In this document: positions 1-41,738 of the stretch, piece after piece | Layout of the letters: the number at the start of each line of letters is the position of its first letter | How positions within the stretch are numbered: position 1 is the first letter of the stretch | Virus record (IMG/VR): IMGVR_UViG_3300025151_000092 | Coordinates: 1 to 41,738 of that record | Strand: one strand, 5' to 3' | From: a virus | Length of the DNA stretch: 41,738 nucleotides | The notes under the pieces: model-generated | What the model saw: only the letters and a program-made list of their open reading frames with translations | The model's database searches: none | What the model was told of the DNA's origin: nothing | Program-made: the position numbers and the translations under genes

Positions 1-3000
1 ATCATCTGCATACCTCTTGTCAATAACAATAGTACCTGTTGAAGAACAAGGCATATCGTCTTTAGTTCCAGTATGTATAAGTATACCTGACTTGACTTTT
101 GCATCTAGCTTAGTAATAAACACTCTTGAGTATCTGTCATCCCATACCATTGAGATACCAAGACCTTCAAAGGCATTGTCTATTAAATCATTAGGCACGT
201 CTACACCTGCATTTTCAAACTGTTGTTTGATTCTAAAGGGAAGATTCTCTCTGAACCAGTTAGTCATTCCACTTGAGGATATATCCGCAATATTCTGACC
301 TGCAATCGTATAGACTCTACCTCTCTTGGCATCTGCCCAAAAATAGCCTGCCTGACAAGATACAAATGCTCTGTGTTGTGTACCTCCATAGCCTAGCTCA
401 GTTCTTGAAAGCTCTGTTGGTCTATTTTGGAACACCCCTCCAGTTCCTACAGTGTAATTATTTGTAGTAGCTTCTATGGTATCGTATGCATTAAATATTA
501 CTGCACCGTTTTCAAATAAACCTAGAATATTGTTAGAAGCTAAACTATGTAATGCGATAAGAGGACCATATGCACTACCAAAATCATTGTAATTATTAGC
601 TAAAAAGATTCTGTAGTTATCCAGGAAGTCTTGCTCACTATTATCAGGTAGAGAGTATATGGTTCTATCATATAAATCAAATCTACATTTGTACTCCTCT
701 GGGTCGTAGTTGACAGGTAATTGGTACCCACCATACTGTGCATTCTCATTGGAGTATACATTTGCATAGAAATAGTAATTATCTTCTCTAATAGTTACAT
801 TAGATTCTTGAGTCCACCTATAAAAATCAGACTGAGCAGGGTAGTACCCTTTGTTTTCCTCATTTTCTCCATAACGGAAGTCTAGATTTCTATTAGATTC
901 TACCATAAACCCTGGTATACCATAATAATACAAATAAAATTTAGAAGGTGGTACAATATATTTATTTTTCGATGAAAAATTATCAAACTCATACTCCGAT
1001 ATCATATTTGGTACATTACCAAAAGGACTCGTTTGGTCCTGCTCACTCATTCTATAGCTAAGGAAATACTTAGGATAGCCTATATTTCTAACTTCTCGAT
1101 AATCAAAAGGTAATAAATCAGACAATGAGTTATTACCATCAATCATAGGAGAAACAAAGAAAGAATACTTTCTCTTTAGATAAAATCTATTTAGGAATGT
1201 ATCTCCACCATAAACAATATCACATTCATTATCAGCAGATAGTTTACCACAAGAGCCTGTATATATAAATTTAATGTTGTTTATGTCTCCATATTGATTT
1301 GGTAAAAATAATTTTAAAGATACATATGGAGAAGCGATAGGCTTTTCAAGCTCACTAGTCTTGTTACCAAAATGAGTTGGGAATGCATCACTTGTCTTAA
1401 ATCTACTTTGGTCTGCAAATCTTTGAAATGGAGGAGGTGTTAAGTTAAAACTATAGTTAACTTCATCAGAAACTACACCTGATGTTTCAGGTTGTTGGAG
1501 TTCAGAGCCTAAACTTAAATAAACAGAGGACTCTCTATTGAAGTTGTTAATAGATATATTCTGACTATCAAATACTTCGTCAACAGTATATGTTCCACTC
1601 TTCAGGTAAAGTCTTTCTTTAAGGCCCCTGAGTTTATTACCTTCTAATCCATACAATCCGTCACTGTTACTATCATCTCTTTGGAATTGATTGTAGTGTC
1701 CCACTGAAGAATAATAATAGGCAAAGTTATATCTTTTACCTCTATTGTAGAAGATTTCTTCCCATTCTACTCTGAATCGTGTTGCTTGTTGGAATTGTTC
1801 TACAATGTAAGCCGCAGTGACTATACCTAAACCTATACTCCCTAACACCGAGCCTGCTGGAATAAATCCTCCAAACGTTTGACCTGCACCTATGAATGCT
1901 GTACCTATATTTAGGGCCACATCTAAAGCTACCTCTACACCTGCTAATATCTTAGCCAACCTATGTGCTCTAGGAGATAAGATAGTAAACACAGGGTGAT
2001 TTTCTACTTCTACGAATCCCCCTCTACTGTTTCCTCTAAAATGAGATTCAATATACATCTCAAACGGTAGGATAGGCTTATCAAAATGTGTATCAGGGGA
2101 GTGGAAACTAAATCTATTATTAGACAATGAATCAGCACCTTGTCTTCCTGTCTTAAAAGGATGTGGAATATAGTCCTTCCTATCTGCATCTGTGTAGATA
2201 AGCTGATTGTCAGATAAATCATTATAGGGGAAGTTACTGAAGAATTGAGACCTATCACTACCTATAGTCTGTTGAGGAGCCTCAATCATATCGTAAAGAA
2301 GTCCTTTTGCTATAATAGAACGGTCAAACCTAGTGTCACCTCTAAAATATTCATAATGAGTTATAGAATCTCTAAATTCTTGAGTAATGTAGTTATTACT
2401 TACTGCAATATCTAAGAAAGCTCTGATAACCTCAGTATCTATATGGAAACCAATAGGGAATATATTATTCTTTCTAAATGGTATAGCATCTTGGTCAAAC
2501 GCAGGAGATGTGTTAAAATCAGGAAACTTAAAGTGCCTAATTGGCTTACAACTAAAGTCAGCAGCAGCTGATAATACGTAAGGTTCTCCTGCAGCAGGTG
2601 CACCCCCTGTAAATACGTTTTGGAACTCAGTTCTAATATCAGGTGGGATGTCTGCCTCGGTAATCACCATGTTAGTACCATCATCCCTTGTTCTGCTATC
2701 ATATAAGAAGTTGTTGTTGGGGTACTTGATAGTAGACTCCCAATAAGCAAACTTACCTTTTTCGTGAGGAACAGGGTTGCAAACTATATCATCATATACC
2801 TCGAAAGGACATCTAGATTCGTACACACAAGTTTTTTGTATGTTTAAATCTAAGTCTTGTGCATTTTTAAGTATTAACTTATCTACAGGAGGGTAGTCTG
2901 CTTTGATAGCTACTGTACCCCAAGTACCAGAGGCATAAAAATAATTTCTTTGATGGTTCGTGGCATTGATTCTTTGGTCGCCAAGTCCCTCACCAGCAGC

Positions 3001-6000
3001 ATTATCTGTTGGGAAATGAGATTTGTTTTTTCTACCCGTGTGATATACAGAAACTAATGGAGCATCTACAGCAACAATAATATCGCTAACACCCACAAAT
3101 GGAGCTTGCAAGTTGCCACTAGAATCTTTTAATTTTATCTCTATTTTTCTCACACTACCTCCTCCCGCATCGATGGTAGGACGAGACCTTTCAAGCCCTA
3201 CTTTTGCTAAGAAAGAATTTTGGTCAATAAATTGGTGAGAGAGGGGAGAGTCTGGGTTATCACATTCATTCCAGTAAATATCTCCAGTTAATAAATCTTG
3301 TGCTTGTATTGTATGGCCATAGAAATTTCCACTATCTAATTTCACATCATTGAAGAGAGAAACTCTAACATAAGCAGGGTACCATAAACAATCTTTTTTC
3401 TTTTTGGCTTTTGGGCCGTCCTGCAAATTAGAAACAGACAGAACCAAAGTAGACTTTGTAGTGTCTATTGGAATTTTAAAGAATAACGCATTTGTATGTA
3501 CAAAGCTTACAGTATCAGCTCCTGTAACGTCATTTAAAAATTTATTTGTTATGGAAGATGTAGCCGTATCATAGCCTACTACTCTGTTTGTAACAAAAAA
3601 CCCTCCTTCAAATAAAGCTCTGTCATTGTAACAATTAGTTGTCTTTATTCTATTACCAATTTCAGGTATTATATGTCTAACACTTCCAGGTACAGCTGGG
3701 TTACCTCTTAACCAAGCGTACCAAGCATACGTACCTCCATCGCTATGTTCAAAGAATCCCCCATTAGCATCAGGTGCAGCAAGATTATTACCATTATCAT
3801 CATCTCTAGCTGTAAATGAATTAGCTGACATACCTTTAGCAAATCCACAAGGCAGTTCGTTAAATACAAGTTGAGATAACTGATTATACACATCATTAGG
3901 CTCCCTCTCAATTATAGGAAAACTGCTACTACTCTCCGTTAAGTCTTCATCTACTACTATCGATGGGTAGTCGGGGGACAAGTGGAATGTGTAAGGGTAT
4001 ATTGAATCAGATGCATAGTTTGTAGCTAATTGGTCTGGAGAGTCAGGTTCTGTGGAACCGAAGAATGGTCTTGCTCTTTCAAATACTAAATCAAACTTTC
4101 CATTATTGTTCTCACCAGAATTTTTATCTTTTCTATCTGATATCCAAAACTCGTAATCATCGAGTCTACCTGGATTTGAAGTTGGATTATCAAATTCTAT
4201 GGTATCAGCATCGTTAATGTTTTTAGGGTCTGCATTGTTATCAAACTCTAGAAACTGGTCCATCTCAGGCTTAGAAGGTCTTGAAATCTTATCACAACTA
4301 ACAGGAATCTCTTCTATTTCGGGTATACCATCTGCAAATCCTCTGAAATCTACTATCTCATCGTTCTTGATGATTGTACCACAATCTCCATCAAAGAGTT
4401 CTGTAGGGTCACAACATTCTATCTCTCCTTTGTGCACTCCAGTAGGACCTATGTAACTACTCTTAATGAAATAATCTAATATGGCATCTTCAACAGGACC
4501 GTTTTCAGGTAATGACTTAGATGCTATTACATCCTCTTGCCTATCGTTTATAAAAGAAAAGAAATCGGAGTATATGTATTCGTCCTGGTCTATCTCTATG
4601 GTTACTTCCGCAGGGGTAACAACACTTAAGTCTATAACTGCCTCGGTAGTACATAACCTTTCTACCAGCCTATATATTGTACTGAAATTTGCATCTGAAC
4701 AATTGCCTCCTAGAGGACCTTCGTTAGTGGCTGTATTATAAAATTGCCACTTATAAATTCTTGCTTCGTCTACACAACCCTTATTACCGTTTCTAAATAT
4801 GGAGTAGACATCATTAATCCAAGGTTTCTGCTGAACGGTATAAGGTAAATCCTGTTTACGTGTTGTATTGGCTATTTGATTTATTAATGCTGCAGGGTCA
4901 GCTTGGTGGTCGCTGTCAAAGTATAAATCATCATTTGTAGCTGCTCTAGGTATTAAAGGGTATATTGGAGTTTTGTATCCTTGATTAGTTACAAATCTAA
5001 TACCGAAAGGAACTACCTCGTCCCTCATGTAACCTTTAAAATTAGCCGTTCCCCTAGATGTAGAATACAGGCCTTCTTCTGACCGAGAAGTTCTCCACTC
5101 TGCAAAATGCCCCATGAAATTTACCATAGGTTGCAAATTAGGTGGCTCTTGTCCTTCTAAGTCAGAGAAAAATAAGGTGTTGTTTGCTTGTGCAACTGTC
5201 TTAGCTGTTTTGTAGTAAGGCATCTCCCTACTTAGCTCTCTAATATCTATATTCTCTAACTCTTGGCTACCTGAGTACAATAGTTCAGTAGTAGATGTAG
5301 GTAATATGTCTACTACAAAAGCATTTGCTTCTCCGCTAACACCATTAGTTTGGTATACTGCTACTTTGTAGTAGTCAAACTTCGGGTCTAAGTTACTTAC
5401 TTTTAATTTCAAAGATAGGTTAGTCAACGTATCTAACTCAAACTGCTGATATACCTCCCTGTTATTATCCTTTATTGATGCTGGACCAGAGGATGCTGTA
5501 TAACTATTTATTAGATTACCCCTAGCATCGCAGTACCCAGCAAAGAAAACATATTGACCATGTCTTGTTTTACCTCCAATGACAGTGCCTTCAACTTCGA
5601 TACAAAGTTTTTCACTGCTTGGTAGTATATTCATCTTGTCACAGTTCAAACATACTGTTCTATCTACTAACCCACAATCACAATTAGGGTCATAGTCTGG
5701 ACTAGAAGGGTCATCGCTACAAAAAACAGTTTTTGTAGTGTACTGTTCAGGTTTCGCAACTTCTACTCGTCTTCTAGGGTTAAGGTCATCTGTGAAGTAT
5801 AATACATCTCCGCACTTCTCTTGTTTAATTATAGATGATACAGGATAGTTAACATTAAAACCTAGGCACCCTGCACCCTCTGAACTTCCTTGACAAGGCT
5901 TGCTACCGTGGTCGCTTATCAAAGTAACATAAGTACATGTAGCAACCTGAGCGATGCTCTCTAAACCATTAGATAATACGGATTTAATATCACAGCCGCA

Positions 6001-6324
6001 CTCCTTTAGTGTGTCTGTAAAAGATATTTGTTTCTCTAAGTCCTCTATGAATCCTATCTCAGACTCTCTAGTTTCAGGATTAGTTAAAAAGAAGTATGTC
6101 CTCTCCCCTGTGGTGTCGTGTTGTATACCGATAACATGGAACCCATCTACAAATCTAGAACATAAGATATTACTCTCTTCGTTTTGAAGATTAATGGAAT
6201 CCCCGTCTTGTCCTTGAAAGTTCGCATTGAGTGCATGAATATACGAATTTTGGTCTAAAGACGTAACGTGGGTATCTTTGTTCATACCCTTTTTACCTAC
6301 TCCTAATTCTCTTTGCGGCTTCAT
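1..6324 (-). CDS. Giant tail 'muzzle'-like structural protein (C-terminus cut off by window edge)
   Basis: I translated this frame by hand from the ATG at 6324 to base 1 and met no stop, giving at least 2,108 residues. The ATG overlaps the stop of the upstream gene (TAATG). Residues 14-80 (MNKDTHVTSLDQNSYIHALN, then a QNEESN segment, a VIGIQ segment and FFLTNPETRESEIGF) look like the N-terminus of crAss-like tail tubular/muzzle proteins. Later motifs such as YFTDDLNPRRR and FKGYMRDEVVPFGIRF also fit that family. A Cys cluster (CDCG, CLNC) lies near residues 200-220. A Gly/Ala-rich hydrophobic stretch lies near residues 1455-1515. It follows three connector-type genes, as expected for a protein at the end of a short tail. 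I infer a virion tail role; the family match is from memory. It is long for the family, so extra domains or a fusion are possible. Confidence 0.75.
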   Translation of the reverse strand, partial: MKPQRELGVGKKGMNKDTHVTSLDQNSYIHALNANFQGQDGDSINLQNEESNILCSRFVDGFHVIGIQHDTTGERTYFFLTNPETRESEIGFIEDLEKQISFTDTLKECGCDIKSVLSNGLESIAQVATCTYVTLISDHGSKPCQGSSEGAGCLGFNVNYPVSSIIKQEKCGDVLYFTDDLNPRRRVEVAKPEQYTTKTVFCSDDPSSPDYDPNCDCGLVDRTVCLNCDKMNILPSSEKLCIEVEGTVIGGKTRHGQYVFFAGYCDARGNLINSYTASSGPASIKDNNREVYQQFELDTLTNLSLKLKVSNLDPKFDYYKVAVYQTNGVSGEANAFVVDILPTSTTELLYSGSQELENIDIRELSREMPYYKTAKTVAQANNTLFFSDLEGQEPPNLQPMVNFMGHFAEWRTSRSEEGLYSTSRGTANFKGYMRDEVVPFGIRFVTNQGYKTPIYPLIPRAATNDDLYFDSDHQADPAALINQIANTTRKQDLPYTVQQKPWINDVYSIFRNGNKGCVDEARIYKWQFYNTATNEGPLGGNCSDANFSTIYRLVERLCTTEAVIDLSVVTPAEVTIEIDQDEYIYSDFFSFINDRQEDVIASKSLPENGPVEDAILDYFIKSSYIGPTGVHKGEIECCDPTELFDGDCGTIIKNDEIVDFRGFADGIPEIEEIPVSCDKISRPSKPEMDQFLEFDNNADPKNINDADTIEFDNPTSNPGRLDDYEFWISDRKDKNSGENNNGKFDLVFERARPFFGSTEPDSPDQLATNYASDSIYPYTFHLSPDYPSIVVDEDLTESSSSFPIIEREPNDVYNQLSQLVFNELPCGFAKGMSANSFTARDDDNGNNLAAPDANGGFFEHSDGGTYAWYAWLRGNPAVPGSVRHIIPEIGNRIKTTNCYNDRALFEGGFFVTNRVVGYDTATSSITNKFLNDVTGADTVSFVHTNALFFKIPIDTTKSTLVLSVSNLQDGPKAKKKKDCLWYPAYVRVSLFNDVKLDSGNFYGHTIQAQDLLTGDIYWNECDNPDSPLSHQFIDQNSFLAKVGLERSRPTIDAGGGSVRKIEIKLKDSSGNLQAPFVGVSDIIVAVDAPLVSVYHTGRKNKSHFPTDNAAGEGLGDQRINATNHQRNYFYASGTWGTVAIKADYPPVDKLILKNAQDLDLNIQKTCVYESRCPFEVYDDIVCNPVPHEKGKFAYWESTIKYPNNNFLYDSRTRDDGTNMVITEADIPPDIRTEFQNVFTGGAPAAGEPYVLSAAADFSCKPIRHFKFPDFNTSPAFDQDAIPFRKNNIFPIGFHIDTEVIRAFLDIAVSNNYITQEFRDSITHYEYFRGDTRFDRSIIAKGLLYDMIEAPQQTIGSDRSQFFSNFPYNDLSDNQLIYTDADRKDYIPHPFKTGRQGADSLSNNRFSFHSPDTHFDKPILPFEMYIESHFRGNSRGGFVEVENHPVFTILSPRAHRLAKILAGVEVALDVALNIGTAFIGAGQTFGGFIPAGSVLGSIGLGIVTAAYIVEQFQQATRFRVEWEEIFYNRGKRYNFAYYYSSVGHYNQFQRDDSNSDGLYGLEGNKLRGLKERLYLKSGTYTVDEVFDSQNISINNFNRESSVYLSLGSELQQPETSGVVSDEVNYSFNLTPPPFQRFADQSRFKTSDAFPTHFGNKTSELEKPIASPYVSLKLFLPNQYGDINNIKFIYTGSCGKLSADNECDIVYGGDTFLNRFYLKRKYSFFVSPMIDGNNSLSDLLPFDYREVRNIGYPKYFLSYRMSEQDQTSPFGNVPNMISEYEFDNFSSKNKYIVPPSKFYLYYYGIPGFMVESNRNLDFRYGENEENKGYYPAQSDFYRWTQESNVTIREDNYYFYANVYSNENAQYGGYQLPVNYDPEEYKCRFDLYDRTIYSLPDNSEQDFLDNYRIFLANNYNDFGSAYGPLIALHSLASNNILGLFENGAVIFNAYDTIEATTNNYTVGTGGVFQNRPTELSRTELGYGGTQHRAFVSCQAGYFWADAKRGRVYTIAGQNIADISSSGMTNWFRENLPFRIKQQFENAGVDVPNDLIDNAFEGLGISMVWDDRYSRVFITKLDAKVKSGILIHTGTKDDMPCSSTGTIVIDKRYADD

Positions 6325-7277
6325 TAGAATCTAAATGGATTTGGATTTTGGAAAGTACCGAAACCAGCAGCTGGACCAGTCTCGTCATAGTTAGTTCTGA
6401 TTGCTCCTAGGTTAACATCGTATTTGTGCATACGTAGTCTGTTAGTACCCATAGCTCTAAATAAGGCTACCATGTCAATATTAGATGTATCAGCTTTTGC
6501 TTTTGACTGAAGGTCTGTTTCAAGTTGAAAGAATGCCTTGTACATACCTTGTTTGTTTGGGCTATCGTCTGATAACATGGCATCCTCAAGTATTTTTCTC
6601 TTTACGTGGTACTCTAGGTACTCTTCTAGGTAACCATTTTGGGTAACAGGAATAACAGGTAGGCAGTTTTCATCTACAGGTATACCATAGTATTGCATAT
6701 AGATAGCTCCCTCTTTAAAGTTAGCGTATACTGTTTTACCTTTAATGTTGATGGAAAAAGGGCTGTCCTTAATATTTCTATTTACGCAGTTTGTTTCGCA
6801 CTGACTTCTTATAAGGTCACTACCTAGTCTAACGTATGAAGGGTTTTTATAGAATAGAGATACTTTAGTATTATCTAAATATAAATTCTCTACAATACGC
6901 TCAACACACTCTCCATCTTTACATTTAGGCAAGCAATCCTCACATAATCTATCTTCAAAACAAGTTAGCTTCTCTCCATACAATCTAGACTGTACTCTTA
7001 TCCTGTCTGAATCTTTTGGCATAGATGCAAAATCAGGTTCACAGTACAAGGCAAGAACTAAAGATGCAAAGTTCTCGGGTACCTCTCCCCTATAATTAGA
7101 AATATGGATAGTTCTTTCGTACTTATCCATAATATTTCTACCAAAGTTCTTTAACTTCATATACACCCATCTTGCGATAGATGCTTCATCTACTACCTGT
7201 GGATTATCTTTAAAATAATTACCAGCAGTTATATCAGCTATGAACTGTTCTAGTGGGGTGTAGGCGTTTTGTTCCAT
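6324..7277 (-). CDS. Tail connector/adaptor protein (crAss-like ring protein candidate), 317 aa
   Basis: The protein has an alpha-helical N-terminal half, a Cys cluster near residues 105-125 (CFEDRLCEDCLPKC) and a beta region with FKEGAIYMQYYGIPVDENCL followed by IPV and a helix. That last pattern recalls connector proteins that sit just before the muzzle gene in crAss-like phages. The start overlaps the preceding gene by 44 bases, and the stop overlaps the next start by one base, so the three genes are probably translated together. The C-terminus ends in NPNPFRF, a loose match to the S/N-P-F motif seen in other proteins of this phage. I infer a structural role in the head-tail junction or tail barrel. 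The exact ring position is uncertain. Confidence 0.6.
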   Translation of the reverse strand: MEQNAYTPLEQFIADITAGNYFKDNPQVVDEASIARWVYMKLKNFGRNIMDKYERTIHISNYRGEVPENFASLVLALYCEPDFASMPKDSDRIRVQSRLYGEKLTCFEDRLCEDCLPKCKDGECVERIVENLYLDNTKVSLFYKNPSYVRLGSDLIRSQCETNCVNRNIKDSPFSINIKGKTVYANFKEGAIYMQYYGIPVDENCLPVIPVTQNGYLEEYLEYHVKRKILEDAMLSDDSPNKQGMYKAFFQLETDLQSKAKADTSNIDMVALFRAMGTNRLRMHKYDVNLGAIRTNYDETGPAAGFGTFQNPNPFRF

Positions 7278-7737
7278 TACCGATTATATTTTTTAAGTTT
7301 TTGTAGTGGCATAAATACTTTGCTCCGTTAACGCAATGCTCTTTCCACTTTCTCTTTTTGTTTCTAGTTAATTCAAATGCTAAACTAGAGGGGAATATTT
7401 GATTGTATACGCTTCCAAAAAACTGAGTGTAATATATCAACCCTCCTGTTTGAAAGGTAGTGTTATTAGAGTAGGGTATCTTTGCTCTTTTATTGTAAGA
7501 CGGGAAACAGAAGTATCCTAGACCATCTAATACAACCCCATTAGGTTGCTCTATCAAAATGTCTCCTACTAAGTCAAAGAAGTCATCTCTTATTTTTCTC
7601 CACTCCTGCGGTGTGTACCTTCCTTTTAAATTAGGATTATATCTCACTACCTTTCTTCCAAAATGTTTATCTCCCAATACACTCACCACTGGGCCCCAAG
7701 CAGTTGCTTTTCTATTTCCTCTCTTGAACTCACCCAT
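7234..7737 (-). CDS. Small tail-barrel-associated protein, 167 aa
   Basis: This is a basic, compact protein (pattern YTPQEWRKIRDDFFDLVGDI, then VVLDGLGYF) with a Lys/Arg-rich end around residues 125-145 (TRNKKRKWKEHC). A similar short protein with a Y-x(3)-W/F-x-x-I helix and a V-x-LP/LG strand sits between ring-protein genes in crAss-like phages, where some such genes are annotated as IHF-like or tail components. Neighbours on both sides look like connector proteins. The gene begins 1 base after its upstream neighbour ends and overlaps the downstream gene by 44 bases. I infer a structural or assembly role; a DNA-binding function cannot be excluded. No catalytic motif was seen. Confidence 0.5.
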   Translation of the reverse strand: MGEFKRGNRKATAWGPVVSVLGDKHFGRKVVRYNPNLKGRYTPQEWRKIRDDFFDLVGDILIEQPNGVVLDGLGYFCFPSYNKRAKIPYSNNTTFQTGGLIYYTQFFGSVYNQIFPSSLAFELTRNKKRKWKEHCVNGAKYLCHYKNLKNIIGNGTKRLHPTRTVHS

Positions 7738-7738
7738 A

Positions 7739-8440
7739 CTACTTTGCTCTCATACCAGGACCCATCTTCTGATTAGAATCTAAATCAGAATTTTCATCAG
7801 GAGGTATTGCTTTGTACGTGGTAGTTATATGCTTAACCACTTGGTCCTTTACCGTAGAAATATATTTGTTTGGTATGACAATATCAAAATCATATGGAGT
7901 TGCACAAGCATCTACCTTATTTCCACACTCAGTAAAAGATTCTGCCTCTAACTTGTCTGTGAACAAGGCATTAATTGATACAATTTCAGGGGTGCTACCT
8001 ACTACGTACAAATACCCATTGGCCAAATAGAAGTAACTAGTAGCGTTTTGGAATTTTCTCTTTTGCTGTGTTTTAAAATCAGCAAGGGTTCTTAATCTTT
8101 GATATTCAGTCTCACCTGTGATGTTGGAAACTGATATGATGATAGGGCCTATAGAAGAATTAAAGATGTCAGGTAACTTGCAAGTGGTCTTCATTATTTT
8201 GTCGCACTTTCTGAACTCTGCTATATCACACTTGTCAGCTCTTATTCTATGCATCTCTACACAAGTTACTTCTGTGAAGATAGAACTGTCTCTAAATACA
8301 TCTCTTAAAGGTCTTTGGGATAAAAGGTAGCTAGTATAATCTTTAGCTAAAGAGTAAATATACCTATCACTGACACGGTCATCCTTATTTATAGCCTGGA
8401 TAGAGTTACTTACGTCTGATATGAACTGATATATAGTCAT
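7739..8440 (-). CDS. crAss-like ring/tail-stabilisation protein, 233 aa
   Basis: The N-terminus (DDRVSDRYIYSLAKDYTSYLL) and the following layout (VTCVEM, several Cys, KLPDIFNSSIGPIIISV, then FYLANGYLYV) match my memory of the ring protein that attaches to the portal in crAss-like phages, often annotated as a tail stabilisation protein. It begins a short four-gene tail operon with its own promoter (8445-8476). The -7 box ends only five bases upstream of the ATG at 8440, so the mRNA may be leaderless. No other in-frame ATG lies close downstream, which supports this start. The C-terminus is polar and probably flexible. Confidence 0.6.
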   Translation of the reverse strand: MTIYQFISDVSNSIQAINKDDRVSDRYIYSLAKDYTSYLLSQRPLRDVFRDSSIFTEVTCVEMHRIRADKCDIAEFRKCDKIMKTTCKLPDIFNSSIGPIIISVSNITGETEYQRLRTLADFKTQQKRKFQNATSYFYLANGYLYVVGSTPEIVSINALFTDKLEAESFTECGNKVDACATPYDFDIVIPNKYISTVKDQVVKHITTTYKAIPPDENSDLDSNQKMGPGMRAK

Positions 8441-8444
8441 TCTT

Positions 8445-8476
8445 CTAATTTAATAAATATATATGATATAACCAAA
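8445..8476 (-). promoter_or_regulatory. Promoter of the tail-connector operon (likely leaderless transcript)
   Basis: On the minus strand TTTG (8476-8473), 20 bases and TAAATTAG (8452-8445) match the Bacteroidota form with one mismatch. The -33 region carries a partial copy of the 31-bp element (8456-8486). The start point would fall at or next to ATG 8440, leaving almost no leader. Confidence 0.65.
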
Positions 8477-8482
8477 TTTCTT

Positions 8483-8512
8483 ACAAAAACAAAGAGGGCT
8501 CCAAGAGCCCTC
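8483..8512 (-). terminator. Intrinsic terminator after the fibre block
   Basis: On the minus strand an 8-bp stem GAGGGCTC/GAGCCCTC with a TTG loop is followed by TTTGTTTTTG. It lies 34 bases after the fibre-tip stop codon at 8546. Its T tract overlaps the start of the promoter element of the next operon. Confidence 0.85.
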
Positions 8513-8545
8513 CTGTTATGGGGGAAAACCAACCAAAACCCCTCA

Positions 8546-9292
8546 TTATTCATCCTCTCGATAGGCTACAAAGCTATCAAAGTATATTTTATAGTTTTTA
8601 CCAGCTGTTAGTCCAGAAACTTCTACCTGTCCTGGAGTACCAGAGGTTGTACCATTTATTGTTAGAGTCATTGTTTCCCAAGCACTATCAGTTACATTTC
8701 TAACTGTGAATGGGTATGTTTTGTCCCTTCCTGACCGATATCCAGCAGGCAGAGTAAACAACTGACTATTCACTCCTGCAGCACTGTCTACAACGCCTCT
8801 AAACTCTATTCTCTTATCCCCTCTTTTTCTAAAGGCAAGAGCTGTGGTTCCTGATGAAGTGTAATCAGCATTCGCAAATGCTGGGGAAGCTCCTCCGAAT
8901 GCATTGACTCCAGTAAAAGTTTCATCGGGGGGCAAGACATCATAAGGTAATGTACCAGTTTGGTCTAAGTCAGGTACAAACTGTACATCCCAAGAAGTTC
9001 CATCATAGTATGCTGTAATAGTGTGGCTCTTGTTTCCAAGAGTACTAGGCATGGTAAACCCGAAAAGACTAATGGTGACAGGAGAATTTAACGTTGCATT
9101 AGCTAAGTACCTGAATGTAAATTGAAGACCTTTAAATGGTGCACCTGATATAGTAAAGGAGTGGTTACCTACAGGGGTAACAGCTCCTGAAGAAAATATT
9201 CTATATATGGTGGTAGGAGTTTCTGCATTCAATGTATAAACAGCACCAGCATTTACTATTTCATAACTTTCTTGTATATTAACTAAAGGCAT
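8546..9292 (-). CDS. Beta-rich tail fibre / receptor-binding candidate, 248 aa
   Basis: The sequence is rich in Thr, Ser, Gly and beta-prone residues and has few charges, typical of fibre or appendage proteins. Residues 1-110 (VNIQESYEIVNAGAVYTLNA, then GNHSFTISGAPFKGLQFTF) look like one beta-sandwich, and residues 140-248 (KRIEFRGVVDS, LFTLPAGYRS, GQVEVSGLTAGKNYKIYFDS) look like a second beta domain of the kind found at the tips of phage fibres. It is the last gene before a clear terminator at 8483-8512 and starts four bases after the collagen-like fibre gene ends. I infer a receptor-binding or fibre-tip role; I cannot name a specific family. Confidence 0.55.
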   Translation of the reverse strand: MPLVNIQESYEIVNAGAVYTLNAETPTTIYRIFSSGAVTPVGNHSFTISGAPFKGLQFTFRYLANATLNSPVTISLFGFTMPSTLGNKSHTITAYYDGTSWDVQFVPDLDQTGTLPYDVLPPDETFTGVNAFGGASPAFANADYTSSGTTALAFRKRGDKRIEFRGVVDSAAGVNSQLFTLPAGYRSGRDKTYPFTVRNVTDSAWETMTLTINGTTSGTPGQVEVSGLTAGKNYKIYFDSFVAYREDE

Positions 9293-9295
9293 TTC

Positions 9296-10462
9296 TTATG
9301 ATTTATAATGTGTTATCGTTAAATTTTGTGCTACTATTGACCCTACTGGAGCTCCAACCTCATCTGCTATTTGAATTTCTATATCATTGTCAACGGTAAA
9401 ATCAAGTAAAACCATTGTCTCTGGTGTTATTGCACCATCAGAACAAGGTATTGCTGCGTTTCCTACATAACTTATAGTACTTCTTGTTTTATATGCGTGT
9501 TCTACATTAACTTCAGCAGCCAACGTACTAGCACTACTTCGCCTTAATATTATATCGAGCCTAAATAACAAAGTACCTGGTACAGCTGCATGTAAAAATC
9601 CTCCTAATGGGGTACGTCTATCTATTAAGTCTCTGCCTCCGAATCTCAATCTCGCAAACGATGGGCTTACAGCAGGAGGGGTAGGATGCTGCACAAATTC
9701 ACCTGCACTAGGACCTGTAAACAAAGCTCTAATGTGTAGATATTCTCCAACGGCATCTAAAGTGTTTGCTGGTAATGTGTATGAAAAGCCAGTAGGCGTT
9801 GTCATAGTAGTACCAGTTGAAGCTTGTGGTGTAAAGTGTGTATACAAGATAGCCATATTATCAGCACCATCCGTACCATTCGTACCAGCAGGTCCAGCGG
9901 GTCCTGTAGCACCTGTAGCACCTGCAGCACCTGTAGCACCAGTTGCTCCTGTTGGGCCTGTTGGTCCTGCAGCACCTGTAGCACCTGCAGCTCCCCTTAA
10001 ATCTCCTGTAGAGAACGATGTTCCGTTGGTAAACGTAAATGTCAAAATACCAGTACCAGCTGCATAAGAGGTAGAAGCAACTCCGTTACCTACAGCACCT
10101 GTAGGACCTGTTGGGCCTGTGGGACCAGCGGCACCCGTAGCACCTGTAGCACCAGTTGCACCTGTAGGACCAGTAGGACCAGCAGGACCTGTAGCACCTG
10201 TTGAAACGTTTGCACAAAGAGTATCTACAATTGTTTTTATAGCACTATCGTAGTATGTTCCTGCAGGGATAGTCTTTACCCCGCAAACATTCAATGCGTT
10301 TGTGAGTCTAATGCACTCATCATTTAGTAAATGACTACACCCTAGATTGCCACAATTACATCCTGTTTTGCAACTGGAACTGCTACACGTACAACTACTA
10401 CAACTTGAACTACAGCTGGTACAAGTACAAGTGCAACTACTACTAGAACTACTACAACTCAT
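9296..10462 (-). CDS. Collagen-like tail fibre with Cys/Ser-rich N-terminus, 388 aa
   Basis: Residues 1-45 consist mainly of Ser and Cys ([11 protein letters not shown] and similar), with about a dozen cysteines. Residues 46-88 hold a short helical module ending [10 protein letters not shown]. Collagen-type Gly-X-Y triplets ([13 protein letters not shown]) run from about 89-125 and again from about 157-200. They are separated by a linker domain with [11 protein letters not shown] and FSTGDLRG, a pairing common in phage fibres. Residues 205-388 form a beta-rich head that could be a jelly-roll receptor-binding domain. Collagen triplets in phages usually build trimeric fibre shafts. The repeated GCACCTGTAGCACC-type DNA is prone to copy-number change, so shaft length could vary between relatives. 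The Cys-rich start resembles those of the next two fibre genes upstream. Confidence 0.75.
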
Positions 10463-10463
10463 T

Positions 10464-10607
10464 TTATTCTTTTTCTATTTTTTCTAAATTCTGTAATTGA
10501 TTTAAAATTGTAATCATTTTTTGAGTAGGATAAAATTCTTGTTTACTATTTAGAATTACTAATTTTATATCATTCATCAGATTGGCATCTATAATAAATT
10601 TTTCCAT
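10464..10607 (-). CDS. Small helical protein, 47 aa
   Basis: I start this gene at the internal ATG at 10607 ([15 protein letters not shown]). A longer reading from 10646 would overlap the upstream fibre gene, which stops at 10624, and the ATG at 10607 follows an A-rich leader like its neighbours. The peptide is charged and mostly helical ([14 protein letters not shown]), with no signal peptide or Cys motif. It lies between two fibre genes with a 16-base gap on one side and a one-base gap on the other. It could be a fibre chaperone or a small structural spacer; no function is recognised. Confidence 0.45.
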
Positions 10608-10623
10608 TGGTTTTTTATTTATT

Positions 10624-11382
10624 TTAAACAGATAACGTCCATGCAACTACTAACTTATCACTAGCAGTTAATGTTCTACTTAATTGCCACCCCACTACAA
10701 GCAGGTCTGAACCTTTAGTAATGCCTCCTGCAGGGACAGTAAATTCTTTTCTAAAACATGTTGAGTACATGGCCTCCCCATAGAAGTTTTCCATCACTAT
10801 ATCATTGTTAGCAGGTGTAGATGCTTCTACAAGCGGAGTTATTGTGCGAGGCAAAGCTGTATCGCTACCTGCACATGGCGTAAATCCTACCTCTACCTTG
10901 CCATCTACTTGTACGGTGTGGAAATTACTGAATGTACCTGTAAGTACTAACTTAGCTCCTGCTTCAATATCAAAAGGCACGGGTATACCTGCCATCCTTT
11001 GGTCTGATACGGTAGTGAATCCTGTTTTTGGAGCATCAAGGCCTTCTGTGTAATTGTTTTGGTCCCATAAATTAACACCAGTAACTATTTCTCCAGCCCA
11101 CCTGTATTCATCTCCTGGGCCTGGAAAGTTATCAGTGCCATCAGTTGCGAAAAACTGATTGGATGCAATAGTACTTAAACCAGCACCTAATGTATTATTT
11201 ATAGCTAATAATACAGTGTTTAAATCCTCACATTCAAGATTTGGTGCAATATTAGGTAAGTCTGATGTAATAGTAATACATCTATCAGCTAATTTTATTT
11301 TACAAGGCGTACATACAGTATCATTACAATAACAAGTATCGCAGGACTGAACTACTACTTCTTTACATGTTTTACAAGCCAT
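10624..11382 (-). CDS. Cys-rich-headed fibre/appendage protein, 252 aa
   Basis: The N-terminus is rich in cysteine (MACKTCKEVV, CDTCYC, CTPC), with CxxC pairs at residues 3-30. It is followed by a short module (CITITSDLPN, then LECEDLNTVLLAINNTL). The rest, residues 85-252, is beta-rich and ends in a domain with GAKLVLTGTFSNF and LLVVGWQLSRTLT, reminiscent of fibre-head folds. The N-terminal layout recurs in the flanking 162-aa and 388-aa proteins, so these three probably attach to the same virion site through related N-terminal modules. The start follows a run of A residues (AAAATAAAATAAA) and no Shine-Dalgarno sequence. I infer a virion surface protein. Confidence 0.55.
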   Translation of the reverse strand: MACKTCKEVVVQSCDTCYCNDTVCTPCKIKLADRCITITSDLPNIAPNLECEDLNTVLLAINNTLGAGLSTIASNQFFATDGTDNFPGPGDEYRWAGEIVTGVNLWDQNNYTEGLDAPKTGFTTVSDQRMAGIPVPFDIEAGAKLVLTGTFSNFHTVQVDGKVEVGFTPCAGSDTALPRTITPLVEASTPANNDIVMENFYGEAMYSTCFRKEFTVPAGGITKGSDLLVVGWQLSRTLTASDKLVVAWTLSV

Positions 11383-11401
11383 TTTATTTTATTTTTTTTT
11401 A

Positions 11402-11890
11402 TTAGCAACAAGCACAAAGCTTTTCTATAATAGCATTCAATAGTCCTGTTACGGTAGTAGGATTATTGTAACAAGGATTTGTAGAAAAACAGCCAATAGG
11501 TATATTTATGTCATCCATGTCAACTAGAACAATAGTATCTAATAAAGTGCCATCAGTTGGGTCTAATAATCCTTTCAAAGGTTCTAGAATACATATCTCC
11601 GATGTTAGTTTATTCAACACTTGAATCGGAGTAATGTCAGCATCCGCTGTGGGAGAATAATCAAGACATCCTTTTACATAAGGACCTCCCGTCACACCTG
11701 CTATATCCCCAGCCATATCAACATAGCTTTTGTTAATAAGTGCATACACATCTGCAATAACAGTATCTAAGTCAGTACAAGTTTCACCTGCTAAACTTGA
11801 AGGTGCTATATAGTTGTGTTCTACGTTTACGCAAGTGGCGTATAGAGATGTTCCACAAGTATCACTAAATTTGTAACTATTACAACTCAT
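11402..11890 (-). CDS. Cys-containing appendage protein, 162 aa
   Basis: This short protein begins MSCNSYKFSDTCGTSLYATC and continues with a module (CVNVEHNYIAP, ETCTDLDTVIADVYALI) that parallels the N-terminal modules of the 252-aa and 388-aa fibre proteins downstream. A second, related half follows (TPIQVLNKLTSEICIL, then TTVTGLLNAIIEKLCACC), so the protein may be a tandem of two such modules without a fibre head. It could form the base plate or collar to which the fibres attach. Its start overlaps the 83-aa gene by four bases. The function is inferred from context only. Confidence 0.45.
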   Translation of the reverse strand: MSCNSYKFSDTCGTSLYATCVNVEHNYIAPSSLAGETCTDLDTVIADVYALINKSYVDMAGDIAGVTGGPYVKGCLDYSPTADADITPIQVLNKLTSEICILEPLKGLLDPTDGTLLDTIVLVDMDDINIPIGCFSTNPCYNNPTTVTGLLNAIIEKLCACC

Positions 11891-12138
11891 TTTTTATTTT
11901 TTTCTAAGTATATATTCATTTCTTCCAACATGCAATCGGACACTTCGTAATCACAGTCAAGGTCTTGACAAATGATATGTTCCATAGCTTTTACTACAAA
12001 ATAATCAGGTATGTCAAAGCTATACTCCTTATCAAATACATATTTATGCAGTAAACCATCAGACTTGTTCTGATAGTGTCTCTGTATCTTTTCGTAGATA
12101 GAGTTTTGTGTATTAATATGCCGTTGTAGTGTGTCCAT
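11887..12138 (-). CDS. Hypothetical small protein, 83 aa
   Basis: This is a mostly helical, charged protein (IYEKIQRHYQNKSDGLLHKY, then FVVKAMEHIICQDLDCDYEV) with three Cys in the C-terminal half. It overlaps the 191-aa gene by 26 bases and the 162-aa gene by four bases, which indicates translational coupling inside the appendage operon. No domain or catalytic motif is recognised. It may be a small adaptor or a chaperone for the neighbouring Cys-rich appendage proteins. Confidence 0.4.
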   Translation of the reverse strand: MDTLQRHINTQNSIYEKIQRHYQNKSDGLLHKYVFDKEYSFDIPDYFVVKAMEHIICQDLDCDYEVSDCMLEEMNIYLEKNKK

Positions 12139-12688
12139 TTCCGCAGTCTTCTCCGCAATCGCAGTGTTCTAAATCATCAACAATATCCATTGCCAAATCG
12201 TATTTTCTTTTAGCAGCTTTTATGTTACCAAAAAGCATATCAGCTTTAGCCCCTCTAATCATAAACTCAGCTTGCATTATTTTATTTAAACAGCTAGAGT
12301 CAGGAACGCACTCTAGGTTGAGACCCATAATTTGTTTCTGTATTCTTAGTTCTAGCCTTACTGTTCTTAAATAATGTCTTTCATATGAGAACTGTGTGCC
12401 TTCACATACAAAGATTTTAATCTTGTATATACCGTCTGGCAAATCAGGTAAATCATCATCACACCCGCTTGAGCAACCGTAGTTTAAAGAGGAAGCGTTG
12501 TAGGTAGTAACCTTACCCTTTGGGTAACTGTGTCTTACTGCTGATTGTGACCCAGGAATAGTTATATCAATATACGTAGGTTCATCCACTAAATGTTTCC
12601 AAATAGAGATGTCCGCAAGTATAAGTATCCTAGCATCATACGTAGGAAATACTTCAAAATTTAATACTGGGTCTAATCCACTGCTCAT
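12113..12688 (-). CDS. Appendage-region protein with DGIYKIK motif, 191 aa
   Basis: An N-terminal beta domain (residues 1-105) contains PDGIYKIKIFVCEGTQFSYE, followed by RHYLRT. It is followed by a helical region (residues 106-170) with regularly spaced Leu/Ala and an end rich in Cys (HCDCGEDCGN). Proteins with an LPDGIY-x-I strand, a hydrophobic helix pair and Cys near the end occur in the tail region of crAss-like phages, as far as I recall, with no assigned function. Its position among fibre genes suggests a fibre-attachment or adaptor role. The start overlaps the upstream membrane-protein gene by four bases. Confidence 0.5.
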   Translation of the reverse strand: MSSGLDPVLNFEVFPTYDARILILADISIWKHLVDEPTYIDITIPGSQSAVRHSYPKGKVTTYNASSLNYGCSSGCDDDLPDLPDGIYKIKIFVCEGTQFSYERHYLRTVRLELRIQKQIMGLNLECVPDSSCLNKIMQAEFMIRGAKADMLFGNIKAAKRKYDLAMDIVDDLEHCDCGEDCGNGHTTTAY

Positions 12689-13152
12689 TTCAATAGTTTA
12701 ATAGTCGTTACTAAGGCTCCAACCTGTAGGAAGTTAAAACCTAAAGATGTCATTCCGACTGACCTCCACCGATACCATTTTCTCACCGCCTTCTCTAGTT
12801 TGTCTTCAGTAACATCCGTATACTTTTTGAAACTCTTTTGTAAGTCCGTAGCAATTAATTTTAGAGAGTCTAGGTTTTCCAAAAGTGTTTCGTACTCCAT
12901 CACAAACATATCAATGTTCCCTACAAGAGCATTGTAGCTTATTGTGAGAGAGTCTTTTATTTCGTTCAACAAAACATTTTCTCTACCTATCTCAAGGAGT
13001 CTTTTATAGTCGTCAGCATAGAACATCACATACGTGGTGTCATCAGCTTCAAACCTAAAGACCTCCATTGTCTCCACTATATTCGGGGATTCCTGAGAGT
13101 ATGCTGTCCAGGGGAGTATTGCGAATAATAATAAGAGTAGAATCGGTTTCAT
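12685..13152 (-). CDS. Signal-peptide coiled-coil protein with C-terminal membrane segment (spanin-like candidate), 155 aa
   Basis: Residues 1-20 (MKPILLLLLFAILPWTAYSQ) form a signal peptide with a likely AYSQ cleavage site. The mature part has a long coiled coil (about residues 60-125). Near the C-terminus a hydrophobic segment (MTSLGFNFLQVGALVTTIKL) may be a membrane anchor. There is no lipobox Cys, unlike classical outer-membrane spanins. The first 98 bases overlap the 135-aa gene in another frame, the overlapping layout typical of Rz/Rz1 pairs. Together they could form a spanin-like unit that disrupts the outer membrane at lysis. An envelope structural or adsorption role is also possible. 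Confidence 0.45.
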   Translation of the reverse strand: MKPILLLLLFAILPWTAYSQESPNIVETMEVFRFEADDTTYVMFYADDYKRLLEIGRENVLLNEIKDSLTISYNALVGNIDMFVMEYETLLENLDSLKLIATDLQKSFKKYTDVTEDKLEKAVRKWYRWRSVGMTSLGFNFLQVGALVTTIKLLK

Positions 13153-13462
13153 AAATGTTTTCAGTTAGTAGGTTTTCAAAATTGGTTAATTCAGTATAAA
13201 TACTTATTTGCAGACTGTCCATTTTGGACTGACTGTTTTTTATGTCTTTGGTCATTTCAAGAAGAGCATCGAGCTCTTTCTCTACTTTCTTACGCTTGTT
13301 GATAATGTCTTGGTCTATGTAACTGTCTTTTGAGTTGCAACCCTTAGTAAACAGTATTCCTATCAAGATACATAGGATAGAAAGACGAAGGAGAAAGTCC
13401 AATATCTTGGCTCCTCCACGCTCTTCGAATTTACGTAAAATATTCTTAATATCCAAATTCAT
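13055..13462 (-). CDS. Membrane-anchored coiled-coil protein (i-spanin-like candidate), 135 aa
   Basis: A charged N-terminus of about 20 residues precedes one hydrophobic segment (residues 21-39, LDFLLRLSILCILIGILFTK). A long coiled coil follows, rich in Lys, Glu, Ile and Leu (residues 50-105). This matches the topology of an inner-membrane spanin with a periplasmic coiled coil. The last 98 bases overlap the next gene in a different frame. The segment LFTKGCNSKD could also be read as a degenerate lipoprotein signal, but the lipobox is poor. The start overlaps the stop of the 197-aa gene by one base. The assignment rests on topology and overlap, not on sequence similarity. Confidence 0.45.
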   Translation of the reverse strand: MNLDIKNILRKFEERGGAKILDFLLRLSILCILIGILFTKGCNSKDSYIDQDIINKRKKVEKELDALLEMTKDIKNSQSKMDSLQISIYTELTNFENLLTENIYETDSTLIIIRNTPLDSILSGIPEYSGDNGGL

Positions 13463-14055
13463 TACAATATGTTTTGTATCTGACTGATGACGTTCCTGAT
13501 TGCATCAAAATCCTCGTCATTTAGCGTTGCACCCATGTGAACGTCAACAGCCAAGAAGATGTAACAGAAATTGTTTTTATTGTGGATTTCCTTTACATGG
13601 AAGCAATGAGTTTCCCCTACTTTTTGCGTTACCAATAAAGGTCGAAGTATTCCCTTTTTATTCAATTCCTTTACACTTCTTTTAGTTTTACCATCTTGAT
13701 ATATTTCTTGTACCATATGTATGTACTCATTATCAAGAGTTTGTTTGTTAAATGTGTGAGTGAACTCTGTGGGGTTAATAATTGTTCCGTACAGGAGCCC
13801 CTCTGGTTTCACCATCGTACCTCCGTTAGATACGTGCACAAGGACTGCTTTATTAACATTAGCTCTGTTTTGTAACAATCTAGCTAACGTATCAAGGTGT
13901 AATTTTGTAGATACTACTTGACCAAAATCAGTTTCCTTCCTCCACCTTTTTGGTAGCACATATTTAAAGGCATCGAAGTTTGAGCTTACCACCCCTAGAA
14001 TTCCACCTACAAAAACACTCAAAAGCCCTATAATGGCTATCCATAATTCAATCAT
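13462..14055 (-). CDS. Membrane protein with GAF-like cytoplasmic domain, 197 aa
   Basis: An N-terminal membrane segment (residues 2-25, IELWIAIIGLLSVFVGGILG) is followed by a soluble domain with VNKAVLVHVSNGGTMVKPEG. This resembles the 'FHNGG' motif of a widespread family of phage proteins with one membrane helix and a GAF-like fold, usually found near lysis genes and without known function. Later strands (YIFLAVDVHMG) also fit such a fold. It lies directly upstream of the spanin-like pair. I infer a membrane-associated role, perhaps in lysis timing or host signalling; no enzymatic residues are visible. Confidence 0.45.
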   Translation of the reverse strand: MIELWIAIIGLLSVFVGGILGVVSSNFDAFKYVLPKRWRKETDFGQVVSTKLHLDTLARLLQNRANVNKAVLVHVSNGGTMVKPEGLLYGTIINPTEFTHTFNKQTLDNEYIHMVQEIYQDGKTKRSVKELNKKGILRPLLVTQKVGETHCFHVKEIHNKNNFCYIFLAVDVHMGATLNDEDFDAIRNVISQIQNIL

Positions 14056-14078
14056 CTTAAAATATTTTATATATATTA

Positions 14079-14345
14079 TTAGTCAATGTCACCATCAACC
14101 CAACCTGAATAAACACTAAATGTCCCGTCTAAGTTATAGACATACTTACCTATGATAAACTCATCATCAGGAAGTTGAGTTCCTTCAGGTACATCAACTA
14201 TTTCCAAAGGGTCTGCTGAGTCAGCTCTTGTGACCTTATGGGGAGATACATCATCCCAAGCATAGTATATCCCATCACTTTCTAATATGATGTTATCTGC
14301 AATTAAACAAATTTGCCTATCTGATTGTGTTACTAAAAATTTCAT
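14079..14345 (-). CDS. Small beta-rich protein, 88 aa
   Basis: The protein is short, acidic and predicted beta-rich (MKFLVTQSDRQICLIADNII, then YYAWDDVSPHKV and IIGKYVYNLDGTFSVYSGW). The C-terminal third, with an I-x-G-K-Y-x-Y-x-L-D-G-T-F pattern, is like short modules found at the ends of phage fibre or fibre-accessory proteins. The start overlaps the stop of the 467-aa appendage gene by one base, so it is probably made together with it. A role as fibre accessory is inferred from position. A 23-base AT-rich gap separates it from the 197-aa membrane-protein gene. Confidence 0.4.
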   Translation of the reverse strand: MKFLVTQSDRQICLIADNIILESDGIYYAWDDVSPHKVTRADSADPLEIVDVPEGTQLPDDEFIIGKYVYNLDGTFSVYSGWVDGDID

Positions 14346-15748
14346 TATGTCTTACTCATTTTAAATGCATTAGCTCTTTGTCCTCTAAATGTTCCTACAG
14401 AATCTCTATAAGTGGTGACAACTGAGCCAAATTCTGTGTTTTGTGTACCTATAAATGGGTTATGTATGGCACCACTAAATGAAGTTGTTGTGCCTGAATC
14501 TACCAAAACATCTTCACTATTTGAAGTATTATATTCAGAAGTATCAAATTGATTAGATGAAGAGTTATAATTTACTGGAAAAACATTAAATTTTGCCGTT
14601 TGTCCAGACACATTACTATTAACTCCATTACCGACAATAAATTGAGAAGTGGAATTTTCTTGACCATTATAATATTGACATATCGCTGGGAATCTTACTA
14701 AATCAGAAAGTGTTCCCCATGTGCTAGATGACCCAACACTAAACGATGCTCCATTATATATTGCACCTGCAAGATAACCTACACTGTTTTCTACAAACAT
14801 AACAAGACCTCTTCCATCTTCAATTTTAAAATCTACAAATCCTTCAAAAGAATTTGAACCACTTTTATATAATGTGTCGCCAATAGTCTCAACTAAAGTA
14901 TTAGTTGAAGTATTGTATTCATAAACTGCATAATAAGCTACTCCAGCACCAGAAGTGGATTTAGCATAAAAAATTGCAAAGCATTCTTTTCCACCAACAG
15001 TTCCTAAATAACACAAGTTTGTTTTTCCATTACCCGAACCGCTTGTTCCCATAGGATAAATTATTCCTCTTGATGTTGCTGAACCAGAACCTGAAATATC
15101 TATATCCCACACCCTTGCATAAGGAAATGCTCCTGCCCTACTCAATCCAGTAGATGCAACTGTATATACAGTACCGCTAACTTTTAAAACTTGAAAATTT
15201 GGAAACCTGTCAACTAAATTTGTAGTATCACCATCGTTAAATGTACTATCTAAAACAAGAGGATTTGTACCTCCATTATATGATAATACCTTAAAGACAT
15301 TTCCAACTCCAATTTCAGGAGAACAAACAAGTGCTTGATTAGAATTTAATTTACAAGCTGCTAGGGCTTGTCCTCTACCGTATGGGTCTAAATCAGCAGT
15401 CCCTGGATAAACACTTAATACTGCAAAACTAGCCGTTAGAGTTAAATCCGATTGAGTTATACCAACACCAAGAACATTTTGATTATTTGCAGTTGTTAAC
15501 TGACCATCAAATGCTATATATTTTCCTAAATCTAATTGTACAGTTTTCCCACAAGCTGCATTCCCTGAAGTACCTTGTATTCCCGAAGTTATAACATCAT
15601 TTGCTGTACCTTTTGCAATAATAGCAGTTAATGTGGAAATAACTGAAAATAATACCCCATTAACAGCAGATATGGCACTATTAGCTATACCATCTATTGA
15701 AGATATAGCAGATGAGAGTACTCCATTAAGTTTATCTATGGTAGACAT
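14345..15748 (-). CDS. Adhesin/fibre-like protein with 11-residue N-terminal repeats, 467 aa
   Basis: Residues 4-47 carry three and a half repeats with a period of 11 (IDKLNGVLSSA, ISSIDGIANSA, ISAVNGVLFSV), like the 'I-x-K-V-N-G-V' repeats that begin many Bacteroidota phage tail-associated proteins. The remainder is Gly/Ser/Asn-rich and beta-rich. Repeating blade-like segments (ALAACKLNSNQALVCSPE, CYLGTVGGKECFAIFYAKS, EGFVDFKIEDGRGLVMFVEN) suggest a beta-propeller of five to seven blades. Such a layout fits a fibre with a receptor-binding propeller head. It lies four bases downstream of the 94-aa gene and overlaps the 88-aa gene by one base. The binding target is unknown. Confidence 0.5.
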   Translation of the reverse strand: MSTIDKLNGVLSSAISSIDGIANSAISAVNGVLFSVISTLTAIIAKGTANDVITSGIQGTSGNAACGKTVQLDLGKYIAFDGQLTTANNQNVLGVGITQSDLTLTASFAVLSVYPGTADLDPYGRGQALAACKLNSNQALVCSPEIGVGNVFKVLSYNGGTNPLVLDSTFNDGDTTNLVDRFPNFQVLKVSGTVYTVASTGLSRAGAFPYARVWDIDISGSGSATSRGIIYPMGTSGSGNGKTNLCYLGTVGGKECFAIFYAKSTSGAGVAYYAVYEYNTSTNTLVETIGDTLYKSGSNSFEGFVDFKIEDGRGLVMFVENSVGYLAGAIYNGASFSVGSSSTWGTLSDLVRFPAICQYYNGQENSTSQFIVGNGVNSNVSGQTAKFNVFPVNYNSSSNQFDTSEYNTSNSEDVLVDSGTTTSFSGAIHNPFIGTQNTEFGSVVTTYRDSVGTFRGQRANAFKMSKT

Positions 15749-15751
15749 GGA

Positions 15752-16036
15752 TTATTCTTCTAACGGTTTAAATCCTCCGTACTTCTTGCCTTGTTTACTT
15801 GCTTCTGTTCTGCCAGCTTCTAAAAGTTTCCTTATAAATATTTCCTGAACAGGTACAACTTCTACATGAGTTGTAAGGTAATTGCTTTTGTCAGCGTTAA
15901 ATGTTTTCTGGTCTGCATATACTTTGTATTCCATGTTAGCAGACATAGTTTCTACGTCTATAGTAATCTTGTGAACATCAAGATATGCTTTTGGTACTGT
16001 TAAACCTTTGAATATAATTGAACCTTGTAATGCCAT
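15752..16036 (-). CDS. Small tail/baseplate-type protein, 94 aa
   Basis: The N-terminal half (LQGSIIFKGLTVPKAYLDVH, KITIDVETMSANMEYKVYAD) alternates in a beta pattern, and the C-terminal half is helical and ends with a basic, Gly-rich tail (GKKYGGFKPLEE). Similar short beta proteins are found among fibre genes in other phages as adaptor or attachment proteins. It lies between two fibre-like genes with short gaps (12 and 3 bases). I do not recognise a specific family. Confidence 0.4.
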   Translation of the reverse strand: MALQGSIIFKGLTVPKAYLDVHKITIDVETMSANMEYKVYADQKTFNADKSNYLTTHVEVVPVQEIFIRKLLEAGRTEASKQGKKYGGFKPLEE

Positions 16037-16048
16037 TTTTTCTAAATT

Positions 16049-16726
16049 TTAAGATAATAATATAAAGTCTTGTGATGGATTAAAATATACTTTTTGTTGG
16101 TCTACTCTATAGCCCACTACTCTAACATATTCACCTGACCCAGTAGGAGCTACGTTTGTAAATAAACCAGAGCCACCTATATATACTGGAGCTCCATTAC
16201 TTCCCCCTATATTATATCCTACATCTATTAATCCTCTTATTAATAACCCATCAGCTGGATTAGTACTATATGCTACACCTAACATATGTGTCATTTGTGT
16301 AGTATTTGTTAAGTCTGAGATAGGAGAAAATGACGATACTGAACCTGCAAAGGCAAATGTCATATAATGTATAGTACCTTGCGTTAATGTATTTGATGTA
16401 TTGTCAGGTATAAGTGTATCTCCTTTATAGTCATAATTATTAGGTACGTCAGACTCTTGGAATACTGTAGTAGTCTTGTCATCTTGCCATACAGGTTCTA
16501 AAGAAGAGTTTAATGCCAAAACTTGCCCTTCCGTGCCTGGAGCAGGAAGTTCTCCTTCGTCTTGCCATACAGGTTCTAAATCAGAGTTAAGTGCAAGAAC
16601 TTGTCCTGCAGTACCAGCTGTTGCTGGTTGTTTAATAAAATACTTCGACAAAAGGTCATACTTACTAGAATAAGTACAACTTCCATCCCATATCCATTTT
16701 TTTGGTATTAATACTTCTTTAGACAT
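16049..16726 (-). CDS. Tail fibre protein with GQVL-LNS-W repeats, 225 aa
   Basis: Residues 35-90 contain two copies of a fibre repeat (GQVLALNSDLEPVWQDE and GQVLALNSSLEPVWQDD), spaced 26 residues apart. The G-x-x-G-Q-V-L-x-W pattern is common in phage tail fibre shafts. The C-terminal part, residues 100-225, is beta-rich and includes GTIHYMTFAFAGSVSSF and an end with VYFNPSQDFILLS, a fibre-tip type domain. A short N-terminal basic segment (SKEVLIPKKWIWDGS) may be the virion-attachment end. It is followed after 12 bases by the 94-aa gene. I infer a fibre role; the receptor is unknown. Confidence 0.6.
   Translation of the reverse strand: MSKEVLIPKKWIWDGSCTYSSKYDLLSKYFIKQPATAGTAGQVLALNSDLEPVWQDEGELPAPGTEGQVLALNSSLEPVWQDDKTTTVFQESDVPNNYDYKGDTLIPDNTSNTLTQGTIHYMTFAFAGSVSSFSPISDLTNTTQMTHMLGVAYSTNPADGLLIRGLIDVGYNIGGSNGAPVYIGGSGLFTNVAPTGSGEYVRVVGYRVDQQKVYFNPSQDFILLS
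16483..16610 (-). repeat. Two-copy 78-bp-period direct repeat in fibre gene
   Basis: Two segments of about 50 bases (16483-16532 and 16561-16610) are nearly identical, starting CTTGCCATACAGGTTCTAAA on the plus strand. They encode the repeated GQVLALNS shaft segment of the 225-aa fibre protein. The spacing of 78 bases keeps the frame, so copy-number changes would lengthen or shorten the shaft by 26 residues. Confidence 0.8.
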
Positions 16727-16737
16727 TTTATTTTATT

Positions 16738-17817
16738 TTAGACTACTCTAGTATATGTATTACTAGTTGTGTTGTAATAAGTAGCACCTGCCGCTAATCC
16801 TGCTCCAGATGCAGCAGCATTATCTACATATGCAGGCACAAGGGCTAATACAGCTTGTATATCAGAAAACTGAAGAACACTACTGCCATCTGTAATAAGC
16901 ATTTTGTTTGGTCCAGGTGCTGTGTTGTCTGTAGGTAGACCGTATACTGGAACATTGTTGTTACGATATATTAACGATTTAGCTCCAGCATTATCTACGC
17001 TAACTGATAGTGAGTGAGTGTTTGATGAGGTGCTTGCTTTGAGTACTACAGATGTGTTTGCATTAACATCTACACCTGTTGCTGAAATAGTCGTGTTAGC
17101 TATAGCTCCTCCTGCTGCCTTTGATGTTTGAGCAGCTATTGAAATGTAGGCATCTGATTCAATTGAATCCGCTATAATATTCATGTTTGCAATACCAGCT
17201 GTACCATATGCAGAAGGATTTCCGTACTGACTAGCTGTTATAAAAGTGTAAGCATCGGTTTCGTAAGAATTGGTAATGTCAGTACTGTATATAGCAGGTT
17301 GCCCTGGATTAAAAAGGTTTACCGTACCTTCTGAATCTATACCTGCAGTTTTTATTACGAACTGTCCTTTTGTAGGATTATTTTCAAACTTAGAAACATA
17401 TAATACTGCTCCTTCGTCATTAATAATTTTTTGAGTACCTAGGATTATGGGATAATCAGTTATTGTAAAGAAATCTCTAAGAGGGAAACCTTTTGGTAAC
17501 ATTCCTTCATCGTCCAACTTTTCAATAGCCATAAAACCTGCACCTCCTTTCTTATCGTCACCTGTACCGATGGCGATAGAAAAGTCAGTCTCAGTGTTTC
17601 CTACAATTGTGTCTTCTGTTAAAGGTCCTCCAAGTGCAATAGTCTTGGCTCCTTCTTGTCCTTTTTTAAAGTAAACCCCATTCTCCGCAGTATTTGCGAA
17701 ATAACACGAAAGTCTCCGATACCCTGCAGGGATGTTGCAATTTTGTTTAATTACTCTTTCCCGAGGTATGGAGACATCATATGTGGGCGTACTTGCTGTG
17801 TACTTAGATAAACTCAT
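16738..17817 (-). CDS. Virion protein with N-terminal C..P.GY module, 359 aa
   Basis: Residues 13-41 (YDVSIPRERVIKQNCNIPAG, then YRRLS) form a module that recurs three times in the 234-aa protein of the right arm (38252-38956). The middle of the protein is beta-rich, with GNTETDFSIAIGTGDDKKGG and FVIKTAGIDSEGTVNLF. The last third (ASTSSNTHSLSVSVDNAGAK, then VLALVPAYVDNAAASGAGL) resembles a fibre-tip or fibre-shaft end. It overlaps a 28-aa gene by four bases and stands first in the fibre block, just after the terminator of the 801-aa protein. I infer that it is an attachment fibre whose N-terminus shares a docking module with the right-arm protein. Confidence 0.5.
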   Translation of the reverse strand: MSLSKYTASTPTYDVSIPRERVIKQNCNIPAGYRRLSCYFANTAENGVYFKKGQEGAKTIALGGPLTEDTIVGNTETDFSIAIGTGDDKKGGAGFMAIEKLDDEGMLPKGFPLRDFFTITDYPIILGTQKIINDEGAVLYVSKFENNPTKGQFVIKTAGIDSEGTVNLFNPGQPAIYSTDITNSYETDAYTFITASQYGNPSAYGTAGIANMNIIADSIESDAYISIAAQTSKAAGGAIANTTISATGVDVNANTSVVLKASTSSNTHSLSVSVDNAGAKSLIYRNNNVPVYGLPTDNTAPGPNKMLITDGSSVLQFSDIQAVLALVPAYVDNAAASGAGLAAGATYYNTTSNTYTRVV

Positions 17818-17900
17818 TGCCCGTTATTTTGTTGTTTAATACTTTCTGCGAGTTCACGCAATCTTTCAAATAGTTTTGATAGTCCTGGATTACTAGCCAT
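17814..17900 (-). CDS. Tiny helical peptide, 28 aa
   Basis: An ATG at 17900 opens a short frame (MASNPGLSKLFERLRELAES, then IKQQNNGQ), whose stop overlaps the next ATG by four bases (ATGA). The peptide is a single amphipathic helix. It is the first gene after the terminator at 17915-17940. It may serve mainly to couple translation into the fibre gene that follows, or it may be a genuine small protein. The overlap is the only strong support. Confidence 0.4.
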   Translation of the reverse strand: MASNPGLSKLFERLRELAESIKQQNNGQ

Positions 17901-17914
17901 GATAATATATTTAT

Positions 17915-17940
17915 AAAAAAGGGGGAGGATACCCTCCCCC
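17915..17940 (-). terminator. Strong intrinsic terminator after the 801-aa virion gene
   Basis: On the minus strand an 8-bp stem GGGGGAGG/CCTCCCCC with loop GTAT is followed by six T residues. It lies 24 bases past the stop of the 801-aa gene and would end transcription of the head block before the fibre block. The same GGGGGAG stem appears after the major capsid gene. Confidence 0.85.
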
Positions 17941-17964
17941 TTCTTAGGTTAATGAATCAGTCGA

Positions 17965-20370
17965 TTAGACTCCTGCTACTGTGGGACATTCAGTCACTCC
18001 ACCTAGAGCTTCAATGAAGTCTTGGTATGCGCACTGAGCACCTTGAGGAATCAAGAATACGTATCTGATTTCTTCAGCCATTCTTCGGCTTGCGGTTCCA
18101 GCATAATTGTTTCTTCTCAACTTAACTGTGAACTTGTCATATTGTAAACAAGGCTCAAGCTTAGTTTCGAATCCACTCAAGTAACCTTCAGCGTAGCTCA
18201 TTCGTGGAGAAATTCCAGCGAAGTACTCAGCAGAAGCTTTCTCTTGCTTCACGTAGTTAATACCCCAGCTAGTTCCGTCAAAGTCTCTTTCGTGACGAGT
18301 TACACGGAATGGAGTAGTTACATATTGGTAACCCTCTTGGAGTACTGAAGGAGCTTCACCACCAGAAACTTGGATTTTAACTCCTTTAGGAGTGAAAGTT
18401 CCAATCTGCTCTGCAAGCATTGCTGGAGGACACAAGAATGCGTTCTTAGCAACGAATTTAATACCACACTCACAGTCATCTGGGAATTCTCCACCGATAC
18501 CTGTAATAGTAATTGTAATAGTACCTGAGTTTAACGCATTCAAAGTGTTCAAGTTGATAACGATTGTATCTCCTACAGCTAGACCTGAACTTGGGTTAGC
18601 AGTATCTAACTGTACTACAACATCTTCTACAGCACTACCAGCTACACTTGTTATTACTTTAAAGCTAAACGTTGAACCAGCAGGTTTAGATGTTACAGCA
18701 GCAGTTCCTTCGTTTACAGTCTCAACATCGTCTGCTGCGATAGTCACAGTAGTTGTATCAGCAACAGTGAATGAAGTGATTTCAGAAGCACCTACAGTTC
18801 TTTCAGCCCAAGCAGAGAACTCATAGTCATCTGGCATAGCTGGGAAAATTGGCTCTTCAACCTCACAACCATCACATACAGGCTCAGAAGTTAATACAGC
18901 GTTGTAACGTGCTCTACACTCTCCGATAGCAGCCGCATCAAGAGTTACACTCAAATCAGAGTAAATAGCTTGTAATTCAGCTAATTTTGCAGCAGCAGCA
19001 GCAGTTCTTGCAGTTGCTGAAGCGAAAGGACCACAATCCAAGTCTACATCAAGTTGAATTGTTTTTTGGTAAAGATTACAAGTTTCACCTGCAACCCAAG
19101 CAGTTGTAGCTGCATAGTCAACATCGCCAACACAGATGGCATCAGCTGGTGAAACAGCAGAAGCTTCGTACTCAGCAGGAGTCAAGGCTAATGTTAAATC
19201 GTTATCTAATGATGCGATTAATTCTTCAACAGTGATTTCAACATCTAGATTCAAGATAATGATTTCTGTTCCTACAGGACCAGTTCCTCTTGTATTTGTA
19301 TCTAATAGTGAAGAGTTAGCAGCAGTAACAGCAGTATCAGTCTCAAGTTGAGCAAGAACGTTAGTTGTATTTGCACCTTCAGGTAATACTACTTGGTAAA
19401 GGAATCCATCCCCACTTGCAGGAAACTGAGTGAAACCTGCAGGGCATGTATCACAATCTTCAAGAATTCGAACCTCTCTTTCGTCTCCAGAAGCATCAAT
19501 AAGTATACTAGCAGGTGCTTGGAAAGCTGTAGGAAGACCTCCTCCTGATAATAATTGATAAACAGAAGTAATTCCTTCTCTAGAAATTCTTTCTACAGTT
19601 TCATCGTATTGAGAAGCAACAGCTGCGAGTGCCTCGCCAGTTCCCTCATCTTCTATTGTTAGGTTATACTTAACAGTAGTAGATGAAGCTACTAATTCAG
19701 GAGTACAAGAGTAAGTACCGATAACGTCTACTAAGTCACCTACTTTGATAGATGCACCTGTTCCAGCATCAGAACCAGCACGAAGTTCGTAATTTCTGAT
19801 GTTGTCAACTAGGTCTCTTACAATAGAAGTACAAGAAGTAGTAGCACATGGATTCAAGCAGTTATCGCAAGCATCAGGTGCACCTGAGAATACGCTGAAT
19901 TCCATATTAGCAACTCCATCTCGGAAACCGAGGTAAGAAAGTTGCTCACCGAATAATTTCAATGAAACTGTAGTAGCCTCATTTTCTTTTAGTTTGATAC
20001 CAGTACCAGCTGTTCCGTTGTAACCTAGAGTTACAGAAGAATATACAGGAGCTTTAGCTGTATCAACAGTGACATCAAGAATATCATCTCTTGTGAAAGA
20101 GATTGTTGAGAAGTTCTTGTTAGTCATTCCACCAGCATCCTGTGTGCGACCTGTACCAACTTGAATTTGGAACAATTCTTTTGCTCCGTAACCGTCAAGG
20201 CTTGCTACTGAAGTTGGCCCGTTTGCAGTTTTAGAGGCCATTCTAAATAAACCAACCTGCCCATTAGCAAGTCTTAGTGACCCTGTTCCTGCAGGGACCA
20301 CTGATTGGCCTCCCAATTCTGAGAGAACCATTAAGCGTGAATACGCTGAATTGTGAGAACGTGAATTCAT
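17965..20370 (-). CDS. Large abundant-type virion protein (tail tube/sheath or surface protein), 801 aa
   Basis: The protein is long, Ala/Thr/Val-rich and acidic, with several Cys pairs (CDNCLNPC, CDTCPAG, CDGCEVEE, CECGIKF). The N-terminus (NSRSHNSAYSRLMVLSELGG) is basic. Residues 110-170 and 690-790 look like the two halves of one conserved fold, while the middle (about 270-650) is variable, repeat-like and beta-rich, as in proteins with surface-exposed insertions. A strong terminator follows immediately, as expected for a highly expressed structural gene. It comes after two connector-type genes. I cannot place it in a family; a tail tube, sheath or decoration protein are the options. Confidence 0.5.
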   Translation of the reverse strand: MNSRSHNSAYSRLMVLSELGGQSVVPAGTGSLRLANGQVGLFRMASKTANGPTSVASLDGYGAKELFQIQVGTGRTQDAGGMTNKNFSTISFTRDDILDVTVDTAKAPVYSSVTLGYNGTAGTGIKLKENEATTVSLKLFGEQLSYLGFRDGVANMEFSVFSGAPDACDNCLNPCATTSCTSIVRDLVDNIRNYELRAGSDAGTGASIKVGDLVDVIGTYSCTPELVASSTTVKYNLTIEDEGTGEALAAVASQYDETVERISREGITSVYQLLSGGGLPTAFQAPASILIDASGDEREVRILEDCDTCPAGFTQFPASGDGFLYQVVLPEGANTTNVLAQLETDTAVTAANSSLLDTNTRGTGPVGTEIIILNLDVEITVEELIASLDNDLTLALTPAEYEASAVSPADAICVGDVDYAATTAWVAGETCNLYQKTIQLDVDLDCGPFASATARTAAAAAKLAELQAIYSDLSVTLDAAAIGECRARYNAVLTSEPVCDGCEVEEPIFPAMPDDYEFSAWAERTVGASEITSFTVADTTTVTIAADDVETVNEGTAAVTSKPAGSTFSFKVITSVAGSAVEDVVVQLDTANPSSGLAVGDTIVINLNTLNALNSGTITITITGIGGEFPDDCECGIKFVAKNAFLCPPAMLAEQIGTFTPKGVKIQVSGGEAPSVLQEGYQYVTTPFRVTRHERDFDGTSWGINYVKQEKASAEYFAGISPRMSYAEGYLSGFETKLEPCLQYDKFTVKLRRNNYAGTASRRMAEEIRYVFLIPQGAQCAYQDFIEALGGVTECPTVAGV

Positions 20371-20392
20371 AATTTCGAGTTTTAGTTAAAAT

Positions 20393-21061
20393 TTAAATAT
20401 TGTTAATAATCCTATCCCTTTGAATGCCTATTCTATTGGCATCCCCATAGTTCCTAAAGAATGACTCTGCGCACATCGAAATTACTTTATTAACAAAAGC
20501 ATCGTCACCTTCGGGGTCTATATCTGTAGAAGCATTTCCATTTATGTCTATGTATCCCGAAATATCAATTGTTCGTGGATGACGATAGTACGATAAATGT
20601 ACTCGCTCTATTTCAAAGTTATCTGTAATGATGTTCAAGGCATCTGCTCCAACATAGAAAGGAGCTTCTCTCCATTTAAGAGAGGGGCCGTTATTCGGGT
20701 CGAATATGTAGCTTTCAGAATCAAAGTCTTTTATTTCAAAGAGACTCAATCGAATCCCTTCGCAATCGGCTGACTTTGCATAAGCATAAGCACTGGAAAG
20801 GTCTAGGTAATCATTTGGCAGTGCTACTATCGCCTTGTCATCTATCTGTGATGTTTGAGGTAGGTTGTTGTTCTGAACTAGAAATAGATTAATCTCTCTA
20901 ATCTCGTCATCATTCTTGTTGTCAAGAATGTACTCTACCCGTCTTATCTGTTCTTCATTATAGAGAAGAACGAACCTGTCTTTAGAAGCAGTTACATTAT
21001 TAGAACTTAAGTTCTTATTTACCTTAGTTAAAAATCTTAAGTATGCTTCTTGTATATCCAT
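20393..21061 (-). CDS. crAss-like head-tail connector candidate, 222 aa
   Basis: The N-terminus (MDIQEAYLRFLTKVNKNLSS, then FVLLYNEEQIRRVEYIL) and the middle (VALPNDYLDLSSAYAYAKS, FEIERVHLSYYRHPRTIDIS, GYIDINGNASTDIDPEGDD) match my memory of a protein conserved in crAss-like phages, downstream of the capsid gene, and thought to be a head-tail adaptor. The Y-Y-R-x-P-R-x-I-D-I-x-G-Y-I pattern is the most specific part. It overlaps the stop of the 303-aa gene by one base. I infer a connector role in the virion neck; the exact ring position is not known. Confidence 0.6.
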   Translation of the reverse strand: MDIQEAYLRFLTKVNKNLSSNNVTASKDRFVLLYNEEQIRRVEYILDNKNDDEIREINLFLVQNNNLPQTSQIDDKAIVALPNDYLDLSSAYAYAKSADCEGIRLSLFEIKDFDSESYIFDPNNGPSLKWREAPFYVGADALNIITDNFEIERVHLSYYRHPRTIDISGYIDINGNASTDIDPEGDDAFVNKVISMCAESFFRNYGDANRIGIQRDRIINNI

Positions 21062-21972
21062 CAGTCAAGTTGAAGTTTCTCTAGGAGTTCTTCGTTTCCA
21101 ACCTTAGTTAGGGTAACATAAGCTTGATTAACAGTTCTTCCTAGCTTTTCACCGTCTATGTAATAGGTTCCGTCTTCTTTAATAATTTTTCTTCTTTTTA
21201 CGAAATCGTTAATTCTATTCTTAATCAAGATTTCTTCGTAATCAGTTTCTTTGATTGTCTCTAGGATATATTCTAAGTTTCTAGAGTCTGCAATCCATTT
21301 TTCTAAGAGTGAAAGCATTACACCTTTTGTTGCACTCTGACCTCTTCGTAAAGCTCCTACATATTGTAAGTATTGCTTTAGCTTGTCAGAATCTTTCTTG
21401 TGTAAGTTTCCAAACCAAGTCATAACTTCTAATTTCTTTTCTGAGTTAGAAGTTTGGTCTTCTGCTGATTTTGTAGTATCTACAATAGCGTACAAAGAAC
21501 CATTATATCTTGGATTACTTTGGTCACAGTGTGGAGTTAATTGACCTCCTCTGTAAGCCATGTAAAGCTTAAAGTATTGGTCCATATCGTTTGTATCAAT
21601 AATTATATTATGAGACAAATCGATACCACAACTATCAGAAGCTATAAAATCATTTTCAGTCGCTGTAGGATTGGTCTTGAAATAATTTTCTTTCTTTCTT
21701 TCAAACCACTTAATAAGGTCCTTTCTTTCTTTTATAACTTTTGAAGCTTCAGAGCTAGATTTTCCTGCAAACTCAACTGAGTTCTCATCGAATCCAGTGT
21801 CATATCTTCCTGTTTCAGGGCTACCGATGTACAAGCATCTTGCTGGTTCAGCGGTGTATGACACCATTTTATATCTATTGATATCTCTTAATCCTCCTGG
21901 AGTTGAATCGTCTAATTTTTCTACAATACGATAAACTCTACCTTTGACTATTTCAAAGCATTCTGAATACAT
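21061..21972 (-). CDS. Hypothetical head/neck-region protein, 303 aa
   Basis: The protein has an N-terminal beta region (ECFEIVKGRVYRIVEKLDDS, then ARCLYIGSPETGRYDTGF) and a long helical C-terminal half (residues 170-303, with VMTWFGNLHKKDSDKLKQYL and LEKWIADSRNLEYILETI). It is well charged and has no membrane segment. It overlaps the 222-aa connector gene by one base, suggesting equal production. Position between capsid and connector genes suggests a head-completion or assembly role. I recognise no family motif. Confidence 0.4.
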   Translation of the reverse strand: MYSECFEIVKGRVYRIVEKLDDSTPGGLRDINRYKMVSYTAEPARCLYIGSPETGRYDTGFDENSVEFAGKSSSEASKVIKERKDLIKWFERKKENYFKTNPTATENDFIASDSCGIDLSHNIIIDTNDMDQYFKLYMAYRGGQLTPHCDQSNPRYNGSLYAIVDTTKSAEDQTSNSEKKLEVMTWFGNLHKKDSDKLKQYLQYVGALRRGQSATKGVMLSLLEKWIADSRNLEYILETIKETDYEEILIKNRINDFVKRRKIIKEDGTYYIDGEKLGRTVNQAYVTLTKVGNEELLEKLQLD

Positions 21973-22008
21973 AATTGGTTGTTTTAAGTGGTTTTTAAAT
22001 GGTCTTTA

Positions 22009-22344
22009 TTAAGAGAAAGGTGACCGACCTCCCTGGACTCCGAAAGTAGAACCTCCGTCTTTGTATTTAGGAGAAGACTTCTTCTTTCTCTTTTTCTTTA
22101 CTTTGCCTCCTTTCTTCATCATTTGAGGCTGTTGGCGTTGTTGCTGTTGTTGCTGTCCTTGCTGCTGTTGCATCAGTCTTGCCATAATTTTCTCAGCGGC
22201 TTCCATAGCCTCTGCTTCTGACATTCCTTCTTCATTCATCAACTTCTGAACAATTCTAGCTTTAAGCTCCTCTGGGCTAACTTGCTGTCTTCCACGACCA
22301 GCTGCCATTGGCCTGGCACCTCCTTGGTATCTTCGATTATACAT
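22009..22344 (-). CDS. Basic, Gln-rich small head protein with C-terminal SPF motif, 111 aa
   Basis: A short helical domain (residues 22-60, PEELKARIVQKLMNEEGMSE, then AEAMEAAEKIMARLM) is followed by a Gln run (QQQQGQQQQQQRQQPQ), a Lys-rich stretch (KKGGKVKKKRKKKSS) and an end GGRSPFS. The C-terminal S-P-F is shared with the next gene upstream and with right-arm proteins. Position directly after the 139-aa gene and the capsid gene suggests a protein that is packaged in or bound to the head and probably contacts DNA through its basic region. No known family is recognised. Confidence 0.5.
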   Translation of the reverse strand: MYNRRYQGGARPMAAGRGRQQVSPEELKARIVQKLMNEEGMSEAEAMEAAEKIMARLMQQQQGQQQQQQRQQPQMMKKGGKVKKKRKKKSSPKYKDGGSTFGVQGGRSPFS

Positions 22345-22347
22345 ATA

Positions 22348-22767
22348 TTATCTTCTTTTACTCATTTTGCTTCCCCGTCTTTTGCTGCCTCTCTGTACGC
22401 CATGTCCATGTTGGTCCATAGGGTTAGCGAAAGGAGATGTTCCTCCATCTTCAAATCCAATGAAGTCCAAAAACTCATTACCTTTCTTTTTAATTCGGTC
22501 AATCAAAGATGGTGGGGTACTTCTTCTACCCCCTGAACTTTTCTTATTTCCTTTTTTTATAGTGGAGCCTCCAGTTGCAATATTTTGCTCGCTTTTATCG
22601 CCTCCAACAGCAATACCACTAACACTACCTCCTGTGGCACTACCTCCTGTAGCAGACACATCCCCTACGCTGGAGTTAGAACCAGAACTAGAGTTAGAAC
22701 CAGATGCATTTTGGTACTTTCTCTTGCTTACTTTTCTCTTGCTTGTTTTTCTTTTATGTACGGCCAT
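22348..22767 (-). CDS. Basic, Ser/Gly-rich head protein with SPFANP motif, 139 aa
   Basis: The N-terminus is very basic (HKRKTSKRKVSKRKYQNASG). Residues 21-70 are Ser/Gly-rich and low in complexity. A short amphipathic helix (SLIDRIKKKGNEFLDFIGF) follows, then EDGGTSPFANPMDQHGHG (residues 106-123) and a basic tail. The SPF-x-NP motif followed by His-Gly is close to the start of the 152-aa right-arm protein (SPFTNPKGDGIHGIGG). It is the first gene after the major capsid gene and its hairpin. I infer a minor head protein or internal protein that binds packaged DNA. Confidence 0.5.
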   Translation of the reverse strand: MAVHKRKTSKRKVSKRKYQNASGSNSSSGSNSSVGDVSATGGSATGGSVSGIAVGGDKSEQNIATGGSTIKKGNKKSSGGRRSTPPSLIDRIKKKGNEFLDFIGFEDGGTSPFANPMDQHGHGVQRGSKRRGSKMSKRR

Positions 22768-22787
22768 GATTATTTTAGTTTAAGATA

Positions 22788-22807
22788 GGGGGAGTTTGAC
22801 CTCCCCC
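22788..22807 (-). terminator. GGGGGAG stem-loop after the major capsid gene (weak terminator or stabiliser)
   Basis: A 7-bp stem GGGGGAG/CTCCCCC with loop GTCAAA (minus strand) lies between the major capsid gene and the 139-aa gene. The sequence after it, TATCTTAAACTAAAAT, is not a clean T tract. It may therefore allow partial read-through, or protect the 3' end of the capsid mRNA. The stem matches that of the terminator at 17915-17940. Confidence 0.6.
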
Positions 22808-22826
22808 TCAGTTAAAAAAGGTTATA

Positions 22827-24497
22827 TTAAAACTCGTTAGTTTCGAGTTTCTCAATCATTACGACTCGAGACTTGTCTGGAATCCATGCTGACATTGAAG
22901 ACATGCAAGTGAACTCTCTTCCAGGCTGTGGTCGTGAGTAAGTAAATCCTTGCTCAAATACTGGTCCGTTAGTAGAACCGTAAGAGAAATCAGGCACATT
23001 CTTAGGCTTAACAATGTAAAGGTTACTTGTACCTTTAGATTTGTTATCAATCTCAACTCCTTTAGGGAATACGCTACGGTCAAGTACGTTAGAGTAAACT
23101 GGGTCAGAGATATCATACATTACTAGTGTGTAAGCTCTCTTAGAAAGACCTGCAGAGTATCCTCGGCTGATGTAGTCTCCGAAGCTATCGTAGTCAAGAG
23201 ATGGGTCGTGCTCAACTCTTACGTGACCAATTCCGTTTAGGAATGCCTCACCAATAGCATAAGAAGCGTAAGTTAAGTTGTATCTATCGCTACCAGAAAG
23301 AATCTTCACTGGAAGAGCCTCTTGGTCGATATGTACTGGAGTAGTGTTCTTGAACTCTTCTTTGAATAGCTCACGAACTAAGTTGTGTGCGTGGAATCCA
23401 GCCTTGAAAACTAATTTTCTGTCGTGGATTTGGATAGATGTACCGTGATAGATAATCTCAGCAGCACGTTGAATCAACTGACGTAATTCGCTTACGTTTT
23501 TGTAGATGAATCTGTGACCTCTACGTAACTGGTGGTAAAGTCCTTCGTTGATTAACTTCGAACCGTTGATACCAGTGATAGTCGCACCTCGGTCAAACAT
23601 CATACCCATTGCAGTAAGCTTCATCAACTCAGCCATTGCAAGAGCTTCCATGATAGGCTGAACTCGAACTGTGTTTTTAACAAGACGACCTGAGTTAGGG
23701 TTAATTTGTCCTACGAAGAAGTAATCTCCTCCAAGACGGTCTTGCATTTTCTGCAATCTATCAGTTAAGTGAGAAGCTTCTTTACCGTTTACAGTAAGAA
23801 CGTCTGCGTAAGCAGAGTATCCAACTTGTACCGCACGATAGTCACCCAAAGTATACTGTAATTTTACAGAGTTCTTAGCAAGTCCCATCATGTTAGGAGC
23901 AGAGTATTGAGTATCGAACTCACCAGCAACGTGGTCAATTTTTACATACTCAGTACCTGGCTTCAATTTAGAAGAAGGGAAATACTTGCTTCTGTCTCTT
24001 GTTACAAGCTGTACAGTGTGAACATAACCATCACCTTCGTCTACAACTTCTGAATCTTCGATAACAATTACTTGCTCACCATCTACTGGGTCGTAAGTAA
24101 GAATGTCACCAGGGGAGAAGGGGTGAGATAGTTTGATGTCGAAGAATGAACCGTCAACACCTAAGAAATCTCCTTCTTCTACGTTTTGAACAACGCAAGG
24201 TTTTTCAATATCCATTGCGATTTCGTAGTCGAAGCTTCCTCGAATACCATTAACAAGAATCTTATCAGAGTTCTTTAATGCATCCTTAATGAAAGGAACG
24301 TTTACGATACGAGCATTTTCAAAAAGCTCAAGCATCCCTAGAGATGTTCTATCATCTACATAGTCAGCGGCTTTAAGAGCAACTGAGTCAATGTACCCAA
24401 ATTGAGACTGGATGTCACTTTTATTGGTGACCCCAATCACAGTGGAGTCATTAAAGTTGGCTCCAATAAATTGTCCGTTAAAATTTTCTTTTCCCAT
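22827..24497 (-). CDS. Major capsid protein, 556 aa
   Basis: This protein is the best candidate for the HK97-fold capsid subunit. It lies after portal and scaffold-type genes, has about the size of crAss-like capsid proteins (roughly 490-560 residues), and is Ala/Gly-balanced with no low-complexity regions. Features include an N-terminal arm (NFNGQFIGANFNDSTVIGVT), a long central helix region (PIMEALAMAELMKLTAMGMM, residues about 280-300) and a C-terminal beta domain ending in AWIPDKSRVVMIEKLETNEF. A GGGGGAG hairpin follows it. Identification rests on order and composition; no catalytic signature exists for this fold. Confidence 0.7.
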   Translation of the reverse strand: MGKENFNGQFIGANFNDSTVIGVTNKSDIQSQFGYIDSVALKAADYVDDRTSLGMLELFENARIVNVPFIKDALKNSDKILVNGIRGSFDYEIAMDIEKPCVVQNVEEGDFLGVDGSFFDIKLSHPFSPGDILTYDPVDGEQVIVIEDSEVVDEGDGYVHTVQLVTRDRSKYFPSSKLKPGTEYVKIDHVAGEFDTQYSAPNMMGLAKNSVKLQYTLGDYRAVQVGYSAYADVLTVNGKEASHLTDRLQKMQDRLGGDYFFVGQINPNSGRLVKNTVRVQPIMEALAMAELMKLTAMGMMFDRGATITGINGSKLINEGLYHQLRRGHRFIYKNVSELRQLIQRAAEIIYHGTSIQIHDRKLVFKAGFHAHNLVRELFKEEFKNTTPVHIDQEALPVKILSGSDRYNLTYASYAIGEAFLNGIGHVRVEHDPSLDYDSFGDYISRGYSAGLSKRAYTLVMYDISDPVYSNVLDRSVFPKGVEIDNKSKGTSNLYIVKPKNVPDFSYGSTNGPVFEQGFTYSRPQPGREFTCMSSMSAWIPDKSRVVMIEKLETNEF

Positions 24498-24530
24498 TTT
24501 TCTCGATTTGTGTGTTTACTTTTAAAATTT

Positions 24531-25673
24531 TTATTTATTAGTGAAAGGATTTTTAGTTTGCCTATCCTTCGAAGGTTTGAAGGAAAAGTCTTTCTTTTCA
24601 GAAGTGTTTCCTTTTTTCTTTAATTCAAAAAATAATTTTTTACGCTCCTCCTGCTGCTTCTGTTGAGACACGTTTTCTATAAATGACTGAGGGTCAGTTA
24701 GAAATTGATACAACAAAACAGACCTTTGAGGGTCGTTTCTAAATGCAACATAAGCTTTGTCTATATCAGTAAACCCTGTATCTTTATTTACTTCTGTTAG
24801 ACTTTTAACTATTTGTCTAGCTTGCGTGTCTGCTATCTTTTGCTCCTTAAGAACTGTTCTAACGTTCTTTTTGTAGCTGCTTATAGCATCTTGACGCTGT
24901 TTTTGAGCTTGCTGTTGCCTTAGAAGCATTTGCTGGTGCTTACCTCTTAAATGCTCTTGGACTTTACCTATAGAAGTCTCAGCCTCTTCTAGTAAGTCAT
25001 TATTATCAAGTTTACTAATAAACTTTTGAATCTTATTATCATCCCAACCTACAAAGTTTTTATAGTAAGTATAAATTGCACTTACTTTTCCTTCTTGGGT
25101 TTCTATGTTTAAATTCTCTGCCCTGTTTAATTTGGAACGAGATTTATAGTAACTATCTAAGTCACCTCCCATCTTTTTATACTCTAGGTATTCTTGTTCC
25201 GCAGGGTCTAACGTAGAAAATATAGCACCTTTTAGGTTCTCTTTTTTCCACTTATCTTGCTGAGAAGATAATTGCTTAAATGTTTCAGCATCTATGTCTA
25301 AATCTTCTCTACCTTCAAAGTCTTCCCAAAACCCATCTTTTATTAATTTTTCAGCTGTTGCTTGATAATCAAAAAAAGCATCATTTGTTTCGAGTGCTGC
25401 TTCTACTGTTTGTTGAGATTTTTCACTACCTTCATCAAACTCAACTGGTTTGTCTAAGATATCTTCAATCTCTATTTCTTTTCTTTCTTCTACATCAGCT
25501 TCTTCTTTTGCTGGTGTTTCTTCCTGTTTGCTTTCCTCTGAAGTGTCTTGAGGTTCTTTTACAGGCTCGTCCTCCATTTCTGTTGTCGGTGTATCTTCTT
25601 CGTTATCTTCTAATTGAATAGTGAAAGGATTACCAATAGTAAATGGATTCTGTTGTGGTTTATCTTCTGCCAT
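24531..25673 (-). CDS. Probable scaffolding protein, 380 aa
   Basis: The first 75 residues are strongly acidic and Pro-rich (EDNEEDTPTTEMEDEPVKEP) and carry NPFT twice (QQNPFTIGNPFTI). The rest is almost entirely helical and charged, with a long coiled coil at residues 240-280 (LRQQQAQKQRQDAISSYKKN). The extreme C-terminus ends KNPFTNK. Acidic, helical proteins between portal and capsid genes are usually scaffolds. I start the gene at ATG 25673. A longer reading from a TTG at 25694 would begin inside the -7 box of the promoter at 25692-25723. The NPF motifs at both ends link it with the SPF motif of other proteins here. Confidence 0.6.
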   Translation of the reverse strand: MAEDKPQQNPFTIGNPFTIQLEDNEEDTPTTEMEDEPVKEPQDTSEESKQEETPAKEEADVEERKEIEIEDILDKPVEFDEGSEKSQQTVEAALETNDAFFDYQATAEKLIKDGFWEDFEGREDLDIDAETFKQLSSQQDKWKKENLKGAIFSTLDPAEQEYLEYKKMGGDLDSYYKSRSKLNRAENLNIETQEGKVSAIYTYYKNFVGWDDNKIQKFISKLDNNDLLEEAETSIGKVQEHLRGKHQQMLLRQQQAQKQRQDAISSYKKNVRTVLKEQKIADTQARQIVKSLTEVNKDTGFTDIDKAYVAFRNDPQRSVLLYQFLTDPQSFIENVSQQKQQEERKKLFFELKKKGNTSEKKDFSFKPSKDRQTKNPFTNK

Positions 25674-25691
25674 GTTGGTTGTTTTACGGTA

Positions 25692-25723
25692 CAAACTTAA
25701 AAATAATATTTAAATTAAACAAA
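25692..25723 (-). promoter_or_regulatory. Bacteroidota-type promoter in front of the scaffold/capsid genes
   Basis: Reading the minus strand, TTTG (25723-25720) is followed by 20 bases and then TAAGTTTG (25699-25692), a perfect match to the TAnnTTTG -7 box with the usual spacing. The expected start point lies about 13 bases before the ATG at 25673. It would give the scaffold and capsid genes extra transcription independent of portal. Confidence 0.75.
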
Positions 25724-25733
25724 TTTATTACAA
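25703..25733 (-). repeat. 31-bp promoter-associated repeat, copy 2
   Basis: This plus-strand block reads ATAATATTT, A, AATTAAACAAATTT, A, TTACAA. It differs from the copy at 28561-28591 in only two bases. It spans the -33 box and spacer of the promoter for the scaffold gene. Confidence 0.85.
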
Positions 25734-25798
25734 GGTATCTAACGTAGCACCTCGTAGGTAAAAAGTTTTACAAAGAATGTAAATCACAAAAAAGATAT

Positions 25799-25814
25799 TT
25801 TGTAAATTTACAAA
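25799..25814. promoter_or_regulatory. Perfect 16-bp palindrome TTTGTAAATTTACAAA (operator candidate)
   Basis: The palindrome lies 14 bases beyond the portal stop codon, in the 154-bp AT-rich gap before the scaffold gene. Related TTTACAA and TGTAAA words occur nearby (25768-25784) and in the divergent control region near 32.8 kb (32799-32815). It could be a repressor or activator site for the scaffold/capsid promoter, or part of an RNA hairpin after portal. Confidence 0.5.
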
Positions 25815-25827
25815 TTTTGTAATTTTT

Positions 25828-28530
25828 TTAATTTTTATTCATCCTAGCTATCTGAACTTGTTTGTTTGCTATACTTTCTCTAGTATCTAATTCCTGCCTT
25901 TTCAAGTTCATTTCTTGCTGTTTCATTAAATATGCTCTATCTGCTTCGATTTGTTTTTGACGAGTTTGTATTTCAAGTTGTCTTTGCTTGAAACGTCTGT
26001 CTAAATCGGAGGTGGACTGCTTTAATTGTTCTACCACTTTAGGTGTCTCTTCTTCATCTGGCATATCTTCATCTTTGATAAATCCTAGAGACAAGATAGT
26101 TTGTTTGTTAAGTGATATTTCTCCTTTGATTTGTTCTAGCTCAATCTTGTGTTGATGTTTAAGTTGCTCTAGTTCAAACTCATTAGCTTTTTCAATTTGC
26201 TGTTGCTGTTGCTGTTGTTTTTGCTGCATCTGTTGTTGCAACTCTGCTCTCTTTCTTCCTAGTCTAGCAATTTGTATTATCTTAGCTGTTGAGTCTGCAG
26301 ATATTACTTGTGCCATATCCTCCAAGTTCTTCATAATAGTGTTGTCTTGGAAATAGGTCTTCTTAAGAGTCTCAAGCTCTGTTCTCCTTTTAGAATTATT
26401 TTGAGTGTAGATTTTAAATCTTCTCATTGGAAGATGTGGGTCTAGCATAGTAACAAAATGCCTGGTAGAGTCACTATCAGTATAATTAACAGTTACATCC
26501 TTACCTTCCTTTTGTAACCACTGAGCAACATTTATATGCATCTCTGCAGTTCGTTGATGGAACTTGGAAAACTTATCAAACCACACCTCGGTCTGAGCGT
26601 ATGATGCATCCTGAGTTACTTTTATTCCTGTTGCAGTTTGCTGCTCAATAGGACCTGCCATCCTTTGAGGGTTCAATCCTAATTTTTCATACGCTCTGTT
26701 TTTTATACCTTGAGCATACTGCATTTTACCTAACATGGCAGCCGTAAGGTCCATGTTGACCATTTGGAAATTATTGAAAGCTGTTCCTCTAGCTTGAGAA
26801 GAGTCAACAGGAAGAAGACCAAGATTCCTAGTCACTTCCATCAACTTGCCAATTGCTTCGTCCCCTCCGTAGTCCTTCAAGAACTCAGGCATGTAAGCCA
26901 AATCCATTAGAAAGAACAATCCTAGCTCCTTAGACATATAGTCTCTAGCCATATTCATAGCCATAGAGTATTCTACTTGGTCTATCTCTACTCTTGAAAC
27001 AAGAGAAGTGTTTTCAAACATTCCATTTACTGGAAGTAAAGTGTGGAACATAGAACTCTCACCTCTTAATTGATACTCTAGAGGTTTTCCGTATAGGTAA
27101 AGATGGTCTTTTAAATCAGTGTTTTCCCTTAGAATCTTTACACCTTTCCATACTTCGGGGACATAATCCCACATTATAGTATTCTCTTTTGGGTTCTTTT
27201 GATTCTCTTCTAGAGACACTGTTCTCAACTGCTTAATCTCAAGTTCATTGATTAAGTCCTTTAAAAGTTCATCGGTTACCACCTCTGTAACTAATTGACC
27301 TGTGTCTGGTTTCTTGATAGTTAAAAACCCAATTCTTTTATAAGACACCCAATAGGCTTCTACAACTCTAATAAGGTCATACCTAGTATCGTAGTCGTTG
27401 AACAATAAATTTAGATTTTGGTTCTGATTAGGGAAGTGACCCCTGTATCCGAAATCCATTCCAGTTTGGTCTTGTAGGACTCCTAGATTTTCGTATGCGA
27501 TATAATCAGCATAAGGAACTCTTTTATTAGTACCACCAAAATTTTCTAGCCAAGACTGAGTGTCTTTTATATCAGCAGAAACAGAAACTTCTGCTTGCGT
27601 GTAATGTTTTGATTTTAGTAAGTCTCTTTTATCACTCTCACTTATCATGTGACCGTAGTTCGTCACTACTTGGTTAGGAGACAGATATTGTATTCTACCT
27701 ACATACTCACCAAGTTCAGGATATCTTTCTTCTTGAGTTACAGAAGTAAAAGTATTTAGAGGTGACCACCTTTCAGGTTGATAATAATCGTGACCTATTC
27801 TCCAATGCAAAAAGCATCTACCAGTAATAAGATAATCTCTAAACAAGTCTCTGTAGAGTTCATCCATATAGAATCTAGTCTCTCCCTCTTCGATTGTTTG
27901 CTCTGCCCATGAAATGTACTTCGGTTTCCATTGGGTATTCATGTAATCTTGTACTTCTTTTGGAATGTTTTGTTGTTTGAACTTTCGTATCTCTTGTAGA
28001 TAGTTTTGCTTCTGCTCTTCATTCTCAAAAGTCTGATTAGCTGGGTCTACACCCATAGCTGCTAACTTGAGATTTATTTCTGCTTCAACAGCCTTCCCTA
28101 CTTTAGCCCATAGCAGGTCTTTCTTCTTTCTTAAATACTCGTTAGTAGATAATGGGTCATTAGCATACACAATAGTTGGATTGGGCTTCTTTATGTACTC
28201 ACCAATTAAAGTATTTATAATAGGTTCTACGAACCCGTAATGCTGTAAATCTTCTGCTAAACTAGCTTGTGAGCGTAACATATCTACCTCAGATAAAAAG
28301 GCAGAGGTGTTCGTCATATCACTATAAGTGTAGCTACCTTCAACTATTCTGTAAGCATCTTCGAATCTTCTTCTAGAAACATTTAGTTGTCGAATACCAA
28401 TAGTTTCTAAGGTGTCCATACAGTCTCTAAACCAGGCTTTATTCTTCTTTTTGTCAGGAAGAGCTTGGGCAGGGAGCCTCATAGTATCCCCCAAAAAAGG
28501 TGCATCCTTAAGATTTACGTCAAAAAACAT
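25828..28530 (-). CDS. Portal protein, 900 aa
   Basis: The gene lies directly after the terminase large subunit, the usual place for portal, and its length fits the large portals of crAss-like phages (about 800-900 residues). It has long helical regions and a central region with clusters of aromatic residues (YRDLFRDYLITGRCFLHWRI, residues about 225-245). The C-terminal 180 residues form a Gln-rich coiled coil (QQMQQKQQQQQQQIEKANEF and similar), as expected for the barrel or crown end pointing into the capsid. A promoter at 28550-28581 puts the start at ATG 28530 with a leader of about 13 bases. A palindrome-containing AT-rich gap follows the gene. Confidence 0.75.
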   Translation of the reverse strand: MFFDVNLKDAPFLGDTMRLPAQALPDKKKNKAWFRDCMDTLETIGIRQLNVSRRRFEDAYRIVEGSYTYSDMTNTSAFLSEVDMLRSQASLAEDLQHYGFVEPIINTLIGEYIKKPNPTIVYANDPLSTNEYLRKKKDLLWAKVGKAVEAEINLKLAAMGVDPANQTFENEEQKQNYLQEIRKFKQQNIPKEVQDYMNTQWKPKYISWAEQTIEEGETRFYMDELYRDLFRDYLITGRCFLHWRIGHDYYQPERWSPLNTFTSVTQEERYPELGEYVGRIQYLSPNQVVTNYGHMISESDKRDLLKSKHYTQAEVSVSADIKDTQSWLENFGGTNKRVPYADYIAYENLGVLQDQTGMDFGYRGHFPNQNQNLNLLFNDYDTRYDLIRVVEAYWVSYKRIGFLTIKKPDTGQLVTEVVTDELLKDLINELEIKQLRTVSLEENQKNPKENTIMWDYVPEVWKGVKILRENTDLKDHLYLYGKPLEYQLRGESSMFHTLLPVNGMFENTSLVSRVEIDQVEYSMAMNMARDYMSKELGLFFLMDLAYMPEFLKDYGGDEAIGKLMEVTRNLGLLPVDSSQARGTAFNNFQMVNMDLTAAMLGKMQYAQGIKNRAYEKLGLNPQRMAGPIEQQTATGIKVTQDASYAQTEVWFDKFSKFHQRTAEMHINVAQWLQKEGKDVTVNYTDSDSTRHFVTMLDPHLPMRRFKIYTQNNSKRRTELETLKKTYFQDNTIMKNLEDMAQVISADSTAKIIQIARLGRKRAELQQQMQQKQQQQQQQIEKANEFELEQLKHQHKIELEQIKGEISLNKQTILSLGFIKDEDMPDEEETPKVVEQLKQSTSDLDRRFKQRQLEIQTRQKQIEADRAYLMKQQEMNLKRQELDTRESIANKQVQIARMNKN

Positions 28531-28549
28531 ATGATAATTTAATGTCTAG

Positions 28550-28581
28550 CGAATATATGCATAATATTTTAATTAAACAAA
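28550..28581 (-). promoter_or_regulatory. Bacteroidota-type promoter for portal
   Basis: On the minus strand TTTG (28581-28578), a 20-base spacer and TATATTCG (28557-28550) match the TTTG-N20-TAnnTTTG form with one mismatch. The start point would lie about 13 bases before the portal ATG. The element sits between the terminase stop codon and portal. Confidence 0.65.
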
Positions 28582-28591
28582 TTTGTTACAA
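28561..28591 (-). repeat. 31-bp promoter-associated repeat, copy 1
   Basis: The plus-strand block reads ATAATATTT, T, AATTAAACAAATTT, G, TTACAA and directly abuts the stop codon of the terminase gene (28592-28594). It matches the copy at 25703-25733 in 29 of 31 bases. A weaker copy lies at 8456-8486. Confidence 0.85.
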
Positions 28592-30748
28592 TTACCTATA
28601 TCTACTTCTACCAAAATTTTTATCAGTCAACTTAGAAAAGGTATCTCTTTTTATTTGATATTTGTCTTCCGAACCTTTTATGTTGTTTATGGAAAGTTCC
28701 TCATCCCAAATAAGTGCATGTCCAAAAGACATTATTCGGTCATAGTTTTTATAGTTACCAAACTTAATAATCTCTTCTAAAAGCATTGGGTCAGTTATTC
28801 TGGTTACTCCTAGAACTGTTACCTCATCTCCTTCTGGTGTTATTTCTCCTGTGGGTATTTGGTCCCAACAGTAAGTCTTCAATAGCTTAAGGAGATGCTC
28901 CTTGTTTCTTGATGTAGCTGGTAAACCGTAGTCAACATTCGCTCTACTGTTCTCATTAATTCTAAGATTTGTACCCTTTGCCTGTGCAATGTAGTGCTCT
29001 GCTTTTTGACTGCGCAGATACTTTACAAATGGAACGTCTGCCTCTGGTAGACATTCTGCATTGTATAGCTTTAATAGTAACATAGCCTGTCTATAATACA
29101 CGGTATCCATATGGGGTCTACCAGTTAGTTGGGCTACTACTTGATTCTGAAATCCTGATACACCAGCCTGTCTCTTGAATATGTACAAACAATTCAAAGA
29201 ATCAGAAGTTGTAGATGTAGCAACCTTAGCACCGTCAAAGCCTGCAACATATGTGCCTCTTTTAATTTGTCTTGGGTCATCAAATATTGGTCTCTCATAT
29301 ACTACGACAGGTGCATCGTATGCTCCTCCCCTAAAAGGATACTCTGTCACTGGTTCTAGGACAGACTGTGTGATTGTGATTATGCCAGTTGGAGTTTGGT
29401 CAAGCCTTATGTATTCACCTGTTAAACCTTCCAATCTAATTCTATCTTGTGTCTTCTTAGCTTCCTCAACAGGAAAAGGATTATTACCCGAGAATAGAAA
29501 GCAATCTTCTGGTTGAAAAGGGTAGTACATCTGAGCCTTCTTCCCTTTGTCTGAAGATTTTCTATGCTCCTCATTTATAAATCCCTCTACTTTTGCTTGT
29601 GATTTTTCCCAGTCAGTGACGAATATATTGAATCCTTCCAGTGCCTTAGCTTCATCTTCAGTAAAGTCTCTGTTGAGATATTGTACCAAAGGTATTTCTT
29701 TCTTCTGGCCTCCCTTGTTAGACATTTGGGCAGGAACAAAAAGACTAACTTGCTTGTCAGTTTCTTGAATATACTTAAAATGCTCATCTTTTACCTCCTC
29801 TAGATATTTGTTAACATCAAAATGAAAGAAGTTTGATTTCTCTGTAAACAAGAAATCCATCTCTGCATCTGCTGCAAAGTCTGTATTACCCCCTGTACCA
29901 ATCAATAATTCTACGAATCGCCTTTCACCAAGGTCGTTTTCAATAGCAGGTAAAAGTGCAGAACGTTGTTTAGAATACAGGTATTTTCCTACCTCATCCC
30001 ATACAGCCTCTGTAGGCGTTATACCTGCAAGTAGCTCTTCTTTTGAAGTCAACTGCCCATGTTGCAAGTTCCTAACCGATATCCTAGAGAAGGCAAAAGA
30101 ATTGTCATTAGGCTTGTCTGCTATTGGAAAGAACTCGTAACTAATAGGGTTTATTGGGTTTCTATTCCTAGTTACGATTCTCTTATTGAATTCTATCTCA
30201 ACGTCAGAAGAGGTTGCCTTGTTCCAATCACTAATCTTTACGAAGTCTGAGAAACAATCAGGTCTTTTTTCGTAGAACTCGTCTAGGTATTTGGTGATGT
30301 TATTAAGGTCAGACTGTGACCCACCAATAATTAGAGGGTTACTATACTGAAAAATAAAAGTATTGTATGCGACTCTTGATGCAATAAAAGATGTCTTAGC
30401 AAATCGTCTTGTACCAAATGCAAGTATAGGTTGTTTACCGTTTTTATCAGCTTGTTCATAACACCAATTTATAAGCCATTCGTTATCTCTTAGATTAGGA
30501 TTATCTACAACTCTTACAGAATTACCAAACTCATCACGCTTATCTATAGACAACTTAAAAAAATTAAGGTGCCAGTATAGCCATCCTGTAATGTGAACTC
30601 CTCCTACCTCTACACCTGACTTGCAATATCCTATATGTCTCATCCAAAATGAAACATAGTTCTCATCGTCTCTTTCGGGAAGAACCTGATGTAATAAAAA
30701 TGAACTATATGCTATTTTAGGAATTATTGGTTCCTGCATTTTTTTCAT
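28592..30748 (-). CDS. terL: Terminase large subunit, 718 aa
   Basis: This is the DNA-packaging motor ATPase and nuclease. The N-terminal half has the ATPase: an atypical Walker A at residues 112-120 (GTRRFAKTS) and a Walker B with D251-E252 (TEAVWDEVGKY), then a coupling motif LLIGTGGN near 281-288. The C-terminal half has the RNase H-fold nuclease: first Asp in YVAGFDGA (D505) and a last acidic motif near SFGHALIWDEEL. The length fits crAss-like large terminases. The gene overlaps the 130-aa gene by 32 bases; an ATG nine bases further in (MQEPIIP) is an alternative start. The Walker A lacks the usual Gly before Lys, which suggests a divergent lineage. Confidence 0.9.
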   Translation of the reverse strand: MKKMQEPIIPKIAYSSFLLHQVLPERDDENYVSFWMRHIGYCKSGVEVGGVHITGWLYWHLNFFKLSIDKRDEFGNSVRVVDNPNLRDNEWLINWCYEQADKNGKQPILAFGTRRFAKTSFIASRVAYNTFIFQYSNPLIIGGSQSDLNNITKYLDEFYEKRPDCFSDFVKISDWNKATSSDVEIEFNKRIVTRNRNPINPISYEFFPIADKPNDNSFAFSRISVRNLQHGQLTSKEELLAGITPTEAVWDEVGKYLYSKQRSALLPAIENDLGERRFVELLIGTGGNTDFAADAEMDFLFTEKSNFFHFDVNKYLEEVKDEHFKYIQETDKQVSLFVPAQMSNKGGQKKEIPLVQYLNRDFTEDEAKALEGFNIFVTDWEKSQAKVEGFINEEHRKSSDKGKKAQMYYPFQPEDCFLFSGNNPFPVEEAKKTQDRIRLEGLTGEYIRLDQTPTGIITITQSVLEPVTEYPFRGGAYDAPVVVYERPIFDDPRQIKRGTYVAGFDGAKVATSTTSDSLNCLYIFKRQAGVSGFQNQVVAQLTGRPHMDTVYYRQAMLLLKLYNAECLPEADVPFVKYLRSQKAEHYIAQAKGTNLRINENSRANVDYGLPATSRNKEHLLKLLKTYCWDQIPTGEITPEGDEVTVLGVTRITDPMLLEEIIKFGNYKNYDRIMSFGHALIWDEELSINNIKGSEDKYQIKRDTFSKLTDKNFGRSRYR

Positions 30749-31109
30749 TTTTACCTGCTACTGCATCCTTAATATAAGCTATCATCTCCTCAAGTTCCAT
30801 ACCTGACACATTAATTAGCTTACTATCCTTAAGATAAAAGGAAGGTTTAATTTCATTGATTAAAGGTATTAAATCTTCTCTTACATCAAAGTCTTTTTCA
30901 AAGACTACCTTAGCCATAGAGTTTACCTCTTTTATTTTAAAGAGACATTCCTGTGCAGCAGATACTAACATGAACTTAACGTACTTCTCTGCTTCATCCT
31001 GCTCATCAAGAGGTTTAGCTTTTTCAGTTAATAGGTCATACATACCTTGATTGTAATCAATAGTATTTATAAAATACTGTTCGCTATCTGTTAATTTATT
31101 ACTTGACAT
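30717..31109 (-). CDS. Hypothetical protein upstream of terminase (small-terminase candidate), 130 aa
   Basis: A helical, acidic protein (FINTIDYNQGMYDLLTEKAK, then KYVKFMLVSAAQECLFKIKE) with a charged, flexible C-terminus. Position directly in front of the large terminase and an overlap of 32 bases suggest a packaging role, for which the small terminase subunit is the usual neighbour. No helix-turn-helix can be read with confidence. It could equally be an unrelated small regulatory protein. Confidence 0.45.
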   Translation of the reverse strand: MSSNKLTDSEQYFINTIDYNQGMYDLLTEKAKPLDEQDEAEKYVKFMLVSAAQECLFKIKEVNSMAKVVFEKDFDVREDLIPLINEIKPSFYLKDSKLINVSGMELEEMIAYIKDAVAGKNEKNAGTNNS

Positions 31110-31311
31110 TTTTTATTTCTTCTAAAGTTTTTTCTAATGCTTGTGCAAATTCTTCATCTGTACAATTTAAAGCTACTGGGCTTACGCTTTTTCTTTTGAA
31201 GTTTTTTCTTCTTAGAGTAGCTCTTATCAAATCCATTGCTGTATAGTCATTGCTTTCTGTGAGCACTTTTGTAACCAAGTCAGCTATATGTGTTTTTCTT
31301 AATGAGTTCAT
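31099..31311 (-). CDS. Hypothetical small protein, 70 aa
   Basis: The N-terminal part is helical with basic residues in the middle (LIRATLRRKNFKRKSVSP), and the end is acidic (FAQALEKTLEEIKNVK). The stop lies 11 bases inside the next gene and the start shares one base with the preceding stop. No recognisable domain. It could be a DNA-binding partner of the terminase genes that follow. Confidence 0.4.
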   Translation of the reverse strand: MNSLRKTHIADLVTKVLTESNDYTAMDLIRATLRRKNFKRKSVSPVALNCTDEEFAQALEKTLEEIKNVK

Positions 31312-31925
31312 TATTCTTCTATAACATTTCCTTTAAATAATATTTTATACAGACCGACATTAGTCACTAAACTTAAATGCTTGTGTATTTCTCCTGGAAT
31401 CTTTGTATTGTACATTGCTGTAATATCCAAAGAATCACCATCTCCTATTTTATTTTTTGTATACCTTATCTCAAAGCAACTGCAAATTTTTGCTTTTAAA
31501 AGCTCAACATCTATTTCATTAATATCAAACTCATCATAATCACCTCTTAGGTTTATTAAACTAAACTTAAACTTAGAGGTATTTGGATTAGAATTTAGTA
31601 TTAAATCGTCTACGTATTCAATTACTATTTTTTCTCCTTCAACAGATATATAGACCTTTTCTGCATCATGTATCCTTACTGCTAAACCTTGTTCTGGGAA
31701 CTCTTTTATATCGTGCCAATTGTTTACTGGACAAACCTCATCAGCTACTTTTGTTTTTGCTTTCAGGGGACATTTACAAATACCGCAGATGTGCCCCCCA
31801 ACGATTTGTGTTTTATGTTCACAAGACATACAGGTTTCATAACGAAGCTCACTAAACTCAGGTATTTTACCTGTCAAGTGATTTTTCCAACCCTCAATAA
31901 TTCTCTTTGGCCTAATCTTACCCAT
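31311..31925 (-). CDS. Zinc-ribbon-containing hypothetical protein, 204 aa
   Basis: Residues 33-68 hold a Cys-rich module: CMSCEHKT, then CGICKCPLKAKTK, then VCPVNNW. The CxxC...CxxCxC...C layout is typical of a zinc-binding knuckle found in small phage proteins. Residues 75-204 are beta/alpha with no identifiable catalytic motif. It overlaps the preceding gene by eight bases and the next by one. It probably binds nucleic acid or acts as an assembly factor in the packaging region. Confidence 0.45.
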   Translation of the reverse strand: MGKIRPKRIIEGWKNHLTGKIPEFSELRYETCMSCEHKTQIVGGHICGICKCPLKAKTKVADEVCPVNNWHDIKEFPEQGLAVRIHDAEKVYISVEGEKIVIEYVDDLILNSNPNTSKFKFSLINLRGDYDEFDINEIDVELLKAKICSCFEIRYTKNKIGDGDSLDITAMYNTKIPGEIHKHLSLVTNVGLYKILFKGNVIEE

Positions 31926-32322
31926 TTTTCATTCCTTTAGGATTAAATCTCTTTCTAAAAAACCATATGTTTTTCACTTTATTTTCTATGGCTCTCTTAA
32001 TCAAGGAATCTACCTTGTCAATCTTGCCATTTACAATATACAAACGATTGTTGACATCTGCAAGGCTTTTGTTTTCTTTTTTTTCAATGGACTTTTTTGT
32101 GTTTTCTAATTTTCGTCTGATGTTGTGAAGGGAAGATACTGTATGGTATAGGTTACCTAACTTGGGTATCTTGAATACTACTTCATCCGAATTAGATATT
32201 TTATCCATTGTTTTGTCAAGGAAATAAGTGTAAAGAGCTTTAGCTGCCTCTCTGTCACCACCCTGCTTTTGATATTCATCTAAAACATCTTCTAGGAAGT
32301 ATATTTTATCTTTATATTCCAT
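31918..32322 (-). CDS. Coiled-coil hypothetical protein, 134 aa
   Basis: Mostly helical and charged (FLEDVLDEYQKQGGDREAAK, then NIRRKLENTKKSIEKKENKS), with a basic C-terminus (NIWFFRKRFNPKGMKNG). It overlaps the winged-helix gene by 11 bases and the zinc-ribbon gene by eight bases. The middle could dimerise as a coiled coil. No family assignment. Confidence 0.4.
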   Translation of the reverse strand: MEYKDKIYFLEDVLDEYQKQGGDREAAKALYTYFLDKTMDKISNSDEVVFKIPKLGNLYHTVSSLHNIRRKLENTKKSIEKKENKSLADVNNRLYIVNGKIDKVDSLIKRAIENKVKNIWFFRKRFNPKGMKNG

Positions 32323-32677
32323 TGAATTTCATGATGAAAGCTACGTTATGCTCTGAATCTAATGCTGACTTAAGATGTGAAAGGTCAGTATTGAATACTT
32401 TTTTACCTCTGTTGTTTTTATCTATTAATCCTTTCTTTTTTAATCTAGAAAGCATTGTAGCAACATTTTGCTCTGTATTTACACCTATACCAGATGAAAT
32501 AACTTTATTTTTAAATTTCTTATCATTCATGTCATACAATAAACACAAAAGTAAGATATCCATGTCTCTTTTAGTTAAAGATGTAACAGAAACAGAATAT
32601 ATCTCTAAGACCTTCTTAATAAGGTCAATTTTATCTGTATATTGTATGTCAAAAGGAAGTGCTGTGTATTTAGACAT
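32312..32677 (-). CDS. Winged helix-turn-helix protein, first gene of the virion operon, 121 aa
   Basis: Residues 35-100 read as a MarR-type winged helix: LTKRDMDILLLCLLYDM, a helix-turn-helix with NKVISSGIGVNTEQNVATML, then SRLKKKGLIDKNNRGKKVF, where the last part forms the wing. Such proteins at the head of an operon are often transcription regulators, but a helix-turn-helix is also found in small terminase subunits. It starts about 77 bases downstream of the start point expected for the promoter at 32761-32792. I infer DNA binding. It may regulate the late genes or take part in packaging. Confidence 0.55.
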   Translation of the reverse strand: MSKYTALPFDIQYTDKIDLIKKVLEIYSVSVTSLTKRDMDILLLCLLYDMNDKKFKNKVISSGIGVNTEQNVATMLSRLKKKGLIDKNNRGKKVFNTDLSHLKSALDSEHNVAFIMKFNGI

Positions 32678-32760
32678 ATTATATTATTTACTCACCCTAG
32701 AACCCCTCTCACCAAACCCCCTGTAGTCCCCCTTTCCTCTCTCCCCTTGTTTGGACATTG

Positions 32761-32792
32761 CAAACATAGTAAATAAAATTGACAATGTCAAG
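32761..32792 (-). promoter_or_regulatory. Leftward promoter of the virion operon
   Basis: On the minus strand CTTG (32792-32789) is followed by 20 bases and TATGTTTG (32768-32761), a full match to the TAnnTTTG box with standard spacing. The -33 region also reads TTGACA and lies inside a 13-bp palindrome. The leader to the winged-helix gene would be about 77 bases. Confidence 0.7.
32779..32791. promoter_or_regulatory. TTGACA-A-TGTCAA palindrome over the leftward -33 box
   Basis: A perfect 13-bp inverted repeat with one central base covers the -33 element of the leftward promoter. A protein bound here would block that promoter, so it is a candidate operator. Confidence 0.5.
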
Positions 32793-32798
32793 GGTTTT

Positions 32799-32815
32799 TG
32801 TAAAAAAAATTTACA
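32799..32815. promoter_or_regulatory. TGTAAA-N5-TTTACA inverted repeat (operator candidate)
   Basis: Six-base arms separated by five A residues lie between the two divergent promoters. The arms match those of the 16-bp palindrome at 25799-25814, so the same regulator could act at both places. Confidence 0.4.
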
Positions 32816-32828
32816 GGTAAAAAAAATA

Positions 32829-32862
32829 TTGTAAATTACTTGTATATGTCAGATATATTTTG
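32829..32862 (+). promoter_or_regulatory. Rightward promoter candidate for the recA operon
   Basis: TTG at 32829-32831 and TATATTTT at 32854-32861 (seven of eight bases of TAnnTTTG) are spaced 22 bases apart, a little long. The expected start point lies about 17 bases before the ATG at 32886. The region is the only gap that can supply transcription to the first right-arm genes. Confidence 0.45.
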
Positions 32863-32885
32863 TAGTTTCACGCAAAACCATATTT

Positions 32886-33119
32886 ATGACAGACCCTAAC
32901 GAATTATTAGACAGGGAGTACTTTCAAGACTACTTCGAGTGTGTAGTAGATTATGTGGACACTGAGCACTTGTCAGATGAGCTATATGACGAACTACGAA
33001 CAGAAATAGAGGATTTTGTTTTCGAATTATTTCTACATGATGTCAGATGTGGTATTGCCACTCATTTTGTGGAGACAATGTTCAAATTATTTAAAACAAA
33101 ACTAAACAATGGGAAGTAA
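32886..33119 (+). CDS. Acidic hypothetical protein, first gene of right operon, 77 aa
   Basis: Strongly acidic and helical (NELLDREYFQDYFECVVDYV, then ELYDELRTEIEDFVFELFLH). It overlaps recA by 11 bases, so it is probably translated with it. Acidic small proteins at this place could mimic DNA or modulate a host factor; no motif supports a specific function. Confidence 0.5.
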   Translation: MTDPNELLDREYFQDYFECVVDYVDTEHLSDELYDELRTEIEDFVFELFLHDVRCGIATHFVETMFKLFKTKLNNGK

Positions 33120-34101
33120 GCTAGATGAAGCTCTAAAGAGTTTAAATAAAAATTTCGGGTCGGGTTCTGTTTTTCATCTCGGTGAAAACGAAGCATTTGA
33201 AAAACTAGAGAGAATACCTACAGGTTCTCTAGGACTAGATACGATAACAGGGGGAGGGTACCCTCTCGGAAGAATTATAGAATTGTTTGGATGGGAGTCT
33301 TCAGGGAAGAGTACATTATGTATCCACGCAATAGCACAGGCACAAGCAATGGGTAAGAAGTGTGCGTTTGTTGATATGGAGCATGCGTTTGATAAGAACT
33401 ATGCAGAAGCTCTAGGTGTAAACACTGAAGAACTTATCTTTTGTCAGCCTAGTAGTGGGGAAGAGGCTATAGAAATAACTAAGACACTTGCTAACACTGG
33501 TGAGATAGGATTAGTGGTTGTGGACTCGGTTGCAACTATGGTACCGTCTGTTGAAGCTGAAGGTGAGGCAGGGGAGAGCAAGATGGGTGTACATGCAAGA
33601 TTGATGTCACAAGCAATGCGTGTATTATCTCCTATTGCAAGTAGAAACAACTGCACTCTTATATTTGTGAACCAGCTTCGCCAAAAGATTGGTGTTATGT
33701 ATGGTTCTCCAGATGTTACTACAGGAGGGAATGCTTTAAAGTTCTACTCCTCTATCAGGATAAAACTTACATCAAGCAAGTCAGCTGGTAACAAAGAAAA
33801 GGTTGATGGTGTTGATAGACAAGTATCCAACTTAGTAACTGCAACAACAGAAAAAAATAAAACATATCCACCTTTGCAAAAGCATTCTTTTCAGTTAAAG
33901 TTTGGAGTGGGGATTGATGCAAAGGAAGAAATAGTAGATATGGCCATAGCTCTTGGTCTCATAGAGAAAAAGGGAGCATGGTACAGCTATGATGGCTCGC
34001 AGCTAGGACAAGGCAAGAAAGCGGTGTTCGCTTTACTTGAAGATAATCCTGACCTTGAGGATATTTTGAGGGAGGAGATAACTAAACATTATAATCAATG
34101 A
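33109..34101 (+). CDS. recA: RecA recombinase, 330 aa
   Basis: This is a complete RecA core for ATP-dependent strand exchange. Visible motifs are Walker A GWESSGKS (residues 61-68), the catalytic Glu in FVDMEHAFD (E91), Walker B LVVVDS (135-140), the RLMSQAMRVL helix (164-173), and NQLRQKIGVMYGSPDVTTGG followed by NALKFYSS, which forms loop 2 and its flank. The C-terminal segment GAWYSYDGSQLGQGKKA is also conserved. At 330 residues it lacks most of the acidic tail of bacterial RecA (about 350), which normally restrains activity. In Walker A, Trp replaces the usual Pro and Ser the usual Thr. It stands before a PhoH-like ATPase and nuclease genes, suggesting phage recombination or repair. Confidence 0.92.
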   Translation: MGSKLDEALKSLNKNFGSGSVFHLGENEAFEKLERIPTGSLGLDTITGGGYPLGRIIELFGWESSGKSTLCIHAIAQAQAMGKKCAFVDMEHAFDKNYAEALGVNTEELIFCQPSSGEEAIEITKTLANTGEIGLVVVDSVATMVPSVEAEGEAGESKMGVHARLMSQAMRVLSPIASRNNCTLIFVNQLRQKIGVMYGSPDVTTGGNALKFYSSIRIKLTSSKSAGNKEKVDGVDRQVSNLVTATTEKNKTYPPLQKHSFQLKFGVGIDAKEEIVDMAIALGLIEKKGAWYSYDGSQLGQGKKAVFALLEDNPDLEDILREEITKHYNQ

Positions 34102-34772
34102 GAGAGGACTTAAGTACTAGAAAGACAAAAACCAACCCGTCTTTTAAGTACGAATTGAGTGAAGAGCAAAAACTTGCAAAAGAAAAAATTCTTGACTCTA
34201 AGATTGCTATCATTACTGGTAAAGCAGGTACGTCAAAGACGTTCTTAGCTTCACAGATAGCCTTAGATTTGTTTTTGAAGGGAGGAGTAGAGAAAATGTA
34301 TATAGCTCGCCCACAGGTCTCTACAGAGGACATGGGATACCTTCCAGGGAACAAAGATGAGAAGATGAGGCAGTGGTGTGCTCCCGTTATAGAAAACATG
34401 GAAATTCTAAGAGAGAACGGGAAGAAGGAGGTAGAGAAGTGGTTGAAAGATGGTCAACTAGAGTTATTACCCTTGCAGTTTGCTAGAGGAAGAACAGTTA
34501 CCAACAGTATAATGATTATTGATGAAGCACAGAACTTGACTAAACTTCAAACGTATCTATTCTGCACAAGACTTGGTAAGGGCTCTCTTATGATATTTAC
34601 AGGAGACCTAAGACAGAATGATTTGAAGCAACCTAGTCGAAGTGGTTTTCATCAACTGATAGAAACTGCAGACAGACTAGATGAAATGATTCACGTGGAA
34701 CTTCAGCAGAATTACAGAGACCCTATGGTTGCTAAATTCATGGAACAGTACGAAAAAATTTGCGGCTGGTAA
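34098..34772 (+). CDS. phoH: PhoH-like ATPase, 224 aa
   Basis: This protein has the PhoH/RecD-like P-loop fold: a Walker A at residues 41-48 (GKAGTSKT), a conserved segment YIARPQVSTEDMGYLPG (68-84), Walker B IMIIDEAQNL (138-147), a sensor FTGDLRQND (167-175) and VELQQNYRDP near the end. Most PhoH proteins read GPAGTGKT; here Ser replaces the Gly before Lys, a notable change for an ATPase. PhoH-like proteins are common in marine phages, and their role, possibly RNA-linked, is unsettled. The ATG overlaps the recA stop by four bases and its stop overlaps the next ATG by one base. Confidence 0.85.
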   Translation: MREDLSTRKTKTNPSFKYELSEEQKLAKEKILDSKIAIITGKAGTSKTFLASQIALDLFLKGGVEKMYIARPQVSTEDMGYLPGNKDEKMRQWCAPVIENMEILRENGKKEVEKWLKDGQLELLPLQFARGRTVTNSIMIIDEAQNLTKLQTYLFCTRLGKGSLMIFTGDLRQNDLKQPSRSGFHQLIETADRLDEMIHVELQQNYRDPMVAKFMEQYEKICGW

Positions 34773-35248
34773 TGTGGGTTTACGATGACAAAAAGATAAG
34801 CTCTATAGAGCAGGTACCTACCGATGCGATTGGCTTTGTGTATTGTATAACTAATCTATCCAAGGATAGGATGTACATAGGTAAAAAAAGCTTGTATCAC
34901 TGGAAAAGGGTTGGAATCAAGAGGTTTCAGGAGCTAAAACTAGAGGGTTGTCAGGTAAAAAGACATAAAAACAAAAAAAAATCCAAAAAAGGCTTGCCTG
35001 TTTGGGTACATAAGGCTAGATTAGAGTCTGATTGGTTGTTGTACACGGGTTCGAATACACAACTTAACGAGGATATAAAGAATGGGGATAGGTTTGAAAA
35101 GGTGATTTGGGAGTTTTCTAATTGTGAAAAGAAACTCTCATTCCTTGAAACTGAAGCTCAATTCAAGATGGATGTTATTAGAGATAGTAGGAGGTTTTAT
35201 AACGGTAACATTCTAGGGAAATATTTCCCAGGGGACTTAAACTGTTAA
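34772..35248 (+). CDS. GIY-YIG-type nuclease, 158 aa
   Basis: The N-terminal module has GFVY (residues 21-24) and YIG (35-37), ten residues apart, as in the GIY-YIG nuclease fold. It is followed by a conserved basic region (KRHKNKKKSKKG), ESDWLLYTGSN and an end FYNGNILGKYF. A short form of this protein occurs in many phages as a putative endonuclease. A catalytic Arg in the usual position is hard to place with certainty. A TTG codon at 34760 could extend the frame, but the ATG at 34772 overlaps the PhoH stop (TAATG), so I chose that start. It could act in recombination, in DNA degradation or as a free-standing homing nuclease. Confidence 0.65.
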   Translation: MWVYDDKKISSIEQVPTDAIGFVYCITNLSKDRMYIGKKSLYHWKRVGIKRFQELKLEGCQVKRHKNKKKSKKGLPVWVHKARLESDWLLYTGSNTQLNEDIKNGDRFEKVIWEFSNCEKKLSFLETEAQFKMDVIRDSRRFYNGNILGKYFPGDLNC

Positions 35249-35249
35249 A

Positions 35250-36239
35250 ATGATTATAAAAGATATAATCAAGGCACATATCAAGGAGATACTTGATATC
35301 CATGCCCAAACTCAAAACTTCACCCACACAGCAGAGGAGTTCTGCAAGAAGTTTAAATATAAGTATAGTGATTCTTGGAGAAGAGCTGTTAGTAGGTATC
35401 TTAACTCACTTCCTGAGATTGATGCAGATGATGCATTAAGAGAAGAAGCACAAAGCATTAGCCCTGCAAGAGTGCTTATATTTGATATTGAGACTGCACC
35501 ACTTATGTCTAACATATGGGGACTGTGGAATCAAAACGTAGGGCACAACCTATCAATGCTAGAATCAGACTGGTTTATTATCACTTGGTCGGCAAAGTGG
35601 TTGTTCGAAGAAGAAGTATTTACAGGTAAACTAACACCTAAAGAAGCAAAGAATCAAGATGATTCTAGAATAGTAAGAAACTTTTGGCAGCTCTTGAACG
35701 ATGCAGATATTGTAATCGCTCACAATGGAGACAAGTTTGATATTAAAAGAGTTAACACTCGCTTCCTGAAACTGGGTTTACACCCACCGACACCGTACCA
35801 GACTATTGACACCCTTAAACATGTCAGGAAGAAGTTTAACATTTCGTCTAACAAACTAGACTATGTTGCTAAGTTTTTAGAGCTTGGAGGTAAGATGGAG
35901 ACTGGAGGCTTTGAGTTGTGGAAAGGATGTATGGAGGGAGACCAAGAATCCCTCAACAAGATGGAAGAGTATAACATCAAAGATGTGACTCTTCTAGAGG
36001 AAGTATACTTAAGAATACGTTCTTGGATTACTCCTCATCCAAATATGGGGCTTCACATAGGCGAAAACGTAACTTGTTGTGCAACTTGTGGAGGCACAGA
36101 CTTAACTATTGTAGGAACTTATAAGACATACATGTCTGAGTACGATGCTCTCAGATGTGATTCTTGTGGAAGTATTAACAGGTCAAGAGCGAGCTCTTTG
36201 ACAACAGAGGCTAGAAGGCTACTAACTAAATCAGTGTGA
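35250..36239 (+). CDS. DnaQ/RNase H-fold 3'-5' exonuclease with zinc ribbon, 329 aa
   Basis: Residues 1-65 form a basic helix-turn-helix-like N-terminus. Then follow exonuclease motifs: ExoI FDIETAP with D79 and E81, ExoII AHNGDKFD with D161 and D164, and ExoIII YNIKD with Y241 and D245. These are the metal-binding residues of the family related to the exonuclease domain of PolB. Residues 276-306 form a zinc ribbon, with CCATCGG and CDSCG. The combination suggests a DNA-directed 3'-5' exonuclease whose two extra domains help bind substrate. No polymerase domain is present. It begins one base after the GIY-YIG gene and overlaps the next gene by one base. Confidence 0.75.
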   Translation: MIIKDIIKAHIKEILDIHAQTQNFTHTAEEFCKKFKYKYSDSWRRAVSRYLNSLPEIDADDALREEAQSISPARVLIFDIETAPLMSNIWGLWNQNVGHNLSMLESDWFIITWSAKWLFEEEVFTGKLTPKEAKNQDDSRIVRNFWQLLNDADIVIAHNGDKFDIKRVNTRFLKLGLHPPTPYQTIDTLKHVRKKFNISSNKLDYVAKFLELGGKMETGGFELWKGCMEGDQESLNKMEEYNIKDVTLLEEVYLRIRSWITPHPNMGLHIGENVTCCATCGGTDLTIVGTYKTYMSEYDALRCDSCGSINRSRASSLTTEARRLLTKSV

Positions 36240-36601
36240 TGAGTAAAATAGTATTTATAGAATTAACAGGTTACTACGCAACTTCAAACAATTTTGCTGA
36301 TACTTTAGATTGTGAAAAGTGTTTGGAAGAAGCAAAAGAAAAAGCTGAGAATTTAGGATTGTCTTCAGAACGTTTTGAAGAAGCTTGTGAGGAAATTTGT
36401 GGAGACGATTTAGAAGAGGTGGACACATCTGATTTGAAAAAAGAAAAAATATTAATTAGAGTAGAAGATATAAAGAACATATCTCAAAACTCCAAAGGTA
36501 AAGTTATTATTCAGTCTAGGCACAGTTTTATGCCTAGGCTATATGACGACACGTATGAATCAGTCATAGAAAGAGTAAAAGATTATATTACAATTGTATA
36601 A
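36239..36601 (+). CDS. Hypothetical acidic protein, 120 aa
   Basis: The start is ATG 36239, which overlaps the stop of the exonuclease gene by one base; a GTG codon one position earlier is less likely. The protein has a beta N-terminus (KIVFIELTGYYATSN), an acidic helical middle (KAENLGLSSERFEEACEEIC) and a C-terminal part with KVIIQSRHSFMPRLYD. No known family. It is translationally coupled to genes on both sides. Confidence 0.5.
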   Translation: MSKIVFIELTGYYATSNNFADTLDCEKCLEEAKEKAENLGLSSERFEEACEEICGDDLEEVDTSDLKKEKILIRVEDIKNISQNSKGKVIIQSRHSFMPRLYDDTYESVIERVKDYITIV

Positions 36602-36810
36602 TGAACATAAGTGATAAACATTTAAAACTATTACATAAACTATCAAAAAGTTGGTTAGACTACAGGAGACTGGGTTATGACGAAAAAGTCATAGAGGATG
36701 ACCTCCTAGAAAATATTATGCACATAGGATTAAATGTTGAAGATGCACTTATCATTGTAGACGAAATAAAAATGAGAGTTAAATGGGGTTTCGATTGTTG
36801 CCCCAACTAA
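36601..36810 (+). CDS. Hypothetical helical protein, 69 aa
   Basis: A helical small protein (KHLKLLHKLSKSWLDYRRLG, then MHIGLNVEDALIIVDEIKMR) that starts in the stop codon of the previous gene (TAATG). No recognisable domain or membrane segment. It ends 42 bases before the next gene, the first real gap in this operon. Confidence 0.45.
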   Translation: MNISDKHLKLLHKLSKSWLDYRRLGYDEKVIEDDLLENIMHIGLNVEDALIIVDEIKMRVKWGFDCCPN

Positions 36811-36842
36811 TTGTCAATAATTTGGATAATTGAATAATTTTT
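36810..36842 (+). promoter_or_regulatory. Weak internal promoter candidate
   Basis: ATTG (36810-36813), a 21-base spacer and TAATTTTT (36835-36842) are a partial match to the Bacteroidota promoter form. It lies in the only gap between 33.1 and 38.2 kb and could supply the genes from 36853 onward. Low confidence because both boxes are imperfect. Confidence 0.3.
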
Positions 36843-36852
36843 ACTATATTAC

Positions 36853-37107
36853 ATGGCTAGAAGAAAGAATTATAAACCTATAAAAGAGGAGTCCTTTTGG
36901 GATGCTAGAGCTAGGTATGAAGATTTAAAAACTTCAGGGGAACTTTTTATTAAGTATCCTGACATGGTAGGCATATGGAGCTACGATATGATGAAGTTTT
37001 TATGTGATGATGATGTTCTTCAGGAGGAGGAAAAACAGGAGGAGGAGCCAAAAAAAGATATAGACACCCATACTACACAGTGGTATGATGAAAAAGAAGA
37101 AGAATGA
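36853..37107 (+). CDS. Hypothetical protein with acidic end, 84 aa
   Basis: The N-terminus is basic (ARRKNYKPIKEESFWDARAR), and the C-terminus is highly acidic and Glu-rich (DDVLQEEEKQEEEPKKD). No membrane segment. It is the first gene after a 42-base gap that may carry a promoter, and its stop overlaps the next ATG by four bases. Function unknown. Confidence 0.45.
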   Translation: MARRKNYKPIKEESFWDARARYEDLKTSGELFIKYPDMVGIWSYDMMKFLCDDDVLQEEEKQEEEPKKDIDTHTTQWYDEKEEE

Positions 37108-37196
37108 AAAGATTAGTTTGCTTATTTGTAAAATGGGTTACCCTTGGTAAAGTTTGCATGGGTTATTGCGAGGTAAAAAATTGTAGAAAAAAATAA
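37104..37196 (+). CDS. Tiny Cys-containing peptide, 30 aa
   Basis: An ATG overlapping the previous stop (ATGA) opens MKRLVCLFVKWVTLGKVCMG, then YCEVKNCRKK. It has four Cys and a moderately hydrophobic middle. It ends with TAATG, leading into the next tiny gene. Support is the strict start/stop coupling on both sides; no function can be assigned. Confidence 0.45.
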   Translation: MKRLVCLFVKWVTLGKVCMGYCEVKNCRKK

Positions 37197-37270
37197 TGTC
37201 AATAGAAACTGCTATAGTTATTGTATTATTACTAGCATTTATTATTATTGACAGACTACGTAAGTCATGA
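37196..37270 (+). CDS. Single-membrane-segment peptide, 24 aa
   Basis: The peptide (MSIETAIVIVLLLAFIIIDR, then LRKS) is one hydrophobic helix with a basic end. It starts in the stop of the 30-aa gene and its stop overlaps the holin-like gene by four bases. Its size and location next to a holin-like gene suggest a membrane partner, such as an antiholin or membrane-disrupting peptide. This is inferred only from topology and order. Confidence 0.45.
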   Translation: MSIETAIVIVLLLAFIIIDRLRKS

Positions 37271-37509
37271 GAAAGTTTTTTAAAGCAATGTTTTCAGACG
37301 GAGGAGAAGTATCTTCTAAGAGAGTAGTAACAGCAATGTGCCTGCTTTTTATGCTGATTGCCTTCACATCAAACTTGTTTTGTGATTACACTGTAGAACA
37401 ACATATGTTTGAATCCTTACAATGGATAGTCATGGCAGGACTAGGATTCACAGCATCAGAAAAGTTTTCTGAAATAATAACTAATAGAAAAAACCAAAAC
37501 CATGAGTAA
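37267..37509 (+). CDS. Holin-like membrane protein, 80 aa
   Basis: Residues 18-40 (KRVVTAMCLLFMLIAFTSNL) and 50-66 (LQWIVMAGLGFTASEKF) form two membrane segments. A short N-terminus (RKFFKAMFSDGGEVSS) and a charged C-terminus (TNRKNQNHE) flank them. The GLGFTASEKF stretch recalls small two-segment phage proteins often listed as holins. No endolysin is visible in this window, so a partner would be elsewhere. The gene overlaps the 239-aa gene by eight bases. Confidence 0.5.
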   Translation: MRKFFKAMFSDGGEVSSKRVVTAMCLLFMLIAFTSNLFCDYTVEQHMFESLQWIVMAGLGFTASEKFSEIITNRKNQNHE

Positions 37510-38221
37510 AAAAGTTTATAACATTAGAGGGTATCGCTATGGTGGCGAGATTACTATCGGAAAAGTAACAGAAGAATTCTATAATTATTGGGCTGGTTCA
37601 GACGAAGAAGAGTTCACTAATTATATTCTAGATGCTTGGGAGGATAATGAAGATGAGAATATCCCTGAAATGACAGAAAATGGAGACCACTACTGGCATG
37701 ATATTGATGATATCCTGCATTTCTACGGAAGCCACGCTAGTTCAACTGTAACTTTGATAGATACAGACACTGATGAGGAGAAAGAAGTAGAACACCAGTT
37801 CTTATGGGGCCGAGAAGGCGGTTTCTTTGACGAGGAGGAGCCTGATTGGGATAACCTGCACCAAGACATCAATCAAGAAGATTACGTGCCTGTAGTGGCT
37901 TGTATGAGTGAAGAGAAAGGAGGATTGGCTACTTGGGTTCTAGAGTTAGAGGAAGGCGAAGAGTTCGATGAGAAAAAACTATCTGCTGGAATACTAGAAA
38001 CTAACTTTGGAGAGTTTGTAGAAAAACTTTACTATGATGGTAAAGAATTAGAAGATGATGGGGGAGGAAGTACAAATGGGAAAGGGTTTACTGTCAAACT
38101 TGGATGGTTTAACACAAAATGGACAGATAGCCTTGAACAATACGCTGAGGGAAGCGAAAGATTAACCGAAGCACTAAATGAATTGAAAGAACAGCTTGAA
38201 TGGGAAGCTGAGAATAACTAA
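37502..38221 (+). CDS. Hypothetical acidic protein, 239 aa
   Basis: The protein is rich in Asp and Glu, about a quarter of residues. The N-terminus (IRGYRYGGEITIGKVTEEFY) recalls a family of phage proteins of unknown function with the YGGE-x-T-I-G motif. The end is helical (ERLTEALNELKEQLEWEAEN). No catalytic motif is evident. It overlaps the holin-like gene by eight bases (ATGAGTAA). The strong acidity could indicate DNA mimicry, but there is no further evidence. Confidence 0.5.
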   Translation: MSKKVYNIRGYRYGGEITIGKVTEEFYNYWAGSDEEEFTNYILDAWEDNEDENIPEMTENGDHYWHDIDDILHFYGSHASSTVTLIDTDTDEEKEVEHQFLWGREGGFFDEEEPDWDNLHQDINQEDYVPVVACMSEEKGGLATWVLELEEGEEFDEKKLSAGILETNFGEFVEKLYYDGKELEDDGGGSTNGKGFTVKLGWFNTKWTDSLEQYAEGSERLTEALNELKEQLEWEAENN

Positions 38222-38251
38222 AAATAAAAATAAAATTAAAAACGAGAAATA

Positions 38252-38956
38252 ATGCCTAGTTACGATATATCGATTAAAAAAGAAAACCTAGTCAAGCACG
38301 GATGTGCTGTACCTGCAGGGTACGTAAGATTAAGCTCAGTGATAGCAAGATTACCTGCATTTAAAAATGAGGAAGATGCAAGAGCAGCAGGCCTAAGAGA
38401 CTGTGATATGTATTCACTTGGTAGCATTAACGCTATTGCTATTTTGGGTTCAGGAGGTACAGGAGGTACAGGAACAGGAGACAGAGACTTTACAAATGCT
38501 CTTGACATTGCTATTCCTCAAGAAGAAGTTGTAAAGTATGGTTGCCAAGTGCCAAATGGTTATGTAAGGTTCACATCTGTGTACGGAAGTTTACCTGTAT
38601 ACCCTAATGAAGCAGCTGCCGTAGGGGACGGACTTAAAAAATGCGACCCTTATCTTTCGGCAACTAGCGGAGACTTAAATTTAGTAACTGGTAATTTTGG
38701 TTCCAATAACCAAGGAGCAACGGAAAAGAAAGTACCTTACTTTGATATTGCAATTAAAAAAGAGCAAATTCTATTTAGAAACTGCAATCTTCCAAAAGGA
38801 TACATAAAACTTAGCCAAGTATTGGCTTCATTCCCTGTTTACTCTTTAGAGAAGGCAAAAACTGTTTTACCTGAGTGTGGAGGATATCTTCGTATCAACA
38901 CAGCAGGTAAAATTACTGATGCAAATGTTTCTTTTAATAGACAAATTGTACCTTAA
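38252..38956 (+). CDS. Protein of three 80-residue repeats, 234 aa
   Basis: The protein is built from three copies of one module, with the first conserved Asp at residues 5, 85 and 165, exactly 80 apart. The pattern is D-I-x-I-x-x-E-x(3)-x-x-C-x-x-P-x-G-Y, with Cys at 18, 98 and 178, then a strand, then a second Cys and Tyr about 33 residues later. The N-terminus of the 359-aa virion protein on the minus strand has the same module. The short linker after copy one is Gly/Thr-rich. A paired module in a virion protein suggests that this protein also goes to the particle. Its function is unknown. Confidence 0.65.
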   Translation: MPSYDISIKKENLVKHGCAVPAGYVRLSSVIARLPAFKNEEDARAAGLRDCDMYSLGSINAIAILGSGGTGGTGTGDRDFTNALDIAIPQEEVVKYGCQVPNGYVRFTSVYGSLPVYPNEAAAVGDGLKKCDPYLSATSGDLNLVTGNFGSNNQGATEKKVPYFDIAIKKEQILFRNCNLPKGYIKLSQVLASFPVYSLEKAKTVLPECGGYLRINTAGKITDANVSFNRQIVP

Positions 38957-38958
38957 TC

Positions 38959-39261
38959 GTGCCGAGAAAAAAGAAAGACCCTAAAGTAGGGACTGGTAAG
39001 AAGCCTAAAGGTTCTGGTAGAAGGCTTTATACGGATGAGAATCCAAAAGATACTGTTCGTATAAAGTTTGCTACGCAGAAGGATGCTAGAGACACAGTGA
39101 AGAAAGTGAAAGATGGTAAAAAACCTTTCGCAAGAAAAATTCAAATACTAACTGTAGGAGAGCAGAGGGCAAAAGTTATGGGTAAGGACAAAGTTGCGGA
39201 TATCTTCAAGAAAGGGAAGAACGCAGTAAGAAGAAAACATGGTAAACCCACAAAAAAGTAA
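38959..39261 (+). CDS. Lys/Arg-rich small protein, 100 aa
   Basis: The start is a GTG two bases after the previous stop. The sequence is very basic (PRKKKDPKVGTGKKPKGSGR, then GKNAVRRKHGKPTKK) with a small beta/alpha part (DTVRIKFATQKDARDTVKKV, QILTVGEQRAKVM). It is the first of a run of basic proteins. Binding to DNA or RNA is the likely property. It may be packaged in virions or act early after infection; no family is recognised. Confidence 0.5.
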   Translation: MPRKKKDPKVGTGKKPKGSGRRLYTDENPKDTVRIKFATQKDARDTVKKVKDGKKPFARKIQILTVGEQRAKVMGKDKVADIFKKGKNAVRRKHGKPTKK

Positions 39262-39263
39262 GT

Positions 39264-39422
39264 ATGAGAGATTGGGATTTAACGGTATCATTACACTGGC
39301 CACATGATAGGCTTGCTCTAGGTTGGGAATATTTACGCCCCACCTCGACAGACAAGTGGCATACTGTCCAAATCTTTCTTTTTATGGCAACATTCACCTT
39401 AAACATCGAAAGTCATGCCTAA
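39264..39422 (+). CDS. Small protein with LGWEY motif, 52 aa
   Basis: The frame runs from ATG 39264 (MRDWDLTVSLHWPHDRLALG, then WEYLRPTSTDKWHTVQIFLF) to TAA 39420-39422. The layout, a W-x-L-x-V strand, a P-x-x-R-x-A-L-G-W-x-Y core and a hydrophobic F-L-F-x-x-T end, recalls a short phage protein family of unknown function. It starts two bases after one basic gene and overlaps the next by eight bases. Its composition is unlike its very basic neighbours. Confidence 0.5.
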   Translation: MRDWDLTVSLHWPHDRLALGWEYLRPTSTDKWHTVQIFLFMATFTLNIESHA

Positions 39423-39630
39423 GAAAGCACGTAAACCGTTACCAAAGAGATATAAAGCTGCTCCTGGCTCTGCTAGGGAGAAGATGATTCGTAAAGCGGG
39501 AAAGCTTTATCGAGAAGGAAAAGTAAAACAAGCTGCTGAACTTAGAGAAAGAATGGAGAAGAAAGTTCGGGATGCAAAGAAAAAGAAAACCACCACAAGT
39601 AAAAAATCTGTAAAACGAAAGAAAAAATGA
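39415..39630 (+). CDS. Lys/Arg-rich small protein, 71 aa
   Basis: The whole protein is a basic helix (REKMIRKAGKLYREGKVKQA, then AELRERMEKKVRDAKKKK) with a Lys-rich tail. It begins with an eight-base overlap with the previous gene and ends with a four-base overlap with the next. Helical Lys-rich proteins can condense DNA. No other function is visible. Confidence 0.5.
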   Translation: MPKKARKPLPKRYKAAPGSAREKMIRKAGKLYREGKVKQAAELRERMEKKVRDAKKKKTTTSKKSVKRKKK

Positions 39631-39947
39631 GAAAGTCACCATTTACAAGTCAGGGCACCGATGCTAGTGGTATGGGTATAAAAAGTTATAAGAAAGGAGG
39701 TAAAACCTCAAAGAAAGGAGGAGGCTCTGTTGACTCCAAGCTTGCCGCAAAGGCAGCTAGTTCCAAATATTCCAAATCCACTCTTAAAAAAGTATATAAG
39801 AGAGGATTAGGAGCATTTGCATCTAGCGGTAGTAGACCAGGTATGTCTGCACACCAATGGGCTATGGGCAGAGTTAATTCATTTATTAAAGGAGGTCACT
39901 CTCAAGACAATGACTTGAAAGGGGGTGGCAAGAAGAAAAAGAAATAA
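39627..39947 (+). CDS. Basic protein with KSPFT start and HQWAMGRVNSF motif, 106 aa
   Basis: The start RKSPFTSQGTDASGMG shares the S-P-F motif with head proteins of the left arm. A Lys/Gly-rich linker follows (KKGGKTSKKGGGSVD), then a compact module of residues 55-95 (VYKRGLGAFASSGSRPGMSA, then HQWAMGRVNSFIKGG) and a basic end. This module is a known recurring phage unit, found in putative capsid-associated or processing proteins and listed under DUF names, without assigned function. The S-P-F start suggests that it joins the same virion compartment as the other S-P-F proteins. Confidence 0.6.
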   Translation: MRKSPFTSQGTDASGMGIKSYKKGGKTSKKGGGSVDSKLAAKAASSKYSKSTLKKVYKRGLGAFASSGSRPGMSAHQWAMGRVNSFIKGGHSQDNDLKGGGKKKKK

Positions 39948-39949
39948 GT

Positions 39950-40114
39950 ATGGATTTTAAATCAGTACCAGCACCAGCAGGGTTTCATTGGATGAAACAA
40001 AAAGATGGTAAATATAAACTTATGAAAGACCCTAAAGATGGATATATGAAACATCCTGGTTCTTCAAAGAGAGCAAAGTTTGGCATCCAGAAAACTCACA
40101 GGAAGAAGAAGTAA
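39950..40114 (+). CDS. Basic small protein with GFHWM motif, 54 aa
   Basis: The frame runs from ATG 39950 (MDFKSVPAPAGFHWMKQKDG, then KYKLMKDPKDGYMKHPGSSK) to TAA 40112-40114. Small proteins with P-A-P-x-G-F/Y-H-W-M, a K-Y-K-L-M-K run and a basic end recur in many tailed phages, as far as I recall, without known function. Its stop overlaps the next ATG by one base. It belongs to the same basic cluster as its neighbours and may be a DNA-associated or virion component. Confidence 0.55.
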   Translation: MDFKSVPAPAGFHWMKQKDGKYKLMKDPKDGYMKHPGSSKRAKFGIQKTHRKKK

Positions 40115-40215
40115 TGGAACACATTCCCTCAAATAACACCCTAGAGATGGATAGATTGATATACACTATAACAACTACCTATTACGAAGGATTAAAATAT
40201 AATACACATGGCTAA
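40114..40215 (+). CDS. Small peptide, 33 aa
   Basis: An ATG overlapping the previous stop (TAATG) gives MEHIPSNNTLEMDRLIYTIT, then TTYYEGLKYNTHG. It overlaps the next gene by eight bases (ATGGCTAA). Support is the tight coupling on both sides; the composition is unlike the basic neighbours and no function is recognised. It could be only a translational bridge. Confidence 0.4.
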   Translation: MEHIPSNNTLEMDRLIYTITTTYYEGLKYNTHG

Positions 40216-40666
40216 GAAAAGTCCGTTTACAAATCCTAAAGGAGATGGCATTCATGGTATTGGAGGCCAAAATAAATCTCGTAAAGTAAGAAAGCATCAG
40301 AATGCTTCTTATGATGCTGATAAATATGCAGAGAACAGGAGAACACTTAACTTTGACTATCTACAAAACTTAACTCGCAAAGAGCAAAAACAAGAGGCTA
40401 AGTTAATCCACGATGCTCACTCAGCAGAAAGAGATAGAGCATACGCTAATCAGAATATATCCAAAAGAGATGTTTCAGTTCCTACTATAATGCATAACAT
40501 TAAACACCACGGAACACCTTTCAAAATTACTTTTGCAACGGATAGGTCCACTGGGAAGCCAATAAACCAAGCAAATATCCAGTATGGTAGAATGCTTACA
40601 CCCAAGCAAATAGAAAGAAAAATGAGAAACCGAAGCACAAGAGGCAGAGGTCAATTAGGAAGTTAA
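40208..40666 (+). CDS. Basic protein with KSPFTNP start, 152 aa
   Basis: The protein starts KKSPFTNPKGDGIHGIGG, a near copy of the SPFANPMDQHGHGV segment in the 139-aa head protein. A basic region follows (KSRKVRKHQNASYDADKYAE) and then a helical region rich in Lys, Arg and Glu (LTRKEQKQEAKLIHDAHSAE). The end is a Lys/Arg-rich tail with PKQIERKMRNRSTRGRG. It probably binds nucleic acid. It ends four bases before the HNH gene. The S-P-F start suggests that it is packaged in the virion. Confidence 0.6.
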   Translation: MAKKSPFTNPKGDGIHGIGGQNKSRKVRKHQNASYDADKYAENRRTLNFDYLQNLTRKEQKQEAKLIHDAHSAERDRAYANQNISKRDVSVPTIMHNIKHHGTPFKITFATDRSTGKPINQANIQYGRMLTPKQIERKMRNRSTRGRGQLGS

Positions 40667-40670
40667 TATT

Positions 40671-40961
40671 ATGGCTACGAACAGTAAAGAATATAACAAG
40701 AAGAACTATAAGAAGTATTGGGGTTCTAAGAAAGCAATAGCTGAACGCTCCGAGCGTAACAAAGCTAGACGTATCCTTACTAAAGAAGGCCGCCTCAAAA
40801 AGGGAGACGGTAAAGAAGTAGACCACAAAAGACCCCTCTCTAAGGGAGGAACAAATGCAAAGAGCAACTTAAAGGTAACCACTCGTACTGCTAACAGAAA
40901 GAGAGGTGCTTCTATTGCCAATGCAAATAAGAAAAAGAAAAGAAATTCAAAGAAAAAATAA
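40671..40961 (+). CDS. HNH endonuclease, 96 aa
   Basis: A core HNH motif is seen at residues 45-80: GDGKEVDHKRPLSKGGTNAK, then SNLKVTTRTANRKRG. The His pair of DHKRPLSKGG and the Asn of SNLKV fit the ββα-metal nuclease fold. The N-terminus is very basic (KEYNKKNYKKYWGSKKAIAE). Phage HNH proteins often work with the terminase in packaging or attack host DNA. It is far from the terminase genes here and is the last gene of the rightward operon, next to a strong terminator. Confidence 0.7.
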   Translation: MATNSKEYNKKNYKKYWGSKKAIAERSERNKARRILTKEGRLKKGDGKEVDHKRPLSKGGTNAKSNLKVTTRTANRKRGASIANANKKKKRNSKKK

Positions 40962-40989
40962 CTAATCCCATCCTCGTTTTTTAGTTTTG

Positions 40990-41016
40990 CACCCTCTTCG
41001 GAGGGTGTTTTTTTTT
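40990..41016 (+). terminator. Strong UUCG-loop terminator of the right operon
   Basis: A 7-bp stem CACCCTC/GAGGGTG with a TTCG loop is followed by nine T residues. It lies 29 bases after the HNH stop. The sequence then continues with a C run (about 41018-41026). Confidence 0.9.
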
Positions 41017-41137
41017 GCCCCCCCCCTGCAGGTTGTGGGTGTGGGTAATATATATAACAACACCCCCCGTCTGTCTGTGCGCGGTGTACCCCCTACTACA
41101 TTGAGATATTTTTATCGTACCTAACTCATTGACTATC

Positions 41138-41155
41138 AATGGTTTGTGAACCATT
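41138..41155. promoter_or_regulatory. Perfect 7-bp hairpin AATGGTT-TGTG-AACCATT
   Basis: The stem is perfect with a four-base loop and lies about 140 bases after the operon terminator. No T tract follows, so it is not a terminator. It could be an RNA or replication signal. Confidence 0.4.
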
Positions 41156-41207
41156 CTCCCTCTCTTTCCTTGTCTGTCAAGGGTTTCATCACTCTGGGAA
41201 AGAAAAA

Positions 41208-41239
41208 TTTTTTTGTTCGGATGTTTTTGACTATTTTTG
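41208..41239 (+). promoter_or_regulatory. Promoter candidate for the 90-aa gene
   Basis: TTTT (41208-41211), 20 bases and TATTTTTG (41232-41239) fit the Bacteroidota pattern with one mismatch in the -33 box. The expected start point is near 41245, about 50 bases before the ATG at 41295. A TCAC-CAC-GTGA repeat (41246-41256) would lie at the start point and could be an operator. Confidence 0.55.
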
Positions 41240-41294
41240 ACATCGTCACCACGTGAGGGGGTGATACATTTATTAACTATTTTATATATATACT

Positions 41295-41567
41295 ATGTCA
41301 TTTATTATTACTACTAAACTATCAAGCGACAATGAGGCGTGGACTTCTTTGAAGTGCGTTACTCTTTCCATCTCTTTAATCAAAGAAAGACTTGCAGTCT
41401 TAGAAGGTCACGAGTATATGGGTGTTCCTTCTTGGGAAGAAGGCGATGACCCTAAAGTCATAGAAGAAATCGAAATGTTACACAAACAGATACATCATCT
41501 TCGCAAGTTCAAAGTCGGTCTTGTTGAGGCACTTGAAATGTCACTTGAGGGCTGGTCTCACGAATAA
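41295..41567 (+). CDS. Hypothetical helical protein, 90 aa
   Basis: The protein is mostly helical and mildly acidic (SLISLIKERL-type helix, then PKVIEEIEMLHKQIHHLRKF). It has no basic runs, unlike the genes before the control region. It stands alone between its own promoter and a terminator at 41585-41604, a layout typical of an early phage gene. Its function is unknown; a host-modifying role would be a guess. Confidence 0.55.
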   Translation: MSFIITTKLSSDNEAWTSLKCVTLSISLIKERLAVLEGHEYMGVPSWEEGDDPKVIEEIEMLHKQIHHLRKFKVGLVEALEMSLEGWSHE

Positions 41568-41584
41568 TCAATAACCCTTGGTAT

Positions 41585-41604
41585 GGGGACTTCGGTCCCC
41601 TTTT
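41585..41604 (+). terminator. UUCG-loop terminator after the 90-aa gene
   Basis: A 6-bp stem GGGGAC/GTCCCC with a TTCG loop is followed by TTTT. It lies 18 bases after the stop codon and has the same loop as the terminator at 40990-41016. Confidence 0.8.
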
Positions 41605-41626
41605 ATTAACCCTTTAAATCTCAATC

Positions 41627-41738
41627 ATGATTGAAGTTTATGCAACTGAAGCGTTTGAAGGAGAGGTTATCGCAACCTTTGATTCAGTCGCTGAGTTCAG
41701 GAGCGAGGAGGAAAACCACGATTGGTCCTTTGACCAAA
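41627..41738 (+). CDS. Start of a further gene (cut by window edge)
   Basis: ATG 41627 opens MIEVYATEAFEGEVIATFDS, then VAEFRSEEENHDWSFDQ, which runs past the end of the window. The product starts acidic. It follows a terminator, so it may have its own promoter in the 22-base gap or depend on read-through. Too short to classify. Confidence 0.5.
   Translation, partial: MIEVYATEAFEGEVIATFDSVAEFRSEEENHDWSFDQ

Follow-up and report, generated by a model that had tools for sequence, protein, structure and literature searches.

The stretch of DNA analysed here, referred to as the window, is a virus record of 41,738 bases which, judged from its genes, derives from a crAss-like phage in the broad sense, not assigned to the order Crassvirales proper, and which stops within a giant gene at the muzzle position. 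Its relatives reach 90-92 kb, and the window is therefore probably a fragment. The terminase, portal and capsid proteins match head families of PHROGs, a crAss-type tail ring protein 1 is present (CrAss_Ring_1, 53.7 bits, cut-off 27), and BLASTP comparison with crAss001 recovered the terminase (1e-8) and the portal (6e-7), with no match for the capsid protein at E<=1. Named relatives are distant, with capsid identity of 27-32% (10 records), and no cultured clade member was found among the named phage records. The Pfam domains of crAss cargo proteins 1 and 2, which gp45 and gp46 of crAss001 do match, were found in none of the three proteins encoded after the muzzle position in the relative G002. 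The genes relevant to this study are listed below, a box being a copy of one of two short motifs treated in the text.

6324..7277, minus strand: tail ring protein 1, 317 aa (Pfam CrAss_Ring_1), with C-terminal GFGTFQNPNPFRF
22009..22344, minus strand: 111-aa basic protein with C-terminal TFGVQGGRSPFS, an FGV box followed by an SPF box
22348..22767, minus strand: 139-aa basic protein, after the capsid gene, with SPFANPMDQHGHGVQ near the C-terminus, an SPF box followed by an HGV box
22827..24497, minus strand: major capsid protein, 556 aa (phrog_35737, phrog_11589), putative docking partner
24531..25694, minus strand: scaffold candidate, 387 aa with a TTG start codon, 380 aa if translation begins at the ATG of residue 8
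25828..28530, minus strand: portal protein, 900 aa (phrog_6547), alternative putative docking partner
39627..39947, plus strand: 106-aa basic protein with a DUF5824 domain and N-terminal MRKSPFTSQGTDASGMGIK
40208..40666, plus strand: 152-aa basic protein with N-terminal MAKKSPFTNPKGDGIHGIGG

A previous sequence-only reading had pointed out that S-P-F or N-P-F, followed by T, A or S, recurs near the ends of proteins from both arms of the window, and proposed that it docks DNA-binding proteins into the head. All the peptides it quoted are present in the frames and at the ends that it gave, with the exception of the copy in the 139-aa protein; as it begins at residue 111, roughly 28 residues short of the C-terminus, it lies near the end and not at it. 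The called window proteins contain eight copies of [SN]PF[TAS]; seven are in five of the proteins named in that reading and the remaining one is internal, at residue 172 of the 317-aa protein. Most of the motif copies in the window use different codons.

Terminal copies were defined as [SN]PF no more than 20 residues from a protein end and were counted over family-clustered proteins, with a single random representative drawn per family and partial ORFs scored at true ends only; gene calling was mechanical, so that part of the called genes will be spurious. IMG/VR supplied 15 contigs of the clade, with terminase identity of 83-95%, plus one distant contig. Five additional loci at 44-58% terminase identity lie beyond the clade contigs, G012 (26%) was excluded from clade statistics, and eight more distant crAss-like loci with 247 families served as controls. 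Since G005 and G013, as well as G006 and G011, are 99.9% identical across the compared stretch, contig counts are not all independent. An excess over shuffled proteins and a presence in relatives, both of which the docking proposal implies, were found. Of the 52 window families, 5 have a terminal [SN]PF, whereas 400 whole-protein shuffles gave 0.35 on average (maximum 3) and shuffles inside the ends only gave 0.42 (maximum 3). Among the 129 families that lack a window member the count is 7 (0.99 shuffled, maximum 5). The count for all clade families is 11 or 12 of 181, depending on the random representative drawn, and the clade excess persists across end windows of 10 to 30 residues. It is weaker when restricted to families present in more than one contig, where 5 of 83 compares with 0.67 in shuffles (maximum 4) and with 0.83 in end shuffles (maximum 5). 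The control loci display no excess (1/247 families, 1.8 shuffled); five individual proteins, namely four terminases and one capsid protein, carry a terminal [SN]PF there, of which one family representative was counted. A 467-aa protein of the window (14345-15748) has NPFIGTQ at residue 430, kept in G002, which falls beyond the 20-residue window and was not counted.

In most cases [SN]PF is paired with a second motif, [FMH]G[IVT], up to 25 residues away and in either order, and together they make up a two-part tag; the residue after [FMH]G[IVT] is often Q, E or K. The second box precedes [SN]PF in C-terminal tags (TFGVQGGRSPFS, GGFGVQEMGGKKSPFRG) and comes after it in N-terminal tags (MRKSPFTSQYADGSGMGIQ, MKKSPFRSSSSNQEGFGIE). 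The His-Gly pair noticed earlier in the 139- and 152-aa proteins constitutes one form of this second half. Both halves were then required within 25 residues of each other inside the terminal 40 residues. Of 181 clade families, 13 have such a pair (0.10 shuffled, maximum 2 in 1000 rounds), as do 8 of the 129 that lack a window member (0.08 shuffled, maximum 3) and none of the 247 control families. These statistics are exploratory, because the pair was defined once the data had been inspected. The tag concentrates in small basic proteins of the clade (8/36 families) compared with the other families (4/145), and none of 27 small basic control families has it. With the tag masked, BLASTP among 20 carriers and near-carriers gave no mutual match at E<=0.01 except for one orthologous pair. 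Many tags have a third recurrent element nearby (YKDGG or a related xDGG/xGG), for example in the products of window 22009-22344 and of G002 50468-53533 (L097:10468-13533).

The signal is also conserved. An alignment of six 111-aa-protein orthologues, two of which are identical, is invariant at 21 of its last 30 columns and at 17 of the other 112. The peptide SNQEGFGI[QE]RN is common to three different proteins, between which 8 of its 11 codons differ synonymously. The match between the 152-aa protein and the relative G001 is confined to the tag region (residues 4-29, 50%); among named phages and plasmids this protein has no match, and among named phages neither does the tag peptide. The 106-aa protein contains a DUF5824 domain (Pfam PF19141, 44.3 bits, cut-off 25, residues 47-88), a domain found in many phages and for which no paper was found in open-licence PMC text. 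All four clade DUF5824 proteins have an N-terminal PF box (three KSPF, one KAPF), whereas, among the matches listed (the best 80 of 101 loci), none of the 60 distinct homologues from outside the clade carries [SNTA][PN][FYL] within 20 residues of either end. In the model of the 106-aa protein the first 30 residues, tag included, have a mean pLDDT of 43-51, and the model has no Foldseek match at E<=0.001. The shared short signal of the earlier proposal stands as a sequence pattern, by its enrichment, its conservation and carriers that lack other similarity, while loading into the head is something we infer from that pattern.

In relatives, the slot following the capsid gene holds one to three small ORFs, at least one of them with an FG[IV] box, in all 12 contigs having both flanks. 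The other half is looser: the slot has strict SPF in 7 of the 12, SNF or PNF in 4, and in one it is masked. Further C-terminal tags are found in the 172- and 70-aa proteins of G001. The LPF at the C-termini of G001 and G002 proteins of 213 and 103 aa was not counted as the motif, as these ends resemble the tips of single-strand-binding proteins. In the right arm of G006, G007, G011 and G014, adjoining proteins of 325-396 aa and of a 227-aa type (cut short in G007, 141 aa in G014) have similar N-terminal tags and divergent bodies, MGFRK replacing SPF in the 325-396-aa proteins, and a third tagged protein of 281 aa is present in G006 (cut short) and G011. Searches of the 227-, 281-, 325- and 396-aa proteins against Pfam and PHROGs gave no match or weak ones only (E 0.05-0.08). 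The 1021-aa protein of G002 has a tag-like N-terminal stretch, QYKDGGGYFKHQMISPFFGVS, preceded by about nine residues; its gene lies two genes past the giant muzzle-position gene and adjoins a gene with a match to a virion structural protein family.

The scaffold candidate has no PHROG or Pfam match, and its designation derives from its place between portal and capsid genes and from similarity to genes at the same place in relatives. It carries NPF at residues 16, 22 and 382 (387-aa numbering), and neither end has an [FMH]G[IVT] box. In an alignment of 15 scaffolds, all 9 clade members have both the C-terminal [KR]NPF and the N-terminal block of NPF, which adjoins an acidic stretch of high variability; three relatives keep NPF in part, with the C-termini KNPFLD, KNPLG and TSPFT, and the C-terminal phenylalanine column is at least 90% conserved, even without NPF. 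The scaffold candidates of crAss001 and csAssE-Sib lack NPF. In an AlphaFold2 model the tails (1-79 and 357-380) are mostly below pLDDT 50, with a helical core between them, so that the NPF copies are predicted to sit on disordered tails. G019, a nearly full relative of 130 kb whose capsid protein is 66% identical, has kept SNPFANP at one scaffold end and TSPFT at the other, and PFxNP is common to this scaffold and to window proteins. The post-capsid slot is empty both in G019 and in three other loci of its tier, and no strongly basic protein of G019 was recognised as carrying the two-part tag. As G019 keeps the scaffold motif in the absence of clear tagged basic proteins, the motif of the scaffold is probably older than most of the tagged passengers, as far as one such relative can indicate. 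Other ORFs of G019 with terminal NPF encode 319 and 43 aa, and a 79-aa protein (84136-84375, minus strand, net +5) ends in FGLEEMVVKSKDKNPFYD, possibly a tagged protein outside the clade.

The tag is a conserved, modular terminal motif on ends that are probably disordered, and its SPF/NPF half is common to the tails of the scaffold. The occurrence of the same short tag on unrelated, mostly small proteins and, in part, on the scaffold suggests that it loads passenger proteins into the virion. The tag would copy the docking peptide of the scaffold, and tagged proteins would bind the pocket of the scaffold while the head forms; this pocket would most likely lie on the inward-facing side of the capsid protein or, failing that, on the portal, and the docked passengers would stay within the finished virion, where part of them may neutralise the packaged DNA and others may be ejected into the host. 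That a two-part linear tag in disordered ends binds one common partner by copying the scaffold docking peptide, its passengers ending inside the virion, is in our judgement slightly better than an even bet. In its favour we count the enrichment at protein ends, the excess of pairs, the bias to small basic proteins, the post-capsid slot, the dissimilarity of the masked bodies, the synonymous codons, the DUF5824 proteins outside the clade that have no tag, the NPF ends of the scaffold and the 1021-aa protein of G002. Against it we count the post-hoc definition of the pair, the weaker excess in families of several contigs, the scaffold without the FG box, the loose SPF half, the strand and RecA setting of the right-arm genes, the ring protein of G019 and the null result for cargo domains in G002.

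The location of the receptor is where the tail ring protein bears on the argument. Earlier taken for a connector ending in a looser match, the 317-aa protein is the crAss tail ring protein 1, and its terminal peptide fits both halves of the tag. The protein is tagged in all three clade contigs that display its end, the C-termini of two clade relatives being GFGTMQNPNPYRF and GFGTFQNPNPFRF; that of G019 has FNPNSF in place of NPF. In crAss001, ring protein 1 occupies the end of the tail next to the portal (PMC10172136), and the tag could accordingly be an assembly signal received by the portal or the tail vertex, which would place the carriers at the vertex or tail and not in the shell. Certain distant terminases, which must reach the portal, lend this slight support with doubled SPF/NPF ends (e.g., KSNPFAVAPKNPFGIK):

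L120:39820-41859, minus strand: terminase
L122:3816-5825: terminase
L123:3768-5795: terminase
L216:9905-11992: terminase
L221:9974-12022: terminase

However, [SNT]P[FY] in the last 25 residues was found in 5 of 55 distinct terminases, not above shuffles (1.56, maximum 5 in 500), and terminase tails were rejected as a source of the motif; the terminases of the clade end in KNFGR. Moreover, the C-termini of scaffolds usually bind the coat protein. A vertex receptor is, on this evidence, unlikely, with a minor share of the probability. As a separate observation, the terminase of csAssE-Sib (L118:20406-23219) contains an insert of about 240 residues after RFGK, ending in VTHN before the next conserved block, which looks like an intein.

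A maturation protease could also be the common partner, the motif being its recognition site in scaffold and internal proteins alike. There is a precedent in T4, in which the scaffold and the internal proteins are cut by one protease at a very short site (PMC9026906). Several copies of the motif are nevertheless the final residues of their proteins (SPFS, NPFL, SPFK), which would leave almost nothing for a protease to remove. Six 40-residue ends examined have no T4-type [LI]xE, and no Peptidase_S78 was found in any of the four genomes searched, in a search whose controls worked; a Peptidase_S77 search, which gave no match even in its controls, carries no weight either way. We regard cleavage at the motif as very improbable.

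The charge of the carriers raises a different explanation, that the tag binds DNA itself, as SPxK-like turns in basic tails do, and is no docking signal. Net charges (K+R-D-E) are +15, +19, +21 and +18 for the 111-, 139-, 106- and 152-aa proteins, respectively, and K or R often precedes SPF. The earlier statement that most of the motif proteins are very basic is correct for these four small proteins; the scaffold (-20) and ring protein 1 (-5) are acidic and carry the SPF/NPF box all the same, and the second box is neutral. Direct DNA binding by the tag is thus hardly probable. The description of the carriers as DNA-binding, a putative role, is derived from charge alone.

The right-arm genes bring in the last alternative. 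Those of the 106- and 152-aa proteins are on the strand opposite to the head genes, in an arm which carries a RecA homologue, and their tag might target a partner outside the virion, in replication, transcription or the host, the NPF of the scaffold being coincidental or addressed to the same partner. The post-capsid slot, both ends of the scaffold and ring protein 1 point instead to assembly, as does the PFxNP shared with the G019 scaffold, and a non-virion target appears improbable. Small proteins nearby were also noted. A 54-aa basic protein (39950-40114) belongs to a small family with a conserved FxIQK end that has members in Pelagibacter and Roseobacter phages; it was considered as a tag carrier for its FGIQ and rejected, since relatives in these phages have FQIQKKH and FDIQKAH at the same position and the box therefore belongs to its own family. 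A 96-aa very basic protein (40671-40961) has weak similarity to HNH endonucleases and matches phrog_4590, of unknown function, and a short repeated module is common to a 234-aa right-arm protein (38252-38956) and the N-terminus of a 359-aa left-arm protein (16738-17817).

On a bolder reading, the tag might be a general, exchangeable address copied from the scaffold, whose gain at either end makes a protein a virion passenger, so that close relatives swap passengers fast and the tag stays; we advance this tentatively, giving it somewhat less than an even chance. If the docking reading is true, the virion passengers of a group of crAss-like phages would be readable from sequence, the choice of carried proteins would be testable by a single residue change, and a tag mimicking the scaffold would be a tool to load chosen proteins into a phage head. 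No such tag was found described in open-licence PMC literature on crAss-like cargo, virion proteomes, scaffold motifs, terminase and portal motifs, packaging signals, capsid targeting and internal proteins.

Several known systems have a comparable design. In encapsulins, short end peptides (cargo-loading peptides) dock cargo inside an HK97-fold shell; these are cellular compartments, and the likeness is one of general design. One of the two nearest systems is that of the T4 internal proteins IPI-III, which have a shared short end peptide and divergent mature parts and are targeted into a core formed with the scaffold, their signals being N-terminal propeptides of 10-19 residues that the prohead protease removes after L/I-x-E (excerpt of PMC9026906). 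As with the T4 capsid targeting sequence, a short terminal peptide is common here to otherwise different proteins. Unlike in T4, the clade tag occurs at either end, being C-terminal in the 111-aa protein, the two G001 proteins and others, its ends lack [LI]xE in the six examined, and it is known from sequence alone. If the docking inference holds, the clade tag would work like the T4 signal, yet it would not be a member of that kind, because it is found at C-termini as well and its association with a protease is unproven. The other nearest system is DarB of P1, whose N-terminal 30 residues are sufficient to direct a reporter to the capsid (PMC9024508); DarB is one large protein, whereas the clade has many small unrelated carriers, and the two are likened by description only. 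The crAss001 virion stores large cargo proteins (gp45, gp46 and RNA polymerase subunits) in head and tail, for which the excerpt of PMC10172136 mentions no common end motif, while the tagged proteins of the clade are mostly small. The clade tag differs from both the T4 and the DarB signals in being also C-terminal and in having its SPF/NPF half in the scaffold as well.

Follow-up and report, generated by a model that had tools for sequence, protein, structure and literature searches.

Putative late promoters with an upstream TTGTAA word in the virion operon of a crAss-like phage

The virion operon and the copies of the repeat

The window, i.e. the whole stretch of DNA analyzed here, is a 41.7-kb viral record from a crAss-like phage. 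Its terminase, portal, and capsid matched PHROG head-and-packaging families; TerL, portal, and capsid are related to those of crass-like phages, and the gene order is collinear. The closest annotated phages were csAssE-Sib, Cellulophaga phi17:2/phi4:1, and Lbo-JY46 (~30% identity). Virion genes occupy the minus strand from 32677 downwards, and replication-type genes the plus strand from 32886 upwards. The relatives compared were 15 incomplete IMG/VR contigs with terminase identities of 83–95% (G001–G015, two of them ~90 kb long), and genes in the window and relatives were simple ORF calls. Stop-codon recoding was considered for the ORF-poor region 1–6323 and found to be unneeded, as one open frame of a giant gene runs off the end there. 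Rfam and tRNA searches of the window gave no match.

An earlier note on this DNA had described two near-identical 31-bp blocks before the portal and scaffold/capsid genes and a third, weaker copy before the tail-connector gene, each with TTTG followed 20 bases on by a promoter-like box. All of this was reproduced. The minus-strand blocks 28591–28561 (TTGTAACAAATTTGTTTAATTAAAATATTAT) and 25733–25703 (TTGTAATAAATTTGTTTAATTTAAATATTAT) are identical at 29 of 31 bases, the copy at 8486–8456(−) matches either block at 23/31, and exactly 20 bases separate TTTG from the box TATATTCG (portal), TAAGTTTG (scaffold), or TAAATTAG (tail connector). Family matches and position confirmed the genes that follow: the portal (PHROG 6547, E = 1.4e-91) after 28561–28591, a gene in scaffold position with no family match and then a major-capsid-type virion protein after 25703–25733, and a virion structural protein (PHROG 9863) after 8456–8486. 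The search for further copies proposed in the note revealed a fourth at 13467–13437(−), missed before, which has the same score as the third (23/31) and lies on a TAATG stop/start junction, together with two weaker plus-strand relatives at 36811(+) (22/31) and 32829(+) (20/31).

28550–28591, minus strand: putative portal promoter, right after the TerL stop; TTGTAA 28586–28591, −33 TTTG 28578–28581, 20-nt spacer, −7 TATATTCG 28550–28557
25692–25733, minus strand: putative scaffold/capsid promoter; TTGTAA 25728–25733, TTTG 25720–25723, −7 TAAGTTTG 25692–25699
8445–8486, minus strand: putative tail-connector promoter; TTGTAA 8481–8486, TTTG 8473–8476, −7 TAAATTAG 8445–8452, ATG 8440
13426–13467, minus strand: fourth copy, TTGTAATGAATTTG-N20-TAAATTCG, at the TAATG junction of genes 13462–14055 and 13055–13462 (membrane, lysis-like proteins)
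36811–36852, plus strand: weaker relative, TTGTCAATAATTTGGATA...TATATTAC, immediately before gene 36853, syntenic in relatives
32829–32870, plus strand: weak relative before the recombinase operon, TTGTAAATTACTTG-N20-TAGTTTCA

The matches of the portal and scaffold blocks and of the third copy are beyond chance. The best 31-mer pair reached 24–25 in 25 order-2 simulated windows, ≤25 in 1000 simulations of intergenic DNA, and ≤28 in 300 simulations at 91% A+T; other pairs with 28–29 matches in the window were only coding repeats (9.9–10.1 kb and 16.5 kb). The DNA flanking the two blocks showed no match between copies, and a search of the annotated phages for DNA-level relatives of the region found none. 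A weight matrix built from the portal, scaffold, and tail-connector sites recovered all six copies in the window, with 37–50 bits for the four minus-strand and 22.7–24.0 bits for the two plus-strand sites versus a best score of 17.7 in 20 simulated windows; only 13467–13437(−), 36811(+), and 32829(+) are independent of the training.

The following features bear on the further claim that the repeat subdivides the virion operon.

8488–8517, minus strand: terminator-like hairpin with T run, adjoining the tail-connector promoter
25735–25827, minus strand: stable stem-loop region rich in A+T (z −3.7), located upstream of the scaffold promoter
32761–32792, minus strand: CTTG-N20-TATGTTTG, putative promoter heading the virion operon; the fixed position of the word is not occupied by TTGTAA

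Subdivision was borne out at the tail connector, where the promoter abuts the terminator-like hairpin, and is plausible at the scaffold with its stem-loop, but not between TerL and portal, where no terminator was seen. Because the portal promoter also follows immediately after the TerL stop, it probably adds to read-through. From the ATG at 8440, the predicted tail-connector transcript would be nearly leaderless.

In the divergent virion and recombinase promoters (32761–32870), both spacers open with CTTGnnnnTGTCA (TTGACATTGTCA, TTGTATATGTCA). Similar words occur in relatives, and the site may be that of a shared regulator. The same gap (32678–32885) contains GGGGGACTAYAGGGGG in a G-rich leader (32717–32732, minus strand), which is present in 15/15 relatives; in the window (minimum at 32746), in G007, and in G012, it lies no more than ~20 bp from the point where cumulative GC skew is lowest. 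This part of the terminase-operon leader is a candidate replication origin with a possible G-quadruplex.

Promoter architecture and conservation in relatives

The copies are better described as a promoter class, TTGTAA-N2-AATTTG-N20-TAnnTTnn, than as a 31-bp repeat. The class combines a Bacteroidota −33/−7 core (TTTG-N20-TAnnTTnn) with the word TTGTAA at a fixed distance (about −43 to −38). The −33 TTTG (or TTG) is present at all four minus-strand copies in the window, and the spacing to the −7 box is 20 at every late site (about 19–21 expected for a Bacteroidota promoter). Only the scaffold copy has a full TAnnTTTG box (TAAGTTTG); the portal, the tail connector, and the 13467 site (TAAATTCG) have TAnnTT only. 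In four genomes, TTGTAA-N4-TTTG occurred 17 times versus a mean of 2.5 for 24 other gaps tested. TTGTAA as a free-standing operator was rejected, as the word showed no general intergenic enrichment (rank 226 among 6-mers) and only its fixed spacing to TTTG matters; E. coli-type sigma70 promoters occurred at a frequency near the shuffled level. Sites of the class precede the portal, scaffold/capsid, and tail-connector genes, the lysis-like cluster, a late gene of 1021 aa, and an isolated small gene of holin-like type.

The promoter recognized by the Bacteroidota primary sigma factor (sigma-ABfr; −33 TTTG/−7 TAnnTTTG, PMC6847099) shares TTTG, the ~20-nt spacer, the TAnnTT box, and the nearby start codon. 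Here, in contrast, an invariant TTGTAA stands ten bases upstream of TTTG, and the 3' end of the −7 box differs from TTTG at 11 of the 14 late sites.

At the portal, where TTGTAA directly follows the TerL stop codon, TTGTAA and ATTTG are invariant in all 15 relatives, the spacer drifts, and the −7 box keeps TA..TT. Among 11 sequences of six lineages, the invariant columns were 6/6 for TTGTAA, 5/5 for ATTTG, 4/20 for the spacer, and 9/57 for the preceding end of TerL. The tail-connector site kept TTGTAAnAAATTTG in all four genomes reaching it. At the scaffold site, the window's close clade has TTGTAA; every more distant relative has TTGTT or ATGTT there, still with the 20-nt spacer before a TA..TT box. 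The promoter motif is absent from a sixteenth contig (26% identity). Comparison of late-gene upstream regions, as the note had suggested, showed that related genomes carry copies before the same genes as well; where relatives share the gene order, the similarity persists at portal and tail connector and in part only at the scaffold. From these comparisons, the promoter core is judged to be under selection at each place.

The note had offered selection for an additional factor or recent duplication. If the two blocks owed their likeness chiefly to a recent event, either a short duplication or a gene conversion from portal to scaffold, little selection would act beyond the −33 and −7 boxes. The clade-local features fit such an event: scaffold TTGTAA and the spacer AAATATTAT common to both copies are restricted to the window's clade. 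Over 31 bases, portal and scaffold agree at 29 positions in the window, 26–27 in its close clade, and 15–23 elsewhere (spacer: 12/13, 10–11/13, and 5–8/13, respectively). However, TTGTAA is invariant at the portal in every relative and recurs at other late sites with unrelated spacers, and the flanks outside the block are unmatched, so that copying is insufficient for the core and unlikely as the main explanation. Duplication or conversion of the scaffold copy may nevertheless have contributed to the long, clade-local spacer match. Conservation does extend past the −33 and −7 boxes, as the note had stated, in the form of TTGTAA; the 31-bp span as the selected unit was not supported, since the match in its spacer is clade-local.

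A non-promoter origin of the similarity (tandem stop, RNA processing, or coding constraint) appears scarcely credible. The portal TAATTGTAA does form a second in-frame stop, and the 13467 copy overlaps coding sequence, for which reason its conservation is weaker evidence; the scaffold and tail-connector copies, however, contain neither stop codons nor coding sequence, and −33/−7 geometry shortly before a start codon is common to every copy. As far as sequence can tell, the copies are very probably promoters of one conserved, extended late class that varies the Bacteroidota promoter. In the literature searched, which covered few subscription papers, no earlier description of the TTGTAA label or of a crAss-like late-promoter motif was found.

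Cellulophaga phi17:2, csAssE-Sib, and Leptolyngbya phage Lbo-JY46 have the same order TerL-portal-scaffold-capsid and −7-like boxes in the same two gaps, but, unlike the window, no TTGTAA at portal or scaffold; TTGTAAnnnATTTG sites numbered one in phi17:2, at the operon head, and none in csAssE-Sib and Lbo-JY46. The promoter positions thus look old and the TTGTAA word lineage-specific.

Late and early promoters and the wider occurrence of the word

Late sites over three genomes contain TGTAA in 12/14 and the full TAnnTTTG box in 3/14 cases. The typical early promoter in G007 and G012 is TTTGGATA...TATCTTTG, without the upstream word; this sample is small and was picked by a pattern favouring good −7 boxes, so that it does not allow a number-for-number comparison with the late boxes. 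In a scan blind to the upstream word, TTGT or GTAA stood at the fixed place in all eight sites inside virion operons, in 0/3 early sites, and in one of two divergent-region sites. Late sites outside the training set were found at G012 39364(−), before the 1021-aa gene, and at G007 57331(−), before a lone 54-aa membrane protein. The latter ORF, holin-like and running from 57331 downwards on the minus strand under its TTGTAA late promoter, opposes the early genes. Two plus-strand (replication-side) promoters carry a partial word; TTGTAA is thus not strictly late.

In IMG/VR, the strict pattern gave 53 intergenic sites with a nearby ORF versus 4 and 6 for two permuted words; its sites came mostly from unrelated phages whose filler is A-rich. 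For a third permuted word, ATGTTA, the count was 32, largely owing to a repeated ATGTTAAAAATTTG promoter of jumbo phages. These phages (227–373 kb; L311, L321, L322, L335, L356) have many copies of ATGTTAAAAATTTG-N20-TAnnTTTG-CAnACGTAA, in which another word takes the same upstream position in the Bacteroidota promoter. At four plus-strand positions of phi17:2 (NC_021798.1; 109340, 119598, 136626, 141682; L404–L406), −7 boxes have a poor −33 box and, at some distance upstream, TGTTAA-like words, which may represent a further promoter word specific to a phage. Promoters of the Bacteroidota type (TTTG/TAnnTTTG) occur in Lbo-JY46 (L398), whose recorded host, a cyanobacterium (Leptolyngbya), may be wrong. 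Among 199 Flavobacteriaceae genomes, the strict pattern matched seven times versus 0 and 1 for permuted words, and TTGT stood at the place in 0/34 generic promoters of bacterial and 0/48 of viral loci; TTGTAA was accordingly rejected as a common host promoter component. This distribution fits phage-specific words read by different factors, but also a loosely defined host-read element.

A serious rival to the favoured reading, though less likely, is that the host polymerase itself reads TTGTAA, via its alpha C-terminal domain (UP-like) or an extended −33 sigma contact and with no phage factor; the word would then merely strengthen weak −7 promoters, with timing coming from elsewhere. The place just upstream of −33 is where UP elements, the sites of the host alpha C-terminal domain, sit, and the enrichment in unrelated viral contigs, the slight one in Flavobacteriaceae, and the partial word at the two replication-side promoters also agree with it. 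On the other hand, the word is rare in hosts and missing from the generic promoters, and strong early promoters of the same phages do without it. Its invariant G is unlike the A-tract subsites of UP elements, and among the promoters of these phages the word is confined to a single class. The promoters of F. johnsoniae have nothing more than A+T-rich turns at −18 and −28 (PMC6847099).

It is very unlikely that the boxes are used by a multisubunit RNA polymerase of the phage itself. The −7 boxes deviate from the host consensus, and crass-like phages carry a giant polymerase whose promoters are little known; the sites, however, keep host −33/−7 geometry with a spacing of 20. In cultured crAss-like phages, moreover, transcription of early genes is attributed to the virion polymerase and that of late genes to the host RNA polymerase (PMC10136315, PMC8375218).

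Candidate reader and proposed mechanism

A phage sigma factor as reader of the word was rejected, with Sigma70_r4 not matched in G000, G007, and G012. A different candidate heads the operon.

32312–32677, minus strand: gene that opens the virion operon; its 121-aa winged-helix product is a candidate late regulator

The gene holds this place in all 15 relatives, homologs lie at the same place in phi17:2 and Lbo-JY46, and the promoter that precedes it has no TTGTAA in the fixed position. The recognition-helix region (QNV-T-M-SRLKKK) is nearly invariant in 11 aligned sequences. Pfam winged-helix matches were weak and below curated cut-offs, and a PDB sequence search gave no sequence relation. The AlphaFold model has a confident core (mean pLDDT 79), and Foldseek returned mostly winged-helix regulators, the best being the T4 MotA activation domain (1bja, probability 1.00, E 0.027), with no match at E < 0.001. 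The candidate link to TTGTAA is drawn from synteny and the modelled fold; the protein could also be a repressor or a packaging protein.

In the reading we favour, with slightly less than even confidence, these late promoters would be used by host RNA polymerase, and their weak −7 box (nearly invariant in Flavobacterium johnsoniae; PMC6847099) would be compensated by a factor reading TTGTAA, most likely the phage winged-helix protein. Host RNA polymerase with its primary sigma factor would transcribe the late class, aided late in infection by this factor, bound one helical turn upstream of −33. Made from a wordless promoter, the winged-helix protein could then switch on the internal promoters, the head of the operon coming first.

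T4 middle promoters, which depend on sigma appropriation by MotA/AsiA (PMC2988021), are likewise a class defined by an upstream word and transcribed by the host polymerase, and the structural likeness of the candidate is limited to the activation domain of MotA. In T4, however, the activator box replaces the −35 element and lies at −30, whereas here the −33 TTTG is kept (invariant at the portal) and the word lies at about −43; T4 middle promoters need an excellent −10 (PMC2988021), whereas the −7 box here is weak. More tentatively, this lineage may encode its own late activator, a winged-helix protein that reads TTGTAA at −43 and recruits host Bacteroidota polymerase to promoters with weak −7 boxes, in a MotA-like manner but of independent descent. 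Parallel words may exist in other phages of the phylum, such as ATGTTAAAAATTTG in the jumbo phages and TGTTAA in phi17:2.

The promoter type itself is ordinary, and TTGTAA is its apparent address label for late genes. The class bears on the switch by which crAss-like phages pass from an early RNA polymerase of their own to the host polymerase for late genes. Given a short, defined late-promoter class and a named candidate reader, this switch could be examined with a single reporter and a single protein, and late transcription units of uncultured relatives can be searched for by their pattern.
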